Assembly (NCBI GenBank): GCA_022844265.1
Contig: JALHMA010000009.1
Location: 1-40,501 of the forward strand
Direction of reading: 5' to 3'
DNA from: Saprospiraceae bacterium
GTDB lineage: Bacteria; Bacteroidota; Bacteroidia; Chitinophagales; Saprospiraceae
Length of the DNA: 40,501 nucleotides
The notes under the pieces are model-generated. The model was not told where the DNA came from and did no database searches. It saw only the letters and a list, made by a program, of their open reading frames with translations. How positions within the stretch are numbered: position 1 is the first letter of the stretch; every line of letters begins with the position of its first letter. The position numbers and the translations under genes were made by a program. This document shows positions 1 to 40,501 of this stretch, in pieces.

Positions 1-1
1 A

Positions 2-259
2 GACCAGGTGACCCAAACCATTGAAAGTTCGCTGGGAGGCATAGAAACACCTGTCAAACGATTTGAATCGGGTGAAAAAACAAACTTCCGCCGTGCCTAT
101 TTCAGCACATTTGTGTTGGCAGAATGTCGCTTAGCCTCCAGACTGGGTTTGACGCTGCGTGGAAATTACCGTCCGGGAAGCATTCTGAAACCCTTCGAAG
201 ATGTGGAATTTGAAAAGTACGCCCTGGGTCTGGATATGGGTTTGCGCTGGCGTTTTTAA
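2..259 (+). CDS. outer-membrane protein, C-terminal end (5' truncated)
   Basis: The reading frame is open to the left edge, so this is the last 85 codons of a longer gene. The visible part alternates polar and hydrophobic residues and closes with GLDMGLRWRF at the stop. A terminal aromatic residue after an amphipathic strand is the usual signature of the last strand of an outer-membrane beta-barrel, recognised by the BAM machinery. No family can be named from so short a piece. An internal GTG at 8 could be mistaken for a start, but the frame runs through it. A hairpin with flanking A and T tracts follows 11 bases after the stop and probably ends the transcript. Confidence 0.5.
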   Translation, partial: DQVTQTIESSLGGIETPVKRFESGEKTNFRRAYFSTFVLAECRLASRLGLTLRGNYRPGSILKPFEDVEFEKYALGLDMGLRWRF

Positions 260-269
260 GGGAATGTTC

Positions 270-340
270 AAAAATGTGTGGCACACCTTCATCTGAACCT
301 TGATTATCAATCAATTACGTAAGGTGTGCCACACTTTTTT
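270..340. terminator. inverted repeat, likely bidirectional terminator
   Basis: Arms 276-289 (GTGTGGCACACCTT) and 321-334 are exact reverse complements. They are preceded by an A tract and followed by a run of six T. The loop is 31 bases. It sits between the stop of the outer-membrane protein and the next lipoprotein gene. The inner GTGTGGCACAC is itself a palindrome, so smaller hairpins are possible. Confidence 0.55.
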
Positions 341-364
341 AAGTTTATCAACAAGGAATTATTC

Positions 365-1474
365 ATGCAAAAGAAATATAGTTGGCTTTTCCTGTTCGTG
401 TTGTTGTGGTCGGCTTGCAGCAAGGAACCGATCCCGCCGGATATTCCCGGAGAACCGGTGTTCACGGCACAGTTTCAATTCGATGCGGAGCAGCAGACGC
501 TCAGCGCCGGGGTAGATTCTTTGTACCTTTTCACAGCATATCGCAATGCCCCCGGAGCGTTACTTGTTTTAAGCGGCGCCTTTGCACCTGTCGATTGCCC
601 GGACGGCGATTGTCCGGGCAGCCTCACATTCGAGTTGCGAAATGACCGGACAGGAACTACGGTTTCGCCCGATACGGTGTTTGCTGTTGGCAGCCGGGCT
701 TATTTTAATGCCGCGCCTCAGGCAACCGACAGCATCGTACGCATCACGTTTGCAACGCCGGATACGCTTGAATATCAGTTGTTTCAATGGCAAATCGACA
801 ACGGTTCTCCTTTTACCGGCAAAAGCGTTACACGGGAATTTCCCGACAATGCGCCCCATGCGGTGACCCTAAGGGGCTTTCGCAACGGCGCTTTAAAAAG
901 TGTTGTCACACGCACCATCGCCCCCAATAGCATGCAGCCTGTTTACCCGGCAGTCGGCATTACGGTGTTCGACTCGTCGGCCACCGGACCCTATCTGCTG
1001 ATTGCCAATACATTTGGCATCCCGGTAGTCAGTTTTGACTGGAATACCGGCGACACCACCCAGCAAATTGAAGCCAGCCAGTTAAATGCCAGTTATGGAG
1101 TGACAACCCAGAACCTTGCAGGCGATACTGCCTTTGCGCAAATTACACTTAGCCCTATAATGTCGCCCGGCAAAACGGCCGATTTTAATTTTTCGGTACA
1201 AAATATCACGTCCCAACCCGATACCCTGCAACCGGGAAGTGTTACCATTCGGTGGGTGGATGAAAATGGCGCCGTTTGGGAATCGCAGCGGGGCCAGCAA
1301 ACGCCGGCTGCATATTTTCAGATTTTATCAAGCGAGCCGTATGAATGGAATGAAAACGGGCAAAAAACACGTAAAATGAACGTTTCTTTTTCCTGTATGC
1401 TGTTTAACTCCGACAATCCGTTAGTGAGCCGCCCTGTTACAGGAACGGCGGTTATTGCGGTAGCGTATCCATGA
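365..1474 (+). CDS. putative lipoprotein, unknown function
   Basis: 369 residues. An upstream in-frame ATG exists at 326, but it lies inside the preceding inverted repeat. The ATG at 365 gives a clean lipoprotein signal: MQKK, a hydrophobic stretch, then WSAC with the lipidated cysteine at about residue 18, followed by SKEP. The rest is rich in Thr, Pro, Asp and beta-type patterns and carries a CPDGDCPG cysteine pair near residue 81, as in exported all-beta proteins. It ends without a sorting domain. I recognise no catalytic motif or family. Neighbours give no functional hint: a beta-barrel end lies upstream and a peroxiredoxin downstream beyond a long palindrome. The protein is most likely anchored in the outer or inner membrane. 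Confidence 0.7.
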   Translation: MQKKYSWLFLFVLLWSACSKEPIPPDIPGEPVFTAQFQFDAEQQTLSAGVDSLYLFTAYRNAPGALLVLSGAFAPVDCPDGDCPGSLTFELRNDRTGTTVSPDTVFAVGSRAYFNAAPQATDSIVRITFATPDTLEYQLFQWQIDNGSPFTGKSVTREFPDNAPHAVTLRGFRNGALKSVVTRTIAPNSMQPVYPAVGITVFDSSATGPYLLIANTFGIPVVSFDWNTGDTTQQIEASQLNASYGVTTQNLAGDTAFAQITLSPIMSPGKTADFNFSVQNITSQPDTLQPGSVTIRWVDENGAVWESQRGQQTPAAYFQILSSEPYEWNENGQKTRKMNVSFSCMLFNSDNPLVSRPVTGTAVIAVAYP

Positions 1475-1503
1475 AGGCAGGGTGAGATGGTAGAGATTGT
1501 TGA

Positions 1504-1602
1504 GAATGTTGAGAATGTTGAGGGTTGAGAATGTTGAGGGTGGTAACTCAAGCCATGAGTTACCACCCTCAACATTCTCAACCCTCAACATTCTCAACAT
1601 TC
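1504..1602. repeat. perfect 47-bp intergenic palindrome, GTTGAGAAT family
   Basis: Arms 1504-1550 and 1556-1602 are exact reverse complements over 47 bases with a loop of only 5 bases. The outer arm is a tandem array of the degenerate word GTTGAGAAT/GTTGAGG. The inner core is GGTGGTAACTCA-AGCCA-TGAGTTACCACC. The same core recurs in part at 13079-13093 and 37290-37305. It lies between the lipoprotein stop and the peroxiredoxin promoter. There is no T tract after the stem as in a classical terminator. Confidence 0.9.
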
Positions 1603-1645
1603 AGTATCAACTGATTTATTTGGCAGAAAGCCGGCAAAAGTTCTC

Positions 1646-1653
1646 TAATTTTG
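1646..1653 (+). promoter_or_regulatory. candidate -7 element for the peroxiredoxin gene
   Basis: TAATTTTG matches the Bacteroidota -7 consensus TAnnTTTG. A TTTG lies at 1619-1622, leaving 23 bases, slightly longer than the usual spacer. The element is 44 bases before the start codon at 1698 and directly downstream of the palindrome, so the gene probably has its own promoter. Confidence 0.45.
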
Positions 1654-1697
1654 CCCCTTCAAATATCAGTTGATCTGTTCACGTACCGTTTCGTAAT

Positions 1698-2165
1698 ATG
1701 CTCCAGCCCGGCGACAAAGCCCCCGATTTTGCCCTTCGCTCCAGCGATAAGTCGCTGGTAAAACTCTCCGAACAGCGCGACCAAAATGTAGTGTTGTTGT
1801 TTTTCCCATTCGCTTTTACAGGGGTTTGTACCAAAGAGTTGTGCCAGATGCGCGACAGCATAGCCGAGTATGAAAAATTGGATGCCCGGATTCTTGCTGT
1901 TTCCGTGGACAGCCCGTATACCCTTGCTAAATGGAAAGAAGAGCAGGGTTTTAACTTTCCCTTGTTGTCCGATTTTAATAAAACGGTCAGTAAAAAATAC
2001 GATTCCATCTATAAAGAATTTGGCATGGGCCTGAAAGGCGTGTCAAAAAGATCAGCCTTTGTGATTGATAAACAAGGCATTGTGCGTTATGCGGAGGTGC
2101 TTGAAAACGCGGGTGAAATCCCCGATTTTAATGCCGTGAAACAAACCTTGCAATCAATCAACTAA
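1698..2165 (+). CDS. peroxiredoxin (AhpC/TSA family, Bcp/AhpE-like)
   Basis: 155 residues, the normal size for a small thioredoxin-fold peroxiredoxin. It reduces hydrogen peroxide and organic hydroperoxides in the cytoplasm through a sulfenic-acid intermediate. The start GDKAPDFAL is typical. The active-site segment FAFTGVCTKELC places the peroxidatic cysteine at about residue 44, with a second cysteine five residues later (about 49). The T-x-x-C pattern and the CxxxxC spacing are those of PrxQ/Bcp enzymes, while FAFTGVC resembles AhpE. No signal peptide is present. A TAATTTTG element precedes the gene, and clpS follows 21 bases after the stop, so read-through into clpS is plausible. The family call is firm; the subfamily is not settled. 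Confidence 0.9.
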   Translation: MLQPGDKAPDFALRSSDKSLVKLSEQRDQNVVLLFFPFAFTGVCTKELCQMRDSIAEYEKLDARILAVSVDSPYTLAKWKEEQGFNFPLLSDFNKTVSKKYDSIYKEFGMGLKGVSKRSAFVIDKQGIVRYAEVLENAGEIPDFNAVKQTLQSIN

Positions 2166-2186
2166 TCCTTTTTACTTATTCTACTT

Positions 2187-2516
2187 ATGGAGTCTGCGTT
2201 TCGTATTTCCAATTTTGATAAACCGCTTTGGGAAGAAGAGGAAGATGTGCTCGTCGAGGATGCTGTTGATACCGGCGATCCCGCTTATCTGATTGTCTAC
2301 AACGATGACCACAATTCTTTTGATTGGGTCATCGAATGTTTTATGACGGTGTTGAAGCATACTTCCGAACAATCCGAGCAGTTAGCCATGCTGATCCACT
2401 TCAAAGGAAAGGCAACCGTCAAAACCGGTACCCGACCCGAACTTATTCCCTTGTGCTCCGCCCTGCTCGACCGCGGCCTGTCGGCTGAAGTGGAAGGGGG
2501 GGAAGAGGAGGGGTGA
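2187..2516 (+). CDS. clpS: ATP-dependent Clp protease adaptor ClpS
   Basis: 109 residues. ClpS binds proteins with N-terminal Leu, Phe, Trp or Tyr and hands them to ClpAP/ClpCP for degradation. The family core is visible from about residue 33: YLIVYNDD (Asn39, Asp40, Asp41 line the N-degron pocket in characterised ClpS), a helix, and IHFKGKATV with the pocket histidine at about 71. The position equivalent to the gating Met40 of E. coli ClpS appears to be Phe45 here (NDDHNSF), which could change which N-terminal residues fit. The acidic N-terminal tail (WEEEEDVLVEDAVD) is a typical ClpA-engaging extension. The next gene is aat, which makes such N-degrons, so the pair forms one pathway. The intervening gap is a hairpin. 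Confidence 0.92.
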   Translation: MESAFRISNFDKPLWEEEEDVLVEDAVDTGDPAYLIVYNDDHNSFDWVIECFMTVLKHTSEQSEQLAMLIHFKGKATVKTGTRPELIPLCSALLDRGLSAEVEGGEEEG

Positions 2517-2632
2517 TTTTTGTTATTGGTTATTAGTTATTGGTTATTCGTGTGGTGACCTTTGGCTAAAGTTGTTAACCAAGCTAAAGGTTACCACACC
2601 AATAACCAATAACCAATAACCAATAACAAAAA
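2517..2632. repeat. 51-bp intergenic palindrome between clpS and aat, TTATTGG family
   Basis: Arms 2517-2567 and 2582-2632 pair over 51 bases with four mismatches, two of which would be G-U pairs in RNA. The loop is 14 bases. The outer arm is a tandem of TTATTGG/TTATTAG heptamers next to T5/A5. The inner part carries GTGTGGTRACCTTTRGCT. The element starts at the clpS stop codon and ends three bases before the aat start, so the 3' arm covers the translation start region of aat. Confidence 0.9.
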
Positions 2633-2635
2633 AAA

Positions 2636-3370
2636 ATGCCCGTATACAGGTTGCCTGACGACGATTACACCCTTTTCCCCCACCACAGCGAGGCGGAATC
2701 GAATGGTTTGATTGCAGTCAGCCATGACCTGCACGAGCAGCGACTGATTGGCGCTTATGCCAACGGACTGTTTCCCTGGTTTGAGGAGAACGGATATTTT
2801 TACTGGTACACGCCCGATCCGCGTTGGTTGCTGAAGCCTGCTGACTTGCAAATCCATAAAAGTATGCGCTCCGTTTTTAACCAGCATAAATTTCGTTATA
2901 CCTTTGATGCGGCTTTTGAGCAGGTGATGCAGGCATGCGCCCAGACGCCTAGAAATGGCGGCGAAGCGGGTACCTGGATCACGACGGCGTTTGTAGACAG
3001 TTATGTTGCACTGCACCGGCAGGGTCTGGCGCATTCTGTGGAAGTCTGGCAGGGCGACACCCTGGTCGGCGGATTGTACGGGCTTTCGCTGGGGCGCATC
3101 TTTTTTGGGGAAAGTATGTTTGCAAGGGTAGCCAATGCTTCCAAAGCCGGTTTTATTACCCTGGTAAAAGCGCTGGAACGGGCCGGTTTCTGGCTGATAG
3201 ATTGTCAGCAGCAAACGGCGCATCTGGAGAGCCTGGGCGCCCGGGGTATCCAGCGGGAATTGTTCTATGAATACTTGCTCAAAAACGCTTACGAACGCAC
3301 TTTGCTTGGTCGCTGGCGCTGCTCGGCGGAGGGTGCATTAGAGGTAGATGCGTTAGATGAAACATATTAA
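2636..3370 (+). CDS. aat: leucyl/phenylalanyl-tRNA--protein transferase
   Basis: 244 residues, the usual length of Aat. The enzyme moves Leu or Phe from its tRNA to the N-terminus of proteins that begin with Lys or Arg, creating N-degrons recognised by ClpS. Characteristic segments are present in order: GLIAVSHDL, AYANGLFPWF, YTPDPRWLL, GTWITTAFVDSYVALHRQGLAHSVEVW, the GGLYGLSLGRIFFGESMF block that forms the GNAT-like core, and LIDCQQQTAHLESLGARGI near the C-terminus. The ATG at 2636 is chosen because the alignment begins at once (MPVYRLPDDD). It lies directly after the hairpin that fills the clpS-aat gap. Cytoplasmic. Confidence is high because the whole family pattern can be read. Confidence 0.95.
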   Translation: MPVYRLPDDDYTLFPHHSEAESNGLIAVSHDLHEQRLIGAYANGLFPWFEENGYFYWYTPDPRWLLKPADLQIHKSMRSVFNQHKFRYTFDAAFEQVMQACAQTPRNGGEAGTWITTAFVDSYVALHRQGLAHSVEVWQGDTLVGGLYGLSLGRIFFGESMFARVANASKAGFITLVKALERAGFWLIDCQQQTAHLESLGARGIQRELFYEYLLKNAYERTLLGRWRCSAEGALEVDALDETY

Positions 3371-3505
3371 TTTTTGCTAGTCAAGTATTTCATTTTCAAT
3401 AATTTAAATAAAAAAATAAAAGTAGAATTGCATATTTTATATCCGTATCAAGGCAATTTTTAGTATTTTGCCAGTTCCAAATAACCAGTTAAACGCCCAT
3501 AAATT

Positions 3506-5269
3506 ATGCAAAAAAAGTGGTTGAGCCTCCTGGCAGGCAGCGCAGCTTTGTGCGCGTTTTTTTCTTTTGAGGAGCCTGATCCCGCTCCATTGCCGGAGCC
3601 GGAAGTTGTGCTGGCAAGTTATCCGAAAGATTATTTCCAAAGTCCGGTGACCGCTTCCATCCGGCTTACGGGGACCTTTGGCGAATTGCGTTCCGATCAT
3701 TTTCACTCGGGTATTGATATAAAAAGCGCTACCGGCGGGGTAGGCCAGTCGGTGGTTGCAGCGGCCGACGGTTTTGTTGACCGGATCAGGGTGCAGGCCA
3801 GTGGTTACGGCAATGTGTTGTACATCAAACACCCCAACGGATATTCCACCGTTTATGCGCACCTGCTTCGCTTTTCCCCTGAAATAGAAAAATTTGTGCA
3901 CGCAAACCAGTACAAACGCGAGCAATTCGAGGTCGATTTACAACCTGCGGACGGACAATTTAAAGTAATAAAAGGCCAGGAAATAGGTAAATTAGGCAAT
4001 TCAGGCGGTTCAACCGGCCCGCACTTGCACTTTGAAATCCGCAATTCCACCAATGGTAAAGTCCTGAATCCGCAGCTGTTCAACCTGCCGATCCCTGATA
4101 AAGTGCCGCCGGAGATCAGGGATATGAAAGTGTATTTTTTGTCTGAAAACCGCGAAGTGATCACCAGTAAACCCTTGCCTTTGCAACGCGACAAAACCGG
4201 AAAAGCGGGCCTGGAAGGCGATACGGTGCGTTTTGGCGCCTGGCGGGTCGGTTTCGGGTTGAAAGCCTACGACCACATGTCCGGGTTTCGGAATGACAAC
4301 GGAATTTATGCCATTTCCCTGTATGCCGACGATAAACTGGCGTATGAGTGGCGCATGGGTGAACTCGATTTTGACGAAACACGCTACCACAATGCCCATA
4401 TCGACTACCCGGCCAAAAAACGATTTGGCGCCTGGTTTCACCGCTGCTTCGTGTTGCCCGGCAACCGCTTGAATAATTACGCCCTTACCGAAACGCTGGG
4501 CGCAGTGACTTTGTATAAAGACAAACCCGTCAAAATCAACCTGAAAGTAACCGATGCCGGCGGAAATACCTCGACCGTTAACTTCTGGGCCTTGCGCGAC
4601 GAAGTGATGGAAACACAATTTCTGCTGCCTTCTCAATACGATTTTAACTACCAGACCGAAAACAATATCGTGCAGGAAGATTTTCACCTGCACGTGCCGC
4701 AAGGCGCTTTGTACGAGTCGATTCGTTTTCAATACAAAACCTCGCCGAGCGACGACGCCGGGCAATATTCGCCCATGCATCACCTGCACGACACCCGTAC
4801 GCCGTTGCATAAATTCGTCGAAATTGGATTGAAACCATATAATTTGCCCGAGGAATTGCGCTCAAAAGCAGTTGTTGCATCGTGTGGGGAAGGCAGACCC
4901 GATAACTGCGGCGGTGAATGGAGCGGTGGTATGCTCAAAACCCGCGTGCGGAATTTCGGCGACTATTGTATCATGGCAGATACCGATCCCCCCCGCATTA
5001 TACCGGTTGTTTTTAGCGATGACATGCGCAAAAAAACCAGCATGGCCTTCCGTATCCGCGACAATTTTGCCGTCAGCGGCCGGGCAGACAAAATGAGCTA
5101 CCGGGGCACCGTGGACGGGCAATGGGTGCTGTTCGAATTCGACCAGAAACGCGAACGCCTCACCCATACCTTCGACGGTCGCATCGGCCCCGGCAAACAC
5201 AAACTGCTGCTGGTGGTGAAAGACGACCGGAACAATGAAGCGTTTTTTGAAGGGACGTTTTTGAAGTAG
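3506..5269 (+). CDS. M23 family zinc metallopeptidase
   Basis: 587 residues. The N-terminus is a short signal sequence (MQKKWLSLLAGSAALCAFFSF). The LytM/M23 peptidase core follows early, at about residues 60-185: HFHSGID gives the zinc ligands His67 and Asp71, YAHL gives His119, and GPHLHFEIRN gives His173/His175. All catalytic positions appear intact, so this should be an active Zn endopeptidase cleaving peptidoglycan cross-links or glycine-rich peptides in the periplasm. About 400 residues after the peptidase domain are beta-rich and of unrecognised type, as in many Bacteroidota M23 proteins, and may bind the wall or envelope. A long AT-rich gap (3371-3505) precedes it and holds a weak promoter-like GTATTTTGCC. 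A palindrome begins right at its stop codon. Confidence 0.9.
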   Translation: MQKKWLSLLAGSAALCAFFSFEEPDPAPLPEPEVVLASYPKDYFQSPVTASIRLTGTFGELRSDHFHSGIDIKSATGGVGQSVVAAADGFVDRIRVQASGYGNVLYIKHPNGYSTVYAHLLRFSPEIEKFVHANQYKREQFEVDLQPADGQFKVIKGQEIGKLGNSGGSTGPHLHFEIRNSTNGKVLNPQLFNLPIPDKVPPEIRDMKVYFLSENREVITSKPLPLQRDKTGKAGLEGDTVRFGAWRVGFGLKAYDHMSGFRNDNGIYAISLYADDKLAYEWRMGELDFDETRYHNAHIDYPAKKRFGAWFHRCFVLPGNRLNNYALTETLGAVTLYKDKPVKINLKVTDAGGNTSTVNFWALRDEVMETQFLLPSQYDFNYQTENNIVQEDFHLHVPQGALYESIRFQYKTSPSDDAGQYSPMHHLHDTRTPLHKFVEIGLKPYNLPEELRSKAVVASCGEGRPDNCGGEWSGGMLKTRVRNFGDYCIMADTDPPRIIPVVFSDDMRKKTSMAFRIRDNFAVSGRADKMSYRGTVDGQWVLFEFDQKRERLTHTFDGRIGPGKHKLLLVVKDDRNNEAFFEGTFLK

Positions 5270-5402
5270 TTTTTTACCACAACAGGCACATAGATTTCAC
5301 ACATAGAACACATAGTGTAGAGTACGCTAAAAACTATGTGTTCTATGTGTGAAATCTATGTGTCTATTGTGGTAAAAAACCTGTGCCTATTGTGGTAAAA
5401 AA
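5270..5402. repeat. 46-bp intergenic palindrome with a second 3' arm
   Basis: Arms 5270-5315 and 5334-5379 pair over 46 bases with two mismatches and an 18-base loop. The sequence is built from CACATAGAA-type words flanked by TTTTTTACCACAA. A second, shorter copy of the outer 3' arm (GTGCCTATTGTGGTAAAA) follows at 5383-5400 and fits the 5' arm as well as the first copy does, so two alternative stems are possible. Unlike the other palindromes here, the 5' arm is A/C rich and the 3' arm G/T rich. The element starts at the stop of the M23 gene. Confidence 0.88.
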
Positions 5403-5421
5403 AATGTCTTGCCTGTTTCCG

Positions 5422-5429
5422 TACCTTTG
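5422..5429 (+). promoter_or_regulatory. candidate -7 element for the M16-like gene
   Basis: TACCTTTG fits TAnnTTTG. It lies only nine bases before the ATG at 5438, so a transcript from it would have almost no leader. No well-placed upstream TTG was seen. Weak evidence. Confidence 0.3.
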
Positions 5430-5437
5430 CCCCCCTT

Positions 5438-6715
5438 ATGCTACTCAATCGAAAATCCCCTCCTGCTATATTTGAAGTACAAAACCTGTTTTTGCCACGT
5501 CCGGAAGTGATACACCTGGACAATGGTATTCCGGTCTATGTGCTCGATTTTCCCGGGCAGGAAATTGTAAAAATAGAAGCCGTGTTTCGGGCCGGCCGGC
5601 CGGAGGAAGCCAAACGCCTCGCATCGAGGGCTACTGCCAAACTGCTGCGGGAAGGCACCCTTACCCGTACGGCGGCCGATATTGCCGAACATTTCGATTA
5701 CTACGGCGGCTCTCTGGGTGTGCCTACCAACCTGGATACCACCAATGTGTTGTTGTTTTCACTGAAAAAATACGTCCACGAACTCATTCCCGTTTTTGCG
5801 GAAGTGCTCCAGCAGCCCATCTTCCCGGAGTCGGAGCTGGAAACGTTCCGGCGCACGAGTTTACAGGAACTTTTAGTGGACCTCGAAAAAGTGGAAGTGC
5901 AGGCTTATCGCAAAATCACCGAACTGATTTTTGGGGAAAACCATCCTTATGGTTACAACTCCGTTGCGGAAGACTACGCCGCGCTGACCAGGGATGATGT
6001 GGTGCGGCATTTTGAACAATGGTACACGCCATCCAATTGCACCCTTTTTGCCAGCGGGCGTATCGATGCGGGCGTATTAGAATTGCTCAACCAATATTTC
6101 GGGCAAAACCCCGTTAAAGGGCAGGTTCCTGTTTTCCAACCCCCACAAACGGATGTAAAACCCCGAAAAGTACACATATCCCAACCCGGTTCCCTGCAAT
6201 CGGCTATACGGGTAGGTCGCCGGCTTTTCGGCCGCGAACACCCCGATTTCAACGGCATTTTTGTACTGAATACCATTCTGGGCGGTTACTTCGGTTCCCG
6301 CCTGATGATGAATATCCGGGAGAAAAAAGGGTACACGTACAACATCTATTCGACCGCCGATGCGATGTTGCACGACGGCTGTTTGTACATCGCCACAGAG
6401 GTGAACAAAGACAAATCGGCTGCCACCCTGCGGGCCATTATGGCTGAAATGAAAAAGATGCGGGAGCATCCGGTTTCGGACGACGAAATAGCGATGGTGC
6501 GCAATTATCTGCTTGGTATGTTGCTGAACGGTCTCGACGGCCCGATGAACATCTCCGATGTGGTGCGCAGTCTGGTCGTGGAAGGGCTTCCCTGGGAGAG
6601 TTATGAAGCGCTGGTGCACACCATCCGCCATATCACGCCTGACGAACTACAGCAATTGGCACAGCGATACCTGCAACCGGAAGATTTTTGGACGGTAACG
6701 GTTGGCGGCAACTGA
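5438..6715 (+). CDS. M16-family protein lacking the zinc motif
   Basis: 425 residues, the size of a single M16B subunit with two pitrilysin-type domains. The fold is clear: VIHLDNGIPVYV, AVFRAGRPEEA, LNTILGGYFGSRLMMNIREKKGYTYNIYS, then a C-terminal helix-rich end. The place where HxxEH should stand (about residues 60-74) reads RLASRATAKLLREGT, so the zinc ligands and catalytic Glu are gone. The late Arg...Tyr pair that recognises substrate (R...KKGYTY) is kept. In known M16B heterodimers one subunit carries HxxEH and the other the R/Y motif, so this is likely the non-catalytic partner. No matching catalytic subunit is adjacent. No signal peptide is seen at the chosen ATG. Confidence 0.88.
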   Translation: MLLNRKSPPAIFEVQNLFLPRPEVIHLDNGIPVYVLDFPGQEIVKIEAVFRAGRPEEAKRLASRATAKLLREGTLTRTAADIAEHFDYYGGSLGVPTNLDTTNVLLFSLKKYVHELIPVFAEVLQQPIFPESELETFRRTSLQELLVDLEKVEVQAYRKITELIFGENHPYGYNSVAEDYAALTRDDVVRHFEQWYTPSNCTLFASGRIDAGVLELLNQYFGQNPVKGQVPVFQPPQTDVKPRKVHISQPGSLQSAIRVGRRLFGREHPDFNGIFVLNTILGGYFGSRLMMNIREKKGYTYNIYSTADAMLHDGCLYIATEVNKDKSAATLRAIMAEMKKMREHPVSDDEIAMVRNYLLGMLLNGLDGPMNISDVVRSLVVEGLPWESYEALVHTIRHITPDELQQLAQRYLQPEDFWTVTVGGN

Positions 6716-6777
6716 CGGCTAAAGAAATACAATTTATTTAGCGCAATATTTTGGGAAAAAATACTCAGAAACGTGTG

Positions 6778-6785
6778 TAGTTTTG
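6778..6785 (+). promoter_or_regulatory. candidate -7 element for mreB
   Basis: TAGTTTTG matches TAnnTTTG. A TTTG at 6750-6753 lies 24 bases upstream. This predicts an mreB leader of about 140 bases (6793-6933), in which no other gene is seen. Confidence 0.45.
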
Positions 6786-6933
6786 CACGATTTTTAATCC
6801 GGGATGTTTGAGCGGGCGCGAATGGCCTGAAAATGCCTTGTTATCCATGAGATAATGCAATCAGGACAGTTCATCGATTTTCGCAATCCCGTCCAAAAAC
6901 CTTTATACCTCACTTTTAAACGAACCTAATACA

Positions 6934-7971
6934 TTGGCTTTCAATTTTTTTAAGTTTTTCAAGCAGGAATTAGCAGTTGATTTGGGCACCGCCAATACGC
7001 TGATTATGATAGATGATCAGGTGGTGGTAGACGAACCCTCTATTATAGCCATTGACCGCCGTACCGGACAAACCATTGCAGTGGGCCACAGAGCCATGCA
7101 GATGCACGAAAAAACGCATGAAAATATCAAAACGGTTCGGCCGCTCAAGGACGGCGTGATTGCTGATTTTCAGGCTGCCGAGGCGATGATTGAAAGCATG
7201 ATCAAAATGGTAGGGCGTCGCAGCAACCTTTTCAGCCATCTGAAAATGGTAATCTGTATTCCCAGCGGTATCACAGAAGTAGAAAAACGCGCTGTTTTTG
7301 ACTCTGCCGACCACGTAGACAGTAAAGAAACCTACCTCATACACGAACCGATGGCGGCTGCCCTGGGTATCGGCCTCAATATTGAAGAGCCTATCGGTAA
7401 CATGATCATCGATATTGGTGGCGGTACAACTGAAATCGCGGTCATCGCGCTTTCGGGTATCGTTTGTGACCAGTCTATCCGTATCGCCGGAGACGAACTC
7501 ACCAACGACATCATGAATTACATGAAACGGGAACACAATATCCTGATCGGAGAGCGCACGGCCGAGCAAATCAAAATCCACGTAGGTTCTGCCCTGCACG
7601 AACTGGATAACCCGCCGGCTGACTATGCCGTCAATGGCCGCGACCTGATGACCGGTATTCCGAAACAAATCAAGGTCGGTTACCAGGAAGTAGCCTACGC
7701 CCTGGATAAAAGCATCAGCAAAATTGAAGATGCCGTGCTGAAGGCGCTTGAAATGACGCCTCCCGAACTGGCTTCCGATATTTACAAAACCGGTCTTTAC
7801 CTGACCGGCGGCGGCGCGCTGTTGCGCGGTCTGGACAAACGCCTGGAATCAAAAACGAAACTCAATGTCCACATTGCGGATGATCCCTTGCGCGCAGTCG
7901 TACGGGGTACCGGCATGGCACTCAGAAGTTCGCATCAGTTCTCTTTCCTGATCGACCGGAAAAGCGTTTGA
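6934..7971 (+). CDS. mreB: rod shape-determining protein MreB
   Basis: 345 residues, the normal size. MreB is a bacterial actin that polymerises under the inner membrane and positions the elongasome. The actin-fold motifs are all present: LAVDLGTANTLI (phosphate 1), the IPSGITEVEKRAV segment, EPMAAALGIG, IIDIGGGTTEIAVI (phosphate 2) and LTGGGALLRGLDKRL (adenosine motif). The start is a TTG codon at 6934, giving MAFNFFKFFKQELAVDLG. This aligns with the usual short amphipathic N-terminus, and no in-frame ATG lies close by. The gene heads the order mreB-mreC-mreD-mrdA. A TTATTGG-type palindrome fills the gap to mreC, so coupling between the two is uncertain. Confidence 0.96.
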   Translation: MAFNFFKFFKQELAVDLGTANTLIMIDDQVVVDEPSIIAIDRRTGQTIAVGHRAMQMHEKTHENIKTVRPLKDGVIADFQAAEAMIESMIKMVGRRSNLFSHLKMVICIPSGITEVEKRAVFDSADHVDSKETYLIHEPMAAALGIGLNIEEPIGNMIIDIGGGTTEIAVIALSGIVCDQSIRIAGDELTNDIMNYMKREHNILIGERTAEQIKIHVGSALHELDNPPADYAVNGRDLMTGIPKQIKVGYQEVAYALDKSISKIEDAVLKALEMTPPELASDIYKTGLYLTGGGALLRGLDKRLESKTKLNVHIADDPLRAVVRGTGMALRSSHQFSFLIDRKSV

Positions 7972-7975
7972 TTTA

Positions 7976-8141
7976 GTTATTAGTTATTAGTTATTGGTTA
8001 TTGGTGTGGAAATGTTTGGTCTATGAAAATGATGCTGCCAGAAATTGTTAGATGTAACTTAATGGAGTAGCAATTTTTCTTTGTTCGCAATTTCCAGCCT
8101 GAAAAACGATAACCAATAACTAATAACCAATAACTAATAAC
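7976..8141. repeat. intergenic inverted repeat between mreB and mreC, TTATTGG family
   Basis: Arms 7976-8005 and 8112-8141 pair over 30 bases with two mismatches. Both are tandem TTATTAG/TTATTGG heptamers. The 106-base centre holds GCAATTTCCAGCCTGAAAA (about 8088-8106), whose reverse complement recurs with one base less at about 11684-11702 in the element after mrdA. The element begins four bases after the mreB stop and ends seven bases before the mreC start. Confidence 0.85.
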
Positions 8142-8148
8142 CATCACA

Positions 8149-9030
8149 ATGGGAAAAATCCTCCAACTTCTCTTGCGCAATGGCGGCTTCGTCACTTTGG
8201 TGTTGGTGGAGGCTTTTTGTTTTTTCATTATCGTACAATTCAACGAACGTCAAAACGCCATTTTTACCCATTCTGCGGGTATTATGGCAGGGCGGACGCT
8301 CGAAAAACGCCAGCAATTTGCCGATTACATCGGCCTGCGCGAGCGTATGGACAGTTTGTCAAAAGTAAATGCGCGCCTGCAGACGGATCTGGCCAATGCC
8401 CGGATCGTAAAAATTCCCCGCCGCGACACCTCTTTTATCGCATTGTTTGATTCGCTCAATCGGACCGATTCGGTGCGGCGAAAAGTGATGCGCCCGCTGT
8501 ATGAGTATTATACGGCAACTGTGATCAGCAATTCGATCAGCAGCGCCAACAACTGGCTGATGATCAACCGCGGCAGCAAAGACCAGATCGCGCCCAATAT
8601 GGCCGTGGTGACCAACAATGGTATCGTCGGCATCGTTCGGCATGTGGATCCGAATTTCTCGATGGTGATGTCTGTGCTGCACCGGCAGGCGAAGATTTCC
8701 GCCGCTTTGTCGCGGTTCAATGCTTTCGGTTCGCTGGTATGGGAAGGGGGCGATCCGAATGTGATGACCCTGAAATATATTCCCAAACACTTCGCCGTAA
8801 AAGTTGGCGATGAAGTGGTTACCAGCGGTTTTTCCCAAATGTTTCCCAGAAAAATACTGATCGGTCATGTGGAAGGCGACATTGCGCAAGACCCTGAAAA
8901 TCCTTATTTTCTGGTGATGAAAGTGCGTTTAAGCCAGGATATGTCGACTGTCGGAGATGTATACGTTGTCAAAAATATTTTCCAGCCGGAGCAGGATAGC
9001 ATTCAAGTGAAAGTGAGAGATGAACAATAA
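8149..9030 (+). CDS. mreC: rod shape-determining protein MreC
   Basis: 293 residues. MreC is a bitopic inner-membrane protein whose periplasmic part activates PBP2 in the elongasome. The sequence shows a short cytoplasmic start (MGKILQLLLRNGG), one hydrophobic segment at about residues 14-27 (VTLVLVEAFCFFII), a helical coiled-coil region (residues 50-85, LEKRQQFADYIGLRERMDSL and on), then the beta-rich MreC core with NNWLMINRGSKDQIAPNMAVV, GIVGIVRHV, and DEVVTSGFSQMFPRKILIG. These blocks are diagnostic. The stop overlaps the mreD start by 11 bases, so the two are translationally coupled. Confidence 0.94.
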   Translation: MGKILQLLLRNGGFVTLVLVEAFCFFIIVQFNERQNAIFTHSAGIMAGRTLEKRQQFADYIGLRERMDSLSKVNARLQTDLANARIVKIPRRDTSFIALFDSLNRTDSVRRKVMRPLYEYYTATVISNSISSANNWLMINRGSKDQIAPNMAVVTNNGIVGIVRHVDPNFSMVMSVLHRQAKISAALSRFNAFGSLVWEGGDPNVMTLKYIPKHFAVKVGDEVVTSGFSQMFPRKILIGHVEGDIAQDPENPYFLVMKVRLSQDMSTVGDVYVVKNIFQPEQDSIQVKVRDEQ

Positions 9031-9538
9031 TTTTTTCCCCAATTTATGGCGCTTCCTGGGGCTGGTAGCCGTTCAGGTACTCCTGTTGAAACAGTTGACT
9101 GTTTCTGTGGGCGAGTACTTCAATATCTTGCTGTATCCCTTGTTTATTCTTTTTTTACCCATACAGCTGGCCACGCCGTATCTCGTTTTATTGGGATTTA
9201 CAGTAGGGCTGACGGTAGATTTCTTTTCCCCCTCCATTGGGATACATGCCAGTGCGGGCGCTTTTTCCGGTTTTTTCCGGTTCATTGTCTTTTCAATGTT
9301 TGCGCCGAAAGGCGGTTATTCGGGTAAAGAGCCGATATTTTCACCGGCGCACATGGGCTGGCAGTTGTTCCTGCAGGTATCTGCGCTGTTCTTTTTGGCA
9401 CATTTGTTCTGGTATTTCTCGGTAGACGACTTTACAGTTGTTTATTTTGGCACAGTTACGTTAAAAACCCTCTGCGGATGGGTTTTAACCATGATATTTG
9501 TCTGGCTTTACACTGCTATGTTTAATCCTAAATATTAG
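9020..9538 (+). CDS. mreD: rod shape-determining protein MreD
   Basis: 172 residues, strongly hydrophobic, with about five membrane-spanning segments (for example around residues 12-22, 33-60, 80-95, 112-132 and 148-165). MreD sits in the inner membrane with MreB and MreC. Sequence conservation in this family is low, so the call rests on size, topology, the GFTVGLTVDFFSPSIGIHASAGAF segment (split here as GFTVGLTVDFF and SPSIGIHASAGAF), which is the usual DxxxxxxG-type loop of MreD, and the 11-base overlap with mreC. An AT-rich imperfect repeat separates it from mrdA. Confidence 0.88.
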   Translation: MNNNFFPNLWRFLGLVAVQVLLLKQLTVSVGEYFNILLYPLFILFLPIQLATPYLVLLGFTVGLTVDFFSPSIGIHASAGAFSGFFRFIVFSMFAPKGGYSGKEPIFSPAHMGWQLFLQVSALFFLAHLFWYFSVDDFTVVYFGTVTLKTLCGWVLTMIFVWLYTAMFNPKY

Positions 9539-9561
9539 CAAAGCAATTCCTTTGGATTTTT

Positions 9562-9648
9562 CGAGTATTTGAAGATTTGAATATTCGAGTATCTGACTGA
9601 TAACGAATCATTTATAATCAAATCCTCGCATACTCGCATACTCAAATA
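9562..9648. repeat. imperfect inverted repeat between mreD and mrdA
   Basis: CGAGTATTTGAAGATTTGAA at about 9562-9581 is matched, with about four mismatches, by the reverse complement of sequence at about 9616-9636. Both arms are made of degenerate CGAGTAT/ACTCGCAT words. The 3' arm ends a few bases before the mrdA start codon at 9649. The match is weaker than at the other loci. Confidence 0.5.
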
Positions 9649-11655
9649 ATGGTACAGTCAGGTCTCGATCGGCAACGCAATATTCAGATAGTGCTCATGG
9701 TGTGCGCTGCGGCACTTATATTGAAGGCAGCACAGTTGCAATTGTTCGACGACTCCTTTCGCCGCCGGGCCGATGCCACCACGATTGAAAAACTGACGGT
9801 TTACCCACCCCGGGGGCTTGTTTTTGACCGCAACGGCAAACTCATTGTCAACAATGAGGCCACCTACGATCTCATGGTCACTTACAACCAGGTGAATTTT
9901 AAAAACATGGATGTGGCTAAATTCTGCCGTATCCTGGGCATTAAGGAATCTGAGTATAAGCAAAACCTGAGCAAAGACTGGAAAAGTGGCAGGTTTTCCC
10001 GCTCCGTTCCCTTTGTATTTCTGAAAAAACTCAGCATCGAAACATACGCCCGTTTACAGGAAAGCCTGTATGAATTTCCCGGGTTTTTCGTGCAGGTGCG
10101 CAATATCCGGGGCTATCCTTTCCATACCGGCGCACACGTACTGGGTTATATCAATGAAGTGGATCCGCGCGACATCGAGCGCGGCGGCGGCGTGTACGAG
10201 TCCGGCGACTACATCGGTGCTGCCGGACTGGAATCGGAATACGAACCCTATCTGCGGGGCGAAAAAGGCACAACTTCCCTTTTGAAGGACAACCTCGGCC
10301 GTATAGTCGGCAAATACAAAGGTGGGCAGTACGACTCCGCTGCTGTGGCAGGACACGATCTGATTTCTTCTATCGACATCGACCTGCAATCCTACGGCGA
10401 ATTCCTGATGCAGAATAAAACAGGCAGCGTCGTGGCCATCGATCCGAAAACAGGCCAGATTCTGGCCATGATCAGCGGCCCTACCTACGATCCCAACCTG
10501 CTCACCATGACCCAGAACAGGGGGCAGGTTTTCAGCGAGCTGCTGACCGATCCGCTGAAACCGTTTTTTGACCGGACGGTGATGGCCAAATACCCGCCGG
10601 GTTCTATTTTTAAAACGCTGATTACCCTGACCGGTTTGCAGGAAGGAACCCTCAACCCCGACAGAGGGCAGAGTTGCAACGGCGGTTATTTTTATGCAGG
10701 CCGTTTGTACAAATGCCACCGCCATTCGGGCGTAGGCAATGCCGTGGACGCCCTGGCTTTCTCCTGCAATACCTACTATTTTACCCAGTTTCGCGCTATT
10801 GTCGACAAGTTTGGTTATTCCAACCCGCATCAGGGACTGGACGTTTTTGCCAAATACTGCGAAGAATTCGGTCTGGGCACCCGATTGGGGATTGATTACC
10901 CGAACGAAAGCGCCGGAAATATTCCCAATTCCGCCTACTACGACAAAATTTATCCGCGCAACCTCGGTAGCTGGCATTCTCCGACCATCATGTCGCTGGG
11001 CATCGGGCAGGGCGAAATACAAATGACTACCCTGCAAATGGCCAACCTGGCCGCCTGCATAGCCAACAAAGGCTACTGGTATCCGCCGCATTTGGCCAAA
11101 CAGTTCCGCGACGGCACGCCCATTCCAAAAAGATTCTACGAAAAACACATCGTCAATATAGAAGAACGCTACTTCGAACTCGTGCAGGAAGGAATGGCGG
11201 AGTGTGTCAACCGCGGTACCGCGCGTATCGCACAGGTGCCAGGCATCCAGGTCTGCGGCAAAACCGGCACCAGCCAAAACCCGCATGGCGATGACCACTC
11301 GGTTTTCTTTGCGTTTGCCCCGAAGGAAAATCCTAAAATCGCAATTGCCGTGTATGTAGAAAATGCAGGCTGGGGCGCCTCCTTCGCAGCGCCTATCGCC
11401 GGATTGATGATTGAAAAACTACTGAACGACACCATTGCCACCGAGCGCCTCCCGGTGCAGGATCGGATGACAAAAGCCAACCTGATTGAAAAATTCCTGC
11501 AAAACAAGGCGGAAGCCAAAATCCGTTCGGCTGTGCCCGCTCCCAAACGCGACTCCCTGCCTGATCCGAAGCAGGTGCCCAGCGATGTGCCGGAAGGAAC
11601 GACGACGACGAGTGTGACGACGCCTGCCCGGGGTGTTGGGAGGCAGAAAAAGTAG
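9649..11655 (+). CDS. mrdA: penicillin-binding protein 2 (elongasome transpeptidase)
   Basis: 668 residues, class B PBP. It cross-links peptidoglycan during side-wall growth. One membrane anchor lies at about residues 13-30. A dimerisation/linker domain follows with PPRGLVFDRNG, then the transpeptidase domain with all three motifs: SIFK (Ser319, Lys322), SCN (Ser372, Asn374) and KTGT (538-541). IGQGEIQMTTLQMA is also typical of PBP2. The tail after about residue 610 is Lys/Pro/Thr rich and probably disordered. It follows mreBCD as in other Bacteroidota. rodA, the partner glycosyltransferase that usually comes next, is not present in the following 460 bases or the next gene. Confidence 0.95.
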   Translation: MVQSGLDRQRNIQIVLMVCAAALILKAAQLQLFDDSFRRRADATTIEKLTVYPPRGLVFDRNGKLIVNNEATYDLMVTYNQVNFKNMDVAKFCRILGIKESEYKQNLSKDWKSGRFSRSVPFVFLKKLSIETYARLQESLYEFPGFFVQVRNIRGYPFHTGAHVLGYINEVDPRDIERGGGVYESGDYIGAAGLESEYEPYLRGEKGTTSLLKDNLGRIVGKYKGGQYDSAAVAGHDLISSIDIDLQSYGEFLMQNKTGSVVAIDPKTGQILAMISGPTYDPNLLTMTQNRGQVFSELLTDPLKPFFDRTVMAKYPPGSIFKTLITLTGLQEGTLNPDRGQSCNGGYFYAGRLYKCHRHSGVGNAVDALAFSCNTYYFTQFRAIVDKFGYSNPHQGLDVFAKYCEEFGLGTRLGIDYPNESAGNIPNSAYYDKIYPRNLGSWHSPTIMSLGIGQGEIQMTTLQMANLAACIANKGYWYPPHLAKQFRDGTPIPKRFYEKHIVNIEERYFELVQEGMAECVNRGTARIAQVPGIQVCGKTGTSQNPHGDDHSVFFAFAPKENPKIAIAVYVENAGWGASFAAPIAGLMIEKLLNDTIATERLPVQDRMTKANLIEKFLQNKAEAKIRSAVPAPKRDSLPDPKQVPSDVPEGTTTTSVTTPARGVGRQKK

Positions 11656-11765
11656 TTATCGGTTATTAGTTATCAGTTATCCATTTTCAGGCTGGAATTG
11701 CTAATGAAGGGTACATTTCATTTCCCCATGTCGAACCAGATAACGGATAACAGGTAACTGATAAC
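11655..11765. repeat. inverted repeat after mrdA, TTATTGG family
   Basis: Arms 11655-11681 and 11739-11765 pair over 27 bases with about five mismatches and consist of GTTATCG/GTTATTA heptamers. The centre holds TTTTCAGGCTGGAATTGC, shared in inverted orientation with the mreB-mreC element. A further right-arm copy, CCAATAACTAATAACGGATA at 12090-12109, also complements the left arm with about three mismatches, so an outer pairing could enclose the whole 11655-12110 gap. Confidence 0.75.
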
Positions 11766-11846
11766 AATTGGCCGTGCGTTCTTGTTAACAGCAATTTTTG
11801 CTTCAACAGGTATTCTGTTCCATTTCTCCGAAGCCCAAGCGCAGGG

Positions 11847-12018
11847 CCGCAGCAGTGTCTCCGACCTGCTGCTAACATAAAGCAGGATGATTCGACAAAA
11901 CTTATATTTGTACTCAAAACAGTGTATGGCCGTTCCCGGCGCCACTGGCCTTTTGGATTGATTGATCTGGGATGGCATTGTGCTGTACGTTAGCAGCAGG
12001 TCGGAGACACTACTGCGG
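11847..12018. repeat. 30-bp inverted repeat with a 112-base centre
   Basis: Arms 11847-11876 and 11989-12018 match over 30 bases with one mismatch (GTTAGCAGCAGGTCGGAGAC reads inwards from the right arm). Weaker pairing extends outwards through a GCGCTGGGTTTGGG-type stretch to about 12034. The 112-base centre has no open reading frame and no match I recognise. The base composition differs from the heptamer palindromes, so this may be a separate small mobile or structural element. Apart from this and the repeats on either side, I see nothing in the gap 11656-12119. Confidence 0.8.
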
Positions 12019-12119
12019 CGCTGGGTTTGGGTTTAGGTGGAAAATGGCTGAAAGTCTGCTGCGGCAAAATTGATTGTCAATACTAAAAACCAATAACTAA
12101 TAACGGATAGCCCGATAGT

Positions 12120-13028
12120 ATGAACAAACTACTGATTTTCCCCGTTTTTCTGCTCCTGCTTTTTTCCTGCAAAAAGGAAAACAACTCGGAAGCAGACCTT
12201 CAATTCCAGTTCCGTTTTGATGCTACCCAGGCGCGCCTGAACAATATTGGCCAAACGGCGTCGATACCGGCGGGCAATGCCGCTCAAACTCCCGAATTCA
12301 GGGAAATGAGCGTCCACTATATCGAACTGGCGCCCAATGCTTTCACCGCTTTAGGCGGCGGCGCCATCGTGTACCACGCAGAAGAAACAACGCAGGGCGG
12401 CGAAACGGCGGTCGATTTTGACAAAGCCGCAAAAGCAGGCGAAAACCAGGTTTTTACCAAAATTTCACTCAAAAACGTACCTGCGGGTACCTATGAATGG
12501 GTGCGCGCCAGCGTGACTTATCAGAATTATGATGTCACGTTTAACATCAATAACCTGCCCGTTATTGGCAACCTTCCGAACCAGAAAGGGACGGTCGCGT
12601 CCTTCGTAGGATTCAATACGTACCTGACCACGGTGAAACCGCGTGAAAAAATGCTGCCGGTGAATGACGACAAAAAGCAGGGTTTCTGGGCGTTTGAAAC
12701 ACAGTTGAGTGCTCCGTATGAAACGTACAACCAGGTTTATTCGGGCGAAGCGCCCGCAGGCGCCACCACGGTGGTCAATCCGCTTTTTGCCAGCAGCCCT
12801 GTTCCCGCAGGTTCCTGCGTGGTGACGGGCCGGTTTGCACAGCCGCTGGTGGTTACTGGCAATGAAACGGAAGATATACTCGTCACACTTTCCTTTTCCG
12901 TCAACAACAGTTTTGAATGGCAAGACACCAACGGCAACGGCCAACTCGATTTTTACGGCGATGGTGTGACGCCCGCTGAAAAAATTGTGGATATGGGGCT
13001 GCGGGGATTGATACCGGAATGGGAGTGA
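12120..13028 (+). CDS. putative lipoprotein, unknown function
   Basis: 302 residues. The N-terminus is a lipoprotein signal: MNKLLIF, a leucine-rich core, and FSCKKEN with the lipidated cysteine at about residue 17. The mature part starts with LQFQFRFD and has blocks such as REMSVHYIELAPNAFTALG and AGTYEWVRASVTYQNYDV, which look like an immunoglobulin-type or carbohydrate-type beta fold. Near the C-terminus, DTNGNGQLDFYGDG (about residues 270-283) resembles a dockerin or EF-hand-like calcium loop. I do not recognise the family. It lies between two repeat-filled gaps and has no obvious operon partner. Location is predicted to be the outer membrane or periplasmic face. Confidence 0.72.
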   Translation: MNKLLIFPVFLLLLFSCKKENNSEADLQFQFRFDATQARLNNIGQTASIPAGNAAQTPEFREMSVHYIELAPNAFTALGGGAIVYHAEETTQGGETAVDFDKAAKAGENQVFTKISLKNVPAGTYEWVRASVTYQNYDVTFNINNLPVIGNLPNQKGTVASFVGFNTYLTTVKPREKMLPVNDDKKQGFWAFETQLSAPYETYNQVYSGEAPAGATTVVNPLFASSPVPAGSCVVTGRFAQPLVVTGNETEDILVTLSFSVNNSFEWQDTNGNGQLDFYGDGVTPAEKIVDMGLRGLIPEWE

Positions 13029-13037
13029 TTCAGAAGG

Positions 13038-13139
13038 GTTTGATGGTTGAGAATGTTGAGGGTTGAGATTGTTGAGGGCCATGAGTTGCCACCCTCAACC
13101 TCTAAACATTCTCAACCCTCAACATTCAAACCATCAAAC
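13038..13139. repeat. imperfect palindrome, GTTGAGAAT family with damaged core
   Basis: Left arm about 13038-13079 (GTTTGATGGTTGAGAATG and on) pairs imperfectly with 13087-13139. The centre reads GGCCATGAGTTGCCACCC, the right half of the core seen whole at 1539-1567 (AGCCATGAGTTACCACCC). The left half of that core is missing here, so this looks like a deleted copy of the same element. CCATCAAAC words continue to just before the next start codon. Confidence 0.8.
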
Positions 13140-13159
13140 AAACCATCAAACAAACAATC

Positions 13160-13819
13160 ATGAAAATAAAAGCAATTATCACCGGCGTAACCGGTATGGT
13201 CGGCGAAGGCCTACTGCATGAATGCCTGCAAAACGATTTGGTAGAACAGGTGCTCGTACTTGGCAGGCGGCCATACGGCATGACACATCCGAAACTGAAG
13301 GAAATCGTACACGGCGACCTGTACGATCTATCTGCTGTGGAAGAACAACTGAAAGGTTATAACACCTGTTTTTTCTGCCTGGGGACTACCTCCGTCGGGA
13401 AAAGTGAGGAAGAATTTACGAAGGTGACCTACACGCTCACGATGCATGTGGCTACTACTTTGAGTCGCCAAAACCCGGACATGACGTTTTGCTATATCTC
13501 CGGCTCGGGTACCGACAGCAGCGAAAAAGGCCGGGTCATGTGGGCGCGCGTGAAAGGCAAAACCGAGAATGACCTGATGAAATTGCCATTCAAAAAGGTT
13601 TACAATTTCCGTCCGGGGTACATGCAGCCGACCAAAGGGCTGAAAAACACCTTGCCTTATTACAAATACGTATCCTGGCTGTATCCTTTCCTTCGATTAA
13701 CAATGCCTGGTTTTGTGACGACCCTGCGCGAACTGGCTCTGGCCATGATCCATGCCGCCGCCCATGGCTATTCCAAATCTGTGCTGGAGGTGCGGGACAT
13801 CGTTGCAAAAGCGAAATAG
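13160..13819 (+). CDS. NAD(P)-binding Rossmann-fold protein (atypical SDR, TIP30-like)
   Basis: 219 residues. The N-terminus is a dinucleotide-binding fold: IITGVTGMVGEGLL has the GxxGxxG pattern (Gly9, Gly12, Gly15). VLVLGRRP follows as the second strand, where the arginines suggest a preference for NADP. CFFCLGTTSVGKSEEEF is typical of the HTATIP2/TIP30-like group of atypical short-chain dehydrogenases. In the usual YxxxK catalytic position the sequence reads MWARVKGKTE, with Trp in place of Tyr, so classical dehydrogenase activity is doubtful and a binding or epimerase-like role is possible. FNFRPGYMQPT matches the end of the fold (here NFRPGYMQPT). Cytoplasmic. No operon partner: a palindrome follows, and the next gene is convergent. 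Confidence 0.82.
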   Translation: MKIKAIITGVTGMVGEGLLHECLQNDLVEQVLVLGRRPYGMTHPKLKEIVHGDLYDLSAVEEQLKGYNTCFFCLGTTSVGKSEEEFTKVTYTLTMHVATTLSRQNPDMTFCYISGSGTDSSEKGRVMWARVKGKTENDLMKLPFKKVYNFRPGYMQPTKGLKNTLPYYKYVSWLYPFLRLTMPGFVTTLRELALAMIHAAAHGYSKSVLEVRDIVAKAK

Positions 13820-13846
13820 TTATTGGTTATCGGTTATTCGTTATTC

Positions 13847-13931
13847 GTGGTGGTAATGGGCCATCTGTACAATTGTCAGGCATTCCTTATCGTGTAGCCC
13901 AACAATTGTACAGATGGCCCATTACCACCAC
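13847..13931. terminator. 30-bp perfect palindrome between convergent genes
   Basis: Arms 13847-13876 and 13902-13931 are exact reverse complements over 30 bases with a 25-base loop. The arm begins GTGGTGGTAATGGGCC, similar to the GGTGGTAAC core of other palindromes here. Left of it, 13819-13846 carries TTATTGG-type heptamers with no right-hand partner. It lies between genes that converge (stops at 13819 and 13936), where a bidirectional terminator would be expected. Confidence 0.8.
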
Positions 13932-13935
13932 TAAT

Positions 13936-14496
13936 TTATGGTTCATGTCCCAGTGCATGGTTGGTCGGCAGGCCATCGATGCTGCTCAGATTTTTCTCCT
14001 GTATGTAGGCTTTCAGCCCGTCTTCTCCTTTTTTCTCCGACCATACGGCCATGATTTCCCGTTCTCCGACGTAATCGTACAAAGGAATTCCGTAGCCGCA
14101 GGAGGTTTGAACCAGGTGAATATCCGCCATGATGATTTGCCGGGCATTGGGGAAATGGGGGAAAAGGGAAATGTACTGCTCCCATTCCGTCGTGCCGGGC
14201 AATACAGCGTACCCTTTTCCATACAATCGCAGGATATTCGGCGGCCCTTGAAAGGAACAAAACATAAAAGTAATGCGCCCGTTTTCCAGCGTATGCGCGG
14301 AGGTCTCGTTGCCGCTCCCGATCATATCCAGGTACGCTACTCTGTTATCGGACAGCAGCCGAAACGTATCCATCCCTTTTGGAGAAATATTGATATGACC
14401 TCCGGCGCTCATCGGTGCTGTGCCGACAAAAAACAGGTGTTGTTGCTGGATAAATTTGCTGTGTGCGGGTTGAATGGCGTCGCTGAATTTCCCCAT
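13936..14496 (-). CDS. pyridoxamine 5'-phosphate oxidase family protein
   Basis: 186 residues. The start MGKFSDAIQPAHSKFIQQQHLFFVGTAP and the following GGHINISPKG (about residues 33-42) match the split-barrel flavin-binding fold of PNPOx-like proteins in which small reductases or haem-binding relatives also fall. VAYLDMIGSGNETSAHTLENGRITFMFCSF is the typical central part: NETSAH is a conserved phosphate/flavin contact segment. The second half (ARQIIMADIHLVQTSCGYGIPLYDY) is common to the pyridoxamine-oxidase-like proteins of this size. Substrate unknown. Cytoplasmic. On the minus strand it lies downstream of an SRPBCC gene and a WYL regulator that point the same way, with a short repeat in between. 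A plus-strand open frame over the same bases is a shadow. Confidence 0.85.
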   Translation of the reverse strand: MGKFSDAIQPAHSKFIQQQHLFFVGTAPMSAGGHINISPKGMDTFRLLSDNRVAYLDMIGSGNETSAHTLENGRITFMFCSFQGPPNILRLYGKGYAVLPGTTEWEQYISLFPHFPNARQIIMADIHLVQTSCGYGIPLYDYVGEREIMAVWSEKKGEDGLKAYIQEKNLSSIDGLPTNHALGHEP

Positions 14497-14515
14497 TTTT
14501 TATGTGTTTGGTGTT

Positions 14516-14591
14516 TCGTTTTTCGTGTTTGGAGGTTCGTAAAGGTCGATTTGTACCGTTTTTAACCCTAAACACCAAACACGATAAACGA
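14516..14591. repeat. inverted repeat between two minus-strand genes
   Basis: TCGTTTTTCGTGTTTGG at 14516-14532 pairs with CCAAACACGATAAACGA at 14575-14591 with one mismatch. The arms are tandem GTGTTTGGTGTTTCG-type words running from 14503 to 14597. The element fills the gap between the stop of the SRPBCC gene (14596) and the start of the PNPOx-like gene (14496). Confidence 0.7.
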
Positions 14592-14595
14592 AAAA

Positions 14596-15024
14596 CTATT
14601 GTTCCAATAAATCCTTCAATCCTTTCAGCACCATTCCCCAGTTCTGCACGGAATGAATCTTGTTTTCCAGACTGCTGATATTGCTCTGGGTGATAGTGAG
14701 GGTTGTCCGCTCGCCTTTCGGCTGCACGCGGTAGGTAATGACCTGGTAGTTTTCAAGGGCATCGGCATTGCCCGACCAGGAACTCCAGTAATTGTATTGC
14801 AGCATTTTTTCCGATACAAATTTCAATACGGTGCCTTTGTCTTCATAGGGTTTGCCATCCCATTCTCCCCTGAAAAATACAGGACTGCCGGGCTCCCAGG
14901 AGGTATCCAGGTTAGAACCGAAAAAGTATTTTTTGACCTGGGCCGGATCGGTCAGTCCTTTCCAGACGTCGGCGACAGGAGCGTTAATAGTCATGGTTTT
15001 TTTGGCAGTGAATCCTTTGCTCAT
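14596..15024 (-). CDS. SRPBCC/AHSA1-like protein
   Basis: 142 residues from the ATG at 15024 (MSKGFTAKKTMTINAP). A longer reading from 15087 adds 21 residues with no family similarity and was rejected. The fold is START/Bet v1-like: TINAPVADVWKGLTDPAQVKKYFFG, EPGSPVFFRGEWDGKPYEDKGTVL, and a C-terminal helix SVQNWGMVLKGLKDLLEQ (these blocks are listed in order, each shortened where needed). Members of this group bind hydrophobic ligands in a deep cavity or act as stress-related cofactors; no substrate can be named. It lies 87 bases downstream of the WYL regulator start-to-stop order on the same strand, so the regulator may control it. Confidence 0.85.
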   Translation of the reverse strand: MSKGFTAKKTMTINAPVADVWKGLTDPAQVKKYFFGSNLDTSWEPGSPVFFRGEWDGKPYEDKGTVLKFVSEKMLQYNYWSSWSGNADALENYQVITYRVQPKGERTTLTITQSNISSLENKIHSVQNWGMVLKGLKDLLEQ

Positions 15025-15111
15025 AATTTGAAAATTCTGGTTGTGATGTAAAAGTAAGGCAAAGGAAACGGCCTTCACTGACAGCATTATGTCAGTGCAA
15101 ATAACATCACT

Positions 15112-15825
15112 TCATAAAAATTCCTGTTTCGCTTTCAATTCTATCTGTTGCAGGTATTCGTTCAGTTCAATATGATCCGTTTTGAGGAATGGTTTGATGG
15201 TAGTCTGGAGGTTTTGGATGCGGGAAGTGCGAAAATCACGGTAATCCCGGCGCAAATGACACCAGGCAATGAGGTGCCAGTTAAGGGAGTAGAACGTCAG
15301 CCCAATGGGTTCCACTTCCCGGGAACTGGCTTCACCTTGCGGGTTTTCGTATGTCAGTTTCAGAATTGTCCGGTTGACGATGGCGTTCTGGATAATCGTG
15401 AGATAGTTATTGACCGGAAGCAAGTGCTCGTATATTTCCGGCACATAATGCGCTGTTTTAGATTGTATTTGTTCTAACTTTTCACGTTGTGATGCGCCCA
15501 GCACCATTTTTATTTTGGCTAATGCGGTGCCCACGTGCCCTGCAATTTCCTTGTCTGCAAAACGCAGTACGAGCGGTTCGGCCAAAGCGAGGGCATTGGC
15601 TTCTTCCAGCGTGAGCGAAACCGGTGGCAGAAAGTAGCCGCCTGCAATAAAATACCCTTGTCCCGGCTCGAAACCAATAGGAACACCGATTTCCTGCATG
15701 GCCCGCAGGTCGCGAAATACCGTGCGCACGCTGATGCCGAAATGTGTCGCCAATTGTTCGGTTGTGCGGTATTTTTTTAACTGTAAATGGGCGATAATAC
15801 CCATCAATCGGTCGGTACGGTTCAT
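15112..15825 (-). CDS. YafY-type HTH/WYL transcriptional regulator
   Basis: 237 residues from the ATG at 15825 (MNRTDRLMGIIAHLQ). The upstream in-frame start at 15879 overlaps the divergent gene's start and is less likely. Residues 1-60 form a winged helix of the HTH_11 type (RTTEQLATHFGISVRTVFRDLRAM, split as RTTEQLATHFG and ISVRTVFRDLRAM). A PGQGYFIAGGYFLPPVSLT linker follows. The WYL-like ligand domain covers about residues 125-215 with NWHLIAWCHLRRDYRDFRTSRI, the usual W-H-L-I-A-x-C-x-x-R pattern. Such regulators sense nucleotides or small ligands and often act on adjacent genes. The divergent DUF1801 gene starts 48 bases away, and the SRPBCC gene is downstream. Confidence 0.9.
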   Translation of the reverse strand: MNRTDRLMGIIAHLQLKKYRTTEQLATHFGISVRTVFRDLRAMQEIGVPIGFEPGQGYFIAGGYFLPPVSLTLEEANALALAEPLVLRFADKEIAGHVGTALAKIKMVLGASQREKLEQIQSKTAHYVPEIYEHLLPVNNYLTIIQNAIVNRTILKLTYENPQGEASSREVEPIGLTFYSLNWHLIAWCHLRRDYRDFRTSRIQNLQTTIKPFLKTDHIELNEYLQQIELKAKQEFL

Positions 15826-15873
15826 ATTTTTGTTATTTTCGCATTCCAAATACAAAATAAAGAAAAAAAGCAG

Positions 15874-16302
15874 ATGCAAAACGTTCGTTTCCAGTCTGTG
15901 GGCGCATTGCTCGATTTTCTGGACCCGGAAAGGCTGGAAATGGTCGAATTATTGCGGGAACTGGTGTTGGAAACCGTACCGGGCGTGGAAGAGCGATTGT
16001 CCTTCAATGTGCCTTTTTACCGGAAGTACGGGGCCCTTTGTTTTATCTGGCCCGGATCCGTTTCCTGGGGCAGCACCGTTTGGGAAGGGGTGGAATTCGG
16101 GTTCAACAACGGCCACCTGCTCGCCGACGAAGACCGTTACCTCGACCGGGGCAAACGCAAACAGGTTTTCACCAAACGTTTTTTCAGCGTACAGGATGTG
16201 AAGATAAACATCGACCGCCTGCGCGCCTTATTGATGGAGGCTGCGGAAGTGAATGAATTGCTGCAAATGGAAAAGATGCAGCGCAGTAGAAAACGAACAT
16301 GA
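15874..16302 (+). CDS. DUF1801 family protein
   Basis: 142 residues from the ATG at 15874 (MQNVRFQSVGALLDFL). An earlier ATG at 15787 lies inside the divergent regulator gene and adds unrelated sequence. The segment PGVEERLSFNVPFYRKYGALCFI is the hallmark of DUF1801 (YdhG-like) proteins, whose fold is related to small ligand-binding or iron-chaperone-like proteins but whose function is not established. The C-terminal part is helical (QDVKINIDRLRALLMEAAEV, shortened) with a basic tail. It is divergent from the WYL regulator with a 48-base gap, which may hold shared control. Confidence 0.82.
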   Translation: MQNVRFQSVGALLDFLDPERLEMVELLRELVLETVPGVEERLSFNVPFYRKYGALCFIWPGSVSWGSTVWEGVEFGFNNGHLLADEDRYLDRGKRKQVFTKRFFSVQDVKINIDRLRALLMEAAEVNELLQMEKMQRSRKRT

Positions 16303-16394
16303 TTTTTTGGGATTTTAAACATGAGTCATCCCGAATTTTACAGAGATTCTATTCGCCCAGATTTTTACTTTACCAATAATAAAGTGAGCCGCCC

Positions 16395-16603
16395 GGGCCG
16401 TCGTTGGCGTCCTCGGGGTTGTGTCAAAAGGGGCAAAGTAGAATAAGACGCCAAATTATACTTGGTTTTTCCGGCTCGAAACTTCCCGAAAGTTTAAAAC
16501 TTTCGGGAAGTTGGAAGTAACGCGAAATTAAATTTTACACTAGAACTATGGCTTAAGTAAAATACGACTTTTGACACAACTCCGAGGACGCCAACGACGG
16601 CCC
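16395..16603. repeat. nested inverted repeats (outer 35 bp, inner perfect 16 bp)
   Basis: The outer arms 16395-16430 and 16569-16603 pair over about 35 bases with one or two mismatches (GGGCCGTCGTTGGCGTCCTC reads inwards). Inside lies a separate perfect hairpin, 16480-16495 with 16497-16512 (AACTTCCCGAAAGTTT). There is no open reading frame in the 210-base element. The stem-within-loop layout resembles that at 37425-37572 and a small non-autonomous mobile element. The rest of the gap 16303-16660 holds only a lone heptamer arm. Confidence 0.8.
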
Positions 16604-16622
16604 GAATGCTTGATTATGAACA

Positions 16623-16651
16623 CTAATAACCAATAACTAATAACCGATAAC
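16623..16651. repeat. lone TTATTGG-family arm upstream of a GNAT gene
   Basis: Four heptamer words (CTAATAACCAATAACTAATA and on) ending ten bases before the start codon at 16661. No left-hand partner is present nearby, unlike the paired elements. Confidence 0.7.
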
Positions 16652-16660
16652 TACTTATCC

Positions 16661-17194
16661 ATGCAAATCAATTTCACCCCATTCCCCGATCTCCACACCG
16701 AGCGCCTGCAACTCCGCCAACTTGCCTTTTCAGACGAGCAGGAAATCTATATTCAGCGTTCAGATGCGCGTATTTTGCAGTATATCGACCGGCCCAAAGC
16801 CAACAACCTGGATGACGCGCGGGAATTCATTCAAAAAATACACACCAACATTACCGAAAACCAATCGATTTATTGGGCTATTACTTTAAAAACCAACCCG
16901 ACATTGATTGGCACAATATGTTTGTGGAATATTGAACCGGAAAAGAGCAGTGTTGAAATCGGCTATTCGCTACACCCCGATTTTCAGGGCCAGGGTTATA
17001 TGCAGGAGGCGCTGGAGGCAGTTGTGGACTACGCTTTTGAAGCCATGCAGGCCAAAACAATAGAAGCATTCACCCATCCGGCCAATGCGGCTTCCATCCG
17101 TTTGCTGCAAAAAAATAACTTTATCTGCACGGGAGAAACGGAGGGTTTGCTGGTTTTTAAGCGCTCCAGTAGTGTGTCCGCTCCGGCTCAATAA
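16661..17194 (+). CDS. GNAT family N-acetyltransferase (RimJ/RimL type)
   Basis: 177 residues. The protein starts with LHTERLQLRQLAFSDEQEIY, the usual opening of RimJ/RimL-like acetyltransferases. The IGTICLWNIEPEKSSVEIGY strands and the acetyl-CoA pyrophosphate-binding loop LHPDFQGQGYMQEAL (Q-G-Q-G-Y-M) follow at about residues 105-120. The last part (AFTHPANAASIRLLQKNNF, shortened) is also typical. These enzymes acetylate N-terminal amines of ribosomal proteins or small amines; the substrate here is unknown. Cytoplasmic. The 3' end overlaps that of the convergent lipoprotein gene by seven bases. Confidence 0.92.
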   Translation: MQINFTPFPDLHTERLQLRQLAFSDEQEIYIQRSDARILQYIDRPKANNLDDAREFIQKIHTNITENQSIYWAITLKTNPTLIGTICLWNIEPEKSSVEIGYSLHPDFQGQGYMQEALEAVVDYAFEAMQAKTIEAFTHPANAASIRLLQKNNFICTGETEGLLVFKRSSSVSAPAQ

Positions 17195-17622
17195 AGCAAC
17201 ACCGGTAATTCATATTGCCGGCTCCCGTCTTTCGGGCTGGATTCGAACAAGATCAACATAAGGGTTGAATTCGCCCGTTCTTTTTGCACGTCTACCTCAA
17301 AACTAAATTTTCCCCATTCCGGAGCGCCGGCATCCGTCATTTCATATCCTTTTTTTAGCTCATTATGGCCGTCCTCCACGACCCAGCTAAAACTTGCTTC
17401 AAATATTTGTCCCTTGCCCCGGACAAGGAAAGTATGCTCGCCGGTTTTTTCAACGGTAACTTCTTTGAAGCGTTCGTTAGAATAGATTTTAGCGGCCGGT
17501 TGGGATATAGCCGGTGAAGGGCGAACGGCAATCGTATCGCGGTGAACGCTTGTTTCTTTCTGAGGTTCGTTCCCGGTGCACCCGGCCAGGAGCATGACTG
17601 ACAAAAAATAAAGGTGTTTCAT
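17188..17622 (-). CDS. Gmad2-domain lipoprotein
   Basis: 144 residues. A short lipoprotein signal ends in MLLAGCTGNE with the cysteine at about residue 15. A Pro/Ser-rich linker follows, then from about residue 50 an immunoglobulin-like Gmad2 domain: FEASFSWVVEDGHNELKKGY, TDAGAPEWGKFSFEVDV, and LILFESSPKDGSRQYELPVL. The E-D-G and AGAPEWG segments are strongly characteristic of Gmad2. In Firmicutes the domain is linked with spore germination, but in Bacteroidota it occurs in small lipoproteins of unknown role. It is the last gene on the minus strand, converging on the GNAT gene. Confidence 0.8.
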   Translation of the reverse strand: MKHLYFLSVMLLAGCTGNEPQKETSVHRDTIAVRPSPAISQPAAKIYSNERFKEVTVEKTGEHTFLVRGKGQIFEASFSWVVEDGHNELKKGYEMTDAGAPEWGKFSFEVDVQKERANSTLMLILFESSPKDGSRQYELPVLLY

Positions 17623-17849
17623 GTGTTTAGATTGGGTAGTTACCCCGCTGTGGTGAAAAATCCACCCGGCATAAGGTAGCAGTTTACAAGCCCTAATATA
17701 ACTGCGAAAAGGCTAAACAACCAAACTCCGGTCAAAAATAGTGCGTGAAACCGGGGCTGAATCTGGCGCAACGCGTTTTCGCAACAACCTGAATCATTCC
17801 GGGTCGAATAAATTCAATAGATTGCGGTGAAATTTTCTTATAAATCCGG

Positions 17850-17951
17850 ATGTTTTCATTTGAAGAACTTTACGAAAAATACAAAACGCTTGTCTTCAAC
17901 CTCTGCCTCAACTATCTCCAGAATCAACAGGAAGCGGAGGAGGCCACACAA
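17850..17951 (+). pseudogene. 5' remnant of a sigma-70 family sigma factor
   Basis: Codons 1-34 read MFSFEELYEKYKTLVFNLCL followed by NYLQNQQEAEEATQ. This is the start of sigma region 2 (LYxKYxxLVYNLCLNYLxNxxDAEEATQ) in Bacteroidota ECF-like sigma factors. After ATQ the expected DVFxKVY and the rest of regions 2-4 are absent, and the frame runs into sequence upstream of and overlapping the MbnP-like gene. The start has an ATG and a plausible leader. It looks like a deletion that joined the first 102 bases of a sigma gene to the MbnP leader. The remaining gap 17623-17849 shows nothing else recognisable. Confidence 0.72.
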
Positions 17952-17985
17952 AATATCACCCCAGGCAATGAACTGTTTTTCCCGG

Positions 17986-18678
17986 ATGAATATCCTCTTT
18001 GTGATTGCCGTGATGTGTGGGCATTGGACTGCTACTGCACAGCAGGCCATTGGAGTAAAGTCGTTTTCGCTGCCGGTACAACCCGTTTTTCAAGGCGAAC
18101 AGATCGCGCTCGAACGGCCCTTGCGTACCGCCAACGGCGACTCCCTCGTTTTGCATACCCTGCGGTTTTACCTCTCTAATTTTGTTTTTTTGAAAAATGG
18201 CGCGGTCGTTTTTTTGGAAAAAAACAGCTGCCACCTTTTGGATTTGGAGGCCGAAAAATCGCTGCTTTTAAACTTTCAACTGCCCCAAAACGCGGATTTC
18301 GACACCCTGCAATTTGACTTCGGCGTAGACAGCGCAACCACCGCATCGGGTGCAATGGGCGGCGATCTCGACCCAACCCGCGGGATGTTCTGGACTTGGC
18401 AAAGCGGCTATATTCATTTCAAAATTGAAGGTTTCGCATTAAAAAATCCGGCCCGCAACCATACATTTCAATTTCACCTCGGTGGATATTTACCGCCTTT
18501 CCAAACCCTCCAAACGGTAAAAACAGGAAGACCTCAAAACCATGGCCATCTCCAACTCGATCTTTTTACTTTTTTTGAAAAAATAAACTGGACAAAAAAA
18601 CCGGGCATCATGTCGCCCTGCCGCGAGGCAGTGGAACTTTCCGAAGTGTTGGCCAAATCCTTCATACTGCATGATTAA
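17986..18678 (+). CDS. MbnP-like copper-binding protein
   Basis: 230 residues from the ATG at 17986 (MNILFVIAVMCG, signal peptide, cleavage after TATAQ). The frame is open to 17827, but the upstream residues have no export signal and overlap the sigma remnant. The mature part matches the MbnP-like family: LVLHTLRFYLSNFVFLKNG, HLLDLEAEKSLLLNF, FDFGVDSATTASGA, then MFWTWQSGYIHFKIEG and FQFHLGGYLPP. In characterised MbnP a tryptophan is oxidised to kynurenine by MbnH and the product binds copper; Trp residues stand in the conserved MFWTW segment here, though I cannot say which is modified. The next gene is the MbnH-like enzyme, overlapping by eight bases, so the two are coupled. Confidence 0.85.
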   Translation: MNILFVIAVMCGHWTATAQQAIGVKSFSLPVQPVFQGEQIALERPLRTANGDSLVLHTLRFYLSNFVFLKNGAVVFLEKNSCHLLDLEAEKSLLLNFQLPQNADFDTLQFDFGVDSATTASGAMGGDLDPTRGMFWTWQSGYIHFKIEGFALKNPARNHTFQFHLGGYLPPFQTLQTVKTGRPQNHGHLQLDLFTFFEKINWTKKPGIMSPCREAVELSEVLAKSFILHD

Positions 18679-19702
18679 GCGCCGTTTTTGTCAGATGTTT
18701 TTTCATAACCCCCGTTTTTTTGCAGCCTTGCTCATCTTGACATTGTTTTTGGCAGGCGCAACAACGCAATTTTTTACCGATCCTGTCGAACTCGTTTATC
18801 CAGCCTATTGGGAAAAACCGAGCTACGATTTTTCCAAAAACCCATTAACCCGTGAAGGTATCGAATTGGGGCGGCAGCTGTTTTACGACCCCGTTTTGTC
18901 GCGCGACAGCACGGTTTCCTGCGCGAGTTGCCACCTGTCGTTCACGGCCTTTACGCACGTCGACCATGCCTTGAGTCATGGCATCGAAGACCGCATCGGG
19001 CGACGCAATTCCCCGGCCCTGATGAATCTGGCCTGGGCAAAATCGTTTATGTGGGACGGCGCAATTCACCACCTGGATTTTCAGGCGCTTGCGCCCATTT
19101 CAGATTCCACGGAAATGGACAATAGCATCGGGCAAGTGGTTGAAAACTTGTCGGCTTCGCCAAAATACGCAGCGCTTTTCGAGGCGGCTTTCGGCAAGGG
19201 AAACATTACCGGCGAGCGGGTTTTAAAAGCCATCGCGCAGTTTGAACTGACGCTGATTTCCGCCAATTCAAAATACGACCGCGTCCTGTCAGGGAAAGAA
19301 AATTTCACGGTACAAGAGCAAAATGGTTACCGGATTTTTCAAATGAACTGCGCCCGCTGTCACGTGGAGCCACTTTTTACGCATTTCAATTTTGAAAAAA
19401 ACGGCTTGCCACTCGACACTTTTTTGAATGATGTGGGGCGTATGCGCATCACACAACACGCGGGGGACTCGCTGAAATTCAAAGTGCCGACACTGCGCAA
19501 TATCGAGTTTTCCGCGCCTTACATGCATGACGGGCGTTTTCGTAAACTGCGCGAGGTATTAAATTTTTACGGCACTTCAGCTGCCTTCCAGGGCCGAATC
19601 GCCCTTTCGACAGACGAAAAAACCGATTTGACGGCGTTTTTACTGACGCTGACCGACAAGGAATTTTTGTTCAACCCCGAATTTTCTTTTCCGAAAAATT
19701 AA
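18671..19702 (+). CDS. MbnH-like di-haem cytochrome c peroxidase family enzyme
   Basis: 343 residues. An N-terminal hydrophobic segment (about residues 16-33) targets it to the periplasm. Two haem-binding motifs are present: CASCH at 84-88 and CARCH at 227-231, with YMHDGRF at 284-290 as the usual distal Met-containing segment. The length and motif spacing fit the MauG/cytochrome c peroxidase superfamily. Position right after an MbnP-like gene, with an eight-base overlap, points to MbnH, which uses a high-valent di-haem state to oxidise a Trp in MbnP. Ordinary peroxidase activity cannot be excluded. A gap with a lone GTTGAGAAT-type arm (19767-19796) follows before the YHYH gene. Confidence 0.88.
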   Translation: MIKRRFCQMFFHNPRFFAALLILTLFLAGATTQFFTDPVELVYPAYWEKPSYDFSKNPLTREGIELGRQLFYDPVLSRDSTVSCASCHLSFTAFTHVDHALSHGIEDRIGRRNSPALMNLAWAKSFMWDGAIHHLDFQALAPISDSTEMDNSIGQVVENLSASPKYAALFEAAFGKGNITGERVLKAIAQFELTLISANSKYDRVLSGKENFTVQEQNGYRIFQMNCARCHVEPLFTHFNFEKNGLPLDTFLNDVGRMRITQHAGDSLKFKVPTLRNIEFSAPYMHDGRFRKLREVLNFYGTSAAFQGRIALSTDEKTDLTAFLLTLTDKEFLFNPEFSFPKN

Positions 19703-19766
19703 TTGCTGTTTGTCCGAAGGATTGTAGCGAATCTACCATCCAAGTCAGAAACAGGTTATACTCAAA

Positions 19767-19796
19767 GTTGAGAGGTTGAGCATGTTGATGGTTGAG
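19767..19796. repeat. lone GTTGAGAAT-family arm
   Basis: GTTGAGAGGTTGAGCATG followed by TTGATGGTTGAG. It is of the same word type as the arms at 1504-1602, but no inverted partner is found before the YHYH gene at 19874. Confidence 0.6.
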
Positions 19797-19873
19797 AAAG
19801 CATTGGTAATCAGTGAATGAATACATCTTCTCGTTCAAAACCACTTTATGTTAACTATAAAAAGTTTACAAAA

Positions 19874-21247
19874 ATGAAAAACGTAATCGCAGTTGTTGTT
19901 TTGCTCATGTGCAGCCTGAAAATGCAGGCGCAAAGCAACCCCGTCATCACCCATTGGATGCTCAACACCACCGATTTGAAAGGTCGGCATTACGTTCAGG
20001 GCAATTCAACACCCATCCAGGACAACGTTTTGGCGAACGTTCAGTCCGTCCAGTATTCCACCAACTGGGTTTATGTGGACGCAACAGGCATTCCTGCTTA
20101 CATCACCGGTCCATTTTTGGACGGCAATCCTTCGCTGGCTTCCGAACAAACCGGTTATTTCAAAATTCCCCTAAACCCCGTCGTTAACAATGGCACACCG
20201 ACCAGCACGACTGGCGGAAACATCGGTATATTCCTCAACGGCGTGGCCCTGTTCGACTACCGTGATGGCGTGGCCTGGAATACGAACACCAACGCCCTCT
20301 GCGGTGGCCCCGGCAACCCGCCTTGCCCGGGCGGCATGGCGGCGACGCAGGCCTGGAACCGCGATGCCATTCCAGCCGAACTAGCGGGTTTCGACTGCGC
20401 AAAAGCGCACCCGGCAATGGGAAATTATCACCACCACCAAAACCCTTCGGCTTTTAACCTCGACCTATTGGAGATTTCCAATATCTGCGACCTCTATCCG
20501 GCAGACGGCTTGTACGTTATTGACAGCACCCAACATTCGCCATTGCTGGGTTTTGCCTACGACGGTTTTCCGATATATGGCGCTTATGCTTTTAAAAATA
20601 CGGACGGCACGGGTGGCATTGTGCGTATGAAATCCGCTTACCACAAACGAAACATCACGGTCCGCACGGACCACGCCAATGGAACCAATGTAGCGGACGG
20701 GCCCGCAGTGAACACGACTTATCCGCTCGGCTATTTTCGCGAAGATTACGAATTTATCGCGGGTAGTTCACCCGATGTTCTGGACGAGCACAACGGGCGT
20801 TTTTGCACCACGCCGGAATACCCGCAGGGCATTTACTGTTATTTTACGACCGTGGATTCCAATTGGAATTCCGCCTATCCATATGTTGTAGGCCCCACTT
20901 TTTACGGAGTGCGCAGCGCCTCAAAAGTGCAGACCATCACGGAAGCCGTGACTACATACAGCCCGTCATCGGGCGTTCACGATCTCGGCAGCGATTTGAG
21001 ACTGGGTATTTTCCCCAATCCGGCGACCGAATTTATTGCGGTACAGTCCATCGGAATGTTGCGAGAAAAAGTGGACATCCGGCTGACTGATTTGTCGGGA
21101 AAATTAGTGCAAACCGCTGAAATTCAGCCCGGCAGCACGATTTCTTATTTCGATTGCCGCAGCTTGTATGATGGAATGTATGTTGTTTCGGTATTGAAAA
21201 ATGGGGTAACGGTGGTTGCTGAAAAAGTGGTGGTACGCAGGGATTAA
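19874..21247 (+). CDS. YHYH-domain protein with type IX secretion sorting domain
   Basis: 457 residues from the ATG at 19874 (MKNVIAVVVLLMCSLKMQAQ, a clear signal peptide). An earlier ATG at 19817 adds 19 polar residues and was rejected. The body carries the YHYH family blocks: MGNYHHHQNP, LLGFAYDGFPIYGAYAF and DYEFIAGSSPDVLDEHNGRF (shortened). His-rich motifs suggest metal binding, but the family's chemistry is not established. The last 75 residues, starting LRLGIFPNPATEF and ending VTVVAEKVVVRRD, form a type A type-IX-secretion sorting domain, so the protein is exported across the outer membrane and probably attached to the cell surface. Its place after the MbnP/MbnH pair suggests a shared role in copper handling, by inference only. 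Confidence 0.88.
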   Translation: MKNVIAVVVLLMCSLKMQAQSNPVITHWMLNTTDLKGRHYVQGNSTPIQDNVLANVQSVQYSTNWVYVDATGIPAYITGPFLDGNPSLASEQTGYFKIPLNPVVNNGTPTSTTGGNIGIFLNGVALFDYRDGVAWNTNTNALCGGPGNPPCPGGMAATQAWNRDAIPAELAGFDCAKAHPAMGNYHHHQNPSAFNLDLLEISNICDLYPADGLYVIDSTQHSPLLGFAYDGFPIYGAYAFKNTDGTGGIVRMKSAYHKRNITVRTDHANGTNVADGPAVNTTYPLGYFREDYEFIAGSSPDVLDEHNGRFCTTPEYPQGIYCYFTTVDSNWNSAYPYVVGPTFYGVRSASKVQTITEAVTTYSPSSGVHDLGSDLRLGIFPNPATEFIAVQSIGMLREKVDIRLTDLSGKLVQTAEIQPGSTISYFDCRSLYDGMYVVSVLKNGVTVVAEKVVVRRD

Positions 21248-21337
21248 GCGTATACTTTCCGCTGCGTAAAGCGCCGGTGTATTATCGGGTGTTTATTTTT
21301 CCGCAAAATTGTTTTTTAAAAATGTAAAAATCAGGTT

Positions 21338-21382
21338 GAAATGTTTCAGTGGTTCTGGGTGACCACACTACTGGACATTTTT
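21338..21382. terminator. imperfect hairpin between convergent genes
   Basis: GAAATGTTTCAGTGGT pairs with ACTACTGGACATTTTTC with a few mismatches, around the inner stem GTGGT...ACCAC. It lies between the convergent stops at 21247 and 21415 and is followed by a T run, so it can serve as a terminator for the plus-strand gene. Confidence 0.5.
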
Positions 21383-21414
21383 CAATTTGATGATGTTACG
21401 TTATTGGTTTTCCC

Positions 21415-22536
21415 TTATTTAAACGGGTCGGCAAATTTTGGATCGTTGATATACTGCTGATCCGTCATCGCTTTCAGAAAAGTCACCAGGGCTTTTTTGT
21501 CCGTTTCCGAGAGGCCCATACGAACCGGTTGGCCGTTAAAGTCCTTTAAAGTCCAGTGCAGATTAGCAGAAGCCTCGATGTTGTTGTTATAATGATCCAC
21601 TACTTCTTCCAGGGTTGCAAAACGTCCGTCGTGCATATAGGGTGCCGTAAGCGCTATGTTGCGCAGCGAGGGGATTTTAAACAGGCCATCCATACCCGGC
21701 GCATTGGCGCCCAATCCTTTATCAACCGGATTTTGATCTAAGCCGATATCGGCAAAAGTTTCATTAAAAAAATCCTGGCTGGAGTTCGGGTTGTGGCAGA
21801 CGCCGCATTGTGCCTGACCGAAAAACAGGTGCAGGCCATGCTGCTCTTCCGCTGTTAAAGCGCCTGGGTTCTGTACGCCCCAGCTGCTCGGAATGGCCGC
21901 GTCGAAGCGCGAATTGGCTGAAACCATAGAGGTCAGGAACTGGCTCATGGCTTCAGCAATGCGGTCGCGGGTGACGGTTTCGTCGCCGAATGCATTCTGG
22001 AAAAGCGGTTTGTAATAATCCAGCAGGCCCAGTTTTTTCTCCAGCGCATCAAAGTTATCCATACCCATTTCGATATGGTTTTTGATGGGTTGCAGCACCA
22101 TTTCTTTCAGGTTGTCCTCGCGGGCATCCCAGAAAAAAGTCTGCATATCCGCAGGATTGGTGATGGAACTGGCATTCCGCTTGGTCAGCGCTCCATCAAA
22201 GCCGGTGCTGAAGCGCGCTACATCTGCAAAGCCTTTTTCCTGCAGGTGGCAGGAAGCGCAGGCTATTTTATTGTTGAGCGATAATTTCGGGTCATAAAAC
22301 AATACCCGACCGAGAGTGGCGCCGTGGTCGGTCACCTTGTTTTGCAGCGTAAATTGCAGGTGCGACATGTGAGGAGGTAATGGCTGGTCGCGGTAAACGA
22401 ATGGCTGCTCCGGCAGTTTCAACACATCCGCCTCGTATTTATAAGGCAGTTCGGCGTCTTTTTTACAGTTGGTAAGCAGGGCAATACTGCCGAAAATCAG
22501 CAAGGCAGCGATGGAAATGGAAGGAATATTTTTCAT
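21415..22536 (-). CDS. di-haem cytochrome c peroxidase family protein (lipoprotein)
   Basis: 373 residues. The signal ends LLTNCKKDAE, so it is probably a lipoprotein with cysteine 24 lipidated. Two haem motifs are present: CASCH (93-97) and CGVCH (244-248), with APYMHDGRFATLEEVV as the second-domain Met segment. It differs from the enzyme at 18671 in having a longer N-terminus and insertions (for example GVQNPGALTAEEQHG). It reduces hydrogen peroxide or acts as a MauG-like oxidase in the periplasm. It is the last gene of a minus-strand operon: a beta-barrel gene ends 32 bases upstream and a lipoprotein before that. The two di-haem genes of this window converge on the same terminator region, with the YHYH gene between them. 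Confidence 0.9.
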   Translation of the reverse strand: MKNIPSISIAALLIFGSIALLTNCKKDAELPYKYEADVLKLPEQPFVYRDQPLPPHMSHLQFTLQNKVTDHGATLGRVLFYDPKLSLNNKIACASCHLQEKGFADVARFSTGFDGALTKRNASSITNPADMQTFFWDAREDNLKEMVLQPIKNHIEMGMDNFDALEKKLGLLDYYKPLFQNAFGDETVTRDRIAEAMSQFLTSMVSANSRFDAAIPSSWGVQNPGALTAEEQHGLHLFFGQAQCGVCHNPNSSQDFFNETFADIGLDQNPVDKGLGANAPGMDGLFKIPSLRNIALTAPYMHDGRFATLEEVVDHYNNNIEASANLHWTLKDFNGQPVRMGLSETDKKALVTFLKAMTDQQYINDPKFADPFK

Positions 22537-22568
22537 ATGAAAATATTTAGGGTATGAAAAACAAGTTC

Positions 22569-23240
22569 TTAAAAACGATAGATCAGAAAAATACTGGACG
22601 GCAGAATCGTGACCAGATCCTCTGTTTTTTCCCGGAAAATCTGGTCGTTCAACTCGGGAAAATTTCGGAAAATACGGGCGCTGTCCCGCTCGCCGAACAT
22701 CATATAAAAACTGGCTTCGGTGTAAATACCCAGGTTCGGATTGATCCAGAAATGAAGCCCGACAAAAGGGCCGCCGCCAAATCCCTGAAACTGCTCCACC
22801 CGTTCGATAATATCAAAACCACTGTCAATGACTTGTTTGTCCTTGCGCCACTTGCCAACGGCATCCAGTCCGAAACTGCCTTCAAAACGCCGCCCCAGGG
22901 GCATGCGGTAATCAAAACCGATACGTGCGTCTAAGGCGGTGTTGCGATTGGTTTCCGAATCCGCGAAGCCCTCTTCTCTCGATTCTACATACTTATTGGA
23001 GCCTCCTGCACCCAGGCGAATGCCCCATTTGCGACCCAAACCTACCCTATAGGTCAATAAATAAGGGTTTTCATTGGCAGAATCGCGGTTTACCTTGATA
23101 ATTTTATTCAGAATATTGGTAAAATTCACACCCAGTTCATTGCTGACTGCCATTCGCTTTTTAACAGGCATTTCATCCTGTCCGAATAAATGGCCTGCAA
23201 ATCCAAACAAGGCAATGGCGACAAAAAGAATTCGGGTCAT
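22569..23240 (-). CDS. outer-membrane beta-barrel protein, unknown
   Basis: 223 residues. A signal peptide (MTRILFVAIALFGFAGHLFG, cleaved near GQ) is followed by alternating strands such as YLLTYRVGLGRKWGIRLGAG, LDARIGFDYRMPLG, and FVGLHFWINPNLGIYTEA. The chain ends in SSIFLIYRF, with a terminal Phe as in BAM substrates. This is consistent with an eight- to ten-strand barrel of the porin-like or OmpW/OmpA-barrel type. No specific family is recognised. It starts two bases after the lipoprotein stop at 23243, so it is in one transcript with that gene and the downstream peroxidase. Confidence 0.78.
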   Translation of the reverse strand: MTRILFVAIALFGFAGHLFGQDEMPVKKRMAVSNELGVNFTNILNKIIKVNRDSANENPYLLTYRVGLGRKWGIRLGAGGSNKYVESREEGFADSETNRNTALDARIGFDYRMPLGRRFEGSFGLDAVGKWRKDKQVIDSGFDIIERVEQFQGFGGGPFVGLHFWINPNLGIYTEASFYMMFGERDSARIFRNFPELNDQIFREKTEDLVTILPSSIFLIYRF

Positions 23241-23242
23241 AC

Positions 23243-24550
23243 CTATAAGACTAATTTTTTAACAAGCACCTGATTTAAGCCGTTTACGCCGCTCCCGACG
23301 AAAATGACGCCTCCTTCAACCGCCTCTAAAGCCCGTGGAGAAGCATTGTTTAACTGCCGCGAACCAACTACTTCCAGAGAAGGAAATTTAAACTTCTGAA
23401 TCAGGGCGCCGCCAAAAGAAAAATCGAGGTATGCGACATATATGAATTGCCCATCGGGAGAAAAGTCAATATCTGCATAACCGTTGTTCTGAAAAGGTAT
23501 CTGTAAAATCAAATTCAGGTTTTGGTCGTACATGAAACCATCGTATTGCGGAATGAAATACTGTCCATTTTTGGACACCGGCATGTCCCGGTTGAACACA
23601 CTAGAAGTATTGGTATTTTTTTCTACCATATTCGTCACTTCGCCAGTCGTTTCATGCACATTATACACCATAATGCGGTAGGGGGAAGCCTCCACGATTC
23701 GATGGGTACTTTTGTCGAGCATTGCCAGTGTGCGGTGGGTGTAATAATCCGTGCGGTAATGCTCCCTTACAACAGACATATCTGTTTTGCGGCGCACAGC
23801 AAAACTTTGATTAAAGTCGTATTGGGTGGTAAATATTTTGTCGCCCGATCCGGCCAGAACGGAAAAGCCGGAAAATGGAACAGACCAGAAATTCAACTGC
23901 GTCAATTCCGGCAGACTGAACTTGTAGAAGTTATTATAGCCGGCCCACCAGTAGAGTACACTTTTCCCGTTTTCGACCGCTACATCCAGACACATATTAT
24001 CGGAGTTGGTAAACGGAACCGAACGTTGCGATTTGGTTTTTTTGGTGTTGTAATCCACGACGCGCAGTATGCCGGTAAACTCGTCGCCCAGGATAACCCA
24101 GTTGGAATCGGCAACAAACCGGATGACAGCCCCGTTGCCTTCCACCAGGAAGTTGTCAAATGAAACATCCATGGCAGCGCTTTCCACAAAACGATCGTTG
24201 AAACCCACATACAGTTTATAAAATACCTTTTCAGAGATCGGAAGCGCCTGATCCACAAATTCCGTTTTTTGTACGGAATCCGTCTGGAGAACGATTTCAA
24301 ATTCGGAAGTACTAAAAACAGGACGCAGCCCGGTAGGTATGGGATTGCGGGAACGCACCAGTATGTATTTTTCAAAACTGGAAACATTCGCCACGTCCCA
24401 GCGCAGGGTAACCTGATCGTTGCCTGATTCAGCATGAAGGGAAAGTGGAAAATTTTGATCTGAATTGTCAATGACCAGTTCTTCCTTACAGGCCGCCAAT
24501 GACAAGGCAAGCAACAAGCCGAAAAACAATTTATTTCCGTAAAACTTCAT
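23243..24550 (-). CDS. lipoprotein with FN3 and beta-propeller-like domains
   Basis: 435 residues from the ATG at 24550 (MKFYGNKLFFGLLLALSLAACKEE). The lipidated cysteine is at about residue 21; a start 11 codons earlier gives a worse signal. Residues about 40-130 look like a fibronectin type III domain (LHAESGNDQVTLRWDVANVS, then a YILVRSR strand and FYKLYVGFND). The rest consists of repeated blade-like segments (FVADSNWVILGDE, DFSPDGQFIYVAYLDF, GGVIFVGSGVNGL) as in WD40-like or NHL propellers. Function unknown; these combinations often bind surface or cargo partners. It leads the operon with the beta-barrel and peroxidase genes. Upstream, 24551-24845 shows no other gene. Confidence 0.78.
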   Translation of the reverse strand: MKFYGNKLFFGLLLALSLAACKEELVIDNSDQNFPLSLHAESGNDQVTLRWDVANVSSFEKYILVRSRNPIPTGLRPVFSTSEFEIVLQTDSVQKTEFVDQALPISEKVFYKLYVGFNDRFVESAAMDVSFDNFLVEGNGAVIRFVADSNWVILGDEFTGILRVVDYNTKKTKSQRSVPFTNSDNMCLDVAVENGKSVLYWWAGYNNFYKFSLPELTQLNFWSVPFSGFSVLAGSGDKIFTTQYDFNQSFAVRRKTDMSVVREHYRTDYYTHRTLAMLDKSTHRIVEASPYRIMVYNVHETTGEVTNMVEKNTNTSSVFNRDMPVSKNGQYFIPQYDGFMYDQNLNLILQIPFQNNGYADIDFSPDGQFIYVAYLDFSFGGALIQKFKFPSLEVVGSRQLNNASPRALEAVEGGVIFVGSGVNGLNQVLVKKLVL

Positions 24551-24820
24551 TGCGTCTAAAGTTGGTTCAAGATGTTCTGTCAAAGATATTGCAGAAAAAC
24601 ACCTTGCAGATTCAATTATTTGACCAAATGCTGCTTTTTGTCAGGTTATCATGACAAAGACGTTCGGAACGCTTTGAATGGTTGGCCATCCACATAACAA
24701 ATATATCGGCCCGGGAAACTTTTCTCCATCGTTTATGTTTTAATGCGGAACGTTTTTTGATAGAAAGTAAGTAATTACGCTTTCAAATGCATTCATAATC
24801 AATACAATTACCAACTTTAC

Positions 24821-24842
24821 AGCCCACAAGCGGGCTATTTTT
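24821..24842 (+). promoter_or_regulatory. hairpin with T tract just before rnr
   Basis: AGCCC at 24821-24825 pairs with GGGCT at 24832-24836 (loop ACAAGC), followed by ATTTTT. It ends four bases before the rnr start codon. A terminator-like stem at this place could attenuate rnr or close an upstream transcript. Confidence 0.4.
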
Positions 24843-24845
24843 AAC

Positions 24846-27143
24846 ATGACCAAAAAGAAAAAAACGGGGAGCCACAAACTGACTGCCCAACAATTACAAA
24901 TTGAAATCCTGAGATTCCTGCTGGCACACCCCCACAAAAATTTCTCTCCCCGCCAGATTACCGAACAAATCCGCGTAGACAACAACAAAGATTCCGCCGA
25001 ACATGCCCTGCGGCAGTTGGTGGAAGCGGGTTCTGTTGCCGAAATTTCCGAAAACAAGTTTGGCGTCGCCCTCGACCGGCTGACGATTAAAAGCCCGGAG
25101 CCTGAAGTGAAGGAAACGCATGCGCCGCCCGCACGGGCAGAGCGCGTGGAGCCTTTGCTCAAAAGACAACAGCCGGAGAAAAAGCCGGCAGGACGCAAAA
25201 TCATTGAAGGCAGGGTCGACATGACCCGCACCGGGGCGGCATACATCGTAAGCGAACTGATGGATACGGATGTATATATTCCATCCAAGCATATGAACAG
25301 CGCCCTGAATGGCGACATTGTAAAGGTACTGCTGTTCTCCGCGCCTCCACGCCGCAGCGGCGGCCAGCCTGTGCGTAAACCCGAAGGAGAAATTATTGAA
25401 ATCCTCAAACGCGCCAATGAATTTTTTATCGGTACCCTGCGCAAAAGCCGCAAATACGGCCTTTTCCTGCCCGATAATCCGAACATGCCGGTGGATGTTT
25501 ATATCCCACTCGATGCCTGCGGGGAAGCCCGCGACGGCGAAAAAGTGGTCATTCGCATCACCGACTGGCAAGAAGGTAAAGGGCGTGTACCCATCGGCAA
25601 AGTCACCCAGGTGCTGGGCGATGTAGGCGGCAATAATTTTGAAATGCAAAAAATCCTGATTAACCAGGGTTTTGAACTGTCGCATTCCGAAGAAGCAGAA
25701 GCAGAAGCAGACCGGATTCCGGACACGATTTCAGAACAGGAAATTGCCCTGCGCCGCGACTTCCGCGACATATTGACCTTTACTATCGACCCGGAAGACG
25801 CCAAAGACTTCGACGACGCCCTGAGTATCCGGGAACTGGAAGGCGGCAACCTCGAAATCGGTGTACACATCGCCGATGTCACGCATTACCTCAAACCGGA
25901 TTCCGAACTCGACCGCGCAGCCTATCAACGCAGCACTTCGGTGTACCTCGTCGACCGCGTGTGCCCCATGCTGCCGGAAAAACTGTCCAACCACTTGTGT
26001 TCCCTCGTGCCACACCAGGACCGGCTGACTTTTTCAGCCGTTTTTGAATTCAGTCCCAAAGGCAAAGTGCTGAAACGCTGGTTCGGAAAAACAATCATTC
26101 ACTCCGCACACCGCTTCGCATACGAACAGGCGCAAACCATCCTGGAAAACAAGGCGCACGAGGAACTCAGCGAGCTGCCCATTTTCCCGCAGTTGGAATG
26201 GGCTGTCAAAACCCTCGACCGCATTGCCAAGGTGATGCGAAAAGAGCGGCATAAAAACGGCGCCATCGGTTTTGAAACCGATGAAGTGCGTTTCAAACTT
26301 GCGCCCGATGGTACGCCGCTGGAAGCTTATGTCAAAGATCGCAAGGAAGCACACCTGCTGATCGAGGATTTTATGCTCCTGGCCAACAAGGAAGTGGCGC
26401 TCTTTATGGACAACAAAGGCAAAGACCAGCAGGAAATACCCTTCGTTTATCGAATTCACGACCTGCCTGACATGTCGAAAGTGGCAGATTTTGCGCGTTT
26501 TGCAGCCGAACTGGGCCATCCGCTGAAAGTGGATACGCCGAGACAAATTGCGCAATCCTTCAACGACCTCATGCTGGCTGCCCGCAAGGATGATCGACTG
26601 AAACTGCTCGAACCCCTGGCCATCCGTACCATGGCAAAGGCTGTTTATTCCACCAATAATATAGGTCACTACGGCCTGGGCTTTTCCCATTACAGCCATT
26701 TTACTTCTCCCATTCGCCGCTACTCCGACGTTTTGGCGCACCGTATTCTGGAGCGCAACCTCGATGGACGCACGTACCGGATTGATAAAAGCAAACTGGA
26801 AGAACAGTGCAAACACGTCAGTAACCAGGAACGCAAGGCTGCTGACGCCGAACGGGAAAGTATCAAATACAAACAGGCCGAATTTATCCGCAGCCGCATC
26901 GGCGAAGTTTTTGAAGGGATCATCAGCGGTATCATCGATCGCGGATTTTTTGTAGAACTGCCCGAATCAAAAGCCGAAGGGCTGGTTGATTTCAGGTACC
27001 TGGACGATACCTATATAGTAGAAGAAGGCAACCTGCGGGTCACCGGACGGCGTTACAAACGACAGTTCAAAATGGGCGACCGCGTCAATGTGATCGTGAC
27101 GGCGGTGGATTTGCAAAAAAGGCAGATTGAGATGGAGCTTTCT

Positions 27144-27149
<6 letters not shown>
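24846..27149 (+). CDS. rnr: ribonuclease R
   Basis: 767 residues. RNase R is a processive 3'-5' exoribonuclease that degrades structured RNA, rRNA and mRNA in the cytoplasm. Domain order: an N-terminal winged helix (about 15-75), a Pro/Lys-rich linker, cold-shock-type OB domains (about 115-260), the RNB catalytic domain (about 300-630) and a C-terminal S1 domain (about 680-765, VFEGIISGIIDRGFFVELPE, shortened). The active-site segment reads TFTIDPEDAKDFDDALS, with the metal-binding aspartates at about 316, 321, 323 and 324. The basic N-terminal MTKKKK is short. A structured-RNA degrading enzyme beside so many palindromic intergenic elements is a suggestive but unproven coincidence. Confidence 0.95.
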
Positions 27150-28617
<1,468 letters not shown>

Positions 28618-28639
28618 AAAATTTCATTTTTTTACGCCG

Positions 28640-28647
28640 CAAAACTA
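28640..28647 (-). promoter_or_regulatory. candidate -7 element for kdsD
   Basis: On the minus strand 28647-28640 reads TAGTTTTG, a fit to TAnnTTTG, 23 bases before the kdsD start. No correctly spaced upstream TTG was found. Confidence 0.4.
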
Positions 28648-28682
28648 CCCCGACCAATCCCTGTTTTCTAATTTTTCAAGCT

Positions 28683-29045
28683 ATGCGTATCCTGAATTTT
28701 TTTATTTGCCTTGTTTTTGTGCTTTTTGCCGGCTGGCAATACAACGATCCCGACCCGTATATCTGGGTGCCGATATACGGATTTGTAGCATTGGAGTACG
28801 GACTGGCCGCCTTCAACAGGTGTTTACCGTACAGGGTTTTACTGGCCGGGACGGTTTTGTTGACAATTTTTATGCTGACCTATATCCCGGATCTGTTCCG
28901 ATGGATCCAAATGGGCGAGCCCAGTATCGTGGAATCGATGCAAGCAGAACGCCCCTGGGTCGAATTAACCCGCGAAGGATTCGGATTAATGCTGTGTGTG
29001 GCGTTCCTCGTGTGGCGGTTGTGGAAAAGAAAACCCCGGCCCTGA
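28683..29045 (+). CDS. TMEM220-like small membrane protein
   Basis: 120 residues from the ATG at 28683 (MRILNFFICLVFVLFAGWQY). The frame is open further upstream, but those residues overlap kdsD on the other strand. Four hydrophobic segments are visible (about 4-20, 28-45, 50-68 and 95-112). The NDPDPYIWVPIYG motif after the first helix is diagnostic for the transmembrane 220 family, which is shared by bacteria and animals and has no known function. It sits divergently from kdsD with a 65-base gap. It is followed by a long non-coding stretch, so it appears monocistronic. Confidence 0.85.
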   Translation: MRILNFFICLVFVLFAGWQYNDPDPYIWVPIYGFVALEYGLAAFNRCLPYRVLLAGTVLLTIFMLTYIPDLFRWIQMGEPSIVESMQAERPWVELTREGFGLMLCVAFLVWRLWKRKPRP

Positions 29046-29239
29046 CCAAATATTATTTTATATGAAATTTTAAATTGGTCAAAGATGTCATTTTAAAATT
29101 AGTATTTTCCGCAACGTTTGAAATATTATTTGGATTATTGAGTCGTAATTTTATTCCTACCAAATTATTGCCGGAACATTCACTTTTTATTTAGAAAATT
29201 CTATGTCATAAGTTATACTTATTTCAATTTTTTTTTTTC

Positions 29240-29247
29240 TATCTTTG
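29240..29247 (+). promoter_or_regulatory. candidate -7 element in the recQ leader
   Basis: TATCTTTG fits TAnnTTTG after a T-rich stretch. It lies 26 bases before the long palindrome at 29273-29428, so a recQ transcript from it would carry that palindrome in its leader. No clear -33 element was found. Confidence 0.35.
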
Positions 29248-29272
29248 ACGGCTTTTAAAAAAGGCCTCCTGT

Positions 29273-29428
29273 AAACAACGGGGCTGCCTCAAAAGGTTGA
29301 TAAGGTTGATTAAGGTTGATAAGGTTGATGTTAGCACCCCAAAATGAGGGGAATTACTTCATTGAGTGGCTATCAACCTCATCAACCTTAATCAACCTTA
29401 TCAACCTGGTGAGACAGCCCCGTTGTTT
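29273..29428. repeat. 57-bp intergenic palindrome, GTTGATAAG family
   Basis: Arms 29273-29329 and 29372-29428 pair over 57 bases with four mismatches and a 42-base loop. From outside in: AAACAACGGGGCTGYCTC, then tandem GTTGATAAG-type words. The loop holds ATTGAGTGGCT near its right end. The GGCTGYCT outer block and GAGTGGCT are shared with the element at 33667-33822. Apart from this and the possible promoter, the 29046-29621 gap shows only AT-rich sequence. Confidence 0.92.
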
Positions 29429-29621
29429 ATCAATGCCCGCCGTAAATGTGTTGCTAAATTTTTTTTATATAAAAAACAAGGCAACTGATATGGGATTATT
29501 TTAAAAATCCTTAATTTCATCGGCGAAAATTTTCACACCCTGACCTGATGACGGCGGGGTATTTTTCACCATTACGCACGGAATTTTTACGACCGGACAG
29601 ACAAAATTAATTGAACAGAAG

Positions 29622-31832
29622 ATGTCAGCGATTGCTACCGAACACGATATAATAACCGAAAGCCTTCAGAAATATTTCGGTTTTGATGCATTTAAAGGCG
29701 ATCAACGCGCCATAATCCAATGTCTTTTGGAAGGTAAGGACACTTTTGTCATCATGCCTACCGGCGGCGGCAAAAGCCTTTGTTACCAGTTGCCCGCGCT
29801 GATGTTGCCCGGTACGGCGATCATTATCAGTCCGCTGATTGCCCTGATGAAAAATCAGGTAGACTCTATCCGGGGTTATTCCGAAGAAGATGAAGTAGCG
29901 CACTTCCTTAATTCATCGCTGACAAAAGCGCAAATGAAAAAGGTCAAGCAGGACATTACCGATGGCAGAACCAAACTGCTGTTTGTCGCGCCTGAAACAC
30001 TGACCAAAGAGGAAAACATCGAGTTTTTCCAGAACTCCAATATCTCTTTCGTCGCAGTAGATGAAGCCCACTGTATTTCGGAATGGGGACATGACTTCCG
30101 CCCGGAGTACCGCCGCATCCGCCTGATGCTCGACGCCATTGCCCGCGATGTGCCCATTATGGCGCTGACGGCTACCGCTACGCCTAAAGTTCAGCAGGAC
30201 ATCCTGAAGAACCTGGATATGACTGCGGATGCGACCTACATCTCCTCGTTCAACCGCGACAACCTGTTTTACGAAATTCGCCCGAAAATCAAAAAAGACC
30301 AGACGATCAAATCGATTATCCAGGTTATTAAAGAAGAATTTCGGAATGAATCGGGCATCGTTTATGTCCAGAACCGTAAAACAGCGGAAGATATAGCAGA
30401 AATGTTGTTGGTGAACGATATCAAGGCTGCGCCTTACCACGCAGGCCTCGACCCGAAAACACGCGCCAATACACAGGACGCTTTCCTGAAAGAAGATATT
30501 GATGTAATTTGTGCCACCATCGCCTTTGGCATGGGTATCGATAAACCCGATGTGCGTTTCGTCATTCACTACGACATGCCGAAGTCCATCGAAAACTACT
30601 ACCAGGAGACGGGCCGCGCCGGTCGCGACGGACTTGCAGGCAAGTGTATTGCGTTTTACAACTACGCCGATATCCTGCGCCTGGAAAAATTCCTGCGCGA
30701 CAAACCGGTGGCAGAGCGTGAAATGGGCGCTCAATTGATGCAGGAAGTGGTGGCCTATGCCGAAACGGCCTCCTGCCGCCGCCGATTTCTGCTCCACTAC
30801 TTTGGGGAAGAATTTGAAGAAACCCGTTGCCAAAAAATGTGCGACAACTGTAAAAACCCAAAGGAAAGAGTTGAAGTACAACAGGAAATCATTCACGTCA
30901 TTCAGTGTATTCTGGATCTGAATGAAAATTACCTGATGAAAACGGTGATGGAATACCTCATGGGCCGGGAAACGAAAGAAATGAAAGATTTCGGGTTCTC
31001 GGAAATGGAACTGTTCGGAGTCGGCGACGACCGGGATGAAAATTTCTGGAGTTCCATTTTCAGGCACGCCATGATTAATAACCTGATTTACAAGGAAATA
31101 GAACAATTCGGATTGCTGAAAGTGTCGGATGCCGGTCGGGAATACATTAAAAAACCTTATCCGATCCAGATTACCATCAACCACGACTTTGAAGACGGCG
31201 ACTACGATATTGACGACGAAAAAGGTGGTACCGCAGTACTCGACGAACCGCTGATGGCGATCCTCAAAGACTTGCGCAAGAGCATTGCCAAGAAACACGA
31301 CCTGCCGCCTTATATTATCTTTCAGGATCCGTCCCTCGAAGATATGGCCACGCAGTACCCGGTTTCTATGGACGACCTGACAAAAATCGTGGGCGTTTCG
31401 CAAGGCAAAGCCCTGAAATACGGCCAGCCTTTTGCCGAAGCCATCAAAAAATATTGCGAGGAAAATGAAATAGAGCGCCCGATGGATATCACCATCAAAA
31501 CGGTCGCCAATAAATCCAAAACAAAAGTTGCCATTATTCAAAGTATCGACCGCAAAATACCCCTGGAAGACATCGCCCGCTCGACAGATATGTCGTTGAT
31601 CGAACTAATGGAAGAACTCTATGGCATCGTGCAGTCAGGTACCAAGATCAAACTCGATTATTACCTGAACAAGGTGATCGATGAATATGTACGCGAAACC
31701 GTGATCGAGTACTTTAAAGAAGCGGAAACGGATTCTGTCGATGAGGCATTTAAGGAATTAAAAGACGACGAAATTACCTGGGAAGAAATTCAACTCATGC
31801 GGTTGAAGTTCCTCTCTGATTTCGCGAATTGA
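29622..31832 (+). CDS. recQ: ATP-dependent DNA helicase RecQ
   Basis: 736 residues. A 3'-5' helicase for repair and replication restart. The helicase core shows IMPTGGGKSLCYQLPAL (Walker A, about 44-60), VAVDEAHCISEWGHDFRPEY (DEAH), MALTATATPKVQQDIL and YYQETGRAGRDG (motif VI). The zinc-binding RQC segment follows at about 383-412 with CRRRFLLHYFGEEF, then CQKMCDNC. An HRDC-like region lies at about 530-615, and the C-terminus ends with a helical extension of about 100 residues that is usual in Bacteroidota RecQ (ETVIEYFKEAETDSVDEAFK, shortened). RecQ enzymes unwind hairpins and cruciforms, which is of interest given the palindromes here. The gene stands alone with a long leader containing a 57-bp palindrome. 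Confidence 0.95.
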   Translation: MSAIATEHDIITESLQKYFGFDAFKGDQRAIIQCLLEGKDTFVIMPTGGGKSLCYQLPALMLPGTAIIISPLIALMKNQVDSIRGYSEEDEVAHFLNSSLTKAQMKKVKQDITDGRTKLLFVAPETLTKEENIEFFQNSNISFVAVDEAHCISEWGHDFRPEYRRIRLMLDAIARDVPIMALTATATPKVQQDILKNLDMTADATYISSFNRDNLFYEIRPKIKKDQTIKSIIQVIKEEFRNESGIVYVQNRKTAEDIAEMLLVNDIKAAPYHAGLDPKTRANTQDAFLKEDIDVICATIAFGMGIDKPDVRFVIHYDMPKSIENYYQETGRAGRDGLAGKCIAFYNYADILRLEKFLRDKPVAEREMGAQLMQEVVAYAETASCRRRFLLHYFGEEFEETRCQKMCDNCKNPKERVEVQQEIIHVIQCILDLNENYLMKTVMEYLMGRETKEMKDFGFSEMELFGVGDDRDENFWSSIFRHAMINNLIYKEIEQFGLLKVSDAGREYIKKPYPIQITINHDFEDGDYDIDDEKGGTAVLDEPLMAILKDLRKSIAKKHDLPPYIIFQDPSLEDMATQYPVSMDDLTKIVGVSQGKALKYGQPFAEAIKKYCEENEIERPMDITIKTVANKSKTKVAIIQSIDRKIPLEDIARSTDMSLIELMEELYGIVQSGTKIKLDYYLNKVIDEYVRETVIEYFKEAETDSVDEAFKELKDDEITWEEIQLMRLKFLSDFAN

Positions 31833-32099
31833 TAATTTTAACACGCAGGCGCTTCTTTTACCCGATTGAATAACTGATTTTTGCATGTCTCTTTGACTCC
31901 ATGAGCCATAAAATGCTCGTAAATGGCAGTTATTAACCATTTACAAAGAATAAAGCAGCCCCGTCAACGTTTTACCGCCGCCCTGTATGAAGTTTCTCAA
32001 ACAGGCAGCCTCAATACATCCTGCGCCGAAAGGCACATCAGGACCTGTTTTGAATTAATTCTACTCGTGTATTGTCTAAAAAAGAAAAGTAATTCGTCT

Positions 32100-33641
32100 A
32101 TGCAGTGTAAGACTTTCGTTATCAGTTTGGTATCTCTTTTTTCAGTCCTCTTTTCTGCCAATGTTTCGGCTCAGAGTGAAATACAAATATCGGATTTGGA
32201 GGACCCCATTGATACTGCCGATATGCTGGTAGCCAAGGGCAGCAGCACCTTCACCGATGCTCAACTTAAAGAACGCCTGTCCCAATTAAGCAGTTGTGTC
32301 GATCTTCGTTCTACCGGAGTGGTAAAAGGTTACATCAAAACCTATGTACAGCACAAAACTGAAAAAGCCCGCAATATGCTGGGACGCAGGCTCACTTACT
32401 TCCCGCTTTTTGAACAAAAACTACGGGAACACGGCCTCCCAACCGACCTCAAATACCTCTCCGTCGTAGAATCCGCCCTGAATGCAAAAGCGGTGTCCAG
32501 GGTAGGCGCTACCGGACTCTGGCAGTTCATGCCGGCTACCGGCAGCGATTACGGCCTGCGCACCAATAGCGCCGTAGAAGATCGCAGCAATCCGGTAAAA
32601 AGCACCGATGCCGCTGCCCGTTACCTCAAACACCTCTACAAGCAGTTCGACGACTGGGCTTTGGCATTAGCCGCCTATAACAGCGGCCCAACACGTGTGA
32701 ACAGCGCCATTCGCAGAGCCGGTAGCCGCAATTTCTGGTCCATTCAGCGTTTCCTGCCGGAGGAAACCCGCAACTACGTTCCGGCTTTTATCGCAGCAAC
32801 CTATCTCTGCAACTATTACACACTGCACGGTTTGCGTCCGAACGAACCGGATCTGGACGAACAACTGACCGATTATATGCTCGTGTATGAAGGCATTTCT
32901 TTCCGCGACATTGCAGATGCAACCGGTGTGCCGTATGCCTCGATCAAAAACCTGAACCCGGGTTTCCGGCGCGATTATGTGCCGCCTTCCACCACCGGAC
33001 ATTACGTTGTGGTGCCGCAACGGGTGATGCCGGCTTTTGTCCGGTACCTGAACTCCGTAAGCAGCGTACGAAAATATGTTTGGGAAGCCTACGACGGCTC
33101 TCCGATAAATGCTACGGAAATGGGCGACGGACGTTATTATATGAGTTCCGTCAACGTTTCACAGGCAGAGCATATCGACGTATTCGCTCAAAAATTAGGT
33201 TTGTGCGGCGACCAGCTCTGCGCCTGGAACAAACTGAATTCCAATTTTGTACAACCCAATCAAACGCTTAAACTCTGGAAACCGGTTTTGGTACAAAAAC
33301 ATACCGGCGGAATCAAGATCGAAGCGCCGGGTGCAAAAGTGCAGGCGGCTTCCAAACCCGCTAAAGAAACCGGTAAACCCGGAGGCAAACCCGCCACAAC
33401 CGATAACAAGGCCAAGCCTGCCGCCGCGATACCCGCCACTACCCAGCAACCCACAATCGAATCCTACCAGCGCAATCAAAAGCCCGCCGGGGAAATCAGT
33501 TTCCAGTACCACACGGTGCGCCGCAACGAATCGCTGGAAGATATTGCCCGGCAATACGCCACTTCCGTAGAAAGCCTGCGCAAACTCAATAATTTTGATA
33601 CCGCCAAATTCGGGATGCGTATCAAAATACGCCAATATTGA
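32100..33641 (+). CDS. mltD: lytic transglycosylase MltD-like, with LysM domains
   Basis: 513 residues from the ATG at 32100 (MQCKTFVISLVSLFSVLFSA, signal peptide cleaved after VSAQ). The frame is open upstream to 31923, but the extra residues have no export signal. The SLT domain spans about 100-250: LPTDLKYLSVVESALNAKAV holds the catalytic Glu (about 124), then GATGLWQFMPATG and LALAAYNSGPTRVNSAI. Two LysM-like modules follow (VYEGISFRDIADATGVPYAS and the 'QAEHIDVFAQKLG' unit) and a third after a Pro/Lys/Thr-rich linker at the C-terminus (YHTVRRNESLEDIARQYATS). It cleaves the glycan strand of peptidoglycan with 1,6-anhydroMurNAc formation in the periplasm. Confidence 0.9.
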   Translation: MQCKTFVISLVSLFSVLFSANVSAQSEIQISDLEDPIDTADMLVAKGSSTFTDAQLKERLSQLSSCVDLRSTGVVKGYIKTYVQHKTEKARNMLGRRLTYFPLFEQKLREHGLPTDLKYLSVVESALNAKAVSRVGATGLWQFMPATGSDYGLRTNSAVEDRSNPVKSTDAAARYLKHLYKQFDDWALALAAYNSGPTRVNSAIRRAGSRNFWSIQRFLPEETRNYVPAFIAATYLCNYYTLHGLRPNEPDLDEQLTDYMLVYEGISFRDIADATGVPYASIKNLNPGFRRDYVPPSTTGHYVVVPQRVMPAFVRYLNSVSSVRKYVWEAYDGSPINATEMGDGRYYMSSVNVSQAEHIDVFAQKLGLCGDQLCAWNKLNSNFVQPNQTLKLWKPVLVQKHTGGIKIEAPGAKVQAASKPAKETGKPGGKPATTDNKAKPAAAIPATTQQPTIESYQRNQKPAGEISFQYHTVRRNESLEDIARQYATSVESLRKLNNFDTAKFGMRIKIRQY

Positions 33642-33666
33642 CCGCCTGATAAATATTCCTCTCGTT

Positions 33667-33822
33667 AGGCTGTCTTTATGGGTTGATAAAGGTTGATGAG
33701 GGTTGATAAAAGTTGATATTTGCTGCTCGAATGATGAAAATCGCATTATAGAGTGGCTGTCATCAACCTTTATCAACCCTCATCAACTTTTATTAACCCT
33801 CATCAACCCCTAAAGACAGCCT
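33667..33822. repeat. intergenic palindrome with unequal arms, GTTGATAAG family
   Basis: Left arm 33667-33717 (51 bases) and right arm 33762-33822 (61 bases). The right arm holds one extra ten-base word. Outer block AGGCTGTCTTTA and its complement are exact apart from one base. The loop ends with TATAGAGTGGCTGTC, like the loop at 29330-29371. A run of T follows after AGACAGCCTA. It occupies most of the gap between mltD and the LytTR gene. Confidence 0.9.
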
Positions 33823-33890
33823 ATTTTTTTCGCAAAAAAAGAAGAATTTTGCGTCTCTCAAATCCGTATCCAAAAACAAGACATACACAT

Positions 33891-34661
33891 ATGACCACCC
33901 GCGCACTGCTCATCGAAGACGAACCCGAAGGCCTTGAGAACCTTTGCAACATGCTCGCTAAATACTGCCCGGAAGTGGAAGTGGTCGCTACCGGCGCCTC
34001 CAACGCCGACCTGCTTCGCCTGGCAGCCGACGACCGCGACCGCCAGTTTGATGTGGCATTTCTGGACATCAGCCTGCCCGACGGACTGGTTTTTCAGGCG
34101 CTCTCGCAGCTGGACGAGGTCTCTTTCGATATTATCTTCGTGACCGCTTACGATAAATACGCTTTGCAGGCATTTGAGTTTGCCGCTATCGACTACGTGA
34201 CGAAACCCATCGAACGCGAAGAACTGATCCGCGCCACTGGCAGGATCAGGAAGAAAAACGCAGGTACCAAAGAACGCCTGGAAGTATTGCAACAAAACTA
34301 CGCCCCCAATACGCCCAATACCTTTGAAAAAATCGGCATTTCGGCCATGGACGGCGTTCACTTTGTGCGCCTGAGCGAAATCATCCGGCTCGAAGCCGAA
34401 GACAATTACACTCATTTTATGCTGAAATCGGGCGACCGCATCACGGCCAGCCGGACGATCAAAGCCTATGAGGACACCCTCACTTCGCTCAACTTTGTAC
34501 GGGTACATAAAAAGCATATTGTCAATATGAATTTTATGAAAACGTATATCAAAGGGGAAGGCGGCTACCTGATTATGGAAAACGGCGATTCCATTGAAGT
34601 GTCGCGCCGCAAAAAATCCAACCTCATGGATTCCGTTCGCCGGATGCACGGCGAAATCTGA
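33891..34661 (+). CDS. LytTR-type response regulator
   Basis: 256 residues from the ATG at 33891 (MTTRALLIEDEPEGLENLC). An upstream in-frame ATG at 33753 lies within the palindrome. The receiver domain (about 1-125) has the acidic pair Glu9-Asp10, the phospho-acceptor in FDVAFLDIS (Asp59), Thr85 in IIFVTAYDKYA and Lys105 in YVTKP. The LytTR DNA-binding domain (about 150-256) has FVRLSEIIRLEAEDNYTHFM (shortened), SRTIKAYEDTL and FVRVHKKHIVNMNFM. It should bind promoter DNA when phosphorylated. No sensor kinase, usually a 7TM or tetratricopeptide histidine kinase in this phylum, is encoded next to it in the window. Confidence 0.93.
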   Translation: MTTRALLIEDEPEGLENLCNMLAKYCPEVEVVATGASNADLLRLAADDRDRQFDVAFLDISLPDGLVFQALSQLDEVSFDIIFVTAYDKYALQAFEFAAIDYVTKPIEREELIRATGRIRKKNAGTKERLEVLQQNYAPNTPNTFEKIGISAMDGVHFVRLSEIIRLEAEDNYTHFMLKSGDRITASRTIKAYEDTLTSLNFVRVHKKHIVNMNFMKTYIKGEGGYLIMENGDSIEVSRRKKSNLMDSVRRMHGEI

Positions 34662-34701
34662 ACAGATTTGTCAAAAAGGGATATTTTAATTTGATTTTAA
34701 G

Positions 34702-34730
34702 TTGCCCCACTGGGCTTCCATATACTTTTG
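34702..34730 (+). promoter_or_regulatory. candidate promoter of the outer-membrane/haloperoxidase operon
   Basis: TTG at 34702-34704 and TACTTTTG at 34723-34730 are separated by 18 bases, the best fit to the Bacteroidota consensus in this window. The element lies 33 bases before the start codon at 34764. A LytTR regulator is encoded just upstream, but no clear LytTR direct repeat was seen. Confidence 0.5.
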
Positions 34731-34763
34731 TCCGACAAAATTATTTATCGGAAACTCTTGTAT

Positions 34764-35687
34764 ATGCGAACGACACTTTTACTTTTATTTTTTATTACAG
34801 CATTCTTTTTGGTTTCGAACGCACAGACTCCCAATGACGGGATCATGATGCCCGAACGCAACTGGTGCAATATGCTGCAATATTCCCATTCCTCCTGGGA
34901 CGAATATTGGGAAGGCCCCAACAAGCGAAGCAACGCGAACATCGGTACCATCACGACCCAGTCGGTTATGCTGATGACCAATTACGGTATCAGCGACCGC
35001 CTTAACATACTGGCAGGGGTGCCCTATATCCGGACAGCCAGCGATGTCAGTTACCTCGACGGACAAAGCGGCGTGCAGGACCTGTCTGTATGGATGAAAT
35101 ACCAGGCTTACGGGCATACATTCAAATCCGGGAGTATGTTTAAGGCATTTGCCACCGGTGGCGTATCCATTCCTGTCAGCAATTATGTGCCCGATTTCCT
35201 GCCGTTCAGCATCGGGCTGCAATCCAAAACGGCTTCTTTGCGTGGAATACTTCATTTTTCCCTGAAAAACGGCCTGTACGCCACTGCACAGGGCGGACAT
35301 ACCTGGCGCAGCAATATGAAGACCGACCGCGAAGCGTACCTGTTTCACAATGATTTGATTTACAGCAATGAAGTGGTTGTGCCGAACATGGTGGACGCTT
35401 CGGGAAGGCTGGGATTTTTGAACAAAAAATTTCAGGCGGAACTGTGGTACGATTACTTCACAGGCCTATCCGGCGACGATATCCGCTACAACGACATGCC
35501 GTTTCCATGCAATAAAATGCAGGCTGCTTCTGCAGGTGTTTTTGCCAAATACTATTTTGGCCACCTGGCCATTTCCGCCAGCGCCAACCAGGTGTTGAGC
35601 GGCCGCAACGTAGGCCTCGGCACCACATTCACCGGAGCCGTTTTCTATTTCTTCGAACTTTCAAAAAAAGCAGCAAGCGACAAATAA
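34764..35687 (+). CDS. outer-membrane beta-barrel (transporter-like) protein
   Basis: 307 residues from the ATG at 34764 (MRTTLLLLFFITAFFLVSNA, signal peptide cleaved before QTPNDG). The mature chain shows repeated amphipathic strands with turns, for example YGISDRLNILAGVPYIRTAS, VSIPVSNYVPDFLPFSIG and GLYATAQGGHTWRSNM. The pattern resembles the MetA-pathway/phenol-degradation type outer-membrane proteins, but no specific substrate can be named. The C-terminus (VFYFFELSKKAASDK) has a charged tail after the last strand. The haloperoxidase gene starts eight bases after the stop, so the two form an operon with a promoter at 34702-34730. Confidence 0.82.
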   Translation: MRTTLLLLFFITAFFLVSNAQTPNDGIMMPERNWCNMLQYSHSSWDEYWEGPNKRSNANIGTITTQSVMLMTNYGISDRLNILAGVPYIRTASDVSYLDGQSGVQDLSVWMKYQAYGHTFKSGSMFKAFATGGVSIPVSNYVPDFLPFSIGLQSKTASLRGILHFSLKNGLYATAQGGHTWRSNMKTDREAYLFHNDLIYSNEVVVPNMVDASGRLGFLNKKFQAELWYDYFTGLSGDDIRYNDMPFPCNKMQAASAGVFAKYYFGHLAISASANQVLSGRNVGLGTTFTGAVFYFFELSKKAASDK

Positions 35688-35695
35688 ACACTGAT

Positions 35696-37234
35696 ATGCA
35701 ACACACACTACGCAACTTACTACTGCTCGCGCTGCTGCTTGGTTTCAATCAGTGCGATAAAACCCCTGCCAACGCGGTGCTGGAACCGTACGATGAAACG
35801 TCGCTGGAGAACAACGGCGGCGCCTGGAAAACCTACGTGCTGGCCAATGGCAGTGAACTTTCCGTGGCAGCCCCGGAAGCCGCAGGTTCGGCTACTTATT
35901 CGGCCGAATTGGCCGATCTGAAGAACAAAATGGCCGCCGCTACCGGCGAACAAAAAGATGCCGCCCGTTTCTGGGGTAGCAATGCCGTATTGCGCTGGCA
36001 CGAAATTGCCCGCGAACTGGCCGCCGAATACAATGCTGCGCCGAAAAGCAACCCGGACGGCACCTATTCCGCTCCGGATGCCAATAATCCGACAGCCTAT
36101 CCCCGTTTTCCATTTGCCAATCCGCCTTACGCAGCCCGCGCACTGGCACTGCTCGCAGTAGCGCAATACGACGCGCTGGTAACCACCTGGAATTATAAAT
36201 TTCAATACAATCGCCTGGCGCCTTACAAAAACGATGCGAGCATTCAGCCGCTCATCCCGGCCAACGACCTGCCTTCTTACCCTTCCGAAGATGCCGTGAT
36301 TGCCTATGCTTCCAGTGAAGTACTTAAATTCCTGTTTCCGGGTGAAAAGGAATTTTTAAGCGGCCGCGCGGAAGAACACACGGAAAGCCGCCTCTGGGCC
36401 GGCGCCAATGTGCAAAGCGACCTCGATGCCGGGGAAGCGCTGGGTAAATTGGTGGCAGAACGTATCATCGCCTATGCCAAAGCAGATAAAATGGGCATGG
36501 CCAACAACCAGCCTGGCGTGGCGCAATTGCGCGCCGACGCAACTGCACGGGGTATCACGACACAATGGACCAGTCTCGACCTGCCCGCACGCCCGCCCAT
36601 GTTGCCGTTTTTCTTCAATGTAAAAACCTGGAATTTCGACCAGGCGACTATGATTGCCAACCGCCCTGCGCCGCCTCCGGCCGTGGGAAGCGCTGAATTT
36701 GAAACAGCCATCAATGAACTGCGCGATATGTCGAAAAACCGCACCCGCGAACAATTCCGGATCGCCAGTTTCTGGGCCGACGGCACTGGCACTTACACGC
36801 CGCCGGGGCACTGGAACCGCAAAGCGGCCGAATTGATCTATGATAAACAATTGAACGAACTGCGCTCGGCCAGGGTGATGGCCCTTGTCAATACCGCCAT
36901 GCACGATGCGGGCGTAGCCTGCTGGGATACCAAATACTTCTATTTGTATCCGCGTCCTACGGAGATGGACCGGACGATAGAAACCAGTACCGGTATTCCG
37001 AATTTTCCGGCGTATACTTCGGGGCACTCCACTTTCTCCGGCGCCGGCGCTGAAGTGTTGTCTTATTTGTTTCCCGACAAGTCTGCCGAATTGCAAAATA
37101 TGGCAAAAGAAGCGTCCGAATCGCGTATTTACGGCTGTATTCACTACCGTTTCGACTCGGAAGTGGGCCTGACTTCCGGCAAACAAGTGGGTCAGTACGC
37201 TGTACAGCGCGCCCAGACAGATGGGGGAGAATAA
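35696..37234 (+). CDS. vanadium-dependent haloperoxidase / PAP2-superfamily lipoprotein
   Basis: 512 residues. A signal ends GFNQCDKT (Cys20), so a lipoprotein is likely. The C-terminal half has the full phosphate/vanadate site: KYFYLYPRP (Lys413, Arg420), PAYTSGHSTFSGAG (Ser442, Gly443, His444) and SRIYGCIHYRFD (Arg477, His483). Members either oxidise halides with a vanadate cofactor or act as acid phosphatases; sequence alone does not decide. The N-terminal half repeats the same plan in degenerate form: NYKFQYNR (Lys168, Arg173), PSYPSEDAVIAYASSEVLKF (Ser197, but Glu-Asp in place of Gly-His) and ESRLWAGANVQSD (Arg232, Asn238 in place of His). So the first copy has lost both histidines. It is the second gene of an operon with an outer-membrane protein. 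Confidence 0.87.
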   Translation: MQHTLRNLLLLALLLGFNQCDKTPANAVLEPYDETSLENNGGAWKTYVLANGSELSVAAPEAAGSATYSAELADLKNKMAAATGEQKDAARFWGSNAVLRWHEIARELAAEYNAAPKSNPDGTYSAPDANNPTAYPRFPFANPPYAARALALLAVAQYDALVTTWNYKFQYNRLAPYKNDASIQPLIPANDLPSYPSEDAVIAYASSEVLKFLFPGEKEFLSGRAEEHTESRLWAGANVQSDLDAGEALGKLVAERIIAYAKADKMGMANNQPGVAQLRADATARGITTQWTSLDLPARPPMLPFFFNVKTWNFDQATMIANRPAPPPAVGSAEFETAINELRDMSKNRTREQFRIASFWADGTGTYTPPGHWNRKAAELIYDKQLNELRSARVMALVNTAMHDAGVACWDTKYFYLYPRPTEMDRTIETSTGIPNFPAYTSGHSTFSGAGAEVLSYLFPDKSAELQNMAKEASESRIYGCIHYRFDSEVGLTSGKQVGQYAVQRAQTDGGE

Positions 37235-37310
37235 AATGGTTGGATGGTTGGCAAGGGTTTGAGGTGGTTTGACGGTTTGAAAAGGTTTGATGGTTTGAGG
37301 TGGTAACTAA
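37235..37310. repeat. lone GGTTTGA-type arm with half core
   Basis: After the haloperoxidase stop, tandem GGTTTGA-type heptamers (GGTTTGAGGTGGTTTGAC and on) lead into GGTGGTAACTAAAGCC at 37290-37305, the left half of the core at 1539-1555. No right-hand arm follows, so this looks like a truncated element. Confidence 0.7.
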
Positions 37311-37424
37311 AGCCTTCAGTAAAATCCGGGATGAATGTAAATCAATAAGTTGCATCGCTTTTTGCCCTTTTCAATTTTGCCTTTTTACTTTTTGTACAAA
37401 ACCTAATTTAGGTTGGACGCTATG

Positions 37425-37572
37425 GCCGCGTAGCGGCATAAGGTCGGTAGTAACGAATGCCATACGTGTTTACAAGGTGCATAGCACCGAAACATTATCT
37501 ATATGTTACGGTGCTATGCACCTTTGTACGTTGTTGTTTGGTTGCTCTACCGACCTTATGCCGCTACGCGGC
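37425..37572. repeat. nested inverted repeats with sub-hairpins in each arm
   Basis: Outer arms 37425-37450 (GCCGCGTAGCGGCATAAGGT and on) and 37547-37572 are exact over 26 bases. Each arm begins with GCCGC-GTA-GCGGC, a small hairpin in its own right. An inner stem, 37476-37489 with 37509-37522 (GGTGCATAGCACCG), is exact over 14 bases and again contains a local palindrome. No reading frame is present. The layout resembles a REP/MITE-type element. The rest of the 37235-37877 gap holds the lone arm and AT-rich sequence with no gene. Confidence 0.85.
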
Positions 37573-37877
37573 TTATGGAACCCCTGGAAATGAATCTCCT
37601 GTATAACAAACGGATAGTCAGATTTTTTATTCCAAAAGCCCATACCACCACAAATGGATGAAGCAATGAACACTTTTTAAAAAATACGGTGCGATTCTTG
37701 TTTCAATATTTTCCCAAAATGTGCAAAATTTCCTGTTTTTTTGCCCAACCAAGTACGCGATTTCCTGTTTAACATCGTTCTAGCGAACAAAAAACAATAG
37801 TAGTCGGATTGTACTCTTTTGAAATTCACGAGCAGCAATCAGGGTAATCTATCACATCAATGTAATCAGGGAAAAAT

Positions 37878-40501
37878 ATGCACGACTACGCACCTTCCAA
37901 AAATACTATATTTCAATCCGTTACGGGCGACCCCATTCAGGTGCAAATGCACACACTGGCCAACGGACTCCGCCTTTATCTTTCCATCAATACCGACGAA
38001 CCCCGCGTATATACTGAAATTGCGGTACGGGCAGGCAGTAAGCACGACCCGGCGGATACAACCGGCCTGGCGCACTACTTCGAGCACATGATGTTCAAAG
38101 GAACGGATCGCCTCGGTTCGCTCGACTGGCAGCAGGAAAAAGTATTGCTGGACCAGATCGAACTGCAATTTGAAGCGCACCGCAAAGAGCAGGATCCTGC
38201 CAAAAAGGCAGCATTGTATGCAGAAATCGACCGCCTGAGTTTTGAAGCCGCCCGCCTTGCCGCCGCCAATGAATACGATAAACTGGTGAGTGCCATCGGC
38301 GCCAAAGATACCAACGCCTATACCTGGGTGGAACAAACGGTGTATGTGAATGACATCCCCTCCAATGAACTCGAACGCTGGTTTGCCCTCGAAAGTGAAC
38401 GGTTTCGCAGGCCCATTCTCCGGCTTTTCCACACCGAATTAGAGACGGTTTTTGAAGAGTACAACATCAGTCAGGACCGCGATTTTCGAAAAACCTTGAA
38501 GGCTATGCAGGAGGTGTTGACACCCACGCATCCTTACGGCACCCAAACGACACTCGGCCGCGGCGAAGACCTGAAAAACCCTTCCCAAACAAATATTTAC
38601 CAGTTTTTCGACCGCTATTATGTGCCGAATAACATGGCGATTGTCATGGTCGGCGATTTCAACCCGGAGCAGGCGGTGCATTTGGCAGAACGCTATTTCG
38701 GTCATTTCCAGGCCAAACCCCTGCCGGATTTCAGTTTTGAACTCCAGCCGCTTTTAAAGGCCCGCACCCGGCGCGATGTGTACGGGCAGGAGACATCCTG
38801 GGTAGAAATGGCCTGGCGTTTTGAAGGCGCCAAATCGGAGGAAGTACTCATGCTGCCCATGATCGCAGGCATCCTGCACAACTACCAGGCCGGTCTGTTT
38901 GACCTGAATATCATACAGCAGCAGCGCCTGCTCGAAGCATTCGCGTATCCGCGGGTGATGGAAGATTTCAGCAGCCTGATTCTGCACGCCAAACCCCGCG
39001 AAGGACAATCGCTGGAAGAAGTGGAGCAGATTATTCTGGAACAAATTGAAAACCTGCAAAAAGGCAACTTTGAAGACTGGCTCCCGGCAGCTGTATTCAA
39101 AGACCTGAAATTGACGGAAACCAAGGAGTTTGAAAAAAACCAGGGCCGTGCCAATGCGATCAGCAATGCCTACATTCTCGGAATCGACTGGCCGGAGATG
39201 GTGCATCGCTGGAAAAAACTGGAAAAAATTACCAAAGCCGATATCGTGGCATTCGCGCAGAAATTAGTGCGCACCGACAATTACGGCATTGTGTTCAAAC
39301 ACCACGGCGAAGACAAATCGGTGATGAAAGTGGATAAGCCACCCATTACACCGATTGAAGTAAACCGGTCTGATATGTCCGGCTTCGCACAGAACTTCCT
39401 GGAGCAAACAAGCGCGGATATCGAACCTCAATTCGTTGATTTTAAAGAGGTGATCAAGACATCTACCATTTTTAACAACCTGAAACTCCGCGCCGTCCAC
39501 AATCCGGCCACCCAACTTTTCAGGCTGTATTACGCCTTCGATATGGGCCGGTTGAGCGACCGGAAACTGGGTCTGGCAGCATCTTATCTGTCCTTTCTCG
39601 GCACTTCCCGTTACACCGCTTCGGAAATGCAACAGGCTTTTTACCGCCTGGGTGTACATTTTTCGACCACCTGCCACGACGATCATTTTTACCTGACCCT
39701 GACGGGTTTGCAGGAATCGCTCGAAGAAGGCGTCCGCTTGATGGAACACCTGCTGGCCGATATGCAGCCCAACCCGGATGCCTTGCAAAACCTGGTGGCC
39801 GATATCCTGCTGCGGCGTGACAACAACAAAAAGGACAAACGGACGATCCTCATGAAAGGGATGGCGAGTTACGCGAAATACGGCCCCGTATCTCCTTTTA
39901 CCGACAAGATGACAAAAGAACAATTGTCTGATCCACATCTTGCCGTTGAACTGGTCGAGCTGCTGAAAGGCCTGACCGGATACAAACACGAAATTTTTTA
40001 CTGCGGCCCTCAAACAGCCCGAACGGTAGCCAATATCTTGAAACGCCACCACCCGGTGTCTGCAACCGCAAAAGCGCCTGTTCCGCCCAAAAAATACCCG
40101 GAGATCGGCACTAAAAAAGACAAGGTGCTCTTCGTGCATTTCCCTATGGTACAGGTGGAGATGTTGCTGTTGTCCAAAGGCACACCCAAATTCAACCTAG
40201 GCGAATACGTTTTCAGCGAATGGTACAACCAGTATTTTGGGTACGGCCTTTCCTCGATCGTTTTCCAGGACATCCGCGAATCCAAAGCGCTGGCCTATTC
40301 CGCGTATGCGGTGGCAGCCAATCCCGCCCGAAAAAACCGGGCGCATTTCCTGCAATCATACATCGGCACGCAGCCGGATAAGTTATACGAAGCGGTAGAA
40401 GCATTCCAGACGATCCTGGAAACCATGCCGGTCTCTTTACCGCAAATGGAAAATGCCCGCCAAAGCGTACTGAAACAAATCGCTTCGGGACGTATCAAAA
40501 A
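37878..40501 (+). CDS. M16 family zinc metallopeptidase (pitrilysin type), 3' truncated
   Basis: At least 874 residues, cut by the window edge. The zinc site GLAHYFEHMMFKG (His66, Glu69, His70) is intact, and the third ligand is expected in the TELETVFEEYNIS segment about 75 residues later. The start MHDYAPSKNTIFQSV has no clear signal peptide. Segments typical of the long, two-halves-fused M16 group follow: FALESERFRRP, TQTTLGRGEDLKNPSQTNIY (shortened), FFDRYYVPNNMAIVMVGDFN. The fused halves suggest a complete clam-shell peptidase that cuts small peptides. Unlike the protein at 5438-6715 it has the catalytic residues. No neighbour to the right is visible. Confidence 0.92.
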   Translation, partial: MHDYAPSKNTIFQSVTGDPIQVQMHTLANGLRLYLSINTDEPRVYTEIAVRAGSKHDPADTTGLAHYFEHMMFKGTDRLGSLDWQQEKVLLDQIELQFEAHRKEQDPAKKAALYAEIDRLSFEAARLAAANEYDKLVSAIGAKDTNAYTWVEQTVYVNDIPSNELERWFALESERFRRPILRLFHTELETVFEEYNISQDRDFRKTLKAMQEVLTPTHPYGTQTTLGRGEDLKNPSQTNIYQFFDRYYVPNNMAIVMVGDFNPEQAVHLAERYFGHFQAKPLPDFSFELQPLLKARTRRDVYGQETSWVEMAWRFEGAKSEEVLMLPMIAGILHNYQAGLFDLNIIQQQRLLEAFAYPRVMEDFSSLILHAKPREGQSLEEVEQIILEQIENLQKGNFEDWLPAAVFKDLKLTETKEFEKNQGRANAISNAYILGIDWPEMVHRWKKLEKITKADIVAFAQKLVRTDNYGIVFKHHGEDKSVMKVDKPPITPIEVNRSDMSGFAQNFLEQTSADIEPQFVDFKEVIKTSTIFNNLKLRAVHNPATQLFRLYYAFDMGRLSDRKLGLAASYLSFLGTSRYTASEMQQAFYRLGVHFSTTCHDDHFYLTLTGLQESLEEGVRLMEHLLADMQPNPDALQNLVADILLRRDNNKKDKRTILMKGMASYAKYGPVSPFTDKMTKEQLSDPHLAVELVELLKGLTGYKHEIFYCGPQTARTVANILKRHHPVSATAKAPVPPKKYPEIGTKKDKVLFVHFPMVQVEMLLLSKGTPKFNLGEYVFSEWYNQYFGYGLSSIVFQDIRESKALAYSAYAVAANPARKNRAHFLQSYIGTQPDKLYEAVEAFQTILETMPVSLPQMENARQSVLKQIASGRIK

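What the first reader, a model, noticed from the sequence alone, without database searches (positions are those of the whole stretch)
1504..37572. Intergenic gaps repeatedly filled by inverted repeats built of 7-10 base tandem words
At least nine gaps (near 1504, 2517, 5270, 7976, 11655, 13038, 14516, 29273, 33667) hold palindromes whose arms are degenerate tandem words. The words differ by locus, but recurring types link several loci: TTATTGG/TTATTAG, GTTGAGAAT, GTTGATAAG. In all but the 5270 element the first arm is G/T rich and the second A/C rich. They often run exactly from stop to start codon. I know of no described element class with this mix of microsatellite arms, inner cores and gap-filling placement.
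Basis: partly seen in the sequence, partly recalled or inferred. Interest (0 to 1): 0.82.

Follow-up and report, generated by a model that had tools for sequence, protein, structure and literature searches.

The report
Mobile hairpins paired with IVP genes
The gaps between genes in this bacterium are filled by small spreading DNA hairpins built of short repeated words, and the same kind of word array brackets genes for a widespread protein of unknown function, which suggests an overlooked class of mobile DNA and a job for that protein.

Summary
The sampled part of this Saprospiraceae genome has about 0.24 strong palindromes per kb (a shuffle gave none). Nearly all lie between genes, typically a few bases after a stop codon, with G/T-rich tandem words in the 5' arm. 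By eye they form at least ten families (word plus core), and related species often carry different families in the same gap. In the family tested, both arms change together; no G.U excess points to RNA-structure selection.

Of 100 IVP loci examined (of 210 in the genus), 82 are enclosed by inverted arms, mostly of 7-8 base words; control genes 4 of 115 and 2 of 68. In plasmids, mainly cyanobacterial, it is 20 of 22, against 0 of 48 neighbouring genes. IVP similarity tracks arm words (Mantel r 0.52, 0 of 2000 permutations).

Best reading: a mobile hairpin system of IVP-bearing and many empty copies, laid out like REP/RAYT and akin to rRNA intervening sequences, but between protein genes. The linkage is strong; that IVP moves the elements is inferred; the chemistry is unknown.

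The parts
1504..1602 (.). palindrome, words GTTGAGAATG, core GGTGGTAACTCA-AGCCA-TGAGTTACCACC
   Evidence: arms 100% complementary; same core within 500 bp of an IVP gene in relative G030 (L220)
2517..2632 (.). palindrome, words TTATTGG/TTATTAG, core GTGTGGTGACC; other elements in the same gap in four relatives
5269..5380 (.). palindrome, words CACATAG (reverse polarity), core GTAGAGTACNCTA
7973..8143 (.). facing TTATTAG arrays with a long interior
9562..9648 (.). degenerate element, words GAGTATTTGAAGA; the whole gap is 9 bp in G034 and G027
11653..11767 (.). facing TTATC/GATAAC arrays with a CAGGCTGGAATT core half
13038..13160 (.). palindrome, words GTTGAGG / GTTTGATG
13815..13935 (.). palindrome with GGTGGTAATGGGCCATCTGTAC core, TTATTCG words on one side only
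14504..14596 (.). palindrome, words GTGTTTCG
27143..27168 (.). left arm of the IVP-bearing element, words TGAATGA, overlapping the stop of the 24846-27149 gene
27249..27551 (-). 23S_rRNA_IVP (PF05635) coding stretch enclosed by the arms; no in-frame ATG directly upstream in this copy
   Evidence: E 1e-21; E 2.7e-22; frames
27604..27647 (.). right arm of the IVP-bearing element, words TTCATCA, reaching the stop of the minus-strand gene 27646-28617
29272..29429 (.). GTTGATAAG element in the apex of an older hairpin (AAACAACGGGG..CCCCGTTGTTT) in the recQ leader
   Evidence: the hairpin without the element in G034, G027, G030, G015
33666..33823 (.). GTTGATAA element inside a hairpin AGGCTGTCT..AGACAGCCT followed by a T run; orthologous in G030; another family at this place in G034 and G027
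37236..37310 (.). half element, words GGTTTGATG with core GAGGTGGTAACTAAAGCC

Best explanation
The palindromes are members of a mobile-element system whose protein partner is the 23S_rRNA_IVP family (PF05635, four-helix bundle). A family has its own 7-10 base word and core and, in this genome or a relative, often its own IVP gene. IVP-bearing copies have word-arms, or whole palindromes, on both sides of the IVP gene. The far more numerous empty copies keep arms and core and lack the gene. New copies settle in gaps just after stop codons and sometimes in the apex of an existing hairpin. Shown: enclosure of IVP genes, word-protein co-variation, dispersed copies with one core, differing content of the same gap between species, joint change of the two arms in one family. 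Inferred: that IVP acts on the words and drives spread; that tandem words grow by slippage and arms are matched by template switching within the hairpin. Unknown: the strand-breaking and joining chemistry.
For: Enclosure by inverted arms: 82 of 100 genus IVP loci at score 18 or more, 77 of these 82 arms periodic (period 7 in 43, 8 in 21); 38 of the first 40 at score 14. Small control genes by the same rule: at score 14, 6 of 115 and 2 of 68; at score 18, 4 of 115 and 2 of 68; five of these eight were scanned and are thioredoxin, GNAT (two), YqeY and Fer2. Plasmids: 20 of 22 loci at score 16, in four phyla, against 0 of 48 neighbouring genes. Co-variation of IVP identity with arm words over 3,251 pairs without flank similarity: r 0.52, none of 2,000 permutations reached it. 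Same-genome IVP copies at different loci with the same words: L288/L290 92%, L283/L286 89%. A 106-bp stretch beside an IVP gene (L194) is 91.5% identical to an empty copy. One site, five species: an IVP element in two, empty elements with three different cores in the others. Joint change: 101 identical departures in both arms of 16 copies of one family, against a mean of 32 and a maximum of 64 in 1,000 exchanges of arms.
Against: The 100 loci are 100 of 210 genus matches, mainly the better scoring; a further one met in a sampled stretch (L180) is not enclosed. 18 of the 100 and 23 of 30 loci from the wider phylum are not enclosed at the score used; in a gapped test 18 of the 30 exceed 95% of mismatched flank pairs, none the 99% point. 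Empty copies do not simply follow IVP: G018, G021, G006, G008, G007 and G011, with 1 to 11 IVP genes, showed no periodic palindrome in 439 kb together. Shared cores near IVP genes are weak evidence: 6 of 11 IVP loci of this genome but also 34 of 115 control genes have a listed core within 500 bp, and only 3 of 89 loci of other genomes; four of ten core families have none. A word-match test of empty copies to IVP arms did not discriminate (69 of 74 against 47 of 74 for a reversed control). No target-site duplication was recognised. No catalytic motif of PF05635 is known to me. The window's IVP copy has no in-frame ATG directly upstream. No movement was observed.
Confidence: 0.65

Rival explanations
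1. IVP is a passenger. The palindromes are moved by an unidentified host or transposon enzyme and the IVP gene rides along, perhaps shielding hairpin RNA.
For: S23p proteins 'have no known function' (PMC4990558, introduction); six IVP-bearing genomes showed no periodic palindrome in the stretches sampled; four of ten core families have no IVP-bearing copy in the loci seen; DDE transposases were not searched.
Against: IVP clades track arm words across unlinked loci; among enclosed control genes no family stands out (thioredoxin, GNAT twice, YqeY, Fer2); the link recurs in other phyla.
Confidence: 0.22
2. The palindromes are functional RNA hairpins (terminators, attenuators or mRNA stabilisers) kept by selection on the transcript; words and cores drift freely.
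For: Strong 3'-end bias and avoidance of divergent gaps (2.76 convergent, 1.33 tandem, 0.39 divergent per kb of gap); two window elements sit in older leader or terminator-like hairpins.
Against: Mismatches in arms read on the coding strand: G.U 93 against A.C 91 (G000) and 29 against 34 (G034), no excess of wobble pairs; T-rich tail in 4 of 111 and 1 of 41; dispersed copies with one core; absent from some sister gaps.
Confidence: 0.07
3. REP/RAYT-like elements moved by Y1 (HUH) transposases.
For: Size, palindromy, extragenic placement and a helper gene flanked by copies are alike.
Against: Only three Y1 matches in the genome and none directly flanked by these elements; read by eye, word arrays lie about 0.7 and 1.4 kb away in two of the three loci, beyond other sequence.
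Confidence: 0.03
4. In-place growth: tandem words expand by slippage and become palindromic by template switching, without mobility; IVP genes merely tolerate such sites.
For: Concerted arms; varying word numbers at an orthologous site (window and G030).
Against: The same cores at many loci; different families at one site in related species; IVP duplicates at different loci with the same words.
Confidence: 0.03

Closest known systems
23S rRNA intervening sequences (IVS) with an S23p ORF, e.g. Coxiella burnetii (PMC4990558; passages, introduction)
   Same: Hairpin element with terminal complementary arms; loop ORF of the S23p family; [quoted passage not shown] the paper reports tandem heptamers (GACAGAT), varying in number, before the ORF.
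   Different: Those lie in rRNA helices; these lie between protein genes, in many empty copies, in many word families per genome, with word-protein co-variation. That S23p and PF05635 are one family rests on the Pfam name and the shared X. campestris structure.
REP/BIME palindromes with RAYT (PMC3733652, passages)
   Same: Short extragenic palindromes, many copies, helper gene flanked by copies.
   Different: No Y1 transposase is directly flanked by them; arms are built of tandem 7-10 base words; the helper is a four-helix bundle.
Cyanobacterial and Beggiatoaceae heptamer repeats (STRR, name recalled; TAACTGA repeats, PMC4679880: abstract, sections 9 and 10, and a find)
   Same: Degenerate intergenic heptamer arrays near stops and starts, patchy across Cyanobacteria, Bacteroidetes and Beggiatoaceae.
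   Different: Described there mainly as direct repeats, and a find for 'four helix', 'intervening' and 'S23' gave nothing; here inverted pairs enclose an IVP gene in 20 of 22 plasmid loci. That the published arrays are the same elements was not tested.
BrickBuilt MITE of Porphyromonas gingivalis (PMC4596501, abstract and passages)
   Same: Intergenic element with inverted ends and tandem units.
   Different: 23-nt direct units in the interior, IS-like ends; a find for 'four helix' and 'intervening' gave nothing.

Membership tests
REP/RAYT | dedicated Y1 HUH transposase gene flanked by the palindromes | tested here: not met
   three PF01797 matches, none directly beside a word palindrome (read by eye)
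REP/RAYT | GTAG or CGTC tag at the stem foot | not tested
   no scan for the tag was made
rRNA intervening sequence (IVS) | stem from complementary ends, loop ORF of PF05635 in some copies | tested here: met
rRNA intervening sequence (IVS) | located in rRNA helices | tested here: not met
   between protein genes; no rRNA in the window; the 23S genes of this genome were not examined
rRNA intervening sequence (IVS) | extended stem-loop replaces the loop of an older helix | tested here: met
   recQ leader: one clear site only
rRNA intervening sequence (IVS) | excised from RNA by RNase III | not testable with these tools
   needs transcript mapping
MITE of a DDE insertion sequence | target-site duplication | tested here: inconclusive
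   none recognised by eye, ends not sharply defined
MITE of a DDE insertion sequence | ends shared with an autonomous DDE element | not tested
   no DDE search was made
intrinsic terminator | T-rich tail after the stem | tested here: not met
   4 of 111 and 1 of 41; the host hairpin around 33666 has one
retroelement with an Avd-like partner (recalled) | reverse transcriptase in the genome | tested here: not met
   no RVT_1 match in G000 (95.39% complete)

The most novel reading that the evidence does not exclude
PF05635 four-helix-bundle proteins are word-specific enzymes or essential cofactors of a DNA transposition pathway unrelated to known transposases, which inserts hairpins at gene ends and hairpin tips. 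rRNA intervening sequences and cyanobacterial heptamer arrays are outposts of the same element class, found in at least four phyla.
Probability: 0.43. Interest if true: 0.95.

Novelty: new variant of a known kind. Interest (0 to 1): 0.88.

Why it matters
PF05635 is widespread (a match in 116 of 148 sampled genomes of the phylum) and the paper read on it gives it no known function. Tandem heptamer arrays in cyanobacteria and sulfur bacteria, and rRNA intervening sequences, have been separate puzzles. If one system explains all three, a large share of intergenic repeats in such genomes gets an origin and the protein gets a testable role. It also warns against reading 'four helix bundle' genes inside cas, restriction or DISARM loci as defence genes.

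Tried and rejected
RAYT partner: searched and not supported. Reverse transcriptase route: no RVT_1 in G000. Selection on RNA structure: no G.U excess. Rfam: no match in the window at gathering score. Assigning empty copies to IVP families by word cosine: dropped, since a reversed control matched often (69 of 74 against 47 of 74 in G000, 26 of 28 against 22 of 28 in G034). Shared cores near IVP genes: first read as good support (no control); the control added (34 of 115 genes) makes it weak, except where the core lies in the enclosing arms themselves. The family B part of the joint-change test used a lax pattern (62 places, many not elements; 17 against a mean of 12, maximum 23) and does not support joint change. 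Own-arm scores are diluted for short patterns that also hit coding sequence. Stop codons are more frequent when arms are read inward (3.38 against 1.30 per 30 nt in G000), which may follow from lying at gene ends; not used as proof. A first phylum sample was mostly negative (7 of 30), so a gapped test was added (18 of 30). Literature: ten searches; none of the rows listed named a link of IVP genes to tandem-word palindromes, but several searches matched hundreds to thousands of papers of which 12-25 were listed, and the library lacks most subscription journals.
Full report
What is there. The nine gaps hold inverted repeats or facing arrays of tandem words. Against one dinucleotide shuffle, 112 repeats of score 20 or more were seen where the shuffle gave none. 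The nearest named relatives are Saprospiraceae and other Bacteroidota MAGs. In 822,957 bp sampled there were 194 such palindromes, about 0.24 per kb, which extrapolates to some 1,400 in 6.05 Mb; in relative G034 there were 79 in 438,000 bp. They sort by eye into at least ten families, each with a word and a core. By a permutation test at p 0.01, 104 of the 194 have tandem periodicity of 6-12 in the left arm; the rest are degenerate, nested or of other kinds.

Placement. 190 of 194 are less than 20% covered by called genes. Density per kb of gap is 2.76 in convergent, 1.33 in tandem and 0.39 in divergent gaps (G034: 1.63, 1.08, 0.25). In tandem gaps the median distance to the upstream stop is 9 bp (n=111), and 88 of 111 lie closer to the stop than to the start. 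In 53 convergent gaps with an element the DNA left beside it has a median of 23 bp, against a length-weighted median of 596 bp for the 32 without one. Genes were called by a simple codon-usage script, so single starts may be off.

Evolution of the arms. In 16 copies of the GTTGAT family, 101 positions depart from the consensus identically in both arms, against a mean of 32 and a maximum of 64 when arms are exchanged between copies. A second family was not tested cleanly. Mismatches show no G.U excess on the coding strand (93 against 91 A.C; 29 against 34 in G034). A DNA-level process such as template switching in the hairpin explains this; selection on the transcript does not.

Turnover between species. 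Orthologous gaps in G034, G027, G030 and G015 (recQ 82-87% identical in DNA) often hold such palindromes too, in many cases of other families, and some are empty: the 9539 gap is 9 bp in G034 and G027, 22 bp in G015, 110 bp in the window and 97 bp in G030, the last two with different elements. In the recQ leader all four relatives have a plain hairpin, AACGGGG..CCCCGTT with a short loop; the window has a GTTGATAAG element in place of its tip. A published account of rRNA intervening sequences describes the same: a small tetraloop replaced by an extended stem-loop (PMC4990558, introduction). Within the genus, a GTTGAT-type pattern is abundant in G000 and six of the 36 other species searched, with 80 to 219 hits, and has at most 20 in the rest.

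The partner gene. The window's palindrome at 27143-27647 encloses a PF05635 gene. The genome has 11 PF05635 matches and the 42 genus genomes searched have 210 (summed). In the first test 38 of 40 loci (11 here, 29 from other genomes) were enclosed by inverted arms at score 14, against 6 of 115 and 2 of 68 small control genes. With 60 more loci taken from the listing, mainly its better-scoring part, 82 of 100 were enclosed at score 18 (31 of the first 40 and 51 of the next 60); of 84 loci with at least 600 bp on each side 70 were. At score 18 the controls are 4 of 115 and 2 of 68. Of the 82 arms, 77 are periodic, mostly at 7 or 8, and 73 are G/T-rich on the left against 4 reversed. Some IVP genes have a complete palindrome on each side (L226, L248; L195 has one and is cut by the contig end on the other side), a layout like RAYT genes with REPs. 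One further IVP gene, in the sampled stretch L180 of G034, is not enclosed.

Specificity. IVP protein identity correlates with arm-word similarity across 3,251 pairs of loci without similar flanks (r 0.52; best of 2,000 permutations 0.09). By identity class, the share of pairs with similar words is 1% below 25% identity, 28% at 45-60%, 43% at 60-80% and 6 of 7 pairs above 80%. The nearest protein neighbour shares words in 46 of 82 loci, so 36 do not. Two genomes hold pairs of IVP copies 89-92% identical, on different contigs without similar flanks, with the same words.

Empty and IVP-bearing copies. A 106-bp stretch beside the IVP gene of L194 is 91.5% identical to an empty copy in L013. Of ten core families of this genome, six (A, C, D, G, H, K) recur within 500 bp of an IVP gene among the 100 loci; B, E, F and I do not. 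This is weak by itself: 6 of 11 IVP loci of this genome but also 34 of 115 control genes have a listed core that close, and 3 of 89 loci of other genomes do. The core of window element 1504 is found beside an IVP gene of G030 (L220). At the site of the window's IVP element, G030 has the orthologous IVP element with more words in one arm, while G034, G027 and G015 have empty elements with three different cores, two of them with similar GTGAGAG words.

Breadth. PF05635 matches 116 of 148 sampled genomes of the phylum. Among the 30 loci returned, chosen by score, 7 are enclosed at score 16 and 18 exceed 95% of mismatched flank pairs in a gapped test, where 1.5 are expected; none exceeds the 99% point, which related loci push up. 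In plasmids, the window's IVP finds 22 records, all fetched: 20 of 22 are enclosed at score 16, against 0 of 48 neighbouring genes from the 12 longer stretches. The best period is 7 in all 20, though the arm of L377 is hardly periodic. The two misses are Treponema (score 14) and Euhalothece (score 24 with 8-base seeds). The 20 are of Cyanobacteria, Bacteroidota, Bacillota and Chloroflexota; 17 are cyanobacterial and several Nostoc and all three Planktothrix records share a context, so independent cases are fewer.

Dose. Three genomes without IVP had 2 palindromes and no periodic one in 224 kb. But six genomes with 1 to 11 IVP genes (G018, G021, G006, G008, G007, G011) also had no periodic one in 439 kb together. 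IVP is thus not sufficient for many empty copies, and the test does not show that it is necessary.

Mechanism. Shown are the enclosure, the co-variation, the dispersal, the turnover and, for one family, the joint change of arms. I infer that IVP recognises the repeated words, perhaps several at once as the two related crystal structures have five chains each (2rld, 2gsc), and enables copying into gene ends and hairpin tips. The chemistry is open: no RVT_1, no linked Y1 transposase, DDE enzymes not searched, and near-invariant Gln and Glu residues of unknown role.

Novelty. The closest kind is the rRNA intervening sequence with S23p. The intergenic, many-family, mostly empty form with word-protein co-variation was not named in the rows listed by the ten literature searches. 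I file it as a new variant of a known but unexplained kind; if IVP proves to be the mover, it would be a new kind.

Noticed in passing
L331 1483-1830, L380 4983-5339, L332 1477-1845: IVP genes with word arms lie between or next to cas1 and cas2 on cyanobacterial plasmids; a figure legend of PMC10910872 lists 23S rRNA IVP (one passage seen), which may reflect insertion, not function.
   Followed up: partly
L374 5001-5297; L384 and L385 4980-5339; L333 1498-1866; L382 4998-5366; L330 and L379: IVP elements also sit inside a type I restriction operon (hsdS-hsdR), beside DISARM/BREX-like genes, in DUF1156-Swt1 pairs (Gloeocapsa and Chlorohelix alike) and next to xisH/xisI genes.
   Followed up: no
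window 16394-16604, 37425-37572, 11785-12080: Other long palindromes without tandem words; the 37425 type recurs in L028 and L196, so separate repeat families coexist.
   Followed up: no
window 27249-27560: The window's IVP copy has no in-frame ATG directly upstream; an ATG lies in another frame just before a run of A.
   Followed up: no
L021 14704-14994 and 16364-16648; L014 18151-18345: Nested palindromes: one family inside the apex of another or of itself, up to three layers by eye.
   Followed up: partly
L018 12099-12304: A TTATTG-type element interrupts one arm of a CACATAG element, so insertion is not always at the apex.
   Followed up: no
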